Below are positions 1 through 43,103 of a stretch of DNA of 43,103 nucleotides, one piece after another. Source of the DNA: Arthrobacter hankyongi. GTDB lineage: Bacteria; Actinomycetota; Actinomycetes; Actinomycetales; Micrococcaceae. The notes under the pieces are model-generated. The model did no database searches. It saw only the letters and a program-made list of their open reading frames with translations, and had not been told where the DNA came from. Where the stretch lies: contig NZ_JAKLTQ010000031.1 in assembly GCF_022012395.1 (NCBI RefSeq), forward strand, positions 1 through 43,103, written 5' to 3'. Both the position numbers and the translations under genes were made by a program. Each line of letters begins with the position of its first letter. Within the stretch, counting starts at the first letter, position 1.

Positions 1-1
1 C

Positions 2-322
2 GAAGACACCCACGGCAACCTGCTGGCCGTCTCCGCCGCCGCCGTCGCCGACGAAATCGCCGCCGCCGCCGACCTGGCCAAGGGCAAGGCCACCGGCCGG
101 CCCGTCGCCCTCGTGCGCGGGCTCGGCCGCCTGGTGCTTGCCAACCTGGACGATCCGGCCGGCACCGCCCGCGCCCTGATCCGCCCCGCCGACAACGACC
201 TCTTCCGCCTCGGCACCGACGAAGCCTACAACCAGGGCTACACCCACGGCCAGGCAGCAGCCGGCACCCTTCAGACCAGTCCGGAACACACGCGCTATTC
301 GTCGACGGTATCGCCACTTTAA
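2..322 (+). CDS. cofE: Coenzyme F420-0:L-glutamate ligase, C-terminal part (5' end outside window)
   Basis: An open frame enters from the left edge and stops at 320-322. It encodes about 106 residues. The stretch ADEIAAAADLAKGKATGRPV followed by ALVRGL matches from memory the C-terminal part of CofE/FbiB-type enzymes, where an aspartate- and glutamate-containing helix precedes a P-V-A-x-V-R-G-L segment. The enzyme adds glutamate residues to F420-0 during synthesis of the deazaflavin cofactor F420, in the cytosol. The tail after VRGL contains a DLFRLGTDEA segment, seen in actinobacterial members. Whether the missing N-terminal part is a stand-alone CofE or a fused FbiB cannot be seen. The malic enzyme gene follows 52 nt downstream with its own ribosome binding site. 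Confidence 0.75.
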   Translation, partial: EDTHGNLLAVSAAAVADEIAAAADLAKGKATGRPVALVRGLGRLVLANLDDPAGTARALIRPADNDLFRLGTDEAYNQGYTHGQAAAGTLQTSPEHTRYSSTVSPL

Positions 323-374
323 TGCTGCGCCAGTCCGTCGATACGCCAACATCTATTCGCATAGGAGCCCCTAC

Positions 375-1547
375 ATGTCAGTTCAGGCACCCGCATCCAG
401 CCTTCCCTCGATCACCGAAGACGAAATCTTCTCCGCCCACGTAGGTGGGAAACTGTCGGTTTCGTACACCACACCGCTTGATTCCAAGCGTGCCCTGTCC
501 ATCGCCTACACCCCGGGCGTGGCCCAGGTGTCCCGCGCCATTGCCCAAGATCCGGCCAAGCACGCGACCTACACTTGGGCCTCACGGCTGGTTGCCGTCG
601 TCTCGGACGGCACCGCCGTGCTAGGCCTGGGCAATATCGGAGCGGGTGCGTCGCTACCTGTGATGGAGGGCAAAAGCGCACTGTTCAAGGCCTTCGGCGG
701 GCTGGACTCCATTCCGCTGGTGCTGAACACCACCAATGTCGATGAAATCGTGGCAACTTTGGTCCACCTCCGTCCGAGCTTCGGCGCGGTGAACCTCGAG
801 GATGTCTCCGCGCCGCGCTGCTTCGAACTGGAGGAAAAGCTCATCGAGGCGCTGGACTGCCCCGTGATGCACGATGACCAGCACGGTACCGCAGTCGTCG
901 TCCTTGCCGCGCTGACCAACGCCGCGAAGGTGGTCGGCCGGGAGTTGTCCTCGCTCCGAGTGGTGGTCAGCGGGGCGGGCGCCGCGGGCATCGCGATCGC
1001 GGAGATCCTGATCGCCAGCGGTGTGGACGATGTCCTTCTGGTCGATTCGCGCGGCATTATTCACCGCGACCGCGACGACCTGAACCCGGTCAAGGCAAAA
1101 TACGCCGCCAAAACGAACCGCAACAACATCGTGGGTGGGATCCGTGCGGCCCTCGACGGCGCAGACGTGCTGATCGGGGTGTCCTCCGCGAAAGTCACCG
1201 AAGCGGACTTGGAAGGGATGAACCAAGGCGCCATTATCTTCGCCCTGTCCAATCCCGACCCGGAGGTCATGCCCGACGTCGCGGCCCGCCATGCATCCAT
1301 CGTCGCCACCGGGCGCTCGGACTTCCCGAACCAAATCAACAACGTGTTGGCCTTCCCTGGGATCTTCCGCGGGGCGCTGGACTGCGGTGCATCCAAGATC
1401 ACCGCCGAGATGAAAATCGCCGCTGCCCGGGCCATAGCATCATTGGTCGATGGGGAGCTGCGCCATGACTACATCGTGCCGTCGCCCCTGGACCCACGGG
1501 TCGCTGACACGGTCGCCGCTGCCGTTGCGGCAGCTTGGCAAGGCTGA
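375..1547 (+). CDS. NAD(P)-dependent malic enzyme
   Basis: The 390-residue protein is a short bacterial malic enzyme, converting malate to pyruvate and CO2 with reduction of NAD(P)+. Visible family marks are IAYTPGVAQVSRAI near residue 45, EDVSAPRCFELE near 140, the highly conserved MHDDQHGTAVVV near 165, and a Rossmann glycine pattern VVSGAGAAGIAIAE near 195. SNPDPE near 290 is also typical. The length fits the roughly 390-450-residue class without the phosphotransacetylase extension. The start ATG is preceded by AGGAG at 363-367 with good spacing. Cofactor preference cannot be told from the sequence. It supplies pyruvate and reducing power when cells grow on TCA-feeding substrates such as aromatics. 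Confidence 0.93.
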   Translation: MSVQAPASSLPSITEDEIFSAHVGGKLSVSYTTPLDSKRALSIAYTPGVAQVSRAIAQDPAKHATYTWASRLVAVVSDGTAVLGLGNIGAGASLPVMEGKSALFKAFGGLDSIPLVLNTTNVDEIVATLVHLRPSFGAVNLEDVSAPRCFELEEKLIEALDCPVMHDDQHGTAVVVLAALTNAAKVVGRELSSLRVVVSGAGAAGIAIAEILIASGVDDVLLVDSRGIIHRDRDDLNPVKAKYAAKTNRNNIVGGIRAALDGADVLIGVSSAKVTEADLEGMNQGAIIFALSNPDPEVMPDVAARHASIVATGRSDFPNQINNVLAFPGIFRGALDCGASKITAEMKIAAARAIASLVDGELRHDYIVPSPLDPRVADTVAAAVAAAWQG

Positions 1548-1737
1548 GAGGCAATATACCTATGGCGTTCCCGCGATCGGCTTCACAACCAGGCCATTCC
1601 CCGTAGCCCAGTTGCCGATCGCCGCACAAAGGTCCGTGGGCTGATAGTCGGTGCAGCCACGCATTGGCTGAATCAGAAGTTCGAAGATTTGATCGTCCCC
1701 AACAGTCTTATTGAAAGGGTTTGGATTTTGAAGGCGA
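1548..1737 (+). other. 190-nt intergenic spacer
   Basis: This spacer is visibly less GC-rich than the flanking genes, with ATTGAAAGGG and TTTGGATTTTG near its end. No clear terminator hairpin was found. The minus strand is open across it for about 60 codons with a protein-like composition, but no family was recognised and the frame runs into the aminotransferase gene, so no gene is called. Confidence 0.4.
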
Positions 1738-1743
1738 ATGCCA

Positions 1744-2919
1744 ATGTTTGAGTCACTGCAAGCTCCTGCCGCAGACCCCATCTTCGCAGTGAATGCTTGC
1801 TTCCGCGCAGACATGTCTCCCCGGAAGCTGGATCTGTGCGTCGGAGTCTATCGGGATGACCATGGTTCTACGCCGGTCATGAGGGCTGTCCGTGATGCCG
1901 AAAATGTCCTCGCTCATCGTTCCGGGTCCAAGGCATATCTGGGTCTTAGCGGTAACGATACGTTCAACACCGCGATAAGCGGTCTCGTCTTGGGCGACCT
2001 GGCTGCAGTCGACAATCTGACAACAATTCAGACGATTGCCGGGACCGGTGCACTGAGAATCCTCTTTGAGCTGGTCCACTTGGCGAATCCGGGATCGACT
2101 GTCTGGTTATCGGACCCCGCCTACGCAAATCACGCGCCCGTTGCCCGGGCGGCCGGACTCAGCGTCGCGCGCTATGAATATCTCAACGACTCCGGACAGG
2201 CAGATCCAGACTTGGTTGCCTGCCAGCTGCGCAACGCGCGCCGTGGCGATGTCATGCTGCTCCAGGCCAGCGGCCACAACCCCAGCGGGGCAGATATGAC
2301 CATGGACCTATGGAGGTCGCTGGCCGAAGTTGTCAGCGAGACGGGGGCGGTCCCGCTCGTGGATGCAGCATACCTGGGCCTGGGAGACTCGTTGGAAACG
2401 GATGCAGCGGGGCTCCGGTACATGGCCTGCCACGCGGAAACCATGATGATCGCCGTCAGCTGTTCCAAGACCTTCGGCCTGTACCGCGACCGCACCGGAG
2501 CCGCAATGGTTCTCGGGCCCCGCCCCGCAACAATCCGGCCAGCCCTTCAACAGATTGCACGGTCCCTTTACTCCATGCCGCCCGATCACGGAGCCACCAT
2601 CGTAGCCGAAATCATGGGATCTGCGGACTTGTTTCAAAGCTGGGAGGAGGAACTTGCCGCCATGCGGCAACGGATTAGAACCAACCGCGAAAGCCTCGCC
2701 CTGGCGCTGCAGGAGGTTACCCAAACGGACCATTATGACCGCATCCAGCAGCACAAAGGGATGTTTTCAATGCTGCCGCTCACCCCGGCACAGATGCTGC
2801 AACTCAGGACCGACCACTCCATCTACGGTACCGATGACGGACGGGTGAATATCGCGGGCATCCGGACGAATGAGATTCACCGCATAGCCGAAAGCATCCA
2901 TCAGGTCACCCGGCTCTAG
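1744..2919 (+). CDS. Aromatic-amino-acid/aspartate aminotransferase (class I, TyrB/AspC type)
   Basis: This PLP-dependent aminotransferase of about 391 residues begins MFESLQAPAADPIF, the usual opening of the AspC/TyrB subgroup. The segment LDLCVGVYRDDHG near residue 30, the substrate/cofactor contact ASGHNPSGADMT near 180, and the PLP-lysine region SCSKTFGLYRDRTGA near 240 are all present. It exchanges amino groups between aspartate or aromatic amino acids and 2-oxo acids in the cytosol. Two in-frame ATGs lie at 1738 and 1744. The second is preferred because GAAGG at 1730-1734 is 9 nt upstream of it but only 3 nt from the first, and because family members start MFE. The gene stands alone and is followed by a hairpin. 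Substrate range (aspartate versus tyrosine/phenylalanine) cannot be decided here. Confidence 0.9.
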   Translation: MFESLQAPAADPIFAVNACFRADMSPRKLDLCVGVYRDDHGSTPVMRAVRDAENVLAHRSGSKAYLGLSGNDTFNTAISGLVLGDLAAVDNLTTIQTIAGTGALRILFELVHLANPGSTVWLSDPAYANHAPVARAAGLSVARYEYLNDSGQADPDLVACQLRNARRGDVMLLQASGHNPSGADMTMDLWRSLAEVVSETGAVPLVDAAYLGLGDSLETDAAGLRYMACHAETMMIAVSCSKTFGLYRDRTGAAMVLGPRPATIRPALQQIARSLYSMPPDHGATIVAEIMGSADLFQSWEEELAAMRQRIRTNRESLALALQEVTQTDHYDRIQQHKGMFSMLPLTPAQMLQLRTDHSIYGTDDGRVNIAGIRTNEIHRIAESIHQVTRL

Positions 2920-2923
2920 CGAT

Positions 2924-2951
2924 GTTGGTCCCAGCAGGCCTGGCGACCAAC
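2924..2951. terminator. Hairpin between convergent genes
   Basis: GTTGGTC-CCAG pairs with CTGG-(C bulge)-GACCAAC around a 5-nt loop. It lies between the aminotransferase stop and the convergent GH15 gene stop, so it could serve both strands. There is no strong U-run. Confidence 0.55.
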
Positions 2952-2985
2952 TCTTGGGAAAGGACTATGCGTAACCGAGCGGGAA

Positions 2986-5628
2986 TCAGGCCGGGTGCTG
3001 CCGCCCGTCGAGGTACCGGTCGATCAGCTGCGCGCAGCGGATGAACCCCAGATGCGAGTAGGCCTGCGGGTGGTTGCCCAGATGGGTTTCCGTGGCCGGA
3101 TCGTATTCCTCGGGCAGCAGGCCGGTGGGTCCGACCAGGCTGACCAGCTGGCTGAACAGCTTCTCGGCGTCGTCGAACCGCCCGACCGCCAGGTACGCCT
3201 CGATCAGCCAGGTGGTGCAAATGTGGAACCCGCCCTCGAGCCCGGGCAGGCCGTCGTCGTAATGGTAGCGGAACACCGTCGGCCCGACCCGCAGTTCCCG
3301 CTCCACCGCCGCCACCGTGTGGTGAAAGCGCGGATCACCGACGTCCAGCAGGCCGGAGAGCCCGATGTGCAGCACCGCCGCGTCCACCTCGTCGCTGTCG
3401 TAGGCCACGGTGTACGACCGGGCCGCCTCGCTCCAGCCCTCGGCCAGGACCTGCCCGCGGATGGCTGCCGCCAGCGGCGCCCAGTCCGGATCCGGTGCCC
3501 GGCCGTGCCGGCGGGCCGTTTCCAGGGCGCGGTCCAGGGTCACCCAGCACATGGTCTTGGTGTACACATGGTGGCGCGGCGGTATGCGCGCCTCCCAGAT
3601 CCCGTGGTCCGGTTCGTGCCAGCGGGCGGCGACCGCGGCGGCCATCTTCTCCAGCAGCGACCATTGGAAATCCGACAGCTCGCCCCGGGCGTCGCTGAGC
3701 GTATGGATGAGCTCGGCAACCGGCCCGAAGACGTCCAGCTGCACTTGGTGGTCCGCGGCGTTGCCGATCCGCACCGGCCGCGAACCGGCATAGCCGGGCA
3801 GGTTTTCCAAGGTGGCTTCCGAGGAAAGCGGGGTGCCCGAAACCGAATACAGCGGGTGCAGCCATTCCGGCCCGGGCGCGTTCTTCAGGATGCCGTCCAG
3901 CCAGCGCAGGAAGCCGTCCGCTTCGCTGGTCGAGCCCAGCTCCGCCAGTGTGCGCACCGTCATCGAACCGTCCCGCAGCCAGCAGAACCGGTAATCCCAG
4001 TTCCTGATCCCGCCGATGCCCTCGGGCAAGGAGGTGGTCGGCGCAGCCAGGACGCCGCCGGTGGGCTCGTGCACCATGGCCCGGAGCACCAGTGCGGAAC
4101 GGGCCACCAGCGACGGCTTGACCTTGGGGATGTCCAGGCTGCGGATCCAGCCGCGGGCCTGCGCCATGACCTTGGCCCGGCGCTCCGGCTCGCCGTCGGA
4201 ATCCGGGACAAAAGGTGCGGTATCCCCGCAGCGCATGGTCAGGATCACGGGTCCGTCCTGCAACTGGACCTCCGCCGTCGCAGTGGCGAACCTGCCGTCC
4301 GAAGACACCTTGAAAGCGACCCCCGGGGCGTGCAAGGCAATGGGATCCGAAGTGCCCATGACCTGGACGCAGCCATCCCGTGTTTCCATATTGAACGGCG
4401 CGTTGGCATAGTCCGGGCGCGGTGCGAAGGTAATGCGGGCTGCTCCGGTGCCAGTCAGGACGCGGACCAGAGTGGTGATCCCTTCGGGCGATGGCTCCAG
4501 ATAGTCGTTAACGGTCACGTCCGCCCACCGGGTCTCCACCACCATGGTGTTGTCCAGATAGCGCTGGCCCAGGACGGCAGAGGGCTTCACCGGTTCGATG
4601 CTGAAATGCCCGGCCGCATCACCGCCGAGTAGATGGGCGAAGACAGAGCCCGAGTCCGGCAATGGGTGGCTCATCCAACAAATCCTGGCATCCGGTGTGA
4701 CCAGGGCCGTGGAGGAGCCGTCCGCCAGCAGCGAGTGCTGTTCCAGCCCCACCGCATCCTCGCCGAACAGCCAGGCGCGCCGCAGCTCGAAGAGGATGGC
4801 CAGCGCGCGCGCAAATGCCTCCGGATCCTGGACCCGGTGCGCCGCGTCCGTCTGCCCGCCGCCGACCCGGATGCCCAGATCGGGCCCGCGCAAGGTCCGG
4901 ATGGCCGCCTCGTCGCTCTCTGCGTCGCCGGCATACAGGGCGGCGCTGACGCCCAGTTGCGAGCGCAGCCGTTCCAAGGCCGCGCCCTTGGCCGGTTCGG
5001 TGACCGACAGGTCCAGCACCGAGCCGTCCTCGATGAAGTACAGGCCGTGGTTCTCGGCGATCTGCCGGGACGCCGTCCTGACCCGTTCGAAGACCTCCGG
5101 CGGTGCGCCGCGCGTATGGACGGCGACGGCGACCGGCTTGCGTTCGATACTGACCGCCTTTTCAAATCCGACGGCCTCGACCAGCGCCGTGCCGGCCTGC
5201 TGCAGGAGCGCCTCGGTGCCCAGGCTGAGTCCGTGGGCGAACGCCATGTCGAACTCGGAACCGTGCGAGCCCACCAGATGGACTTCGGCCGGCAGCCGGG
5301 AGACCGAGGCCAGATCCCGCAGCGACCGTCCGGAAATGATGGCGGCATGGGTATTGGGCAGCGCCGCCAGCGCACGGAAGGCGACAGCAGCGCCGCCCAG
5401 CGGAAGCGTCTCGGTGGAAATGCCCTCGGCGGAGCAGAGCGTTCCACCGTAGTTGCAGGCCACCAGCAGGTTGGGGGTGCGCGCGAGCAGGCGCAGATCG
5501 GCCAGCAGCCCCGGAGACAACCTGTCCTCCGAGGCTTCGGTCTGGATAAAGGACTTCAACAGCCCCAGCGGCAGGGACTTGGTCAGCAGGGCCGCGTCCG
5601 CGACTGCCTGATTCAATGGGGTGGGCAT
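2986..5628 (-). CDS. Trehalose-phosphatase-like (degenerate HAD) / GH15 glycoside hydrolase fusion
   Basis: The 880-residue protein has two parts. Residues about 45-285 resemble OtsB-type trehalose-6-phosphate phosphatases: ISGRSLRDLA (HAD motif II), HLVGSHGSEFDM, AKGAALERL (motif III lysine) and GDAESDE (motif IV). The nucleophile motif DxDGT reads N-Y-G-G-T at residues 59-63, so both catalytic aspartates are gone and phosphatase activity is not expected. Residues about 300-870 are a GH15 trehalase/glucoamylase-like domain with GIRNWDYRFCWLRDGSM and the late EEYDP...GNHPQAYSHLG segment that carries a catalytic glutamate in the family. Start 5628 is chosen because AAGGAG lies 7 nt upstream; an upstream ATG at 5664 lacks such a site. 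It probably acts on trehalose or another alpha-glucoside in the cytosol. Whether the dead domain senses trehalose-6-phosphate is inference. Confidence 0.85.
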   Translation of the reverse strand: MPTPLNQAVADAALLTKSLPLGLLKSFIQTEASEDRLSPGLLADLRLLARTPNLLVACNYGGTLCSAEGISTETLPLGGAAVAFRALAALPNTHAAIISGRSLRDLASVSRLPAEVHLVGSHGSEFDMAFAHGLSLGTEALLQQAGTALVEAVGFEKAVSIERKPVAVAVHTRGAPPEVFERVRTASRQIAENHGLYFIEDGSVLDLSVTEPAKGAALERLRSQLGVSAALYAGDAESDEAAIRTLRGPDLGIRVGGGQTDAAHRVQDPEAFARALAILFELRRAWLFGEDAVGLEQHSLLADGSSTALVTPDARICWMSHPLPDSGSVFAHLLGGDAAGHFSIEPVKPSAVLGQRYLDNTMVVETRWADVTVNDYLEPSPEGITTLVRVLTGTGAARITFAPRPDYANAPFNMETRDGCVQVMGTSDPIALHAPGVAFKVSSDGRFATATAEVQLQDGPVILTMRCGDTAPFVPDSDGEPERRAKVMAQARGWIRSLDIPKVKPSLVARSALVLRAMVHEPTGGVLAAPTTSLPEGIGGIRNWDYRFCWLRDGSMTVRTLAELGSTSEADGFLRWLDGILKNAPGPEWLHPLYSVSGTPLSSEATLENLPGYAGSRPVRIGNAADHQVQLDVFGPVAELIHTLSDARGELSDFQWSLLEKMAAAVAARWHEPDHGIWEARIPPRHHVYTKTMCWVTLDRALETARRHGRAPDPDWAPLAAAIRGQVLAEGWSEAARSYTVAYDSDEVDAAVLHIGLSGLLDVGDPRFHHTVAAVERELRVGPTVFRYHYDDGLPGLEGGFHICTTWLIEAYLAVGRFDDAEKLFSQLVSLVGPTGLLPEEYDPATETHLGNHPQAYSHLGFIRCAQLIDRYLDGRQHPA

Positions 5629-5734
5629 GGGTGGACTCCTTGCACCGGCCAGCCGATTACGCACCCCAGTGTGGCGGCCGGGTATTACCCCTGAGCGATC
5701 ACCATGTTGCCGTAGTGTTACTTCGGCCGCAGCC

Positions 5735-5746
5735 TAGAATGTGCCC
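5735..5746 (+). promoter_or_regulatory. -10 element of a probable leaderless promoter
   Basis: TAGAAT at 5735-5740 is a good -10 hexamer and ends 6 nt before the ATG at 5747, so transcription should begin at or next to the start codon. No Shine-Dalgarno sequence is present. The -35 region is weak (GTAGTG at 5712-5717). The same spacing is seen at 34986-34998. Confidence 0.5.
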
Positions 5747-6292
5747 ATGACGAAGGCATCCAATATTGAGGCGATCGAAAACGCCACCGGCACCGATTGG
5801 GATGCCTGGGTGGAGTTCCTGGACAGCCGCGGAGGCCAGGAACTGCCGCACAAGGACATCGCCCGGCACGCCGGGGAGCGGCTGTCCGCCTCCCACCCGA
5901 ACAGCGGCTGGTGGGCCCAGAGCGTCACGGTGGCCTACGAGCAGCACATCGGCCGGCGGCAGCCGGGACAGAGCTGCGACGGCGACTTCCAGGTCGGCGT
6001 GAGCAAAACCTTCAACGGCAGCATGGATGAGGCCCTGGACGCCTGGTGCACCTTGGTCGGCGGCCGCGGCGAGTTCTCCGGGATCCCGCTGGACAAGGCG
6101 CCGGCCACCAGCTCGACCGACAAGTGGCGCTACTGGCGCGCGGCGCTCTCCGACGGCAGCCGGGTCAGCCTGGACATCTACCAGAAGGCCCCGGGCAAGG
6201 CATCCATGGGTATCAGCCACACCAAGCTCGATTCCGCGCAGACCGTGGAGCACTGGCGCGCCTTCTGGCGCGGGCTGTTCAAGGAACTATAG
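5747..6292 (+). CDS. DUF4287-type protein with SRPBCC-like C-terminus
   Basis: This 181-residue protein of unknown function has an N-terminal half with TGTDWDAWVEFLDSRGG, LPHKDIARH and WWAQSVTVAYEQHIG. That is the pattern of the DUF4287 domain, recognised from memory. The C-terminal half (KWRYWRAALSDGSRVS, ISHTKLDSA, EHWRAFWRGLF) resembles an AHSA1/SRPBCC-like ligand-binding fold. There is no signal peptide or membrane segment, so a cytosolic location is likely. A GTG at 5741 is in frame, but the ATG at 5747 is preferred because a -10 hexamer sits exactly where a leaderless transcript would require it. The gene is divergent from the GH15 fusion and convergent with the ABC exporter, so context gives no function. 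Confidence 0.75.
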   Translation: MTKASNIEAIENATGTDWDAWVEFLDSRGGQELPHKDIARHAGERLSASHPNSGWWAQSVTVAYEQHIGRRQPGQSCDGDFQVGVSKTFNGSMDEALDAWCTLVGGRGEFSGIPLDKAPATSSTDKWRYWRAALSDGSRVSLDIYQKAPGKASMGISHTKLDSAQTVEHWRAFWRGLFKEL

Positions 6293-6293
6293 G

Positions 6294-6345
6294 ACCGCAC
6301 GGAGGCCGGACCGCGGAGCAGTCCGCGATCCGGCCTCAGTGCGGT
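6294..6345 (+). terminator. Large hairpin downstream of the DUF4287 gene
   Basis: ACCGCAC pairs with GTGCGGT on the outside. AGGCCGGA pairs with TCCGGCCT, and CGCGGA pairs with TCCGCG inside. The stem starts 2 nt after the stop codon, as expected of a factor-independent or stalling terminator, although there is no T-run. Confidence 0.6.
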
Positions 6346-6361
6346 GGATCTCCGGGCAGGA

Positions 6362-6384
6362 CGGCGGCCGGTATCCGGCCGCCG
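6362..6384 (-). terminator. Perfect 10-bp hairpin downstream of the ABC exporter operon
   Basis: CGGCGGCCGG and CCGGCCGCCG form perfect arms around a TAT loop, 8 nt beyond the stop of the second exporter gene. It probably ends that operon on the minus strand. Confidence 0.55.
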
Positions 6385-6392
6385 GCAGTCGG

Positions 6393-8387
6393 TCAGCTGG
6401 CCGGGTCAGCGGCGCCGGCGAACTGGGACATGTACAGCCGGTAGTAGGCCCCCTGCGCCTCGAGCAACCGGGCATGGTTGCCCTGCTCCACGATCCTGCC
6501 CTCATCCATCACCAGGATCACGTCGGCGTCCCGGATGGTGGAGAGCCGGTGCGCGATCACGAAGGAGGTCCGGTCCGTACGCAGCGCGGCCATCGCCTGC
6601 TGCACCAGCAGTTCGGTGCGGGTATCCACCGAGCTGGTGGCCTCGTCCAGGATCAGCAGGGCCGGATTGGCCAGGAACGCCCGGGCGATGGTGATCAGCT
6701 GCTTCTCGCCGGCGCTGACGTTGTTGCCCTCTTCGTCAATCACCGTGTCGTAGCCCTCCGGCAGCGCGTGCACGAAGCGGTCCACGTAGGTGGCCTTGGC
6801 CGCCGCGATGACCTCCTCCTCGGTGGCCGCCAGGTTGCCGTAGCGGATGTTCTCAAAGATGGTTCCGCCGAACAGCCAGGCGTCCTGCAGCACCATGCCC
6901 ACCTTCGAGCGCAGCTCTGCCCGGCTCAGCTCGGTGATGTCCACGCCGTCGAGGGTGATGCGCCCGGCGTTGAGTTCGTAGAAGCGCATGACCAGGTTCA
7001 CCAGCGTGGTCTTGCCGGCCCCGGTGGGGCCGACGATGGCCACGGTTTCCCCGGGGCGCGCCGCGAAGGACAGATCCTCGATCAGCGGCTTGTCCGGGGT
7101 GTAGCTGAACGTGACGTGCTCGAATTCCACGTGCCCGTCCATCCTGGCCGGCAGCTGCTTCGTGGCGGTGTCCGGCAGCTGCTCGTCCTCGTCCAGCAGT
7201 TCGAAGACCCGCTCGGCCGAGGCCACGCCGGACTGCAGCATGTTGGCCATGCCGGCCATCTGGCCCAGCGGCTGGGTGAACTCGCGCGAGTACTGGATGA
7301 ACGCCGTCGCATCCCCCAAGGTCATGGCACCGGAGGCCACCCGCAGGCCGCCGACCACGGCGATGCCCACATAGCTGAGGTAGGAGACGAAGTTCATCAC
7401 CGGCATGATCATCCCGGAGACGAACTGTGCGCCGAAGCTGGCCTTGTACAGCGCCTCGTTCTTCTCGTCGAACTCCTTGAGCACGTCCGCCTCGCGGCCG
7501 AACACCCGGACCAGGTCATGGCCGCTGAAGGCTTCCTCGATCTGCCCGTTGAGCCCGCCGGTGTTCTTCCACTGGGCGGCGAACAGCTTCTGGCTGCGGG
7601 CTCCGATCATGCCGGCGCCGACCCCGGCCAGCGGCAGCGCGACCAGTGCGATCAGCGCCAGCTGCCAGGAGACGGCGAACATCATCACGGTGATGCCCAG
7701 CACTGTGAGCACCGACATGATCAGCTGGGCGAAGGCCTGCTGCAGTGCCTGCTGGATGTTATCCACATCGTTGGTCACCCGGGAGAGCACGTCGCCGCGC
7801 TGCTTGGTATCGAAATAGTTCAGCGGCAGGCGGTTGATCTTGGCTTCCACGTCCATCCGCAGCTGCGCGACCACCCGCATCACGATCCGGTTCAGCACCC
7901 AGCCCTGGAGCCACATGAACAGCGAAGCCACCAGGTACATGCACAGGACGATGGCGATCAGCCGGCCAAGCACCAGGAAGTCGATGCCCGCGCCGGGCAC
8001 CAGCGTCATCCCGGAAAGCATGTCCGCAAACTGGTCCTGGCCCTGGGCGCGCAGCCCGGCGATGACCTGCTCCTGCGTCATGCCCGCGGGCATGTCCCTG
8101 CCGATCACGCCGCTGAAGATCACATCCATGGCCCGGCCGAGGACCCGCGGGGCGACGACGTTCAGGACGACGGCGACCAGCACCATGGCCAGGACCACGA
8201 TGATGCCGGCGCGCTCGGGCCGGAGCAGCCCAAGCAGCCGCTTGGCCGAGGGCCAGAATTGCTTGGCCTTCTTGGCCGGGGTGCCCCCGAACATGTCCCC
8301 GTCCGCCTCAGTGGGACGGAATTCCTCCTCGGGCAGCTCCTCATCGGGCGCCGGGGCTGCCTCCGCCAGCTGCGACTCCTTGCTCAT
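6393..8387 (-). CDS. Heterodimeric ABC exporter subunit with intact ATPase site (MdlB/BmrD type)
   Basis: The 664-residue half-transporter has a charged N-terminal tail, six predicted membrane helices between about residues 55 and 370, and a C-terminal nucleotide-binding domain. Walker A is GPTGAGKTTL, the signature reads VSAGEKQL in place of LSGGQ, and Walker B with catalytic glutamate is LLILDEATSS, followed by IAHRLST. It exports lipids, peptides or drugs across the cytoplasmic membrane; the substrate is unknown. The ATG overlaps the stop of the preceding gene as ATGA, and GGAGG lies 7 nt upstream, so the two subunits are translationally coupled. The partner (8384-10117) has an aspartate where this one has the Walker B glutamate. 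The pair therefore looks like the asymmetric exporters exemplified by BmrCD or TM287/288. Confidence 0.92.
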   Translation of the reverse strand: MSKESQLAEAAPAPDEELPEEEFRPTEADGDMFGGTPAKKAKQFWPSAKRLLGLLRPERAGIIVVLAMVLVAVVLNVVAPRVLGRAMDVIFSGVIGRDMPAGMTQEQVIAGLRAQGQDQFADMLSGMTLVPGAGIDFLVLGRLIAIVLCMYLVASLFMWLQGWVLNRIVMRVVAQLRMDVEAKINRLPLNYFDTKQRGDVLSRVTNDVDNIQQALQQAFAQLIMSVLTVLGITVMMFAVSWQLALIALVALPLAGVGAGMIGARSQKLFAAQWKNTGGLNGQIEEAFSGHDLVRVFGREADVLKEFDEKNEALYKASFGAQFVSGMIMPVMNFVSYLSYVGIAVVGGLRVASGAMTLGDATAFIQYSREFTQPLGQMAGMANMLQSGVASAERVFELLDEDEQLPDTATKQLPARMDGHVEFEHVTFSYTPDKPLIEDLSFAARPGETVAIVGPTGAGKTTLVNLVMRFYELNAGRITLDGVDITELSRAELRSKVGMVLQDAWLFGGTIFENIRYGNLAATEEEVIAAAKATYVDRFVHALPEGYDTVIDEEGNNVSAGEKQLITIARAFLANPALLILDEATSSVDTRTELLVQQAMAALRTDRTSFVIAHRLSTIRDADVILVMDEGRIVEQGNHARLLEAQGAYYRLYMSQFAGAADPAS

Positions 8388-10117
8388 GCCACTTCCTCCG
8401 CGCTGATCTGGGACTGGACGATTTCCTGGTACGTGGGTGAGGTTTCCAGCAGTTCCTCGTGCGTGCCCCGGGCCACGATCTCGCCGTGTTCCATGACCAG
8501 GATCTGGTCCGCGTCGGTGATGGTGGAGACCCGCTGGGCCACGATGATCACGGCGGCGTCCGTGGTCTGCTCCTTCAGCGCCGCGCGGAGCCGGGCATCG
8601 GTGGCCACGTCCAGGGCGGAGAAGGAATCGTCAAAGACGTAGACCTTGGGCTTGGCCACCAGCGCGCGGGCAATGCACAGCCGCTGCCGCTGCCCGCCCG
8701 AGACGTTGGTGCCACCCTGGGCCACGCGGGACTGCAGCCCGCCTTGCTTGGCCCGGACGAAGTCCTCGCCCTGGGCCACGGCCAGGGCCTGCCACAGCTC
8801 GTCCTCGTCCGCCGCCGGATTGCCGAAGCGCAGGTTGTGCGCGATGGTGCCGGAAAACAGGTAGGGACGCTGCGGGACCATGGCCACGCGGCCGGTGATC
8901 TCCGGGCGGGACAATTCGGTCACCGGCACGCCGTCGAGGAGCACCTGGCCGGCATCGGCGTCGAACAGCCGCGGCAGCAGGGACACCAGCGTGCTCTTGC
9001 CCGCACCGGTGCTGCCGATGATCGCCGTGGTCTGGCCAGGCCGGGCGGTAAAGCTGATATTGCTCAGTACCGGCGCCTCAGCCCCGGGATAGGCGAAGGT
9101 AACATCGCGGAACTCGACAACGCCGGCGTTGGCCGGCGGCGCCGCCGGCGCCTCGGGCTCGCGGATGGAAGGTTCGACGTCGAGCACCTCGCCGATGCGG
9201 TCCGCACACACCGAGGCACGCGGAATCATCATCGCCATAAACGTGCCCATCATGACGGCCATCAGGATCTGCAGCAGGTACTGCAGGAAGGCGGTCAGCG
9301 CCCCCACCTCCATCTCCCCGGCCTCCACCCGCAGGCCGCCGAACCACAGCACCGCGGCGGTGGAGATATGCAGGATCATGCCGATGGAGGGGAACATCAG
9401 CACGAACAGCGAGCCGATGGCCAGCGAGACGTCCGTCAGTTCCTTGTTGGCTCCCGCGAAGCGCTTGGTCTCGTGCGGTTCGCGGACGAAGGCGCGCACC
9501 ACCCGGATGCCGGTGATCTGCTCCCGCAGGACTCCGTTGATCCGGTCGATCTTGGTCTGCATGGTCCGGAACAGCGGCATCAGGCGCCAGACCAGGAACC
9601 CCACCACCGCGCCGAGCAGCGGCACGGCCACCCAGACCAGCCAGGAGAGGCCGATGTCCTCGCGCAGCGCCATGATGATGCCGCCGATGCACATGATCGG
9701 CGTGGCCACCATGAAGTTCAGCCCCAGCAGCACCAGCATCTGTACCTGCTGGACGTCATTGGTGCCGCGGGTGATCAGCGACGGCGCGCCGAAGCGTCCC
9801 ATCTCCCGGGCCGAATAGCCGGAGACCTTGTGGAAAACCGCGCGCCTCAGGTCGCGGCCGACAGCCATGGCGGCCTTGGCCCCGAAGTAGACGGCCGCGA
9901 TGGCGGTGGCCACCTGGGCAAGGCACACCACGAGCATCAGGGCGCCGGTGCGCCAGATGAAGTCGGTGTCGCCGCGCGCCACGCCGTCGTCGATAATCCG
10001 GGCGTTCAGGCTCGGCAGGTACAGGGTGGCAATGGTGGATGCGAGCTGCAGGACAACGACGGCCAGGATCGCCGGCCCGTACGGTTTCGAATAGTCGCGG
10101 ATCAATCGGAGCAGCAT
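8384..10117 (-). CDS. Heterodimeric ABC exporter subunit with degenerate ATPase site (MdlA/BmrC type)
   Basis: This 577-residue half-transporter begins MLLRLIRDYSKPYGP, has six membrane helices to about residue 310, then an ATPase domain. Walker A is GSTGAGKSTL and the signature is VSGGQRQRL. Walker B reads VYVFDDSFSALD, where the catalytic glutamate is replaced by aspartate, the hallmark of the non-hydrolytic site in heterodimeric exporters. A frame-compatible TTG lies upstream at 10171. The ATG at 10117 is preferred because family members begin close to this motif and an AGAAAGAG stretch is upstream. It forms the first gene of a two-gene operon with the 6393-8387 partner. No neighbouring gene identifies the exported compound. 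Confidence 0.92.
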   Translation of the reverse strand: MLLRLIRDYSKPYGPAILAVVVLQLASTIATLYLPSLNARIIDDGVARGDTDFIWRTGALMLVVCLAQVATAIAAVYFGAKAAMAVGRDLRRAVFHKVSGYSAREMGRFGAPSLITRGTNDVQQVQMLVLLGLNFMVATPIMCIGGIIMALREDIGLSWLVWVAVPLLGAVVGFLVWRLMPLFRTMQTKIDRINGVLREQITGIRVVRAFVREPHETKRFAGANKELTDVSLAIGSLFVLMFPSIGMILHISTAAVLWFGGLRVEAGEMEVGALTAFLQYLLQILMAVMMGTFMAMMIPRASVCADRIGEVLDVEPSIREPEAPAAPPANAGVVEFRDVTFAYPGAEAPVLSNISFTARPGQTTAIIGSTGAGKSTLVSLLPRLFDADAGQVLLDGVPVTELSRPEITGRVAMVPQRPYLFSGTIAHNLRFGNPAADEDELWQALAVAQGEDFVRAKQGGLQSRVAQGGTNVSGGQRQRLCIARALVAKPKVYVFDDSFSALDVATDARLRAALKEQTTDAAVIIVAQRVSTITDADQILVMEHGEIVARGTHEELLETSPTYQEIVQSQISAEEVA

Positions 10118-10375
10118 GCAGGGTGCTCTTTCTGGAGAGATGCGAGGGATCGCCGGGTATCCGGCCAGCAATGAGGCTACACCATCCCGCCGACAATCAA
10201 ACGACGCACGCGCCCGGCGCCATCAGCGCCCGCCGAGATCCGGAAATTCCGCGCCCTGGCAGCTTCTGGACCGCCTATTGGACCCCCGGGAGATCCGCGC
10301 CACACTGGTAGGTAATTCCATCATCAGGCCGCCCGGCATCGCAGGCTACCCGCCGAATCCGAAGGACTGAGACCC

Positions 10376-11638
10376 ATGGCCGTCCTCGCCCCTTCCCGTA
10401 CCTGGATCGTGATCCTGTGCTGGCTCGCGGTCGTCTTCGAAGGCTTCGACATCGTTGCCCTCGGGGCCTCGATCCCGACGCTGCTGGACAGCCAGCACGT
10501 GGGCATGACCACCTTGGACGCCACGTTCATTGCGACCGTTTCGCTGATCGGCGTCGGCGTCGGCGCGGCGCTGATCGGTCCGGTGTCGGACCGGTTCGGC
10601 CGCCGCAGGCCCCTGATGGCAAGCGTGCTCGTCTTCTCCCTATTCACCCTCATCTTCCCGCTGATGCCGAATGTCATGATGCTGGCGCTGGCGCGCCTGA
10701 TCGCAGGCCTGGGCCTTGGCGGCTGCCTGCCCGTGGCCGTGACCACGATGCAGGAGGCTTCCGCGCATGACGCGAAGGCGCATTCGAGCACGCTGACCAT
10801 GACCGGCTACCACGTCGGCGCCGTTGCCGCTGCGTTCGGCGCCTTGCTGGCCGGAGTCCACTGGCCATGGATCTTCTATGCCGGCGGCGCCTTCGGCCTG
10901 GTGGTGCTCCCGCTGATGTGGGCCAAGCTCCCGGAGACCAGCCTTCATGCCGGCCCGGTTCATGCCGGCGCGGCGGAAGCTGCTCCCGCACACGAGAAGA
11001 TCCGGGCCCGCGACGTGCTCAACCGCACCTACCTGCGCACCACGATCGGCCTGTGGGTCGGTGCCTTCATGGGGCTGCTGCTGGTCTACGGCCTGAATAC
11101 CTGGCTGCCGCAGCTGATGCGCGACGCCGGCTACAACGTGGCCAGTTCGCTGGTCCTGCTGCTGGTGCTGAACCTGGGCGCCATTGCGGGCCTGATGATC
11201 GGCGGCAAGGTGGCGGACAGGAAGGGCGTGAAAGGGACCGCGCTGGTCTGGTTTGGTGCCTCGGCCGTCATGCTGGCTCTGCTGAGCGTGAAGATGGAAA
11301 ACCAGCTGCTGCTCAACGCCGTCGTCTTGGTGACCGGCGTCTTCGTCTTCTGCTCCCAGGTGCTCATCTACGCGTTCGTGGGCTATGCCTACCCGCGCCG
11401 GATCGTCGCCTCCGGCATGGGGTTCGTGGCGGCCGTTGGACGCCTCGGTGCCATTGTCGGCCCGTGGGCCACCGGCCTGCTGGTGGTCTGGGGCATCGCC
11501 TACCCCTTCGGGTTCTACTTCTTCAGCCTCGCCGCGCTCCTCGGCCTGCTGGCCGTGGCCCTGGTGCCGAAGCCGCAGCACGCCGAAATTGCCGAACCGG
11601 AGGCGTGGCAGGAGGCGTCCGGCCACTACGCCGAGTAG
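10376..11638 (+). CDS. MFS transporter, aromatic acid:H+ symporter (AAHS) family
   Basis: The 420-residue protein has 12 hydrophobic segments and the marks of the PcaK/BenK group: EGFDIVALGASIPTLL in the first helix (the family D-G-F-D-like acidic motif), GPVSDRFGRRRPLM in the loop between helices 2 and 3, and GLGLGGCLPVAVTTMQEAS in helix 4. It likely takes up an aromatic acid such as benzoate, protocatechuate, vanillate or a hydroxycinnamate with protons at the cytoplasmic membrane. GAAGGA is 8 nt before the ATG. It is convergent with the CoA ligase gene across a perfect inverted repeat. The window's vanAB and catA genes fit an aromatic substrate, but which acid it carries cannot be read from the sequence. 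Confidence 0.88.
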   Translation: MAVLAPSRTWIVILCWLAVVFEGFDIVALGASIPTLLDSQHVGMTTLDATFIATVSLIGVGVGAALIGPVSDRFGRRRPLMASVLVFSLFTLIFPLMPNVMMLALARLIAGLGLGGCLPVAVTTMQEASAHDAKAHSSTLTMTGYHVGAVAAAFGALLAGVHWPWIFYAGGAFGLVVLPLMWAKLPETSLHAGPVHAGAAEAAPAHEKIRARDVLNRTYLRTTIGLWVGAFMGLLLVYGLNTWLPQLMRDAGYNVASSLVLLLVLNLGAIAGLMIGGKVADRKGVKGTALVWFGASAVMLALLSVKMENQLLLNAVVLVTGVFVFCSQVLIYAFVGYAYPRRIVASGMGFVAAVGRLGAIVGPWATGLLVVWGIAYPFGFYFFSLAALLGLLAVALVPKPQHAEIAEPEAWQEASGHYAE

Positions 11639-11666
11639 CGGGGGCCGCCTTATGCACCCCTTCTGA

Positions 11667-11726
11667 AACTTGGGCGGGATAGATGCTGTTATCCGGCCGG
11701 TACACAGCATCTATCCCGCCCAAGTT
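11667..11726. repeat. Perfect 23-bp inverted repeat, probable bidirectional terminator
   Basis: Arms 11667-11689 and 11704-11726 are exact reverse complements of 23 bp (key core GGGCGGGATAGATGCTGT). They enclose a 14-nt loop that itself contains CCGGCCGG. The element sits between the stops of two convergent genes, and no U-run follows on either strand. It may terminate both transcripts, or be one copy of a dispersed palindromic repeat. Confidence 0.85.
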
Positions 11727-11763
11727 GCGGGTGGGAGGGGGTGGGCGTGGATGTCCCGCGGAC

Positions 11764-13329
11764 TTAGCCCGAGTACTGCTTGCGCAGCTCCGCCTTGCGG
11801 ATCTTGCCGCTGGCGGTGCGGGGCAGCTCTTCCACGATCACCACGCTCTTGGGGATTTTGTAGCGGGCCAGGCGCCCCTGCAGCTGGGTCCGGATCTCTT
11901 CCTCGGTGAGGCTGTAGCCGTTGCGGACCGTGACGATGGCCCGGGGCACCTCGCCCCATTTCTCGTCCGGCACGCCGATGACCGCCACGCTGCCGACGGC
12001 CTCCAGCTCCGCAATATGCTGCTCGACCTCGGCCGGGTAGATGTTCTCGCCGCCGGAAATGATCATGTCCTTGAGCCGGTCGGAGATATAAAGGTAGCCC
12101 TCCTCGTCCACGTAGCCCATGTCGCCGGACTTGAACCACACGCCGTCGGCATAGCTGTCCGCGGTGGCGTCCGGGCGGTTCCAGTACTCCTTGATGACGT
12201 TGGGACCGGAGATCTGGATCTCCCCCACGCTGCCGGCCGGCGTGGCCTCGCCCAGCACGTTGGTGATGCGGATGTCGGTGAAGAAGTGCGGCAGCCCTGC
12301 CGAGCCGGCCTTTTCGCGCGACTTGTTCGGTGCCAGGCTGGTCGCCCCGGGAGCCGTTTCGGTCATTCCGTAGCCGCCGGAGAAGGACAGCCCGCGGCTC
12401 TCGTAGGCTTCCAGCACGCGCATCGGCACGGCCGAGCCGCCGCAGGTGAGCTTGGTCAGCGAGCTGATATCGGTCTTGTCCCAGTCCGGGTGCTCGCAGA
12501 GCATCTGGTAGGTCGTGGGTACGCCGCTGATGCTGGTCGCCCGGTACTGCTCGATCAGGTGCAGGGTCCGCCCGGGTTCGAAGCGCGGCTCCAGGATCAC
12601 CGTGGCACCCTTAAGCAGCGCCGGCAGCACTCCCATGCCGAGGGAGGCCACATGGAACATCGGGGCGATCATCAGGGCCACGTCGGAACTGACCATGTCA
12701 TAGTCCACCAGCACGTTGACGCTGTTCCACGTCATGTTGCCGTGCGTGAGCAGGGCGCCCTTGGGCCGGCCGGTGGTGCCGGAGGTGTAGAGGATCATCG
12801 CCGGGTCCTCGAGGGTGACTTCGACGTCGCGGTGCTCCGGGGAGCCGGCGGTGATGGCCTGCTCGAAATCCTCGACGGCGGCGCCCGCCGGGGTTTCCGC
12901 TGCCGCGTCTGCCGCTGCGTCCGTCGCCGGGGCGTCGGCGACGACGATCCGGTGCGTCAGTTCCACCTTCCGCGACCCCGGGACGGCCAGTCCGTCCAGG
13001 GACCGGGCGTGGACCAGGATGGAGCTGCCGGAATCCTGCAGCGCATATTCGATCTCCGGCGGGGCCAGCCGGGTGTTCAGCGGGACAAAAACGGCACCCA
13101 GCGTGCCGCAGGCGAAGAAGGTCTCCAGGAACGCCGGATGGTTCTCGCCCAGGTATGCCACCCGGCTGCCCTTGGCGATGCCGCGGGCCGCCAGAGCCGA
13201 GGCGAGCCGGTCCACCCGCTCCGCGAACTCGTCATAGCTCAGCTCGGCGCCGCCGCTGATCAGCGCCGTCCTGCCGGCGGACTTCACCCGGCGGCGGTGA
13301 ATCCACGTTCCCACACCCTGGTTGTGCAT
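11764..13329 (-). CDS. AMP-forming acyl/aryl-CoA ligase
   Basis: The 521-residue enzyme of the ANL superfamily activates a carboxylic acid through an acyl-adenylate to its CoA thioester in the cytosol. The P-loop reads MILYTSGTTGRPKGALLTHG near residue 175, the second ATP motif is GYGMTETAPG near 320, the hinge is YISDRLKDMIISGGENIYP near 410, and the C-terminal catalytic lysine lies in PRTASGKIRKAEL. Best general label is a FadD-like medium/long-chain fatty acid ligase. A hydroxycinnamate or other aromatic acid is equally possible given the convergent aromatic-acid symporter and vanAB in the window. The start ATG at 13329 follows GAAGGG and GTAAGG stretches. A promoter and a small palindrome lie about 90-140 nt upstream. 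Confidence 0.9.
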   Translation of the reverse strand: MHNQGVGTWIHRRRVKSAGRTALISGGAELSYDEFAERVDRLASALAARGIAKGSRVAYLGENHPAFLETFFACGTLGAVFVPLNTRLAPPEIEYALQDSGSSILVHARSLDGLAVPGSRKVELTHRIVVADAPATDAAADAAAETPAGAAVEDFEQAITAGSPEHRDVEVTLEDPAMILYTSGTTGRPKGALLTHGNMTWNSVNVLVDYDMVSSDVALMIAPMFHVASLGMGVLPALLKGATVILEPRFEPGRTLHLIEQYRATSISGVPTTYQMLCEHPDWDKTDISSLTKLTCGGSAVPMRVLEAYESRGLSFSGGYGMTETAPGATSLAPNKSREKAGSAGLPHFFTDIRITNVLGEATPAGSVGEIQISGPNVIKEYWNRPDATADSYADGVWFKSGDMGYVDEEGYLYISDRLKDMIISGGENIYPAEVEQHIAELEAVGSVAVIGVPDEKWGEVPRAIVTVRNGYSLTEEEIRTQLQGRLARYKIPKSVVIVEELPRTASGKIRKAELRKQYSG

Positions 13330-13418
13330 CCTTACACGTACCCTTCACGATGTCCCCGCACCGGGGCTTGCTCCGTCCTCAGGGCTGTCCGTGAGCGCAG
13401 TCACAGCAGCCAAGCCCT

Positions 13419-13448
13419 ACGCTAGAGGTACTTGATTGAGAAAGTCAA
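13419..13448 (-). promoter_or_regulatory. Sigma70-type promoter for the CoA ligase gene
   Basis: On the minus strand TTGACT (13448-13443) and TAGCGT (13424-13419) are separated by 18 nt. This gives a start near 13411 and an 80-nt leader before the ligase ATG. The -35 lies inside an imperfect TTGA...TCAA repeat. Confidence 0.5.
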
Positions 13449-13454
13449 TAGTTG

Positions 13455-13469
13455 TGAAAAGCATTTTCA
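13455..13469. promoter_or_regulatory. Small palindrome upstream of the CoA ligase promoter
   Basis: TGAAAA-GCA-TTTTCA, an AT-rich palindrome in GC-rich surroundings, lies 7 nt upstream of the predicted -35 element. It could be an activator or repressor site; the cognate regulator is not known. Confidence 0.35.
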
Positions 13470-13476
13470 ATGCGGT

Positions 13477-13521
13477 GCGGCCAGGCCCGGTCCGCATTTG
13501 GACACGCCTGTGCCTGGCCGC
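13477..13521 (-). terminator. Hairpin after dhaK
   Basis: GCGGCCAGGC (13477-13486) and GCCTGGCCGC (13512-13521) are perfect arms. An inner GTCC/GGAC pair sits in the loop. The element lies 14 nt beyond the dhaK stop and probably ends the long minus-strand catabolic block. Confidence 0.5.
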
Positions 13522-13535
13522 CCACGCTGGACCGG

Positions 13536-14531
13536 TCAGAACACCCGCGCGGCAATCTCCGCCGGTGCCGCGAGCAGTTCCTCGATCTCGTCGTCCAGCT
13601 GGACCAGGGTCACCGAGGCTCCGGCCATGTCCAGCGACGTGCAATACTCTCCCACGTAGCTGCGGCCAACGGTGATTTCCCGGGCGGCCAGCTGCTCGTG
13701 GGCCCGGCCGTACAGCACGTAGAGCTCGCTGACCGGGGTTCCGCCCAGCCCGTTGATCATCAGCGCCACCCGGTCCCCGGCGGCAAACGGCAGGTCCCGC
13801 ACCACACTCTCCAGCAGTTCGTCGATGATCTCGTTGGCCGTGGCCAGCGGGGCGCGGCGCCGGCCAGGCTCGCCGTGGATGCCCACGCCCATTTCGATCT
13901 CGTCCGCCCCAAGCTCGAACAGCGGCGAACCCTTGGCCGGAGGAGTGCAGGCGGTCAGGGCCGCACCCATCGTACGGGTCCGGGAGTTGACCTTTTGGCC
14001 GATCCGGACCAGCTCGTCCAGGTCCGCCCCGGCCTCGGCGGCCGCACCCACCGCCTTCATCACGAAGAAGTTCCCGGCCACGCCGCGCCGGCCCACGGTG
14101 AAGGTGGAATCCTCGACCGCGACGTCATCGTTGATGAACAAGGTCCGGACGTTGATGCCGTCCGCCTCGGCCAGCTCCTGCGCCATTTCGAAGGCCATCT
14201 TGTCCCCGGTGTAGTTATTCACCAGCAGCAGCACGCCCTTCGGGGAGGCCAGGGTCTTGGCGGTTTCATAGACGTAGTGCGCCGGAGGCGCGGCGAACAC
14301 ATCGCCGGGGCAGGCGCCGTCGAGCATGCCCCGGCCCACGGTCATGACGTGCGCCGGCTCGTGGCCGGACCCCGAGCCCTGGATGATGGTGACCTTGTCC
14401 TCGCGCGGGGCGTCCTTGCGCATGATCAGGTTGAACTCCGGCACATAGGCCAGCGTGTCCGGGTTGGCCAGGGCAATGCCCTTAAGCATCTCGGGCACAA
14501 AGTCCTTGGGATCATTGACGAACTTCTTCAT
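13536..14531 (-). CDS. dhaK: Dihydroxyacetone (or ketotetrose) kinase, substrate-binding subunit DhaK
   Basis: The 331-residue subunit binds its ketose covalently through a histidine, here H219 in EMGVGIHGEPG. GSGSGHEPAH near residue 53, GDVFAAPP near 76 and NNYTGDKMAF near 105 are the other conserved DhaK segments. With DhaL it phosphorylates dihydroxyacetone, or a related ketose such as erythrulose in some actinobacteria. The open frame extends further upstream to 14894, but that extension covers dhaL. The ATG at 14531 has GTGAGG 6-7 nt upstream and gives the usual MKKFVNDP start. It is the last gene of an aldolase-HAD-dhaL-dhaK set. No PTS-type dhaM is in the window, so the phosphoryl donor is open. 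Confidence 0.9.
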   Translation of the reverse strand: MKKFVNDPKDFVPEMLKGIALANPDTLAYVPEFNLIMRKDAPREDKVTIIQGSGSGHEPAHVMTVGRGMLDGACPGDVFAAPPAHYVYETAKTLASPKGVLLLVNNYTGDKMAFEMAQELAEADGINVRTLFINDDVAVEDSTFTVGRRGVAGNFFVMKAVGAAAEAGADLDELVRIGQKVNSRTRTMGAALTACTPPAKGSPLFELGADEIEMGVGIHGEPGRRRAPLATANEIIDELLESVVRDLPFAAGDRVALMINGLGGTPVSELYVLYGRAHEQLAAREITVGRSYVGEYCTSLDMAGASVTLVQLDDEIEELLAAPAEIAARVF

Positions 14532-14571
14532 GGCGTACCTCACTTCGTTGTGTTTTGCAGTTCCGGAACAT

Positions 14572-15210
14572 TCAGTGGCCGGGCCAGCCGGCGTTGATCT
14601 GCTCCAGCATGATCGCCACAGCCATCGCCCCGGCATCCGGAGACCCGATGCTGCGATCTCCGCTGTAGCTCGCACGGCCCCGGCGCGCCGCCAGGGAGCT
14701 GGTGGCCTCGGCGGCGTCCCGCGCTGCCTTGGCGGCGGTTTCGACGGCGGCCGCACCGTCCGCGCCGTCGGCGGCGGCCTGCTCCAAGGCGTCCGCCACC
14801 GGGACGAGGGCGTCAAGCAGCGTCTTGTCCCCGACCTCGGCGCCGCCGCGCACCTTGATGCCGTCGATCGCGGCGCGCAGCATGCCCACGGCATCCGCCG
14901 CGGCCAACTGCTGCCTGCCTTTGGCCACGCCGGCGGCCCGCAGGAAGGCCGTTCCCCAGATGGGACCGGAGGTGCCGCCGATCCGGGCGGAGATCACCAG
15001 GGCGACCTTCTGCAGGAAAGTGCCGATGTCGGTCCGTTCGAAGCTGTCCCAGTCCTGCAGGACGATCTCGAAACCGCGCGCCAGCGAGTAGCCGAAGTCG
15101 CCGTCGCCGACCACGGCGTCAAGGTCGCAGAATTCCTGCTCCTTCTCCACCGCCGTCCGGGCGATGGTCCGGACGATGAATTCGGTCCGGGCAAGACTGT
15201 TGGTGCTCAT
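14572..15210 (-). CDS. dhaL: Dihydroxyacetone (or ketotetrose) kinase, nucleotide-binding subunit DhaL
   Basis: The 212-residue partner of DhaK carries the nucleotide/Mg-binding aspartates in DLDAVVGDGDFG near residue 30, and the SARIGGTSGPIWGTAF and RGGAEVGDKTLLDAL segments of the DhaL fold. The usual histidine of GDGDHG is phenylalanine here. Its ATG overlaps the stop of the HAD gene (ATGA), which indicates translational coupling. DhaL proteins use either a tightly bound ADP re-phosphorylated by the PTS protein DhaM, or ATP directly. Since no dhaM is nearby, direct ATP use is the simpler guess. Confidence 0.88.
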   Translation of the reverse strand: MSTNSLARTEFIVRTIARTAVEKEQEFCDLDAVVGDGDFGYSLARGFEIVLQDWDSFERTDIGTFLQKVALVISARIGGTSGPIWGTAFLRAAGVAKGRQQLAAADAVGMLRAAIDGIKVRGGAEVGDKTLLDALVPVADALEQAAADGADGAAAVETAAKAARDAAEATSSLAARRGRASYSGDRSIGSPDAGAMAVAIMLEQINAGWPGH

Positions 15211-15992
15211 GGTGCCTTCACCTCCGAGGTGTCCAGGATTGCGTTGAGCGTGGCCAGGGCGACCCGGCCGTGCGGCCGCAGGGCGAGCGGATCGGCCAGC
15301 GTTTCGGCCGGTTCGCCCGGCTCCCCCAGGGACGAGACGACCAGCGCCGCCCCGGTGAAATCCTCCCCGGCGGTGTAGCTGCTGACGGTCACGATGGTCT
15401 TCAGGCCGGCGCCGAGCGCGGCCTGCAGGCCGTTGGCGCTGTCCTCCACCACCACGACCTCCTGCCGGCCGGCCCCGAGGTCGGCGACGGCCAGTTCGTA
15501 GATGTCCGGTGCCGGCTTCTTGCGGGGCACGATATCTCCGGCATAGACCCGGAAACGGGCCGCCCGTGCCGCCCCGACCACGTGGGCCAGCACCGCCCGG
15601 ACGGAAACCTCCGCCGACGTCGAGGCCACGGCCAGCTGCCAGCCGGCCGCGAGCGCCTCGTCCACGAGCCGGACGACGCCGGGCCGGCCGGGCATCCGCC
15701 CTTCCTGGACCGCCCGCGTGTAGTGCGCGGTCTTGGCCCGGTGCCAGGCGGCCAGCAGGTCCGACTGGGCCCGGGCATCCGCCGGCAGTCCGTTCGCCGC
15801 GACGAACTCCGGCGTCAGCAGGCTGGCCATGCGTTCCTTGCCGCCGCCGATCAGCAGCTTGCCGGCGTAGTCCTCCTCGCTCCAGCGCACCGGAAGCCCG
15901 AAGTCCGCAAACGTGCTGTTGAACGCCGGCAGGTGCCCGAAACGCTCGGTATCGGCCAGCACGCCGTCGCAATCAAAGATCAGCGCAGGCAT
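15207..15992 (-). CDS. HAD-IA family hydrolase (beta-phosphoglucomutase-like phosphatase)
   Basis: The 261-residue protein opens MPALIFDCDGVLADTE, with nucleophile D7 and acid/base D9. It continues with the motif II threonine/serine in AVASTSAE, a lysine in PRKKPAPDIY, and motif IV VVVVEDSANGLQAAL. A helical cap lies between motifs I and II, as in CbbY and phosphoglycolate phosphatases. It probably removes phosphate from a small sugar phosphate in the cytosol. The start is taken as the ATG at 15992. A GTG at 15998 overlaps the aldolase stop (GTGA) and is also possible. The tight coupling with the aldolase upstream and dhaL downstream suggests that it handles an intermediate, or a toxic by-product, of the same ketose pathway. 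Confidence 0.85.
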   Translation of the reverse strand: MPALIFDCDGVLADTERFGHLPAFNSTFADFGLPVRWSEEDYAGKLLIGGGKERMASLLTPEFVAANGLPADARAQSDLLAAWHRAKTAHYTRAVQEGRMPGRPGVVRLVDEALAAGWQLAVASTSAEVSVRAVLAHVVGAARAARFRVYAGDIVPRKKPAPDIYELAVADLGAGRQEVVVVEDSANGLQAALGAGLKTIVTVSSYTAGEDFTGAALVVSSLGEPGEPAETLADPLALRPHGRVALATLNAILDTSEVKAP

Positions 15993-15994
15993 GC

Positions 15995-16855
15995 TCACCA
16001 GGCCTTTCCGGCGCTGCCGAACTGCTTGGCCAGGCCCACCGTCAGTGTCTTCACGTCGGTTCCGACCGCGCGGAACAGCGACGGCGGATCCCAGGTGTCC
16101 GCCTGCTCGGCGCCCTTGAGGAACACCAGGCTCGAGCGCATGTACTCCTGCTTCAGGGCGGTGGATATGTTGACCTTGGCGCAGCCGCGCGCGATCAGGT
16201 CGCCGAACTGGGCGTCGGAGAGGCCGCTGCCCCCGTGCAGGGCGATCGGGATCCCGGTGGCCTGGACGATGTCGCTCACGCGCTGGACGTCCAGCACGGG
16301 GGCCTGCTTGTATTTGCCGTGCGCATTGCCGATGGCCGGGGCGAAGACATCCACGCCGGTTTCGGCGATGAAGTCCAGGGCCACCTGCAGCGGCTGGCGC
16401 ACGGACTCCGCATCGGAGCCGACGCCGTCCTCGACACCGGTGATGGATTCGATCTCCCCTTCCACATGGGCGCCGCAGCGGCGTGCCTGGGCCACAACCT
16501 CGATGGTCTGGCGCTGGTTCTCGGCCACCGGAAGCTCGGAGGCATCGAAGAGCACCGAATTCCACCCGCGGTCGAGGCACTCGGTGATCACTGCCCGGTC
16601 CGGACAATGGTCCAGATGCAGGGTCACGGGCACCTCGATCCCCGCCGTCATGCCCTCCCACATCCGGAAGAGCACATCCGCCCCAATGGACCTCACGGTT
16701 TTCACCGAGGTCTGCACGATGACCGGGGAACTGGCTTCCACCGCGCCGGCCAGCACGGCTTCGAGGGTCAGGTCGTTGAAGATATTAATGGCCGGAACAC
16801 CGTAGCGCCCGTCGAACGCGCGCTCCACGATGTCCTTCAATGGCACAACTGCCAT
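15995..16855 (-). CDS. Class II (metal-dependent) ketose-phosphate aldolase, GatY/FbaA family
   Basis: The 286-residue protein has the class II aldolase pattern: PAINIFNDLTLEAV near residue 22, the Zn-ligand segment LHLDHC near 83, HVEGEIESI near 130, GNAHGKYK near 178, LHGGSGLSD near 207 and the phosphate-binding KVNISTALK near 230. It cleaves a ketose (bis)phosphate into DHAP and an aldehyde, or runs in reverse. Fructose-, tagatose- or another bisphosphate cannot be distinguished. Start 16855 (ATG) is chosen because AAGGAG is 6 nt upstream; the TTG two codons earlier is too close. It is followed immediately by the HAD gene and dhaLK and preceded 54 nt away by an SDR gene, so it is probably co-transcribed with the long catabolic block. 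Confidence 0.88.
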   Translation of the reverse strand: MAVVPLKDIVERAFDGRYGVPAINIFNDLTLEAVLAGAVEASSPVIVQTSVKTVRSIGADVLFRMWEGMTAGIEVPVTLHLDHCPDRAVITECLDRGWNSVLFDASELPVAENQRQTIEVVAQARRCGAHVEGEIESITGVEDGVGSDAESVRQPLQVALDFIAETGVDVFAPAIGNAHGKYKQAPVLDVQRVSDIVQATGIPIALHGGSGLSDAQFGDLIARGCAKVNISTALKQEYMRSSLVFLKGAEQADTWDPPSLFRAVGTDVKTLTVGLAKQFGSAGKAW

Positions 16856-16909
16856 ATGCAACTCCTTGGGTGGGGCCGGCTGGGCCGGCGGATCTTGCCG
16901 GGCCGGCGG

Positions 16910-17818
16910 TCAGCCCGCCGCGGCTGCGGTCCGGGCCGCCTCGGCCCGGTAGGCGGCGAAGGCCCGGGCCCGCTGTTCGGCTCCTTCGCGGTCGCTGTCC
17001 GGGTCCGCGAAGGCGTCCAGGATCGTGTCGAAATGGGCGCGCACGCCGTCCTTGGTCTCGGGGAACGGCAGGATGTACAGTTCCTCGTTCTCGACGGCCT
17101 GCTTGACATGCCCGGCCAGCACCACAGGGTCCATGCCACCGCTGTAGAGCCGTCGCTGCAGTTCGATGAAGGCCTCATCGGAGCGGAATCCGCTGTTGGC
17201 AGCCAGATGCGCCGGCCTGGTCTGCTGGGCATCGGCGATATTGGAGCGGATGCTGGCCGGGCACAGCACCGAGACGCCGATGCCGTACTTCGGCAGGGTG
17301 AGTGCGTAGCTTTCCATCAGGTTGATGACCGCAGCCTTGGTGGCCGAATAGATGGCCGCCGTCGGACTGCCTTCGAATCCGGCCATCGAGGCCGTGGTGA
17401 CGATGTGCCCGTCGCGGCCGCTGTCGATCATGCGCGGCAGGAAGGTCTGGATGCCGTTGACCACACCGTGCAGGTTCACCCCGAAGATCCAGTCGAAATC
17501 CTCGTAGGTGGCCTTCTCCAGCGGGCCGAAACTGTTGACCCCGGCCGTGTTGAACAGCAGCTGCGGCGGCCCGCCAAAGACGGATTCCACCTCGTCGGCG
17601 GCCGCGGCGTAGGCCTGGCGGTCGGAGATGTCGAGCCGGATGGCGTGGGACTCGATGCCCTCCGCGCGCAGCTTCGCCAGGGCCTCGTCCAGCGCGTCCT
17701 GGCGGATGTCGGCGATCACGATCCGGCAGCCCGCCTGGCCGAAGACCTGTGCCTGGCCGAACCCTGCCCCCGAGGCGCCCCCGGTAATGAATGCGACTTT
17801 GTCCTTGAATGTCTCCAT
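16910..17818 (-). CDS. Short-chain dehydrogenase/reductase (SDR)
   Basis: The 302-residue protein is a classical SDR. The cofactor loop is TGGASGAGFG near residue 12, an aspartate follows beta-strand 2 (IADIRQDA) and favours NAD, NTAGV marks the NNAG motif, and the catalytic Ser...YSATK pair lies near residues 145-163. It likely interconverts a secondary alcohol and a ketone in the cytosol. AGGAGGAG is just upstream of the ATG. The C-terminal extension of about 60 residues is longer than in minimal SDRs. Its position after the SnoaL-like gene with a 10-nt gap places it in the LLM monooxygenase operon. Confidence 0.88.
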   Translation of the reverse strand: METFKDKVAFITGGASGAGFGQAQVFGQAGCRIVIADIRQDALDEALAKLRAEGIESHAIRLDISDRQAYAAAADEVESVFGGPPQLLFNTAGVNSFGPLEKATYEDFDWIFGVNLHGVVNGIQTFLPRMIDSGRDGHIVTTASMAGFEGSPTAAIYSATKAAVINLMESYALTLPKYGIGVSVLCPASIRSNIADAQQTRPAHLAANSGFRSDEAFIELQRRLYSGGMDPVVLAGHVKQAVENEELYILPFPETKDGVRAHFDTILDAFADPDSDREGAEQRARAFAAYRAEAARTAAAAG

Positions 17819-17828
17819 CTGTCTCCTC

Positions 17829-18263
17829 CTAGCGGCCCAGCGGGATAATGCCCAGATCGTGGAGCAGGCTCACCTTGTTCCAGGAGGCCCATTCCTCGGC
17901 AATCAGCCCGTCCTCGAAACGGCACATCACCATGCCCCGGGCGGTGACCGCACGGTAGGTCGGGCGCACGCCCAGGTATTCGCCCAGGTGCGTCCCGGTG
18001 GCCTCCCAGCGGTAGGCCACGCGGTCGCCCTGGCTGATGATGTCGAACTGCAGCCGGGCAAGATCGGGGAACCCCGTGTAGAGCCGGCGCAGGCCCTCGG
18101 CCAGGCGTTCCCGGTCGTAATCACCCTTGTCACCGTGGCGTACGAACCCGGCGGTGTAATACGTGTCCAGCGAAGCCAGAGCTCCGTCAAGGCCGCCGTG
18201 GTCCAGCGAGCGCAGCAAGTGCCCGCGGTTGGCCTCTTCGACTGTCTTCTGGTCGGTCGTCAT
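17829..18263 (-). CDS. SnoaL-like/ester cyclase family protein (NTF2 fold)
   Basis: This 144-residue protein shows the SnoaL/NTF2-like pattern: an N-terminal helix, YYTAGFVRHG, EGLRRLYTGFPDL near residue 60, RVAYRWEATGTHLGEYLGV near 85-105 and RFEDGLIAEEWASWN near 115. Members include polyketide cyclases, lactone- or ester-forming enzymes, hydrolases and pure ligand-binding proteins, so no reaction can be assigned. AAGGAG lies 10 nt before the ATG. It sits between a flavin reductase and an SDR in the LLM monooxygenase operon. A role in handling a cyclic or lactone intermediate is inference only. Confidence 0.8.
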   Translation of the reverse strand: MTTDQKTVEEANRGHLLRSLDHGGLDGALASLDTYYTAGFVRHGDKGDYDRERLAEGLRRLYTGFPDLARLQFDIISQGDRVAYRWEATGTHLGEYLGVRPTYRAVTARGMVMCRFEDGLIAEEWASWNKVSLLHDLGIIPLGR

Positions 18264-18278
18264 CTAATCCAAACTCCT

Positions 18279-18836
18279 TCACTCATGGCCCGGCCGCTGC
18301 CGGACCGGCTCCAGCCTGGCGCCGTCGAAGAACCTACCGGCCTGGTAGACCAGCGGCGCTTGACCGGAGGAATCGGCGTCCACCACCTGGCCGATGAAAA
18401 TGGTGTGCGAGTAGGCGGGGATCTTGTACTTGACCTCCAGTTCGAAGTGCCCGGCCACCCCGTCCAGCACCGGCACCCCGTGGGTGCCGGGCCGCCACGG
18501 CAGGGCCGCGAACTTGTCCCCGCCGGACTTGGCGAAGTTAGCGGCCACACCCGCCTGGTCGGCGGCGAGGATGTTGACGCCGATATGGTCCGCCTCGAAC
18601 ACCGCGGGGTAGGACCGGGAGGATTCGTTGACGCAGACGAGCACCAGCGGCGGGTCCAGCGAAATGCTGGAAAAGGCATTCACGGCCAGTCCGTAGGGCT
18701 TGCCGCCGGCGGCAGCGGTCACCACCGTCACTCCGGTCGGGTACTGGCGGTGCACGCCGCGCACCCTCTCGCCCAGTTCGGCGCTGCGCGGATCGGCGGC
18801 AGGCTGGGCCGGTGTTGCGGTTGTTGTCTCTGTCAA
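18279..18836 (-). CDS. Flavin reductase family protein (HpaC-like)
   Basis: The 185-residue protein has the FMN-binding split-barrel pattern of HpaC-type NAD(P)H:flavin reductases: YPTGVTVVTAAAGGKPYGLAVN near residue 32, FSSISLDPPLVLVCVN near 55 and VGVNILAADQ-like spacing near 85. It would supply reduced FMN or FAD to a partner monooxygenase. The natural partner is the LLM enzyme encoded three genes upstream in the same operon. The start is a TTG at 18836, supported by GGAGG 8 nt upstream; the first ATG lies too far inside the fold. It lies 31 nt after an SDR gene and 15 nt before the SnoaL-like gene. Confidence 0.85.
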   Translation of the reverse strand: MTETTTATPAQPAADPRSAELGERVRGVHRQYPTGVTVVTAAAGGKPYGLAVNAFSSISLDPPLVLVCVNESSRSYPAVFEADHIGVNILAADQAGVAANFAKSGGDKFAALPWRPGTHGVPVLDGVAGHFELEVKYKIPAYSHTIFIGQVVDADSSGQAPLVYQAGRFFDGARLEPVRQRPGHE

Positions 18837-18867
18837 GGTTCTGTCCTCCGGGGATTCGCGCGGACGC

Positions 18868-19680
18868 TCAGGCGTCCTGCAGTGCCGGGAAGCCGGCCTG
18901 GATGCGGGCGTGGCGTTCGCTGACCTGGGCCAGCCATTCGGCGTGGGTGGGGGCGTAGAGTTTGTTGCCGCGGATGGCTTCGAGCACGATCCGTCCCACG
19001 TCCGCCGGCTGCAGGAAACGGAAGTTCTTGCCGTTGCCGGCGATATCGACGTCGTGCAGGCCGCTGGCGTCCGCGGCGGGACGGGTACGCAGGCTGTTCA
19101 TGATGTTGGTGCGCACCGGGCCGGGGATCAGCGCCGTGGCACCGACCACCGAGCCGCGCAGGGCCAGTTCCTGGGCCAGCACTTCCGTCAGTCCCAGCAC
19201 GCCGGCCTTGGCGGCCACGTAGGCAGCGAGGTTCGCCGGCGGGGCGATGACCGACATGGAGGATGTGTTCACGATCTGGCCCCAGTCCGGGTTCCGTTCC
19301 AAGACGGGCAGGAAGGCATGCACGCCGTGGACCACACCGTAGAGGTTCACCTCCAGCATCCAGCGCCAGTCCGCCAGGGTGAGTTTGTCCACCGGGGCCA
19401 GGGGACCGACGCCGGCGTTATTGCAGACCACATGCACCCTGCCGTACTCGGACACCGCCCGGTCGGCGAGCGCCTGGACGCTGTCGGCGTCGGTGACGTC
19501 GGTGCGCACGCCCAGGACTCCCAGTTCCGCGGCGGTGGCGGCCAGCGCCGCGTCGTCGATATCCGCGATGATGACGTTGGCTCCTTCGGCCAGGAACGCC
19601 TCGGCAATCCCCTTGCCGATCCCGGAGGCACCACCGGTGACGACGGCGACCGACCCGGCGAATTCCACAGTCCTGCTCAT
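18868..19680 (-). CDS. Short-chain dehydrogenase/reductase (SDR)
   Basis: This classical SDR of 270 residues has the cofactor loop TGGASGIGKG near residue 13, IADIDDAAL with an NAD-type aspartate, a CNNAGVGPL motif near 86, and the catalytic serine with YVAAK near 140-155. It probably oxidises a secondary alcohol or reduces a ketone with NAD(H). The first in-frame codon is TTG at 19683. The adjacent ATG at 19680 is preferred because GAGG is 6 nt upstream. It follows the AcoR-like regulator by 54 nt and precedes the flavin reductase by 31 nt. It differs from the second SDR at 16910, and the two may act on different steps. Confidence 0.88.
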   Translation of the reverse strand: MSRTVEFAGSVAVVTGGASGIGKGIAEAFLAEGANVIIADIDDAALAATAAELGVLGVRTDVTDADSVQALADRAVSEYGRVHVVCNNAGVGPLAPVDKLTLADWRWMLEVNLYGVVHGVHAFLPVLERNPDWGQIVNTSSMSVIAPPANLAAYVAAKAGVLGLTEVLAQELALRGSVVGATALIPGPVRTNIMNSLRTRPAADASGLHDVDIAGNGKNFRFLQPADVGRIVLEAIRGNKLYAPTHAEWLAQVSERHARIQAGFPALQDA

Positions 19681-19734
19681 CAATGTCCTCTTCCCTGCTT
19701 GTTCCGTAGTTGTTCCTGCGCGCCTGGCCGTCGG

Positions 19735-21579
19735 TCAGTGCAGTTCGTAGCGCTTGAGCTTGCGGTAGATTGTCGCCCGGGAAATACCGAGCTTCTCGGC
19801 CGCGGCGTTGCGGTTCCCGCCGGCCTCCCGCAGCGCGACCATCAACGCTTGGCGCTCCAGCCGTTCCATTTCCCCCAGCACACGGCCGGCCTGGCCGCGC
19901 CCGTAGCGCGCCGGCAGATCCGTCAGCCTGATCTCATGCCCGGCGGCCCGGATCCGCGACGTGGCCAGCACTTGGCGCAGCTGGCGGATATTGCCCGGCC
20001 AGTCATTGGCGACCAGTGCCGCAAGTGTCTTGGGCGCGAAGGTGTGGGGTTTCCCGTCCGCTGCTTCGAACTCCGCCAGGATGCCCCGGCACAATGCGGA
20101 GAATTCGTCCGCACGGTCCCGCAGCGGCGGGACCGGAAGGACTACGGGAAAGCTTTCCCGGACGAAGACGGCCGGGCTGTCCTCGTCCACCTGCTCGGAG
20201 GTCGTTCCCACCAGCGGGCACCGGGCCCGGGCCACCAGGTCCGCCACCGTGGTCATAAGTTCCAGCGGGATCTCCTCGATGTGGCTCAGGAGGAGCGGTA
20301 CCGCCGGGTTCCCCACGGCCGCCTGCAGCGACTTCAGCCAGGCCTGTTTGTCCAGCTGCGCCACCGCGCCGTCGAGCTCGGCCGCTGGAGCCCCGGGCCG
20401 GACCAAGGCCTCCGCGGCGGCGAACCGCTTGCCGGTACCACGTTCGCCGGAGAGCAGCACCGCCTGCTTCGATTCCAGCGCGCGCCGCAGTTGGTCGCGG
20501 AAGTCCGTGCCGATGGCCCCGCCGTCGCCCCAGGGCAGCTGCGCGAAGTCCGTGCCGGCGTCCTCCGCCTCGGGTTCGAGCGTGAGCACCGCGGCGAAGT
20601 CGCCGGGGGCCTGCTCCACCGGGGTGATCTGGATCGAAACGGCGTGGCCGGAGCTGAGCCGGCGGCGAACCGTGCTGGTGCGGGAGCGGACGCTGGCCTC
20701 CTCGGCCAGGCGCCGGAGCAGGTCCTCGTCCGCCTCCCCCACCAGCGACCGTGCCTTGGTATTGGCCACGTACAAGGACTTCGTGACCCCGATGACGGCA
20801 CCGCGGAACCGCCGCTGCATGCGCAGGAAGAAATCAAAGAACACCCGTTCGCCGTCGGCCCGGCTGGCCAGAAGCTGGGCCTCGATCGAGCGGCCGATTT
20901 CGACCACCAGCGGCAGCACGGCGCCCGAACCGTGCTCCCGGCGGCAGTGCACCCCAAGCGTGCCGACATAGCGCTTCGTGTAGGGGTCGCGGATGTTCAC
21001 TCCGGTGGTGGTCAGCACCTCGCTGTCCATCCGGAAGTGTTCGGTCCCGGAGATGATGAACGCCCGCTGTTCCTCATGGGCGCAGCCGATGCCGTTGGTA
21101 CCGATCTGGTCCTCGGCAAAGCACAGGCCCGGCCGCAGCCGGACCTGCCGGAACTGCCGGCCTTGCGGATGGTCGCCCACGACGGCGGTGAGCAGCCGGC
21201 AGCCGCGGTCGGCCAGGAAACCCCAGGAGCTCAGGTCCGCGATCTGGTCCTCCAGCCGGTTCATGATCGGCTGGGCCACCTGGGCCAGCCGGCTCTTGGG
21301 AACGAACTCCTCGTCCGCCGGGAAGACCGTGGACCACGGATCCACGCGTGCGAGCATCGAGCGCTTCCAGGACAGCAGCACATCGCTGCGCAGCTGTGGA
21401 TAGTCCTCGGCCCTGATCTGCAGCGGATCCTTGGCCAGGATCTCAAGCTTCAGTTCCCGCACCCGGTCCCATTCGGCCGCCGTCGCGGGGACGTGCGGAC
21501 CGGCGGACTGGAGGGTCATGAGCCCGCCACCCATCGCTGAGAAGCCATTCCGATCGCTTTCCTTCCTGCTGTGGTTCAT
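19735..21579 (-). CDS. AcoR-like transcriptional activator (GAF, degenerate AAA+, Fis HTH)
   Basis: The 614-residue regulator has an N-terminal GAF-like sensor (PGLCFAEDQIGTNGIGCA, HEEQRAFIISGTEHF, IRDPYTKRYVGTLGV, about residues 80-245), a central AAA+-like part (about 355-530) and a C-terminal Fis-type helix-turn-helix with AGGNRNAAAEKLGISRATIY. Walker A is SGERGTGKR. The sigma54-contacting GAFTGA loop is absent and Walker B is degenerate (LLLSHIEEIP). It therefore cannot be a normal sigma54 activator, in line with the lack of sigma54 in most actinobacteria. Relatives such as MimR activate monooxygenase operons. The gene lies inside the LLM operon, whose promoter region carries a GTCTCA-N3-TGAGAC palindrome. 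Start 21579 is uncertain; ATGs at 21534 and 21519 are alternatives. Confidence 0.87.
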   Translation of the reverse strand: MNHSRKESDRNGFSAMGGGLMTLQSAGPHVPATAAEWDRVRELKLEILAKDPLQIRAEDYPQLRSDVLLSWKRSMLARVDPWSTVFPADEEFVPKSRLAQVAQPIMNRLEDQIADLSSWGFLADRGCRLLTAVVGDHPQGRQFRQVRLRPGLCFAEDQIGTNGIGCAHEEQRAFIISGTEHFRMDSEVLTTTGVNIRDPYTKRYVGTLGVHCRREHGSGAVLPLVVEIGRSIEAQLLASRADGERVFFDFFLRMQRRFRGAVIGVTKSLYVANTKARSLVGEADEDLLRRLAEEASVRSRTSTVRRRLSSGHAVSIQITPVEQAPGDFAAVLTLEPEAEDAGTDFAQLPWGDGGAIGTDFRDQLRRALESKQAVLLSGERGTGKRFAAAEALVRPGAPAAELDGAVAQLDKQAWLKSLQAAVGNPAVPLLLSHIEEIPLELMTTVADLVARARCPLVGTTSEQVDEDSPAVFVRESFPVVLPVPPLRDRADEFSALCRGILAEFEAADGKPHTFAPKTLAALVANDWPGNIRQLRQVLATSRIRAAGHEIRLTDLPARYGRGQAGRVLGEMERLERQALMVALREAGGNRNAAAEKLGISRATIYRKLKRYELH

Positions 21580-21583
21580 CCCG

Positions 21584-21632
21584 CCGGCCGGCGGGCGGGC
21601 TGTCCGGCCGGCGGGCGGGCTGTCCGGCCGGC
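21584..21632. repeat. Short tandem repeat, 20-bp unit, about 2.5 copies
   Basis: The unit CCGGCCGGCGGGCGGGCTGT occurs exactly at 21584-21603 and 21604-21623. A third partial copy (CCGGCCGGC) starts at 21624. It lies in the 96-nt spacer between the LLM gene and the AcoR-like gene. Its high GC content could slow transcription or translation between the two. Confidence 0.85.
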
Positions 21633-21675
21633 AGCCGGCCCCTCCGGCGTCGTGCGCAGCTGCCGGGCGGCGCTC

Positions 21676-22770
21676 CTAGACGGCCGCGAAGCTGACCTTG
21701 CGGCCGTTGAGGCTGCGTGCCTTGGGCAGCACCTCGCGGGCGAAGAGCTCGAGGCTGGCACGTGCCTGGTCGTACGGCATGCCGCCGAAGCACGGGGCCA
21801 CGATGATTTCGAAATCCCCCAGGACGTCGCGGATCTCCTCGATCTGGCCCAGGATGCGCTCCGGGTTGCCCCACAGCGCCGTCTCCGCGTACTTGTCCGC
21901 CGCCCCCTGCAGGCCCGCCTCCTGGATGCGCTTGGCGTTGTCCGCGTAGCGCTCGTAGCCCTTGGTGGTGGCGAAGTGCTCGCCGGCCATCTCGTAGTGG
22001 TCCACGTTCGAGTGGAAGAAGCGGGAGATGTACTCGAAGTGGCGTTCCTGGGCCAGTGCGTCATCCTCGTGGCAGTACATGTTCACGTTCAGGCAGATGG
22101 GCGGGGCGACCTCGCCGTGCCGCTGTTCGAACTTCTCCCGGTAGGTGTTGAAATTGCCCATGAGATCCGGCACCGGGCGGACGATGAAGGACATCAGGCG
22201 GGCGCGCAGGTCCACCGCCGAGGTGATGGAGTCCGGCGAGCCGGCGACACAGTAGCGGCGGTCCAGGAAGGAACCGCGCGGGCCCGGACGCAGCTCCGCA
22301 CGGGGCTGCGGGTAGAACGGGCCGCTGCCTTCGATGACGCCGGTCTCGACCGCTTCGAAGATCATCTGGCTGGCCTCGTCGAAGCGCTCGCGGGTTTCTT
22401 CGAGCGGAATGCGGAAGGGCACGTATTCCTGGCGGGAGAGGCCCCGGCCCACGCCCAGCAGCAGCCTGCCGCGGGAGATGGTGTCCAGCATCAGGGCCTT
22501 TTCGGCCACCCGCAGCGGGTCGTTCCAAGGGACGATCACGGCGCCGGTGCCGAGCTTGATCTGCTTGGTCTGGCCGGCGACGTTGGCCAGGAGCAGCAAA
22601 TTGTCCGGGCACATGGAGTAGTCGCTGAAGTGGTGCTCGACGGCCCAGACGCTGTCATAACCCAGCGCCTCGGCACGGACGGCAAGGTCGATTTCACCGT
22701 GGTACATTTCCTCGTCGGTGAGGCTTTCATCCAGCTTGCCAAAGCCCAGGTTGATTCCGATGTCCAACAT
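21676..22770 (-). CDS. Luciferase-like (LLM) flavin-dependent monooxygenase
   Basis: The 364-residue protein is a member of the bacterial-luciferase superfamily: MLDIGINLGF at the start, LGYDSVWAVEHHFSDYSMCP near residue 38, TKQIKLGTGAVIVPWNDPLRVAEK near 70, and LDTISRGRLLLGVGRGLSRQEY near 95. Such enzymes use FMNH2 from a separate reductase to oxygenate aldehydes, ketones, terpenoids or sulfur compounds. A flavin reductase gene lies three genes downstream. AAGGGA is 9 nt before the ATG. It is the first gene after a 222-nt spacer that holds a perfect palindrome, so it probably leads its own transcript including the AcoR-like regulator. Substrate is unknown. A type II Baeyer-Villiger role is possible because ketone-producing SDRs and a hydrolase are nearby. 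Confidence 0.88.
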   Translation of the reverse strand: MLDIGINLGFGKLDESLTDEEMYHGEIDLAVRAEALGYDSVWAVEHHFSDYSMCPDNLLLLANVAGQTKQIKLGTGAVIVPWNDPLRVAEKALMLDTISRGRLLLGVGRGLSRQEYVPFRIPLEETRERFDEASQMIFEAVETGVIEGSGPFYPQPRAELRPGPRGSFLDRRYCVAGSPDSITSAVDLRARLMSFIVRPVPDLMGNFNTYREKFEQRHGEVAPPICLNVNMYCHEDDALAQERHFEYISRFFHSNVDHYEMAGEHFATTKGYERYADNAKRIQEAGLQGAADKYAETALWGNPERILGQIEEIRDVLGDFEIIVAPCFGGMPYDQARASLELFAREVLPKARSLNGRKVSFAAV

Positions 22771-22859
22771 TTGTTCGTTCCCTTCGGTGGGTAATCCGGA
22801 TGTAATTCAGATCACTAACTGGTAGGTCTGGACCCACGTTATCGAGGCTTTAAGGGGCC

Positions 22860-22882
22860 GGAAGTCTCACTTTGAGACTTCC
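22860..22882. promoter_or_regulatory. Putative activator site upstream of the LLM operon
   Basis: GGAAGTCTCA-CTT-TGAGACTTCC is a perfect palindrome with 10-bp arms. Its core GTCTCA-N3-TGAGAC (22864-22878) recurs at 32484-32498 upstream of the CocE/liv operon. The core lies 94-108 nt upstream of the LLM start codon, a usual distance for an activator of the AcoR type. It follows the ALDH gene, so a terminator role is the alternative. Confidence 0.6.
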
Positions 22883-22992
22883 CTTTCCTGCCGTATTTCC
22901 CCGGCTATTTCCCCGGTCCCACGGGAAAAACCGCACGCAGGCCCGGACTCCGCTAGGCAAAGCGGTGCCCGGGGCCGGTGGGAGCGGTCGGC

Positions 22993-24441
22993 TCAAGCGC
23001 CCGTTCCGGTGTCGAACCGGTAGATCGTGTCGGTGCGCAGGAACGCTTCGATCGCTTCGGGTCCGTTCTCGCGCCCCGTGCCGCTGGCTTTGACGCCGCC
23101 CCAGGGCGCGGACAGATCAGGCAGGTATCCGTTAATGCCAAAGGAGCCGGCCTCGATCCGGCCGGCAATTTCCATCCCCCGTTCCGCATCGCCCGTCCAC
23201 ACCGAACCGCCGAGGCCGTAGACGGAGTCATTGGCGATGTGGATGGCGTGCTCCTGGTCCCGGGCCGGGATGATGCAGACCACGGGGCCGAAGATCTCCT
23301 CCTGGGCAATCGGCCAACTGTTGTCGACGTCGGCGAAGACGGTGGGGGCCACGTAGAAGCCGTGGCCGGGCACCTGCCCGTCCACCCCGCCGGCAACCAC
23401 CCTGGCTCCACTGGACAGACCCTGCTCGATGAAGCCGGTGACGCGCTCCCGCTGCCGGGCCGAAACGAGCGGGCCCATTGTGGTATCCGGGTGGAACGGG
23501 GATCCGACCACCTGTTCCTTGGCATAGCGGGCAAAGCCCTCCACGACCTGCTCGTAGACACCGGGGGTGGCGATGACCCGGGTCTGGGCAAAGCAGGTCT
23601 GTCCCGAGTTCATGAAGGACAGCGGCGGCAGGTTGGCCAGCGTGTGGGCCAGGTCGGCGTCATCGAGCACAATGGCCGCCGACTTGCCGCCGAGTTCGAG
23701 GCTGGCCGCCCCGAGCCGCTCCCCCACCTGGCTGGCGATGAGGCGGCCCACCGCCGTCGAACCGGTGAAGGCCACCTTGTCGACGTGCGGGTGCCGGACC
23801 AAGGCGCCGGCAAAGTCGGGACCGCCGACCGCGACGTTCACGACGCCCGCAGGCACGCCGGCCTCGGCCAGGATCGAGCCGAGCAGCGAGCCGCTGAACG
23901 CGTTCTCCTCCGCGGGCTTCACCACCACCGTGCAGCCGGCCGCCAGCGCCGGGCCGAGTTTGGTGGCCAACAGCATCATCGGGAAATTCCACGGCACAAT
24001 CGCCGCGACCACGCCGACCGGGTTTCGGCGCACGATGGCACTGCCTTCGAACGCGAACGGTGCGCGGGACTGCACCGCCTCAAAGCCCCGGGCGATTCCG
24101 GCATAGTAGCGGAGCAGCCCCACCGGGCCCGCGGCGTTGTGGAACGCGGACTGGGACAGCGGCATACCCATTTCACGCGTGACGAGCCCGGCCATTTCGT
24201 CACCGCGGGCCTCCCAGGCACCGGCGATGGCCTCGAGTACCTCGGCCCGTTCGGCACCGCTGGTGCGCGACCAGGCGCCCAAGGCCCGACGGGCCGCACC
24301 CACCACGGTGTCGGCGTCTTCGGCGCCGGCCATCGCCGCGTGGCCGATGGTCTCCCCGGTGGCCGGGTCGGTCAGAGCCCGCATCCGCGTTGCGGCGGTG
24401 TCCCGCCAGGTCCCTCCCACGTACATCTGGGTTCGTTCCAT
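22993..24441 (-). CDS. Aldehyde dehydrogenase (NAD(P)-dependent)
   Basis: This 482-residue ALDH superfamily enzyme oxidises an aldehyde to its acid. It shows PWNFPMMLLATKLGPAL near residue 145, the cofactor lysine in VVKPAEENAFSG, the glutamate in LELGGKSAAIVL near 250, and the catalytic cysteine in NSGQTCFAQTRV near 285. PQLG-type C-terminal motifs (SFGINGYLPDLSAPWGGVKASG) complete the fold. The first in-frame codon is GTG at 24456, but that GTG is part of the GTGAGGAG ribosome binding site for the ATG at 24441, which is used here. It lies 47 nt downstream of the alcohol dehydrogenase gene. The pair should turn a primary alcohol into an acid via the aldehyde. Confidence 0.92.
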   Translation of the reverse strand: MERTQMYVGGTWRDTAATRMRALTDPATGETIGHAAMAGAEDADTVVGAARRALGAWSRTSGAERAEVLEAIAGAWEARGDEMAGLVTREMGMPLSQSAFHNAAGPVGLLRYYAGIARGFEAVQSRAPFAFEGSAIVRRNPVGVVAAIVPWNFPMMLLATKLGPALAAGCTVVVKPAEENAFSGSLLGSILAEAGVPAGVVNVAVGGPDFAGALVRHPHVDKVAFTGSTAVGRLIASQVGERLGAASLELGGKSAAIVLDDADLAHTLANLPPLSFMNSGQTCFAQTRVIATPGVYEQVVEGFARYAKEQVVGSPFHPDTTMGPLVSARQRERVTGFIEQGLSSGARVVAGGVDGQVPGHGFYVAPTVFADVDNSWPIAQEEIFGPVVCIIPARDQEHAIHIANDSVYGLGGSVWTGDAERGMEIAGRIEAGSFGINGYLPDLSAPWGGVKASGTGRENGPEAIEAFLRTDTIYRFDTGTGA

Positions 24442-24488
24442 CTGCGCTCTCCTCACGGCATTCTCGTTGGCGGTGTGGTGCGGCCGGC

Positions 24489-25589
24489 TCAGAAGACCAC
24501 GATCCCCTTGACCGTGGTCCCTGCCAGGCTGTCGTCGACGGCACGCTGGATGTCCTCGAAGGGATACGTCCGGACAAAGCGGTCAAAGGCGAACTTTCCG
24601 GCCCCGTGCAGCGCGATGAGCGTGGGGATGAAGTCCTGCGGCACGGCGTCGCCCTCGACAATGCCCACGACGCGCCGTCCGAATCCCAGCACGCTGTGGT
24701 CGAGCACGATTTCCGATCCCGGACGGCCGAGGCCGATCAGCCCGGCGGTGCCGCCGACGTCGAGCACCTCGACGGCGTTACGTGCCGCATGCGGGTTGCC
24801 GCTGGTTTCCACCGAGTAGTCGGCGCCTCCGCCGGTGGCTTCGATGATCTGCGCCCGGGCGTCCTCGCCACGGGCATCGACCACATGGCTGGCGCCCAGT
24901 TCAAGCGCCAGGTCGAGCCGGCCGGGATTCACGTCGACGACCACGATGGTCGAGCAGCCGCTGGCCACGGCGGCCAGCAGGGCGCTCAGTCCCACTCCCC
25001 CTGCCCCGAAGATGGCCATGGAACTGCCGGCGCGCACCTGCAGGCTGTTGATCACGCCGCCGGCACCGGTCTGGACGCCGCAGCCCAGCGGCCCGAGCAG
25101 ACGCAACAGATCGTCGGGGGTGTCGTCGGGGAGCCGGACGATGTTCCGGGGTACAGCCAGCGCGTACTCGGCGAACGAGGACTGTCCGAAAAAGTGGCCG
25201 CCGATTTCGCGGCCGTCCGCCCCACGGATGCTGCGGCTGCCGTCGGCGCGGGTTCCGAGCATGTTCAGCGGCACGAATTGGCGGCAGTGTGCCGGGCTGC
25301 CGGCGTGGCACTTATCGCAGGCGCCGCAGGAGGCGAAGGACAGGACCACCTTGTCCCCCGGGGCCAGCCCGGTCACGCCCGGGCCGACGGACTCCACGAT
25401 GCCCGCCCCTTCGTGGCCGAGTACTTGCGGGGACTGCACGCCGTTGCGCACGCTCAAGTCCGTATGGCACACCCCCGTGGCCACGAGCCTGACCAGGACC
25501 TCGCCGGCGCGTGGCTGCTCGAGCGCGACTTCCTCGATCTCGAACGCCCCGCCCGCTTCATTGACGACGGCGGCCCGCATGCGGATCAT
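24489..25589 (-). CDS. Zinc-dependent alcohol dehydrogenase (aryl-alcohol dehydrogenase-like)
   Basis: The 366-residue medium-chain dehydrogenase has catalytic zinc ligands C41 (GVCHTDL) and H59 (GHEGAG), with a third cysteine in LGPLGCGVQTG. C88, C91, C94 and C102 form the structural zinc site. The NAD-binding motif is IFGAGGVGLSAL near residue 190. It oxidises a primary or aryl alcohol to an aldehyde, feeding the aldehyde dehydrogenase downstream. Start 25589 (ATG) has AAGAGGTG 5-6 nt upstream. An ATG at 25622 overlaps the livM stop as ATGA and would add 11 residues by translational coupling, so the start is not certain. It is the first enzyme gene after the ABC importer genes. Confidence 0.9.
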   Translation of the reverse strand: MIRMRAAVVNEAGGAFEIEEVALEQPRAGEVLVRLVATGVCHTDLSVRNGVQSPQVLGHEGAGIVESVGPGVTGLAPGDKVVLSFASCGACDKCHAGSPAHCRQFVPLNMLGTRADGSRSIRGADGREIGGHFFGQSSFAEYALAVPRNIVRLPDDTPDDLLRLLGPLGCGVQTGAGGVINSLQVRAGSSMAIFGAGGVGLSALLAAVASGCSTIVVVDVNPGRLDLALELGASHVVDARGEDARAQIIEATGGGADYSVETSGNPHAARNAVEVLDVGGTAGLIGLGRPGSEIVLDHSVLGFGRRVVGIVEGDAVPQDFIPTLIALHGAGKFAFDRFVRTYPFEDIQRAVDDSLAGTTVKGIVVF

Positions 25590-25618
25590 CTGCACCTCTT
25601 TGTGGTTGTTCCTGACTG

Positions 25619-26620
25619 TCATTTCCGGTCCGCTGCGGCCCGGGTCCAACGGCCGCGCGGCGCGCGGCGGAAGAGCGAACCGGCCTTCCGTCCGCCGGCC
25701 TGGAGCAAATGCGCCAGGCCGCGCGGTTCGAACACCATCACCAGCACCAGCGCCAGCCCGTAGATGATCAGGCCGACTTGTCCCACCGGGATGCCGAACT
25801 GCCCGGATTGGCTGAAGTCCTCCTGCAGGAAGGGGATGTACTCGGCGTACTGCGTGGCCAGGATCGGGATGGAGCTGATCACCGTGGCGCCCAGCACCGG
25901 GCCCCAGGTGCTGCCCAGGCCGCCGACGACGACAATGATCAGCAGTTCCAGCCCCATGTTGATGCCGAACTGCTCGGCCTGCACGTAGCGCAGTTGGGCC
26001 ATCAGCAGCCCGCCGGCCAGGCCTCCGAACGCCCCAGCCAGGATGAAGGCCATGACCTTCGCCCGCCCGGTATTGATGCCGGCGATCTGGGCGGCCGTCT
26101 CTGCCTCGCGGATGGCCACCAGGGAGCGGCCGAAGCGTGTCCGGCGCATGTTCACGACGGCGACCATGCCGGCCGCCACGCACAGCCAGATCACGATGAA
26201 CAGACCCTGCTCGTAGCTGTAGCGCATCCCGCCGATGGTCAGCTCGCCGAAGTCGACGAAACCCAGCGACAGACTCGGAGCGGCCGAGATGCCGCTGTTC
26301 CCACCGGTCAGCGCCGGCGTATTGACGAAGATGAAATTGCCGACGAAGATCAGGCCCAGGCTCAGCACGATCTGGAAGACGCCTTTGAGCCGCAGCGTCA
26401 GCGGGGCGGCCACGGCGGCGGCGATCCCGCCGGCGAGGAAGGTCGCGGGCAGCCACACGAGCAGCGGCAGGTGGGCCAGACTGCCCAGCCCGACTCCGGC
26501 GAAGGCGCCAATGCCGACGAAGACGCTCTGCGCCAGGGAAATCTGTCCCGCGTAGCCGGACAGCACGTTGAGTCCGATGGCGGCAACGGCATAGATGCCG
26601 ATGGTTCCGGCAAGCGACAT
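25619..26620 (-). CDS. livM: Branched-chain amino acid-type ABC permease LivM (frame lacking the N-terminal helix)
   Basis: The 333-residue frame covers most of a LivM-type permease: IGIYAVAAIGLNVLSGYAGQISLAQ at the start, SLGLIFVGN, AIREAETAAQIAGIN near residue 170 (the ATPase-contacting EAA-like loop) and FGGLAGGLLMAQL. It forms the membrane channel with LivH. The normal first helix is missing from this frame and is found instead in a short upstream frame (26620-26775) in a different phase. One extra C in the CCC at 26628-26630 would join them as IAAPFLMSLAG. Either the gene carries a frameshift (real or a sequence error), or translation restarts at the TGATG overlap. It lies between livH and the alcohol dehydrogenase gene. 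Confidence 0.85.
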   Translation of the reverse strand: MSLAGTIGIYAVAAIGLNVLSGYAGQISLAQSVFVGIGAFAGVGLGSLAHLPLLVWLPATFLAGGIAAAVAAPLTLRLKGVFQIVLSLGLIFVGNFIFVNTPALTGGNSGISAAPSLSLGFVDFGELTIGGMRYSYEQGLFIVIWLCVAAGMVAVVNMRRTRFGRSLVAIREAETAAQIAGINTGRAKVMAFILAGAFGGLAGGLLMAQLRYVQAEQFGINMGLELLIIVVVGGLGSTWGPVLGATVISSIPILATQYAEYIPFLQEDFSQSGQFGIPVGQVGLIIYGLALVLVMVFEPRGLAHLLQAGGRKAGSLFRRAPRGRWTRAAADRK

Positions 26621-26775
26621 CAGGAACGGGCTGCGATGAGGATCAGCGCCAGGGCGGTCCCGAGCACAATCCGGTCCCGGGTGGACCGGGTCAGCCGGGA
26701 CTCGTCCCGGGGCCGCGGTGCCGGCTTCCGAACCGGCCGGTGTTCTGCGGTGGTGGCAACTTCGGTAAGGGCCAT
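26620..26775 (-). pseudogene. livM: Detached N-terminal fragment of LivM (frameshifted)
   Basis: This 51-codon frame starts at the ATG at 26775, 5 nt after the livH stop. It encodes a polar, basic N-terminus followed by a hydrophobic run (IVLGTALALILIAA), then R-S and a TGA stop overlapping the ATG of the 25619-26620 frame (TGATG). The hydrophobic run is the expected first LivM helix. The phase changes at the GCCCG near 26628-26633, where one missing C explains the break. It is listed as a broken piece of livM and not as an independent small protein. Confidence 0.65.
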
Positions 26776-26780
26776 CGGTC

Positions 26781-27686
26781 TCACGCCTTCCTGGTCTGAA
26801 GTGTCTTGGCGAAGCCGCCCGGCTTGACCACCAGCAGCAGGATCATCACGACCCAGGGCAGCATCGTGGGGAAACCTTGGCCGAGGCTGTCGGGCGCGTA
26901 CCCGGACGCGTAGGTCTGGACCAGTCCGAGCGCCAGGCCGCCGTAGATGCAACCGGGCAGCGAGGACAGGCCGCCGAGGATGAGTGCAGGCAGCGCGCTG
27001 AAGGCGATCTGGTCCAGGTTCGGTACCAGTCCGCCGCCGATCTCGGTGGCCAGCATCATGCCGGCCAGCACCGATGCGGCACCGCACATCGCCCACGCCG
27101 TCGCGGAGATGACGCGCGGGTTGATGCCCTGGGCTCGGGCCGCCTCGGGATCACTGGCAGCGGCCCGCATGCCGACGCCGACCTTGGTGTGCTGGATGAT
27201 GACGTAAAAGACAGCCAGTAGCGCCAGGCTCAGCAGGACGGCCCAGATGTCGCGTACCGCGATGGCCACGCCGCCGAAGCGGACCACGCTGAGTCCCCAG
27301 GGATCCTCGATCAGGTAGTTCAGCGGGCCCCAGACACTGACCACCATCGCCTGCGCAATCGAGATCAGGCCCAGGCTCACCAGCAGCACCGAGAGGTGCT
27401 CGATCGACTTGTGGCCCTTGCCCGCCAGCCGGGAGAAGAGGAACCGCTCGCCCAGCATGCCCAGCGCCGTGCAGGCTGCGGCGGCCAGCACCACGGAGAG
27501 GATGAAGTCCAGCTGCCAGAGCACATGGAACTGGTAGGTAAGGTAGGCGCCCAGGAGCACGATGGCACCCGGAAACATGTTGAAGTGGCCGGTGGCTTTA
27601 AGCAGCACGGCGAAGCCGATGGCCACCAGGGCGTAGAGGATGCCCAGGGACAGTCCGGAGGCCGTGAGCTGGATGAAGTTATTCAC
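26781..27686 (-). CDS. livH: Branched-chain amino acid-type ABC permease LivH
   Basis: The 301-residue integral membrane protein starts with GTG at 27686, overlapping the livG stop by 8 nt, with a GAAGAGG site upstream. It shows the LivH pattern: LTASGLSLGILYALVAIGFAVLLKATG, NMFPGAIVLLGAYLTY near residue 37, SDPEAARAQGIN near 185 (ATPase-contacting loop) and LGGLSSLPGCIYGGLALG near 245. About eight to nine helices are expected. It pairs with LivM to form the channel. In HAAT-family importers the cargo may be branched-chain amino acids, but amides, urea, short acids and aromatic compounds are also carried. The enzyme genes downstream favour a catabolic substrate. Confidence 0.9.
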   Translation of the reverse strand: MNNFIQLTASGLSLGILYALVAIGFAVLLKATGHFNMFPGAIVLLGAYLTYQFHVLWQLDFILSVVLAAAACTALGMLGERFLFSRLAGKGHKSIEHLSVLLVSLGLISIAQAMVVSVWGPLNYLIEDPWGLSVVRFGGVAIAVRDIWAVLLSLALLAVFYVIIQHTKVGVGMRAAASDPEAARAQGINPRVISATAWAMCGAASVLAGMMLATEIGGGLVPNLDQIAFSALPALILGGLSSLPGCIYGGLALGLVQTYASGYAPDSLGQGFPTMLPWVVMILLLVVKPGGFAKTLQTRKA

Positions 27687-28482
27687 TGGTCGCCTCTTCC
27701 ATTGACAGCAGGGCGGGTGTTTGGGATCCGTCGACCGTCCCGAGATAGGCGGCGATGACGCGTTCGTTGCGCTGGATCTGATCCGGTGTCCCCAGCCCGA
27801 TGGTTTCGCCGAAGTCCAGCGCCAGGATGCGGTCGGCGATCCGCATGACCATGGCCACATCGTGCTCGATCATGACGATGGTCAGCCCGAGCCGTTGCTT
27901 CAGCTCAAGCACGAAGTCAACGAACGCCTCCGTTTCCTCGTGGTTCATGCCCGCGACAGGTTCGTCGAGCAGCAGCAACTGCGGCCCGGAGGCAACCGCC
28001 TTGGCGATCTCCACGCGTTTGCGGATGCCGTAGGGCAGTGTTTCCACCACGAGGTCGCGGTATTCACGCAGGCCCATCAGCTCCATGAGTTCGTCCGCCC
28101 GGGCCCGGGCGCGCCGTTCGGAGCTGAAGGTGGCAGGCCAGCGGAACGCGGCCGATAGCGCGCCGCCGCGGATCTGCAGGTGGCTGCCGACCAGTATGTT
28201 TTCGGCCACGGTCATCGACCCGAACAATCCGAGGTTCTGGAACGTCCGGGCGATGCCCAGGTCGGCGATCTCATGTGGTTTGCGGCCGATGAGTTCGGTA
28301 CCGTCGACTTTGATGGACCCGGCCGGGCGCACCAGCCCGCTGAGGCAGTTGAACAGGGACGTCTTCCCGGCGCCGTTGGGGCCCAGGATGGCGAAGAACT
28401 CGTCCTTCTCAACCGTGAAGGTGACGTCCCGCAGCGCCACGACTCCGCCAAACTCCAGTCGGAGGGATTCCACATGCAGCAT
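27679..28482 (-). CDS. livG: ABC importer ATP-binding protein LivG
   Basis: The 267-residue ATPase has Walker A GPNGAGKTSL near residue 34, the LivG-specific IARTFQNLGLFGSMTV at the Q-loop, a signature segment LPYGIRKRVEIAKA (degenerate LSGGQ, as is usual for LivG), Walker B LLLLDEPVAGM and the switch histidine in IEHDVAMV. The long insertion between the Q-loop and the signature (FRWPATFSSERRARAR) is typical of LivG. The start ATG at 28482 overlaps the livF stop by one base (TGATG). The frame continues upstream without a start that fits. It drives transport with LivF on the cytoplasmic face of the LivHM channel. Confidence 0.92.
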   Translation of the reverse strand: MLHVESLRLEFGGVVALRDVTFTVEKDEFFAILGPNGAGKTSLFNCLSGLVRPAGSIKVDGTELIGRKPHEIADLGIARTFQNLGLFGSMTVAENILVGSHLQIRGGALSAAFRWPATFSSERRARARADELMELMGLREYRDLVVETLPYGIRKRVEIAKAVASGPQLLLLDEPVAGMNHEETEAFVDFVLELKQRLGLTIVMIEHDVAMVMRIADRILALDFGETIGLGTPDQIQRNERVIAAYLGTVDGSQTPALLSMEEATSE

Positions 28483-29306
28483 CAGCGCAGAGCTCCGTTC
28501 TCCGCCCCGCGTGGGGCGGTGGGGGCTGCGACGCCCAGATAGAGGTCGCGCAGCGTGTCGTCGGCGAGCAGGGCGGCCGCGCTGCCGTGGTGCTCCACCC
28601 GCCGGCTGTCCAGGACGTAGGCATAGTTGGCCACGGACAGAGCCGCGGTGACGTTCTGTTCGATCAGCAGGACGCTGCACCCGCCGGCGTTGATATCGCG
28701 GACGATCTCCATGATCTGCTTGACGATCAGCGGGGCCAGCCCCAGCGAGGGCTCGTCCAGGAGCAGCAGCCGGGGCCCCTGCATCAGGGCCCGCCCGACG
28801 GCGAGCATTTGCTGCTCGCCGCCGGACAGCAGCCCTGCCGCCAGGTCCCGCTTCCGGCCAAGCACCGGAAACAGTTCCATGACCTGCTCCAGGGCCTTCG
28901 CGGTGCCGGCGCGCGACGTCGTATACCCGCCGGCCTTGAGATTGTCGACCACGCTCAGGTCACCGAAAATGCGGCGGCCTTCAAGTGAAATCGAGATGCC
29001 CTGGCGCACCCTGGACCAGGAACTGGACGAAGAAATGTCCGCGGAACGGTACCGGATCGAGCCTGCGCGGATGGCACCTCCGTGCAGCCCGAGCAGTCCG
29101 GAGATCGCCCGCAGCAGGGTCGTCTTGCCGGCACCGTTGACTCCCAGCAGGGCCACGATCTCGCCCTCGTGCACGGTCAGACTCACGCTCTCCAGCGCGG
29201 AGATCGAGCCTGAGCTGTAGGTGACCGAGAGATCCTGAACCGACAGCAGCGCTGGCGCCTGCAAGCGGTCGGCGTTCTGCCGCGCGGACATGGTCTCGCC
29301 GTTCAT
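28482..29306 (-). CDS. livF: ABC importer ATP-binding protein LivF
   Basis: The 274-residue ATPase has Walker A GVNGAGKTTL near residue 55, ISLEGRRIFGDLSVVDNLKAG at the Q-loop, the signature LLSGGEQQML, Walker B LLLLDEPSLGLAP and the switch histidine position replaced by glutamine in IEQNVTAA, as in other LivF proteins. The N-terminal 20 residues before the ABC core are longer than usual. AAGGAG is 6 nt before the ATG. It lies 33 nt after the binding-protein gene and overlaps livG by one base. Confidence 0.92.
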   Translation of the reverse strand: MNGETMSARQNADRLQAPALLSVQDLSVTYSSGSISALESVSLTVHEGEIVALLGVNGAGKTTLLRAISGLLGLHGGAIRAGSIRYRSADISSSSSWSRVRQGISISLEGRRIFGDLSVVDNLKAGGYTTSRAGTAKALEQVMELFPVLGRKRDLAAGLLSGGEQQMLAVGRALMQGPRLLLLDEPSLGLAPLIVKQIMEIVRDINAGGCSVLLIEQNVTAALSVANYAYVLDSRRVEHHGSAAALLADDTLRDLYLGVAAPTAPRGAENGALR

Positions 29307-29339
29307 GGTTACTCCTTGTGGTGTGTTGCCGGGAGGGCG

Positions 29340-30638
29340 TCAGCTGTCGGAGACGGAGTCGTTGTACTCCGCGGCCACCGTTGAGTCATACCCGTACTTC
29401 TTCAGCTTCAGCCCGGTCGGGGAGCCGGAGTCCACGGTGAAGATCGACATCGTGCTGCCCGACTTGCGCTCGGTCAGGCTCGTCCCGTAGTTGAAGGCAC
29501 CCCCGGCCAGGCCCAGGTCGTCCACGGTACCGAGGGAGGCTGCCACCTCGAGCAGGTGCTCACGGGACAGATCGCCGTCGGCGATGGCCTTCTTGAGCAC
29601 CGCCGTCGTGGTCATGGCCGCCATGTATCCGGTCTGGTAGCTGTTGGCCATCGGCTTGGCGTTAGGATCGACGGCCTTGATGTCCTCTTCCATCTGCTTC
29701 TGGCCCGGAGCCGAGTCGTCGCCCCACTCGGTACCGGTGACGACGAAGCGCACGTTCTTCTTGATGTAGTCGGCTGCGGCGCCGGTGGCCAGGCTGGCGT
29801 TGTAGGCCGTGTTCCCGGCAATCCAGTCGGCGTCGAAGTTCAGCTGCACGGCACGCACTGCGGCGTTTTGGACGACGGCACCGACGCCGCCCAGATCGAC
29901 AACCTCGCAGCCGGCGTTCTTCAGCTTCGAGATCTGCGGGGTGAAGTCCTGCAGCGCGCTGGGATAGCGCACCGTCACGCCGGTCTTCAGGCCGAGCTTC
30001 TTGGTGGCGAAGTCGAAGCCGTGCACGACTTCCGAGCCAAAATCGCTGTCTTCGGCGAGGGAGCAGTAGGTGGCATCCTTGAAGCCCTCGTCATTTGCCA
30101 TGTAATCGATCGCCGCGGTGTGGTAGGTGGCGTAGAAGGCGCCGAAAGGCACCAGGTTCGGATCCGAGATCAGGCTCTGGTCCGAGGAGGCCGGGACGGC
30201 CAGGACCTTGTCCGTCTTCATCTGCGGCAGCAGCGCCTTGGTGATGGCGGTGCCGAGCACGTTGGTGAACATCAGCACATTGTTCTTCAGCGAACTGTAC
30301 AGCGGGACGGCCACCGAGGGGTTGTATTCGGTATCGACGTTCTTCACCTTGACGGTGAAGCCTTCCAGCGGACCGCCGGGCTGGGTGGCGCGGTGGAAGT
30401 AGGCCTCGGAGCCGGTGATGTTGGTGGCCGCAGGCGCCCAGATACCTGAGGTGGGGACCATGGAGCCGACCGTGATGGTCTTGGTGTCGGCGTCGAACCC
30501 GGGGACACTGACCAGGGTCTTGGCACCACCCTTGCTGTCGGTATCGCTGCCGCTGCTGGATACGGCGGTGCCGGCACAGCCGGACAGCAGCAGGGCGGCG
30601 GTGGCCGCAAGCGCCAGGGTGCGTCGTGGTGCGCGCAT
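29340..30638 (-). CDS. ABC importer substrate-binding lipoprotein (Leu/Ile/Val-binding-protein family)
   Basis: The 432-residue precursor has a basic N-terminus, a hydrophobic stretch and a lipobox LLLSGC at about residues 17-22, so it is a lipoprotein anchored outside the cytoplasmic membrane. The mature part opens TKTITVGSMVPTSGIWAP, the usual start of periplasmic-binding-protein type 1 members that feed Liv-type importers. Start 30638 is fixed by AAGGAG 8 nt upstream; this site lies in the last codons of the hydrolase gene. It captures the substrate for LivFGHM. The ligand is not readable from sequence. The neighbouring hydrolase, dehydrogenases and monooxygenase argue for a catabolic compound and against amino acid uptake. 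Confidence 0.9.
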   Translation of the reverse strand: MRAPRRTLALAATAALLLSGCAGTAVSSSGSDTDSKGGAKTLVSVPGFDADTKTITVGSMVPTSGIWAPAATNITGSEAYFHRATQPGGPLEGFTVKVKNVDTEYNPSVAVPLYSSLKNNVLMFTNVLGTAITKALLPQMKTDKVLAVPASSDQSLISDPNLVPFGAFYATYHTAAIDYMANDEGFKDATYCSLAEDSDFGSEVVHGFDFATKKLGLKTGVTVRYPSALQDFTPQISKLKNAGCEVVDLGGVGAVVQNAAVRAVQLNFDADWIAGNTAYNASLATGAAADYIKKNVRFVVTGTEWGDDSAPGQKQMEEDIKAVDPNAKPMANSYQTGYMAAMTTTAVLKKAIADGDLSREHLLEVAASLGTVDDLGLAGGAFNYGTSLTERKSGSTMSIFTVDSGSPTGLKLKKYGYDSTVAAEYNDSVSDS

Positions 30639-30640
30639 AT

Positions 30641-32383
30641 TTACTTCTCCTTCGAAGGAATGACGGGCAGGTGGATGTAGCTGGGATGTGCGGCGCTGCA
30701 GAAAATCTGCTGCTCCGCGGTGGTGAAGTCTTCGGCGGTCACGTCGCCGGCCGGCTTGCCGCTGCCGGAGTTGCGGTCGTAGCACGGGAAATTGGAACTG
30801 GCGATGTCGACGCGGAGCCGGTGGCCCTTCTTGAAGACCTGGCTGGTCGCGGCGAGATCGATGGTGTATTCGTAGACCTGGCCCGGCTCCACCGGTGCGG
30901 GTTCGTCCATGCCGTGGCGGTAGCGGGCGCGGACGATCCCGTCTGCCACGCCCAGGGCCCGGCCGTCGGGCCAGACGTCGATGAGCTTGGCGGTGAAGTC
31001 CGTATCTCGCGCCGACGTCGCGGCATGCAGCGTGACGCGCAGCGGCCCGGTGACTTCCATGTCCTGCTCCAGGACCGGGCCGGTGAACCGCAGGATGTCG
31101 GTGCGGGCGTCCAGCCCGCGTTGGTCCCGGGGCCCGGGCATATAGCCGGCACCGCCGTCCGGACCGCCTTGGATCAGGGTGCCGCCGCCCACGGTGGGCA
31201 CCGGGTGGTGCGGATCGTGCGTGAAGCCGAGCCAGCGGTCGTCGTCGTCAGCCCCGGGGGCGGGTTCCTGCGGCGACAGGCCGCCGCCGGGCTGCAGGTA
31301 CCACTTCTGCCAGTCGGTGCGCGCCAGCGGCCATTCATTCTCCACACGCCAGACATTGGCCCCCATGACGAAGATCTGCACCGTCGGCAGCGTGGTCGGC
31401 GTGCCGTCGACGCTTTCGCGCAGGAACCGCAGCTGCTGCTCTTCCAGCCGGACGGCCAGGGCCGAGCCGGCGCCGAAGAACAGCTCCCCGGCCGCCCCGG
31501 TATAGTCCGCATGCGTCCAGGGCCCGATGATCAAGTGCTGGTTGGCGCGGGCCTCGGCGCTCTCGGCACCCTGCGAGATCGTGGTGAAGTTGTCCAGGGT
31601 GCCGCGGAGGAAGAGGTCGAACCAGCCGCCCACGTGCAGCGCCGGCACCTCGGTCCGCGTCCTGCGGTCCGCGTAGCTGATCCGCTTCCAGTAATCCGGC
31701 TCGGTTTCCTGCTCCAGCCACTTGGTCCAGCTCGGCAGGACGTCGCTGATGGCGCTCAGCGCGGTCAGCGGCAGGGTGCGGTAGCTGGACTCCATGTCCC
31801 GGGTCATGGCGAAAAAGGCGCCCAGCTGGCTGCCAACGTCCTCGCCGCGGGTGGCACGCTCGCCCAGCGTCTGCGCGGTCTTGAGCGTGTGCCAGCCCAG
31901 TGCCTGGCCAAGCTGGAGCGCGCCCTGGTTGAAGACCAGTCCGTCGCGGTAGTGGTGGGTGGCCACGATCGGCACGATGGCGGCCAGCCCCTTCGGGCGG
32001 TGGCCGCTGACGGCCAGCTGGGACATGCCCAGGTAGGACGGGCCGAACATGCATACCTGTCCGTTGGACCAGGGCTGGCCGAGCAGCCACTCAATGGTGT
32101 CCAGGCCGTCCTGGGTTTCGTTTTCGAAGGCCCAGAGCTCACCTTCGGACCGTGCCGTGCCCCGGCAGTTCTGTACGACGACGGCGAAGCCCGCCTCGAG
32201 CGCCGGTGCGACCGGCAGCGTCCGGCTCATCTGCTCGTTGTACGGGGTGCGCACCAGCAGGACCGGCCGCGGCTCCCCGCTGGACCTCCGGTACACCGTG
32301 GCGGCCAGCACCACGCCGTCGCGCATCGGCACGCCGGCGGACTCGCTGGAAGTGCTGGTCAAGGTTTCGATTGTCTCGGTCAT
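30641..32383 (-). CDS. CocE/NonD family serine hydrolase
   Basis: The 580-residue alpha/beta hydrolase of the X-Pro dipeptidyl-peptidase (S15)/cocaine-esterase group has YRRSSGEPRPVLLVRTPYN near residue 32, VVVQNCRGTARSEG near 68 (oxyanion region), and the nucleophile serine in MFGPSYLGMSQLA near 112-118. The likely acid is in the RGTLDNF region, with the histidine in IIGPWTH. The C-terminal beta-sandwich contains KKGHRLRVDIASSNFP. No signal peptide is seen, so it should be cytosolic. It hydrolyses an ester or amide. It is the first gene of the importer operon, with a regulatory palindrome 101-115 nt upstream, and its 3' end contains the ribosome binding site of the binding-protein gene. Confidence 0.88.
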   Translation of the reverse strand: MTETIETLTSTSSESAGVPMRDGVVLAATVYRRSSGEPRPVLLVRTPYNEQMSRTLPVAPALEAGFAVVVQNCRGTARSEGELWAFENETQDGLDTIEWLLGQPWSNGQVCMFGPSYLGMSQLAVSGHRPKGLAAIVPIVATHHYRDGLVFNQGALQLGQALGWHTLKTAQTLGERATRGEDVGSQLGAFFAMTRDMESSYRTLPLTALSAISDVLPSWTKWLEQETEPDYWKRISYADRRTRTEVPALHVGGWFDLFLRGTLDNFTTISQGAESAEARANQHLIIGPWTHADYTGAAGELFFGAGSALAVRLEEQQLRFLRESVDGTPTTLPTVQIFVMGANVWRVENEWPLARTDWQKWYLQPGGGLSPQEPAPGADDDDRWLGFTHDPHHPVPTVGGGTLIQGGPDGGAGYMPGPRDQRGLDARTDILRFTGPVLEQDMEVTGPLRVTLHAATSARDTDFTAKLIDVWPDGRALGVADGIVRARYRHGMDEPAPVEPGQVYEYTIDLAATSQVFKKGHRLRVDIASSNFPCYDRNSGSGKPAGDVTAEDFTTAEQQIFCSAAHPSYIHLPVIPSKEK

Positions 32384-32437
32384 GGCGCCGTGTGTGCCTG
32401 CCTTTCATCACCGGTGATCGTGCCGCCTCCGCGGCCC

Positions 32438-32455
32438 GTGTGAGCCGTCTCACAC
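32438..32455. promoter_or_regulatory. Palindrome GTGTGAG-N4-CTCACAC upstream of the hydrolase gene
   Basis: Perfect 7-bp arms (32438-32444 and 32449-32455) flank CCGT, centred about 64 nt upstream of the hydrolase start codon. The position suits a repressor operator close to the promoter. The half-sites TGAG/CTCA resemble those of the distal palindrome but face the other way. No regulator is assigned. Confidence 0.45.
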
Positions 32456-32483
32456 AAGCTACTGGAGCATCCGAGGCGATCCC

Positions 32484-32498
32484 GTCTCATTTTGAGAC
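32484..32498. promoter_or_regulatory. Putative activator site upstream of the hydrolase/liv operon
   Basis: GTCTCA-TTT-TGAGAC matches the core at 22864-22878 in 14 of 15 positions. It lies 101-115 nt upstream of the hydrolase start, against 94-108 nt for the LLM copy. Shared sequence, spacing and orientation suggest one regulator for both operons. Confidence 0.6.
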
Positions 32499-32616
32499 CC
32501 CTTCCGCGGCCCGGTCCGGGCATGCGGATGCCAGTCCCCGCACAGGCAGCGGGACGGGGACAGGGTGGATTCCGTTGGAAAATTTTATTATTGGTGCTGC
32601 AACGCATTGCGGTTCA

Positions 32617-32653
32617 GGCCCGCGCCGCCGGCCTTACCCGGCCGGCGCGGGCC
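32617..32653 (-). terminator. GC hairpin downstream of the orphan binding-protein gene
   Basis: GGCCCGCGCCG (32617-32627) pairs with CGGCGCGGGCC (32643-32653) with further GC pairing inside. It lies about 80 nt beyond the stop at 32736 on the minus strand. An A/T-rich stretch follows further on. Confidence 0.45.
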
Positions 32654-32735
32654 TGCGGCTGCAGCCCAGGCGCCCAGCCGTGCAGCAGCGACACTCCCCC
32701 GCCTGCCGCTGCTGCACAGATACCCGCCCGGGAAC

Positions 32736-33713
32736 CTATTGCGGCAGCAGCGCCTCCATGTCCGGAACCTGCTCGATCAGCCCGTTCTTCAGCGAAATGT
32801 CCGCCACCTGCTGGATCGACTCCGCATTGACCTCCTGGGCGAACTTGGGCAGGGTCAACTGCTTGATCACCGCCGGGTCCAGCTGCGTGTACTCGGGCAG
32901 GATGGCGCGGACCTTGTCCGGGTTCTCCTGGGCGAACTGCTGGGATTTCTTCATGGCCCTGATGAAGGCCTGGGTTGCCTCCGGCTTCTGCCGGGCAATC
33001 TGGTCCGAGGTGAAATACACCGCCACGGTCAGGTCGTCCACCGGATGGGCATAGTTGGAGAAGACCGGCACGGCACCGTCGCCCTTGGCGATGGTCACAA
33101 ACGGTTCCACTGCCGCGATCGCGTCCACGTTGCCCTTCTGCAGGGCGGCGCGCATGTCCGGGAACGGCATTTCCACGAACTCCAGCTTCTTTGCGTCCCC
33201 GCCGGCCTCGGCCACCGCCTCGCGGATGGTGGAGTCCGAAATGTTGTTCAGCGTGTTGACGGCGATCTTCCTGCCGGCCAGGTCCTGGATTTCCTTGATG
33301 TCGCTGCCCGGCTTGACCAGCACGGCGGCAAAGTCCGCGTCCTGGTCGCCCGTCGAGGAGGAACCGCTGGCCACCATCTTCAGCGGCAGTCCCTTGGAGC
33401 GGGCGATGACCAGCGAGGTGACATTGCTGAAGCCGAAGTCCATCTGGCCGGTGGTGATGGCCGGGACAATCGCGGCGCCGCCCTGCGCCTGGGTGAGCTC
33501 GACGTCGAGTCCTTCCTCCCGGAAGATGCCCTCCTTCACGCCGAGGTAGATCGGAGCGACGTCCACGATCGGGATGACACCGACGTTGATGTGGGTTAGT
33601 CCGGGACTGCCTTCGGCCGCCGGCGCGGATGCACCGCTGGAGGGACTGCCGCCGCCGCAGGCGGACAGGGCCAGGACGGCGGCGACGGCCAGGGCTGCTC
33701 TGATGTTCTTCAC
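32736..33713 (-). CDS. Orphan ABC substrate-binding lipoprotein (NMT1/SsuA-like)
   Basis: The 325-residue precursor has a signal peptide with lipobox LALSAC. A fold of the nitrate/sulfonate/taurine/thiamine-precursor type follows: INVGVIPIVDVAPIYLGVKEGIFREEGLDVEL, GQMDFGFSNV and LAGRKIAVNTLNN. The start is GTG at 33713 with GGAG 7 nt upstream; longer frames to 33770 lack a site. No permease or ATPase gene is next to it, so it must share one encoded elsewhere or act as a sensor. Its promoter carries an ACTATCT-N4-ATATAGT element that also covers the vanA promoter at 37586-37603. An aromatic ligand related to vanillate is therefore a reasonable prediction, though inference. Confidence 0.87.
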   Translation of the reverse strand: MKNIRAALAVAAVLALSACGGGSPSSGASAPAAEGSPGLTHINVGVIPIVDVAPIYLGVKEGIFREEGLDVELTQAQGGAAIVPAITTGQMDFGFSNVTSLVIARSKGLPLKMVASGSSSTGDQDADFAAVLVKPGSDIKEIQDLAGRKIAVNTLNNISDSTIREAVAEAGGDAKKLEFVEMPFPDMRAALQKGNVDAIAAVEPFVTIAKGDGAVPVFSNYAHPVDDLTVAVYFTSDQIARQKPEATQAFIRAMKKSQQFAQENPDKVRAILPEYTQLDPAVIKQLTLPKFAQEVNAESIQQVADISLKNGLIEQVPDMEALLPQ

Positions 33714-33763
33714 GTATTTGCTCCAGATTGAGAATCCACCGGCAGAGGAAGTGATGCCGGCCA

Positions 33764-33796
33764 CACACACTATCTATGTATATAGTGTGTGGTCAA
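33764..33796 (-). promoter_or_regulatory. Promoter with VanR-like operator for the orphan binding protein
   Basis: On the minus strand TTGACC (33796-33791) and GATAGT (33774-33769) are 16 nt apart. Over them lies the palindrome CACACACTAT (33764-33773), N8, ATAGTGTGTG (33782-33791). The inner sequence ACTATCT-N4-ATATAGT is shared with the vanA promoter. A repressor bound here would block RNA polymerase. Confidence 0.6.
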
Positions 33797-33985
33797 GGGA
33801 TTCGGCCGGAGCCCCGCGCGATCACTCCTCGGTGAAGGTGTGGGCCAGCACCCAGGGGGTGGCTGACGGTTTCGCAGATAGTCAGGAAGATCCGCAGCAG
33901 GTCCAGCCCCGCGGCCAGCCTCCGGATGCGCGGTGATGTGGGAGTGAAGTAGGGCCGGCAGCGGCAAATATGGTCAGATAAGACT

Positions 33986-34594
33986 ATGCGGGCCGATTTC
34001 TCCCCCAAGGATATGAGCTCCCTGGACTTCTACAAGCTGCTGACCTCGGTCATCATCCCCCGGCCGATCGCCTGGGTGTCCAGCACCAGTGCGGACGGCA
34101 CCGACAATCTGGCACCACATTCCTTCTTCACGGTGGCCTCGACCAAACCGCCGATCGTCCAGTTCACGCCGACGGCACGCAAGGACACGCTGAACAACGT
34201 CGAGGCCACCGGCGAGTTCGTGGTGAATTTCGCGGCCGAGGAACTGTTCTCGAAGGTCAACGACACCGGCACCAATTTTCCGCCCGAGATGTCCGAGTTC
34301 GACGCCGCGGGCCTGACCCGGGAGCCGAGCCTCGCCGTGCGTCCCCCGCGCGTCGCCGAATCCCCGGTGGCCCTCGAGTGCAGGCTCCACGAGGTCATCC
34401 CGGTAGGCAATTCGTTCCTGGTCCTCGGGGAAGTGGTGCATGCCGCCGTCCGCACGGATATGCTTTCCGGCAGCCATCCGGAGTCCCGCCGGCTCAAGCC
34501 GCTGGCGCGGCTGGGGCGCAATGAGTGGAGCACGCTGGGCGAGATCCTCGAGATCGCCCGCATCCCCTACAGCGAGTGGGAGCAGCGCCCCTAA
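33986..34594 (+). CDS. Flavin reductase-like FMN-binding protein
   Basis: The 202-residue protein has the flavin-reductase-like split barrel of the group that begins with the D-F-Y-K-L-L-T-S-V-I-I-P-R-P-I-A-W-V-S-T pattern (here DFYKLLTSVIIPRPIAWVSS). It also has NLAPHSFFTVASTKPPIVQF near residue 40 and DTLNNVEATGEFVVNF near 68. This group binds FMN; many members are of unknown function and some are flavin reductases or oxidoreductases. A role supplying reduced flavin or in aromatic metabolism fits the neighbours but is not shown. No clear Shine-Dalgarno sequence precedes the ATG. The gene is divergent from the orphan binding protein and followed by a 9-bp hairpin. Confidence 0.83.
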   Translation: MRADFSPKDMSSLDFYKLLTSVIIPRPIAWVSSTSADGTDNLAPHSFFTVASTKPPIVQFTPTARKDTLNNVEATGEFVVNFAAEELFSKVNDTGTNFPPEMSEFDAAGLTREPSLAVRPPRVAESPVALECRLHEVIPVGNSFLVLGEVVHAAVRTDMLSGSHPESRRLKPLARLGRNEWSTLGEILEIARIPYSEWEQRP

Positions 34595-34626
34595 CCCGCA
34601 CCCCTCTCCGATCGACTTGCCACCTA

Positions 34627-34654
34627 ACGACCTTTCCAGCCGCGAAAAGGTCGT
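34627..34654. terminator. Hairpin between convergent genes
   Basis: ACGACCTTT (34627-34635) and AAAGGTCGT (34646-34654) are perfect 9-bp arms around a 10-nt loop. It lies between the flavin-protein stop and the small membrane-protein stop and can serve both strands. Confidence 0.6.
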
Positions 34655-34700
34655 GACCCGTCAAGCCGATGGGCGGGGCGGTCGATGGGAGGATCGGGGG

Positions 34701-34928
34701 TTATTTTTTGCGGCCGAAGACGAAGTAGGCGATCGGGCCGACGTAGTTCACAAAGCAGGCCGCCGCCCAGGCGCCCTTGGACCCGTTGATTTGCTCCGCC
34801 GGGCGTTTGCGCAGGTCCATCAGGGCTGCCGTCAGCAGCGCCAACTGGCCGGCCGCGAAGACCAGAAGGGACACCTTCTGCCGTCCGTTAAGTTCGCGCC
34901 AGGACTTCTTCCTGCGTCGCATCTTCAT
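34701..34928 (-). CDS. Small membrane protein with PLDc_N-like domain
   Basis: This 75-residue protein has a very basic N-terminus (KMRRRKKSWREL), a hydrophobic segment (VSLLVFAAGQLALLTAALMDL), a short polar loop, and a second hydrophobic segment (ACFVNYVGPIAYFVFG) ending G-R-K-K. This two-helix hairpin with P-I-A-Y-F-V-F-G-R matches the PLDc_N domain (phospholipase D nuclease N-terminal) found alone in many actinobacterial small membrane proteins. Function is unknown. AGGAGG is 6 nt before the ATG. It is divergent from the MhuD-like gene, with about 70 nt between them. Confidence 0.82.
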   Translation of the reverse strand: MKMRRRKKSWRELNGRQKVSLLVFAAGQLALLTAALMDLRKRPAEQINGSKGAWAAACFVNYVGPIAYFVFGRKK

Positions 34929-34985
34929 CGCATTCCTCCTGCCGTAACGTTGTCATCTGCGCCCAGTGTAATCCGCGCCACGGCG

Positions 34986-34997
34986 CATAATGGGCCC
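34986..34997 (+). promoter_or_regulatory. -10 element of a probable leaderless promoter
   Basis: CATAAT (34986-34991) ends 6 nt before the ATG at 34998, giving a transcript that starts at or beside the start codon. No Shine-Dalgarno sequence is present. The arrangement and the GGGCCC spacer mirror those before 5747 (GTGCCC). Confidence 0.5.
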
Positions 34998-35327
34998 ATG
35001 AGCATCATTAAAATCAACGCGATCACTGTTCCCGCGGATTCCGGCGACGAACTCGCCAAGCGCTTCGCCGCCCGTGCCGGCGCCGTGGACAACCAGGACG
35101 GCTTCGAGGGCTTCGAACTGCTCCAGCCCACCGACGAGCGCACCACCTGGCTGGTGGTGACCCGCTGGCGCGACGAGGAATCCTTCCAGGCCTGGTCCAC
35201 TTCCCGCGCCTTCGCCCAGGGCCATGCGCAGGAATCCGGCGAGGCTCCGGCCCAGAAGCCCGTGGGCCTTTCCTCCGAGCTGTGGAGCTACAAAGTGGCC
35301 GGCGGCAGCGCCGGAAACACCAAGTAA
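34998..35327 (+). CDS. MhuD-like antibiotic biosynthesis monooxygenase domain protein (probable heme-degrading)
   Basis: The 109-residue protein is a dimeric ferredoxin-fold ABM-domain protein resembling mycobacterial MhuD and staphylococcal IsdG: MSIIKINAITVPADSGDELA, KRFAARAGAVDNQDGFEGFELL, TWLVVTRWRDEESFQAW. N7 and W66 fall at the positions that matter in MhuD (recalled numbering). The heme-ligand histidine, H75 in MhuD, is matched here by H76, one position off. Heme cleavage with iron release in the cytosol is the likely role, but small ABM proteins can also act on quinols. The transcript appears leaderless. It ends at a hairpin convergent with vanB. Confidence 0.78.
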   Translation: MSIIKINAITVPADSGDELAKRFAARAGAVDNQDGFEGFELLQPTDERTTWLVVTRWRDEESFQAWSTSRAFAQGHAQESGEAPAQKPVGLSSELWSYKVAGGSAGNTK

Positions 35328-35336
35328 CCAGGAAAC

Positions 35337-35364
35337 GGGGTAGGGCGCTCCCGCGCCCCACCCC
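35337..35364. terminator. Hairpin between convergent genes
   Basis: GGGGTAGGGCGC (35337-35348) pairs with GCGCCCCACCCC (35353-35364) with one mismatch around TCCC. It lies between the MhuD-like stop and the vanB stop. Confidence 0.6.
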
Positions 35365-35385
35365 GGACCTGTGACCGGCGGACGG

Positions 35386-36399
35386 TCAGGACACCTCGAT
35401 GGTGACCACCGCCGGCCCGCGGGACGGCTCGGCATCGGACCGGGAACCGGTTGCCGAGGTGACCGCCCGCGAGACGCAGCAGCACATCTTTTCGGTGGCC
35501 TTCTGCTGGCGCTCGCTGTAGAACACGTCGCGGTGGTCGATGCCGCCGTCGAGCTGCAGAATGCGCACCTCGCACAGGCCGCACTCACCCTTGCGGCAGT
35601 CGAACATCATGTCCACGCCCGCGTCTTCCAGGGCCTCCAGCATGGATCGGCCCTGCCCCACCTTGGCCTCCACGCCCAGCCGCGGGATCCGGACCAGGAA
35701 CTCCTCCGGGTCGTACCAGCCGGAGTTGCCGAAGGTTTCGTAGCGCAGGTTGGGCAGGTTCAGCTCCCGCTCCAGCCACGAACGCCGGACTGCGTCCATC
35801 AGCCGGATCGGCCCGCACATATACAGCTCGGTGTCCAGATCCAGGCCGGCCACCAGGGCGTCCACGTCCAGGATGCCGGACTCTTCGTCCGCATGGACGC
35901 GCAGCCTCTCCCCGTGCTCGGCCTGCAGCTCGGCCAGGTAAGCCATCGCACTCCGGCTCCTGCCGGCATAGACCAACTGGTAGTCGGCCTTGACGTTCCT
36001 CAGCACCCGGGCCATGTTCATGATCGCGGTGATGCCGATGCCGCCGGCCAGCAGCACGTAGCGTTCCGCCCCGACGCGCAGCGGGAAGTTCTGCAGCGGC
36101 TGGGTGATCCGGAGGGTGTCCCCCGGCTGCAGGGTGTGCATGTAGACGGACCCGCCCCGGGAGGCCGGCGCCTTGAACACGCTGATCACCAGGCGTTCGC
36201 CGCCGTCGTCGGCCTCGACCACCGAATAGGAGCGCTTCGCCGCCTCGCCGTCGATCTGCACATAGAGGTCGATGTGCGAGCCGGCGTCGGCGCGCTTCGG
36301 TTTTTCCGGTGCCAGTTCGATCCGCCGGATGTCCGGAGCCACGTCCCGGACCGCCACGACGACGGCGGACTGCCAGACCTCGCTGTTGGTTGCTGCCAT
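35386..36399 (-). CDS. vanB: Vanillate O-demethylase reductase subunit
   Basis: The 337-residue reductase has an N-terminal FMN-binding ferredoxin-reductase barrel (AGSHIDLYVQIDGEAAKRSYSV near residue 40), an NAD-binding half (LLAGGIGITAIMNMARVL near 125 and ELYMCGPIRLMDAV near 212), and a C-terminal plant-type [2Fe-2S] domain (DCRKGECGLCEV near 265, last cysteine ligand in MCCCVSRA). This is the order of phthalate-dioxygenase-reductase type partners. It passes electrons from NADH to the Rieske oxygenase VanA encoded 15 nt upstream in the same operon. The C-terminus extends about 20 residues beyond the cluster domain with a low-complexity tail. Assignment to vanillate rests on VanA and the VanR-like operator. 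Confidence 0.88.
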   Translation of the reverse strand: MAATNSEVWQSAVVVAVRDVAPDIRRIELAPEKPKRADAGSHIDLYVQIDGEAAKRSYSVVEADDGGERLVISVFKAPASRGGSVYMHTLQPGDTLRITQPLQNFPLRVGAERYVLLAGGIGITAIMNMARVLRNVKADYQLVYAGRSRSAMAYLAELQAEHGERLRVHADEESGILDVDALVAGLDLDTELYMCGPIRLMDAVRRSWLERELNLPNLRYETFGNSGWYDPEEFLVRIPRLGVEAKVGQGRSMLEALEDAGVDMMFDCRKGECGLCEVRILQLDGGIDHRDVFYSERQQKATEKMCCCVSRAVTSATGSRSDAEPSRGPAVVTIEVS

Positions 36400-36414
36400 G
36401 GTGTTTCCGCCGCC

Positions 36415-37515
36415 CTACAGTGCCGCCGCCAGGCGGCCCTCGGCCACCAGCATCCGTTCGATCAGCCGGCGCACCCACATGCCGCCGGCGTCGATGTTCA
36501 GGCTGTAGAACTCGTAGTCCGGGTTGGCATCGATGGCCTCCTGCTGGGCCTTGAGCATCTCCTCGTCCTCGCCGAAGACGCCGTGGACGCCGTTGCGCAG
36601 CTGCGTGGTGATCAGCTGGCTTTCCAGCCGGTAGTTGCGCATGAAGGCCCAGAAGTAGTGGCAGGTCTTGTCCGTTTCCGGGCTGATGGTATTCATCACG
36701 TAGCCGTTGACACCCTGGCTGCGGTCCCCTTCGGGGGCGCCGGTGCCGGCCTTGGCCACGCCGACGTCGATGCAGATGGTCGAGGGAGCCTCGAACCGGA
36801 TGATCTGCCAGCGGTCCACCTTGCCCTCGAAGCCGGGGAACTTGTCCCGCATGTTCTTGAGCCAGAACGGCGGGGCGTCGATGTTGTGCATCCAGCGGGA
36901 CACGGTAACGGTACGGTCATCGTGGGTGACCTCGAAGTCGGACTCGCTCAGCTCATCCTGGCCGATGCTGGAGGAGTGCACGAATTCCTCGTGGGTGAGG
37001 TCCATCAGGTTGTCCAACACCAGCTGGTAGTTGCAGGGCGCGTAGATGGTCTCGCCGTCGCCGGCCCATTCCTCGGAGGCCATCTGGTGCATGTCCGGGA
37101 CCAGGTCCGGGTCCGCCTGGGCAGGATCACCCAGCCAGACCCAGACGAAGCGGTGCCGTTCCACCACCGGGAAGGAGGGCACCGTGGCGCTCGGGTTGAT
37201 GGTCTCCTGTGCCGGCATCGAGGTGCAGCGGCCGGCCGAGTTGTACCGGATGCCGTGGTAAGGGCACTGGATCTCGTCCTTGCCTACCACCTTGCCCAGG
37301 GACAGCGGGGCGAGGCGGTGCCAGCAGGCGTCCGCCAGCGCCACGGCCTTGCCGTCCTCGGTGCGGTAGAGGGCCAGCGGACGGTCGGCGATCCGGCGGG
37401 CCATCGGCTTGCGCGTGACCTCGTGATCCCACGCGGCAACGTACCAGGCGTTCAGCGGATGGGCGAGGGTCTTATTGGTGGTGGTATTGCGGGTCTGGAC
37501 TTCTGTCACAGCCAT
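36415..37515 (-). CDS. vanA: Vanillate O-demethylase oxygenase subunit (Rieske)
   Basis: The 366-residue oxygenase opens with PLNAWYVAAWDHEV, typical of VanA. The Rieske [2Fe-2S] ligands are C64, H66, C84 and H87 (ACWHRLAPLS and CPYHGIRY). The mononuclear iron site is in NLMDLTHEEFVHSS near residue 170. It removes the methoxy group of vanillate, giving protocatechuate and formaldehyde, with electrons from VanB. The annotated ATG at 37515 has its AAGGA directly adjacent. The GTG two codons later (37509) has GGAAGG at 7 nt and may be the true start. Its promoter (37584-37612) is covered by a palindrome, and a 24-bp VanR-type operator lies just downstream of the transcription start. Other methoxybenzoates are possible substrates. 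Confidence 0.87.
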   Translation of the reverse strand: MAVTEVQTRNTTTNKTLAHPLNAWYVAAWDHEVTRKPMARRIADRPLALYRTEDGKAVALADACWHRLAPLSLGKVVGKDEIQCPYHGIRYNSAGRCTSMPAQETINPSATVPSFPVVERHRFVWVWLGDPAQADPDLVPDMHQMASEEWAGDGETIYAPCNYQLVLDNLMDLTHEEFVHSSSIGQDELSESDFEVTHDDRTVTVSRWMHNIDAPPFWLKNMRDKFPGFEGKVDRWQIIRFEAPSTICIDVGVAKAGTGAPEGDRSQGVNGYVMNTISPETDKTCHYFWAFMRNYRLESQLITTQLRNGVHGVFGEDEEMLKAQQEAIDANPDYEFYSLNIDAGGMWVRRLIERMLVAEGRLAAAL

Positions 37516-37548
37516 TCCTTCCCGGATGCAGGTGCTCGAAACCTCTCC

Positions 37549-37572
37549 AACTAACTATCTACATAGTTAGTA
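37549..37572. promoter_or_regulatory. VanR-type operator downstream of the vanA transcription start
   Basis: AACTAACTAT (37549-37558), spacer CTAC, ATAGTTAGTA (37563-37572): two 10-bp arms with a 4-nt spacer, 9 of 10 positions complementary. The same architecture and the same half-site start (AACTAACTA) are recalled for the VanR operator of Corynebacterium glutamicum. It lies at about +5 to +28 of the predicted vanA transcript, a repressor position. Confidence 0.7.
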
Positions 37573-37580
37573 TGCTGCGT

Positions 37581-37612
37581 CACAGACTATCTCCCGATAT
37601 AGTGATTGGCAA
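37581..37612 (-). promoter_or_regulatory. vanA promoter with overlapping second operator
   Basis: On the minus strand TTGCCA (37612-37607) and TAGTCT (37589-37584) are 17 nt apart. The ACTATCT-N4-ATATAGT element (37586-37603) fills the spacer and touches the -10. On the plus strand TATAGT (37598-37603) could serve as a -10 for vanR, giving autoregulation. Confidence 0.6.
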
Positions 37613-37645
37613 TACATCCGCCGCCCCGATTTCCGAAAGCCACGC

Positions 37646-38230
37646 ATGAGCCTCCGCACCGCGCTGCTGGCGCTGCTGACGGTCGAGCCGATGACCGGCT
37701 ATGACCTCTACAAGCATTTCGAATCCTCCGTGGGCTACGTCTGGCACGCCCCGGATTCGCAGATCTATCCGGAACTGCGCAAGATGGAAAAGGATGGACT
37801 GCTCCAAGGCCGCGAGGTGCCGTGGGGACAGCGCGGCCGCAAGACCGAGTACCACGTCACCGAGGCAGGGATCGCCGCGTTCCGGGACTGGATGAACGGC
37901 ACCTTGGATTACAGCCGCGAGCGCGATCCGATGCACCTGAAGGCGGCCTACTTCGAATGGGCCGAGCCGGAGGCGGCCCGCCGGCAACTGCATGCCCATG
38001 AGGAGCACTACCGGGAGCGCAAGGCCCAATGGGAAGGGAAGATCCGCGAGATCGACACCGGCACCAGTGACATCCTGAACCGGCGCCTGGCCACCCTGCC
38101 GGAGAACGAACACCGTGCGGCCGCCGCATTCAAGCGGTACACCTACCAGGGGCTGGTGGCACGGGCCGAACAGGAGATCGAATGGGCCCGGCAGGGGCTG
38201 GCCCTGGTGGACGAACTGTACGGGAAATAA
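37646..38230 (+). CDS. vanR: PadR-family regulator, probable vanillate repressor VanR
   Basis: The 194-residue protein has the PadR winged helix: RTALLALLTVEPMTGYDLYKHF near the start, WHAPDSQIYPELRKMEKDGLL with the recognition helix near residues 33-53, and a wing GRKTEYHVTEAG near 65. A long C-terminal dimerisation coiled coil of the PadR-s1/Vir_act_alpha_C type follows (EHYRERKAQWEGKIREID). It is divergent from vanAB with two operator-like palindromes in the 130-nt gap, the arrangement of a local repressor relieved by vanillate. The gene ends 15 nt from the convergent NUDIX gene. The ligand is inferred from the neighbours and from similarity of the operator to that of corynebacterial VanR. 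Confidence 0.85.
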   Translation: MSLRTALLALLTVEPMTGYDLYKHFESSVGYVWHAPDSQIYPELRKMEKDGLLQGREVPWGQRGRKTEYHVTEAGIAAFRDWMNGTLDYSRERDPMHLKAAYFEWAEPEAARRQLHAHEEHYRERKAQWEGKIREIDTGTSDILNRRLATLPENEHRAAAAFKRYTYQGLVARAEQEIEWARQGLALVDELYGK

Positions 38231-38245
38231 CGGCCCGAGGCCCCG

Positions 38246-38968
38246 CTACCCGGCCAGCGGGACGTTGCGTTCGTAAACCCAGGGCAGGCGTGTCATGACC
38301 AGCCGGTTCCGGCCCGACGACGGCGTCCGGCCCGGTTCGTAGTCGGCGTCGCCCGACCAGGCGATGATCCGGGCCCCCTCCGAATCGTCCAGGAGCCGGC
38401 TCTGGTAGGTAGCCGGCGGCCGGCGGTGCGCCTCGGCCAGCGCCGCCTGCACGGACTCGGCCTGGAGCAGCCCGTGCAGCGTCACCCAGGTGGGCGGCAC
38501 CAGCTGCACCTGTCCCTCGCCGTGCCGGCGCAGCGCTTCCCGGGGCGTAAGCCACGCGTGGGCCACGTGCTCGCCGGGATTCAGGGTAACGGGACCTTCG
38601 GGTGCCCGGCCGAGGAAGAACCAGGTATGGAAGCGCCGGGGCGCCTCGGCCGGCGGGATCCAGCAGGACAGTTCGGCCAGCCCGCCGGCGTCCAGCACCA
38701 GGCCGGTCTCCTCCCGGGTCTCCCGCACGCCCGCGCGGCGGGCCGCCCGCCGGCTGCGCGCCCGCGCGCCGTCGTCAACCTCGACGGCGGGGGCCGCGCC
38801 TTCGGTGCCTTCGGTTCCGTAATCCTGCGGATCTACCTTTCCGCCCGGAAATACCCAGGCGCCCGCGAAGGACCCGGTGTTCCGCGGCCGTTCCAGCAGC
38901 AGCACCTGGGGCCCGTCCGGGGCGTCACGCAGCAGGACCACCGTGGCGGCAGCGTCCATCCGGGGCAT
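38246..38968 (-). CDS. NUDIX hydrolase
   Basis: The 240-residue protein has an N-terminal strand set (AATVVLLRDAPDGPQVLLLERPRNTGSFAGAW is split around residues 6-38), then FPGGKVDP. An insertion rich in Glu, Gly and Ala separates this from AGVRETREETGLVLD, which supplies the REXXEEXGU core of the Nudix box. The insertion is long compared with standard family members, as in the actinobacterial NUDT19-like group. It hydrolyses a nucleoside diphosphate-linked or CoA-type compound; the substrate is unknown. Start 38968 is chosen because GGAGGAA is 5 nt upstream. Longer frames to 39064 would overlap the channel gene. It lies downstream of the K+ channel gene with an 85-nt gap. Confidence 0.85.
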   Translation of the reverse strand: MPRMDAAATVVLLRDAPDGPQVLLLERPRNTGSFAGAWVFPGGKVDPQDYGTEGTEGAAPAVEVDDGARARSRRAARRAGVRETREETGLVLDAGGLAELSCWIPPAEAPRRFHTWFFLGRAPEGPVTLNPGEHVAHAWLTPREALRRHGEGQVQLVPPTWVTLHGLLQAESVQAALAEAHRRPPATYQSRLLDDSEGARIIAWSGDADYEPGRTPSSGRNRLVMTRLPWVYERNVPLAG

Positions 38969-39053
38969 CGGTTCCTCCGTCGTTGAGGCAGGTAGTTGCT
39001 CCGTCGACCGTACCGCGGACCGCTCGCCCGGCGCATCCGCACCGGGTCCGGGG

Positions 39054-39614
39054 CTACGGCCCACCGCTCAGGTCCCGGCGGGCCACCGAGAATGCGGCCT
39101 TGGCCACCACCACGATGACCACAAGGTCCAGGAGCATCTGCATCGTCACGATGGCACGGGCCAGTTGGCTGACGGCGGCGATGTCCCCGAAACCCACCGT
39201 GGCAAAGGTGGCCGTGGTGAAATACAGGGCATCGAGCCTGTTCAGCGGCTCGTTGAAGGCGCCCGGATCCGTGTTGGACAGGGTCAGGTACGCGATGGAA
39301 AACAGCACCAGGAAGACACATACCCCCACGGTCACGGCTTCCGCGGCGGTAGCCTCGGGCACCGCCGAACGCAGGATCCTGTGCACCTGGAGCAGCAGCA
39401 CCAGGATAAAGACGACCAGTCCCCCGAGCAGCCTGAGCCAGACCCCCTGGGCAATTCCCCAGTCACGGCCCTCGGCCGGCACCAGTAGGTAGACAATCAC
39501 CAGCCCGATCAGGACGGTGATGATATGAACTGCGGAGCGCCGGATGGTCCGGCGGCGTGCGGCCCTGTCCAGGCTGGCGAACCTCTGCGGCGTTGAATGC
39601 ACCCGGCTGTTCAT
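39054..39614 (-). CDS. Two-pore-type potassium channel family protein
   Basis: The 186-residue membrane protein has four hydrophobic segments: VHIITVLIGLVIVYLLV, WLRLLGGLVVFILVLLLQV, AEAVTVGVCVFLVLFSIAY and the last near residue 155-175. A pore loop lies between the last two and carries the selectivity filter TVGFGD in FTTATFATVGFGD. This matches small Ion_trans_2-type K+ channels of actinobacteria. It forms a tetrameric pore in the cytoplasmic membrane. There is no cytosolic RCK/TrkA-N regulatory domain. The ribosome binding site is weak (TAGGG). Not obviously linked to the catabolic genes around it. Confidence 0.87.
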   Translation of the reverse strand: MNSRVHSTPQRFASLDRAARRRTIRRSAVHIITVLIGLVIVYLLVPAEGRDWGIAQGVWLRLLGGLVVFILVLLLQVHRILRSAVPEATAAEAVTVGVCVFLVLFSIAYLTLSNTDPGAFNEPLNRLDALYFTTATFATVGFGDIAAVSQLARAIVTMQMLLDLVVIVVVAKAAFSVARRDLSGGP

Positions 39615-39684
39615 GATGGCCCTACATCCATAGCTGCATCATAGGCCCTGCACCCCGCCAAATATTGGCCGGCAGATGCGGAGC

Positions 39685-39711
39685 GGATGCCGGCGCTTCC
39701 GGCCGGCATCC
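39685..39711 (-). terminator. Hairpin after the phenol-hydroxylase gene
   Basis: GGATGCCGGC (39685-39694) and GCCGGCATCC (39702-39711) are perfect 10-bp arms with a 7-nt loop. It lies 3 nt past the stop codon at 39715-39717 and probably ends the catA operon. Confidence 0.6.
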
Positions 39712-39714
39712 ACC

Positions 39715-41307
39715 CTATTTTCGGTTGAGGAAGACGCTGACGTCGTCGTTGTTGATCAGGTCCGGAACGGTCCAGCCGTCGAGGTCGTATTCGGCCATGC
39801 AGGTTTCGGCGAACCCTTTCATCATGTCCGTAGTGCCCTGGGCCTGGGCGGCGAAGAGGATTTCGGCCTTGACGTTCTCGTGGTTGCCCGAATAGTTGCG
39901 TTCGTAGAGTTCATGCCGGCCGCCGAACTCGGTCCCGACCGAGTCCCAGAGCAGCTTCATCAGCTTCACCCGGTCCACCGCGGCGATGCCCTCGGAGCCG
40001 CGGATGTACTTGTCCAGGTAGGGGCGGATCTCAGGAACCTTGAAGTCCAGCGCGCTGGAGTTGAGGTAGATCAGGCCTGAAGAGACGTCCTGGTCGATGA
40101 TTTCCTTGATCCGTGGGTAGCCGGTGGCCATGAACATCCGGTAGGCCAGCCCATAGTCCAGTTTCGGCAGCACGGTGCCGTTGGGACCGGGGTCGGGATT
40201 GGCCGCCATCGCGTCGGCCAGCGCGTAGAACATGTTCCGCCAGCCGATGACCTCCCCGGTCCTGGCCTGGACGCCGCGGAAGTCCTTGGTCCCGGTGATC
40301 TCCAGGGCCTTCAGGAGCAGCCCGGCGATGAAGTCGATTTTCACCGCCAGGCGGATGACGCCTTGGAAGGTGAACCGGTTGATGAAGCCGGTCTGCGGGA
40401 AGAAGTTGTTGATCTTATCGATATCCCCGTAGCAGAAGATGTTCTCCCAGGGGATGAGCACCTGGTCGAAGACGAACACCGAGTCGTTCTCGTCCAGCCG
40501 GGACGAGAGCGGGTAGTCGAACGGGGTGCCCATCACCGCGGCCTGGTAGCTGTAGGACGCGCGGGAAATCAGCTTCACCCCCGGCGCGTCCATCGGCACG
40601 GTGCAGATCAGCGCGAATTCCCTGCGCTTGATCGGCAGCCCGTAGTGCGCGATGAAGTTGTAGTTGGTGATCGCGGACCCGGTGGCCACGACCTTGGCAC
40701 CCGAGACTATGACACCGTTGTCCGTCTCCTTCTCCACCTTCATGAACACGTCCCCGACCTCGTCAGGCGGCAGATTGCGGTCCACCGGCGGGTTGATGAT
40801 CGCGTGGTTCCAGTACAGGACCTTCTCCTGGGACTCGCGGTACCAGCGCAGCGCGTTCTCGCTATACGGTTCGTAGAACTCCGGCATCCCGCCCAGGGTG
40901 CCCAGGAAGGCCGCCTTGTAGTCCGGGGAGCGGCCCAGCCAGCCGTAGGTCATCCGCGCCCACGTTTCGATGGCCACCCGGTCCGACCTCAGGTCCTCGA
41001 CGCTGCGGGCGGCCTTGAAGAACGGGTGGGTCAGCCCGCCGGACCCGGTGTCCGTGGGCACCAGCAGCTTGTCCTGCAGGTCCGGATTGTGCAGGCCGTC
41101 GTACAGCCGCGCGACCATCCGAATGGGGTTGCGGAACGCCGGATGCGTGGTGACATCCTTGACCCGCTCGCCGTAGATCCACACCTCGCGGTCGTCTTTG
41201 AGGGAATTAATGTACTCGTCCCCGGTCATCGGCTTCAGCGGGTTGGCCGGGGTGGTGCGGGCACTCATGTCGGGAACTTCGGTCTTGTTATCGACGGCGT
41301 CAGTCAT
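39715..41307 (-). CDS. Flavin-dependent aromatic hydroxylase, oxygenase component (HpaB/PheA1 family)
   Basis: The 530-residue enzyme belongs to the 4-hydroxyphenylacetate 3-hydroxylase family: [35 protein letters not shown] is spread over residues 27-60, followed by [19 protein letters not shown] near 115, [10 protein letters not shown] and [19 protein letters not shown] near 200, and [10 protein letters not shown] near 490. It uses FADH2 from a separate reductase (the gene at 41345) to add an ortho hydroxyl group to a phenol. Sequence feel and the linked catA favour phenol 2-monooxygenase (as in Rhodococcus PheA1) over 4-hydroxyphenylacetate. Start 41307 has AGGACAGGA upstream; a longer frame to 41412 overlaps the reductase gene. 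It is the last of three genes. Confidence 0.88.
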
Positions 41308-41344
41308 TGATCCTGTCCTTTCACGAAACGGCGGAGCCGGCACG

Positions 41345-41914
41345 CTAGGCGCGGCTGAGGGGCTTGAAGGCGCCGGCACCGGAGAACCAGCCCAGTTCGA
41401 GCGAGTCGCCACCGTGGTGCCAGTGGCTGGCGCCGGCCAGCGGTCCGAGCTGGCGGAACTTGCCGCCGAAGAACAGCAGCGGATCCCGGTCGGTGATCTC
41501 CAGGGTGGTGACTTCGCCGATCACGATCACGTGGTCGCCGCCGTCGTAGATATTCCACGGCTTGCATTCGAGCGTGGCCGAATTCTTCAACAGCACCGGC
41601 ACATCGCCCTCAAGCCGCCATTCGGGCTCCGCGGGAAGCGGCTTGCCGGCGAAGTGCCAGGCGACGTCCAGTTGGTCCTGGGACAGGATGTTGATCGCGA
41701 ACGGCGCCCCGGCCAGGTAGTGGGCGGCCTTGGAGCTGCGGGTCAGCGTCACCTGGGCCAGCGGCGGATCCAGGGACACGGCCGTGAACGCATTGACCGT
41801 GGCACCGTGCGGCACGCCCTCCGGGGAACGGCAGGTGACCACCGTGACCCCGGTGGCGAACCGGCCAAAGGTGTTGCGCAGCTCGCGCGGGTCAATGGCC
41901 GCCGGATTGCTCAT
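41345..41914 (-). CDS. Flavin reductase, partner of the phenol hydroxylase (HpaC/PheA2-like)
   Basis: The 189-residue protein has the HpaC-type split barrel: [28 protein letters not shown] is spread over residues 16-43, with [26 protein letters not shown] near 74 and the NADH-contact histidine region GASHWHHGG near the end. It reduces free flavin with NAD(P)H for the oxygenase encoded next. The start is the ATG at 41914, preceded by GGGAAG. The frame continues to a GTG at 41974, but that would overlap catA by 47 nt. It lies 13 nt after catA. It is distinct from the two other flavin-reductase-like genes at 18279 and 33986. Confidence 0.88.
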
Positions 41915-41927
41915 GGCCGGCTTCCCG

Positions 41928-42803
<876 letters not shown>

Positions 42804-42978
42804 CTATCCGGCTGGACCGCCGGACATCCGGGATCTGGATTGTAGTTGTGCCGGGCGCGGCTTCACCGCAGGCCCGTGCGTTTCCATGCGACGTGGTTCA
42901 TCCGGGTGGTGTGATTCGGCCCACACCCCCTCAGCTCCACCCTAGAGTGGGAAATGGAAGGGAGCAAACATCCCTTAA

Positions 42979-43022
42979 CGACGGCGGCGGCACCCGTACA
43001 TGCCGGAGTGCCGCCGCCGTCG
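42979..43022 (-). terminator. Perfect 15-bp hairpin after the second catA-like gene
   Basis: CGACGGCGGCGGCAC (42979-42993) and its exact complement (43008-43022) enclose a 14-nt loop. On the minus strand it follows the partial gene's stop by 32 nt and is followed by TTAAGGG, a weak T-tract. It separates that gene from catA. Confidence 0.7.
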
Positions 43023-43054
43023 GAAAACCGCCCCGTGGACCGGTCGCCGAGTGG

Positions 43055-43103
43055 TTACTGGACCGGATCGAGGGCGAAGTTGTAGGTGACCTCCCGGCCG
43101 GCT
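43055..43103 (-). CDS. Second catechol 1,2-dioxygenase-like gene, 3' end only
   Basis: Only the last 15-16 codons are inside the window, ending at TAA (43057-43055). They read [15 protein letters not shown], which matches the C-terminus of catA at 41928 ([13 protein letters not shown]). The nucleotide identity is high with synonymous changes, so this is a diverged paralogue and not an assembly duplicate. The gene would be a tandem catA copy in the same orientation, closed by the hairpin at 42979-43022. Whether it is full length or has the same substrate cannot be seen. Confidence 0.8.
   Translation of the reverse strand, partial: AGREVTYNFALDPVQ

Follow-up and report, generated by a model that had tools for sequence, protein, structure and literature searches.

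Gene content and promoter layout

The window, a stretch of 43,103 nucleotides from Arthrobacter hankyongi, carries a block of 18 minus-strand genes (13536-32383; Table 1), and Pfam and NCBIfam scans recovered every gene that a preliminary description of this DNA had listed. In the direction of transcription, the genes for CocE, the HAAT substrate-binding protein (SBP), LivF, LivG, LivH, LivM, zinc alcohol dehydrogenase (ADH) and aldehyde dehydrogenase (ALDH) are followed by those for LLM, the AcoR-like regulator, SDR2, FlvR, the SnoaL-like protein, SDR1, the class II aldolase, the HAD phosphatase, DhaL and DhaK. The HAAT importer is complete by parts, comprising two ATPases, two permeases and the Peripla_BP_6 protein; LivM looks frameshifted near its start, as comparison with the orthologues of Arthrobacter sp. 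SF27 and Zafaria cholistanensis placed its N-terminal part in a different frame from the remainder. With the start codons chosen for each gene, intergenic distances ranged from -8 to 54 bp, the exceptions being the gaps upstream of LivM (160 bp), LLM (222 bp) and AcoR (96 bp).

Table 1. Coordinates in the window of the block genes, the inverted repeats and outlying genes, with supporting evidence.
Feature	Coordinates	Strand	Evidence
CocE/NonD hydrolase, proposed benzoyl-type ester hydrolase	30641..32383	-	TIGR00976 417 bits (cut-off 66.3); best PDB matches cocaine esterase, 333 bits
HAAT substrate-binding protein (Peripla_BP_6)	29340..30638	-	PF13458; single PDB relative at E <= 1e-5, 4n03
LivF ATPase	28482..29306	-	Pfam/NCBIfam
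LivG ATPase	27679..28482	-	Pfam/NCBIfam
LivH permease	26781..27686	-	Pfam/NCBIfam
LivM permease, N-terminal part upstream in other frame	25619..26620	-	PF02653; comparison with SF27 and Zafaria LivM
Zinc ADH	24489..25589	-	Best NCBIfam model NDMA-dependent ADH, under cut-off; Zafaria orthologue 64%; not in SF27 cluster
ALDH	22993..24441	-	Best NCBIfam model StyD, under cut-off; Zafaria 63%; not in SF27 cluster
Luciferase-like monooxygenase (LLM), proposed type II Baeyer-Villiger oxygenase	21676..22770	-	PF00296; AlphaFold2 model; Foldseek
AcoR-like regulator	19735..21579	-	HTH_8, AAA lid; GAFTGA motif absent
SDR2	18868..19680	-	Second-best LigD match in genome; orthologues 61-74% beside LLM in 7/14 other loci
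Flavin reductase (FlvR), proposed LLM partner	18279..18836	-	PF01613; most PDB relatives carry the name flavin reductase or reductase component
SnoaL-like protein	17829..18263	-	PF07366; best PDB match "Predicted ester cyclase", 66.7 bits
SDR1, LigD-type C-alpha-dehydrogenase by sequence	16910..17818	-	LigD (4y98) 361 bits, E 4.1e-107; 57.4% identity over 296 residues
Class II (F_bP type) aldolase	15995..16855	-	PF01116
HAD phosphatase, beta-phosphoglucomutase/YqaB-like	15207..15992	-	Under NCBIfam cut-offs for specific functions
DhaL	14572..15210	-	TIGR02365 168.1 bits (cut-off 138.3)
DhaK	13536..14531	-	TIGR02363 420.7 bits (cut-off 406.25)
Inverted repeat GTCTCAAAGTGAGAC before LLM, proposed AcoR site	22864..22878	-	Pattern searches
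Inverted repeat GTCTCAAAATGAGAC before CocE, proposed AcoR site	32484..32498	-	Pattern searches
Acyl-CoA ligase adjoining DhaK	11764..13329	-	PRK06187 522.8 bits (cut-off 476); SF27 counterpart 81%, same place
Rieske oxygenase (VanA_C, O-demethylase type)	36415..37515	-	PF19112; best PDB dicamba O-demethylase, 194 bits; SF27 counterpart 90%
Rieske reductase, VanB-like by neighbour and domains	35386..36399	-	Domain scan; SF27 comparison
PadR regulator	37646..38230	+	Domain scan; SF27 comparison
NMT1/SsuA-type binding protein upstream of CocE	32736..33770	-	Domain scan; SF27 77%
Catechol 1,2-dioxygenase CatA	41928..42776	-	TIGR02438 514.4 bits (cut-off 404.4); SF27 79% (499.1 bits), near same cluster

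A 15-bp inverted repeat, GTCTCA-N3-TGAGAC, precedes both the CocE and the LLM gene. Exact-pattern searches of three draft genomes (that of the window, G000, together with G005 and G038) identified two sites in each, all at these two promoters and nowhere else, compared to a chance expectation from base composition of 0.09-0.15 per genome and no sites for the reversed pattern in the same genomes. The CocE-side copy is present in the window, SF27 and Zafaria, and the LLM-side copy also in two further LLM loci (L015 and L017) and, with one mismatch, in a third (L014). The conserved repeat in the 222-bp gap, with its second copy before CocE, argues against a single uninterrupted operon; the earlier picture of a one-strand block with mostly short gaps holds. 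The layout would instead correspond to operon 1 (CocE-SBP-LivFGHM-ADH-ALDH) and operon 2 (LLM-AcoR-SDR2-FlvR-SnoaL-SDR1-aldolase-HAD-DhaL-DhaK), both of which the AcoR-like protein may switch at the repeat, a pairing that we infer. The regulator has the HTH_8 and AAA lid domains, and its translation lacks GAFTGA, the motif with which AcoR and other sigma-54 activators contact sigma-54.

The conserved set reaches beyond the 18 genes to include an acyl-CoA ligase, an NMT1 binding protein, a flavin reductase, the Rieske oxygenase/reductase pair, a PadR regulator and CatA, with counterparts in SF27 (71-90% identical) situated around the same cluster in partly changed order. CatA and the Rieske pair lie near the cluster in both strains, and Zafaria carries two genes with intradiol-dioxygenase domains (PcaGH-like) approximately 3.3 kb upstream of CocE on the opposite strand.

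The SDRs, the oxygenase and their neighbourhoods

SDR1 was searched against the PDB after the hypothesis of an aryl-ketone substrate had been recorded, and its matches ranked LigD, LigO (266 bits), 3ioy (an SDR without assigned function, 233 bits) and LigL (199 bits), such that no SDR lacking the name C alpha-dehydrogenase exceeded 233 bits. Searched in the reverse direction, LigD scored 359 bits against SDR1 and 99 bits against SDR2, its second-best match; no other candidate among the 84 in G000 reached E <= 1e-20. Its best match was also the LigD-type SDR in G005 and G038, making LigD and SDR1 reciprocal best matches. SDR1 is thus, by sequence, a LigD-type C-alpha-dehydrogenase predicted to oxidize a benzylic alcohol. 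SDR2 matched best to 5ig2 (153 bits), which is not named a Lig enzyme, against 144 bits for LigL. At E <= 1e-60, SDR1 was identified in three of 198 relatives, its own genome counted, and these are the same three that carry LLM (3/148).

Among the 50 solved structures that Foldseek listed for the AlphaFold2 model of LLM (pLDDT 82.4), none exceeded 28% identity, and luciferases and RslO1 outranked the Baeyer-Villiger enzyme 3,6-diketocamphane monooxygenase (3,6-DKCMO; rank 22, 20% identity). As in type II Baeyer-Villiger systems, the luciferase-like TIM-barrel oxygenase and the flavin reductase (PF01613) are separate proteins, here encoded in the same gene run, and LLM is proposed to be such an oxygenase with FlvR as its partner. 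CocE, placed in its family by TIGR00976, has cocaine esterases as its closest solved relatives.

LLM, liv and the SDR/FlvR/SnoaL genes were kept together in three genomes which, along with the repeat shared by both operons, bears out the preliminary view of one functional set. SDR1 was absent from the fetched DNA of the 12 LLM loci besides the window, SF27 and Zafaria, several of which end at contig ends, and a LigD-like gene in G379 had no LLM within the 19.5 kb fetched. Genes for LigB and a GFO/IDH/MocA oxidoreductase lie upstream of LLM in five of 14 other loci (L019-L022 and L024), the pair immediately preceding it in four of the five, and Amidohydro_2 genes also occur in four. In uncultured Acidimicrobiales (MAGs) and other actinomycetes, LLM orthologues accompany ring-cleavage genes of the LigB (protocatechuate 4,5-) type. 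Rhodococcus GD02 has a 42% LLM relative with no SDR1 nearby; the strain is reported not to grow on guaiacylglycerol-beta-guaiacyl ether (PMC9618137).

Proposed pathway and alternative readings

The substrate is probably aromatic given the 57% identity of SDR1 to LigD, the cocaine-esterase-like hydrolase and the LigB, CatA, Rieske and PcaGH-like neighbourhoods. We favor, at a probability of about 0.55 for the whole including substrate and steps, a two-operon catabolic regulon under AcoR-like control for lignin-type aromatics with an oxygenated side chain. Following uptake via the HAAT transporter, SDR1 and SDR2 would convert a benzylic alcohol to the aryl ketone, perhaps one stereoisomer each; LLM, using flavin reduced by FlvR, would place oxygen next to the carbonyl; and CocE would hydrolyze the benzoyl-type ester so formed, releasing an aromatic acid together with a C2/C3 alcohol or aldehyde fragment. 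The fragment may be oxidized by ADH and ALDH and/or its C2/C3 product taken up by the aldolase-HAD-DhaLK module, and the aryl acid would undergo O-demethylation and ring cleavage by enzymes encoded nearby. The sequence of alcohol, ketone, ester and hydrolysis had been anticipated in the preliminary description and fits the predicted activities of the LigD-like SDR, the LLM with flavin reductase and the hydrolase. With a beta-O-4 dimer the ester would be a hemiacetal ester, so that a single oxygenation followed by hydrolysis would split the dimer into aryl acid, glycolaldehyde and a phenol, breaking the ether without glutathione.

DhaK and DhaL exceed their model cut-offs, and their substrate may equally be another small ketose than dihydroxyacetone. 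The aldolase, HAD, DhaL and DhaK genes occurred without LLM in all ten fetched loci (16-17 kb each) carrying the four genes beyond the window and SF27, and the Zafaria cluster has no module, so a separate triose-type module joined by chance in two genomes to an LLM/CocE/liv/SDR pathway is only a little short of an even chance, and is compatible with the favored reading for the other genes. Against chance, the module starts 54 bp after SDR1 and keeps this place in SF27 at 77-91% identity, and Zafaria has a fused, differently built DhaKL approximately 4 kb after SDR1. The preliminary description had counted it against one pathway if the LLM, liv and dha parts occurred independently and never together; independent occurrence was found, but the parts stand together in the window and SF27. 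The release of a C3/C4 ketose to DhaKL that it proposed is unproven, the module being free-standing elsewhere.

A narrower form of the favored reading, not exclusive of it, takes monomers rather than beta-O-4 dimers as substrates, i.e., aryl ketones and aryl-propane alcohols such as beta-hydroxypropiovanillone or arylglycerols, which Baeyer-Villiger oxygenation and CocE would turn into a vanillate-type acid, leaving a C2 diol for ADH and ALDH to oxidize. The presence of ADH and ALDH in the window and Zafaria clusters (they are missing from that of SF27), a GlcD-like gene under its model cut-off before LLM in L014, and the lack of a beta-etherase-type gene among the cluster genes are consistent with this restriction. 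It is nonetheless doubtful, as LigD acts on dimer alcohols (stated in parts of PMC10765951 and PMC3961688) and the two Lig-like SDRs suggest stereoisomeric substrates.

Within the same aromatic regulon, LLM might instead hydroxylate the carbon next to the ketone, the beta-ether collapsing to phenol and a 1,2-diketone that is handled by a TPP enzyme or hydrolase. The AcoR type of the regulator, a TPP enzyme two genes upstream of CocE in SF27, and three loci (L021, L022 and L024) in which LLM is followed by genes for two E1 subunits of 2-oxo acid or acetoin dehydrogenase type and not preceded by CocE point in this direction. CocE directly before LLM in L016 and L018 and the repeat-bearing CocE of the window, SF27 and Zafaria suit an ester product and make the hydroxylation unlikely. 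Least probable is that the Baeyer-Villiger chemistry serves a non-aromatic substrate such as a terpenoid, a steroid side chain or a cyclic ketone: known LLM-type enzymes use camphor diketones (named in part of PMC9836352) and progesterone, for which the activity was demonstrated (PMC12239570), but the LigD-type SDR, the cocaine-esterase-type hydrolase and the genes of ring-cleavage or O-demethylase type that surround the clusters point to aromatic side chains and away from the terpenoids, cyclic ketones, glycerol ethers and tetritols first suggested.

Comparison with known systems

The predominant linkage in lignin is the beta-aryl ether. In reviews and papers describing its enzymatic cleavage (portions of PMC10765951 and PMC3961688), the route relies on sphingomonad glutathione enzymes. 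Ether cleavage of beta-ether ketones occurs in isolates including actinobacteria and is oxidative in one Acinetobacter strain, 2-phenoxyacetophenone giving phenol and benzoate, with no enzyme identified there (PMC8861056). An alternative based on flavin would matter for carbon cycling and for lignin valorization, and the regulon supplies specific genes, a candidate operator and isolates (SF27 and Z. cholistanensis) in which to look for it. More tentatively, it might encode a glutathione-independent bacterial beta-aryl-ether pathway in actinobacteria, in which a LigD-type SDR forms the ketone, LLM oxygenates the C-alpha/C-beta bond and the acyl hemiacetal so formed is hydrolyzed, which severs the ether together with the C-C bond, all within the two-operon AcoR regulon. 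A literature search found no described cluster with this gene combination.

The Sphingobium SYK-6 pathway (LigD/L/N/O, LigE/F/P and LigG) shares the LigD-type SDR, more than one Lig-like SDR, a probable aromatic acid product and, in MAG relatives of LLM, a LigB-type dioxygenase; it differs in that LLM, flavin reductase and CocE stand here in place of the GST beta-etherases, along with a HAAT importer and AcoR-like regulator. No GST beta-etherase was identified among the cluster genes, and searches of the whole genome gave no PF13417 hits and one PF13409 match (25.9 bits, cut-off 25) in a 365-aa frame on another contig. Type II Baeyer-Villiger systems (diketocamphane monooxygenases, the pdc LLM of Caenibius and AbmE2/AbmZ, the latter two likened by description) also keep the flavin reductase separate from a luciferase-like TIM-barrel oxygenase, whereas the sequence is distant (20% to 3,6-DKCMO by Foldseek), the neighbors differ and the activity here is predicted. 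Sphingobium AntQ-1, likened by description, has an adjoining LLM-hydrolase pair proposed for Baeyer-Villiger oxidation of an aryl ketone and lactone hydrolysis, but its substrate is anthraquinone, and the available portion of PMC9836352 mentions neither an SDR nor transporter or dha genes. Rhodococcus cocaine esterase is the nearest solved relative of CocE, which is encoded here in a putative ketone/aromatic regulon. The acetovanillone Hpe pathway of Rhodococcus GD02 is likewise actinobacterial catabolism of a lignin-derived aryl ketone, but it handles hydroxylated ketones by phosphorylation, carboxylation and beta-elimination, Baeyer-Villiger oxidation being proposed in the available text only for acetophenone (PMC9618137).

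Gene block, regulon, and promoter repeat

Family scans of the window confirmed the 18-gene minus-strand block claimed in the preliminary description, and its genes very probably belong to one regulon, organized as two operons that begin with CocE and with LLM. The best explanation of the block is a lignin-type aromatic side-chain pathway via a LigD-like dehydrogenase, a luciferase-like monooxygenase (LLM), and an esterase, to which a probability of roughly 0.55 is assigned; the bolder version, cleavage of beta-aryl ethers without glutathione, is doubtful. Searches of the open-licence PMC literature gave no description of this gene set. The A. hankyongi genome comprises 5.19 Mb in 67 contigs, and Arthrobacter sp. 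SF27 is in the same genus. Within the block, the N-terminal part of LivM is out of frame with the rest when compared with the SF27 and Zafaria cholistanensis proteins, a change that may represent a frameshift or an assembly error. Elsewhere in the window, a single frame of 892 amino acids has consecutive domain matches, first to trehalose-phosphatase, then to the N-terminal domain of trehalase, and last to GH15.

Coordinates of the block and of features within and beside the loci
Feature	Sequence	Positions	Strand
Catabolic block	Window	13536-32383	minus
892-aa multidomain frame	Window	2986-5664	minus
LivM frame change	Window	26620-26800	minus
Second flavin reductase	Window	33986-34594	plus
Gene set downstream of the LLM cluster	Zafaria, L073	1837-9234	
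TPP enzyme	SF27, L074	5755-7395	

The gap 5' of LLM spans 222 bp in the window and, judged by ORF ends, has a similar length in SF27 and Zafaria. The longest block fully conserved in a three-way alignment of this gap was GTCTCAAAGTGAGAC, whose 6-bp arms form an inverted repeat. This repeat is present twice in the window, 94 bp 5' of the LLM start and 101 bp 5' of the start of the CocE/NonD hydrolase gene (CocE). Exact GTCTCA-N3-TGAGAC sites numbered two in each of the A. hankyongi, SF27, and Zafaria genomes, every one at an LLM or CocE promoter, against a chance expectation from base composition of 0.09 to 0.15 per genome and zero sites for a reversed-pattern control in the same genomes. Among the 14 other LLM loci scanned (L012-L025, including SF27 and Zafaria), the exact repeat preceded LLM in L012, L013, L015, and L017 and a one-mismatch copy did so in L014, these five being the loci where AcoR and the short-chain dehydrogenase SDR2 were both found. 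No repeat with up to two mismatches was present in L016 and L018 (AcoR found, SDR2 not; the L018 contig stops right after AcoR) or in the seven AcoR-less loci. This distribution makes AcoR the candidate protein that may bind the inverted repeat. The sigma-54 contact motif GAFTGA was not found in the AcoR translation.

Conservation of the gene set and the LigD-like dehydrogenase

Gene neighborhoods were compared by tblastn in 15 loci with LLM at 57% identity or more (the window and L012-L025). AcoR (at least 54%) and SDR2 (at least 61%) were each found in 8 of the 15, CocE (at least 58%) and LigB (at least 93% to the L020 protein) in five each, the flavin reductase in four (one at 38%), SDR1 and the liv importer in three each, and ADH/ALDH and the aldolase-HAD-DhaLK set in two each (the last four at 63% or more), all minima since contig ends truncate L018, L019, L022, L023, and L025 and weaken any absence there. 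The neighborhood counts omit the 25-41% matches that further loci gave to ADH, ALDH, SDR, and Liv proteins, and also six of 20 loci (L026-L031) that aligned with parts of the query at 28-45%; L024, with its LLM split across two frames, was excluded from protein alignments. At E <= 1e-60, and with the window's genome counted, LLM was present in 3/148 relatives and SDR1 in the identical three genomes (3/198, scoring the best 11 SDR candidates per genome). Phylum sampling beyond the window gave LLM relatives of just 34-43% (4/396 genomes).

The hypothesis that an SDR supplies an aryl ketone was set after LigB-type neighbors appeared and ahead of the SDR search against PDB. SDR1 matched LigD with 361 bits, followed by LigO (266), the unassigned SDR 3ioy (233), LigL (199), and others at 151 or less; the entries taken here as LigD, LigO, and LigL are titled 'C alpha-dehydrogenase'. 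SDR1 and LigD share 57.4% identity over 296 residues, above that between LigD and LigO (42%). In the reverse search, LigD retrieved SDR1 (359 bits) and SDR2 (99 bits) as the sole matches at E <= 1e-20 of 84 candidates in the window's genome, and the same pair ranked top in SF27 and Zafaria. The best PDB match of SDR2 was 5ig2 (153 bits), with LigL at 144, and SDR2 is only distantly Lig-like. LigD-like genes are rare in actinobacteria, being found in 2/396 sampled genomes at E <= 1e-70 (best five SDR candidates per genome scored), one of them the window's. The second (59%, in genome G379) had no LLM in the 19.5 kb examined; a LigD-like gene therefore does not require LLM.

Aromatic genes also adjoin the LLM loci. 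L019-L022 and L024 come from actinomycetes, among them uncultured Acidimicrobiales. Each has a LigB gene and a GFO/IDH/MocA oxidoreductase gene 5' of LLM on the LLM strand, adjacent to it in all except L019 (~1.7 kb off), and four of these five loci carry Amidohydro_2 genes. The L020 LigB scored 501 bits with PRK13366, a class III extradiol dioxygenase model whose cut-off is 317 bits. From family membership, we take these genes to be the LigB, LigC, and LigI/J of protocatechuate 4,5-cleavage. The window and SF27 have in common CatA (above the TIGR02438 cut-off), a Rieske O-demethylase-type pair, PadR, and an acyl-CoA ligase at 71-90% identity in partly different order. In Zafaria, the strand opposite to CocE carries a pair of PF00775 genes (PcaG/PcaH-like) and one Lyase_1 gene, ~3.3 kb and more from CocE. 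Intradiol dioxygenase matches numbered nine in the window's genome, five in SF27, and four in Zafaria and are thus not scarce, so a single nearby copy is modest evidence. A second flavin reductase in the window (74% to its SF27 counterpart) has the NMT1 binding protein on one side and the Rieske pair on the other, and upstream of CocE in SF27 two NMT1 binding proteins flank a TPP enzyme resembling sulfoacetaldehyde acetyltransferase/acetolactate synthase, under the cut-offs of the 25 models listed. L014 has a GlcD-like gene 5' of LLM that scored under its model cut-off. According to PMC9811514, which favors a radical mechanism for C-alpha/C-beta cleavage, the Rhodococcus jostii glycolate oxidase oxidizes glycolaldehyde, the C2 piece expected from that cleavage.

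Oxygenase, hydrolase, and the dha module

In a fold search with the predicted LLM model (pLDDT 82.4), luciferases and RslO1 came first, and 3,6-diketocamphane monooxygenase, a type II Baeyer-Villiger monooxygenase (BVMO), took rank 22; the fold would thus allow Baeyer-Villiger chemistry and does not prove it. The closest solved relatives of CocE were cocaine esterase, which hydrolyzes a benzoyl ester. Because of this resemblance, the economical reading is that LLM would oxygenate an aryl ketone to a benzoyl-type ester, the predicted CocE substrate.

The class II aldolase (Ald2)-HAD-DhaL-DhaK genes start 54 bp 3' of SDR1 in the window and occupy the same position in SF27. An alternative reading of the block, as a simple pathway for C3/C4 polyols with DhaKL at its center, was rejected on the grounds that this module is free-standing elsewhere and that the LLM, CocE, and LigD-like genes would be left unexplained. 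At the limits used, Ald2 was found in 12/198 and DhaK in 13/198 relatives (window and SF27 counted), and ten other four-gene dha loci of 16-17 kb each had no LLM, CocE, liv, AcoR, or SDR1 match; one, L070, had a 38% match to SDR2. Since the module mostly occurs apart from the LLM cluster, a link of the triose-type kinases to the aromatic side-chain pathway is no more than suggestive. These ten compact modules (L061-L070) span five actinobacterial families, some adjoining GAF/LuxR-type hybrid regulators or a SorC-type sugar-binding regulator, and a limited search of the open-licence PMC literature gave no description of this module. In Zafaria, a fused DhaKL and an SsuABC-like transporter follow SDR1 by ~4 kb, past an opposite-strand gene, a P450, and a binding protein. 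This region (P450, SsuA-like binding protein, fused DhaK-DhaL, permease, ATPase, and Fer2 reductase) forms another gene set for a small molecule, equipped with a separate dihydroxyacetone kinase.

Deformylation by SnoaL of the LdpA type (LdpA having an NTF2 fold) was also rejected, as a sequence search matched SnoaL-like, cyclase, and one hydroxylase structure and no LdpA; the AlphaFold model from three sequences (pLDDT 45.7) was too poor for a fold search. Sulfonate catabolism, raised by an NMT1/SsuA-like binding protein adjoining the block, was dismissed with LLM at 23 bits against the SsuD cut-off of 518.

Comparison with known systems

LLM relatives of 38-44% occur on plasmids with riboflavin-synthesis and acyl-CoA genes nearby, and were left out of substrate inference. 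The four such loci examined (of eight records) had no SDR1 orthologue, with one 32% SDR match. Genes for 3,4-dihydroxy-2-butanone-4-phosphate synthase lie near the LLM relatives on Rhodococcus, Pseudonocardia, and Mycobacterium plasmids (L032-L035), two of them as GTP cyclohydrolase II fusions, which would fit flavin supply being encoded alongside the LLM. The Rhodococcus GD02 plasmid encodes a 42% LLM relative with no SDR1 nearby, and this strain does not grow on guaiacylglycerol-beta-guaiacyl ether (GGE; PMC9618137).

Baeyer-Villiger activity on progesterone is proven for another LLM (PMC12239570), and an LLM adjoining a hydrolase is proposed for anthraquinone (PMC9836352). PMC12728591 describes degradation of dibutyl phthalate by Arthrobacter sp. 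SF27. According to PMC8861056, Acinetobacter TUS-SO1 does not attack the dimer ketone MPHPV, and for cleavage of 2-phenoxyacetophenone a BVMO is raised as a possibility with no enzyme identified. The same paper describes conversion of 2-phenoxyacetophenone to phenol and benzoate by TUS-SO1 and cleavage of its ether bond by Nocardioides and Streptomyces isolates as well.
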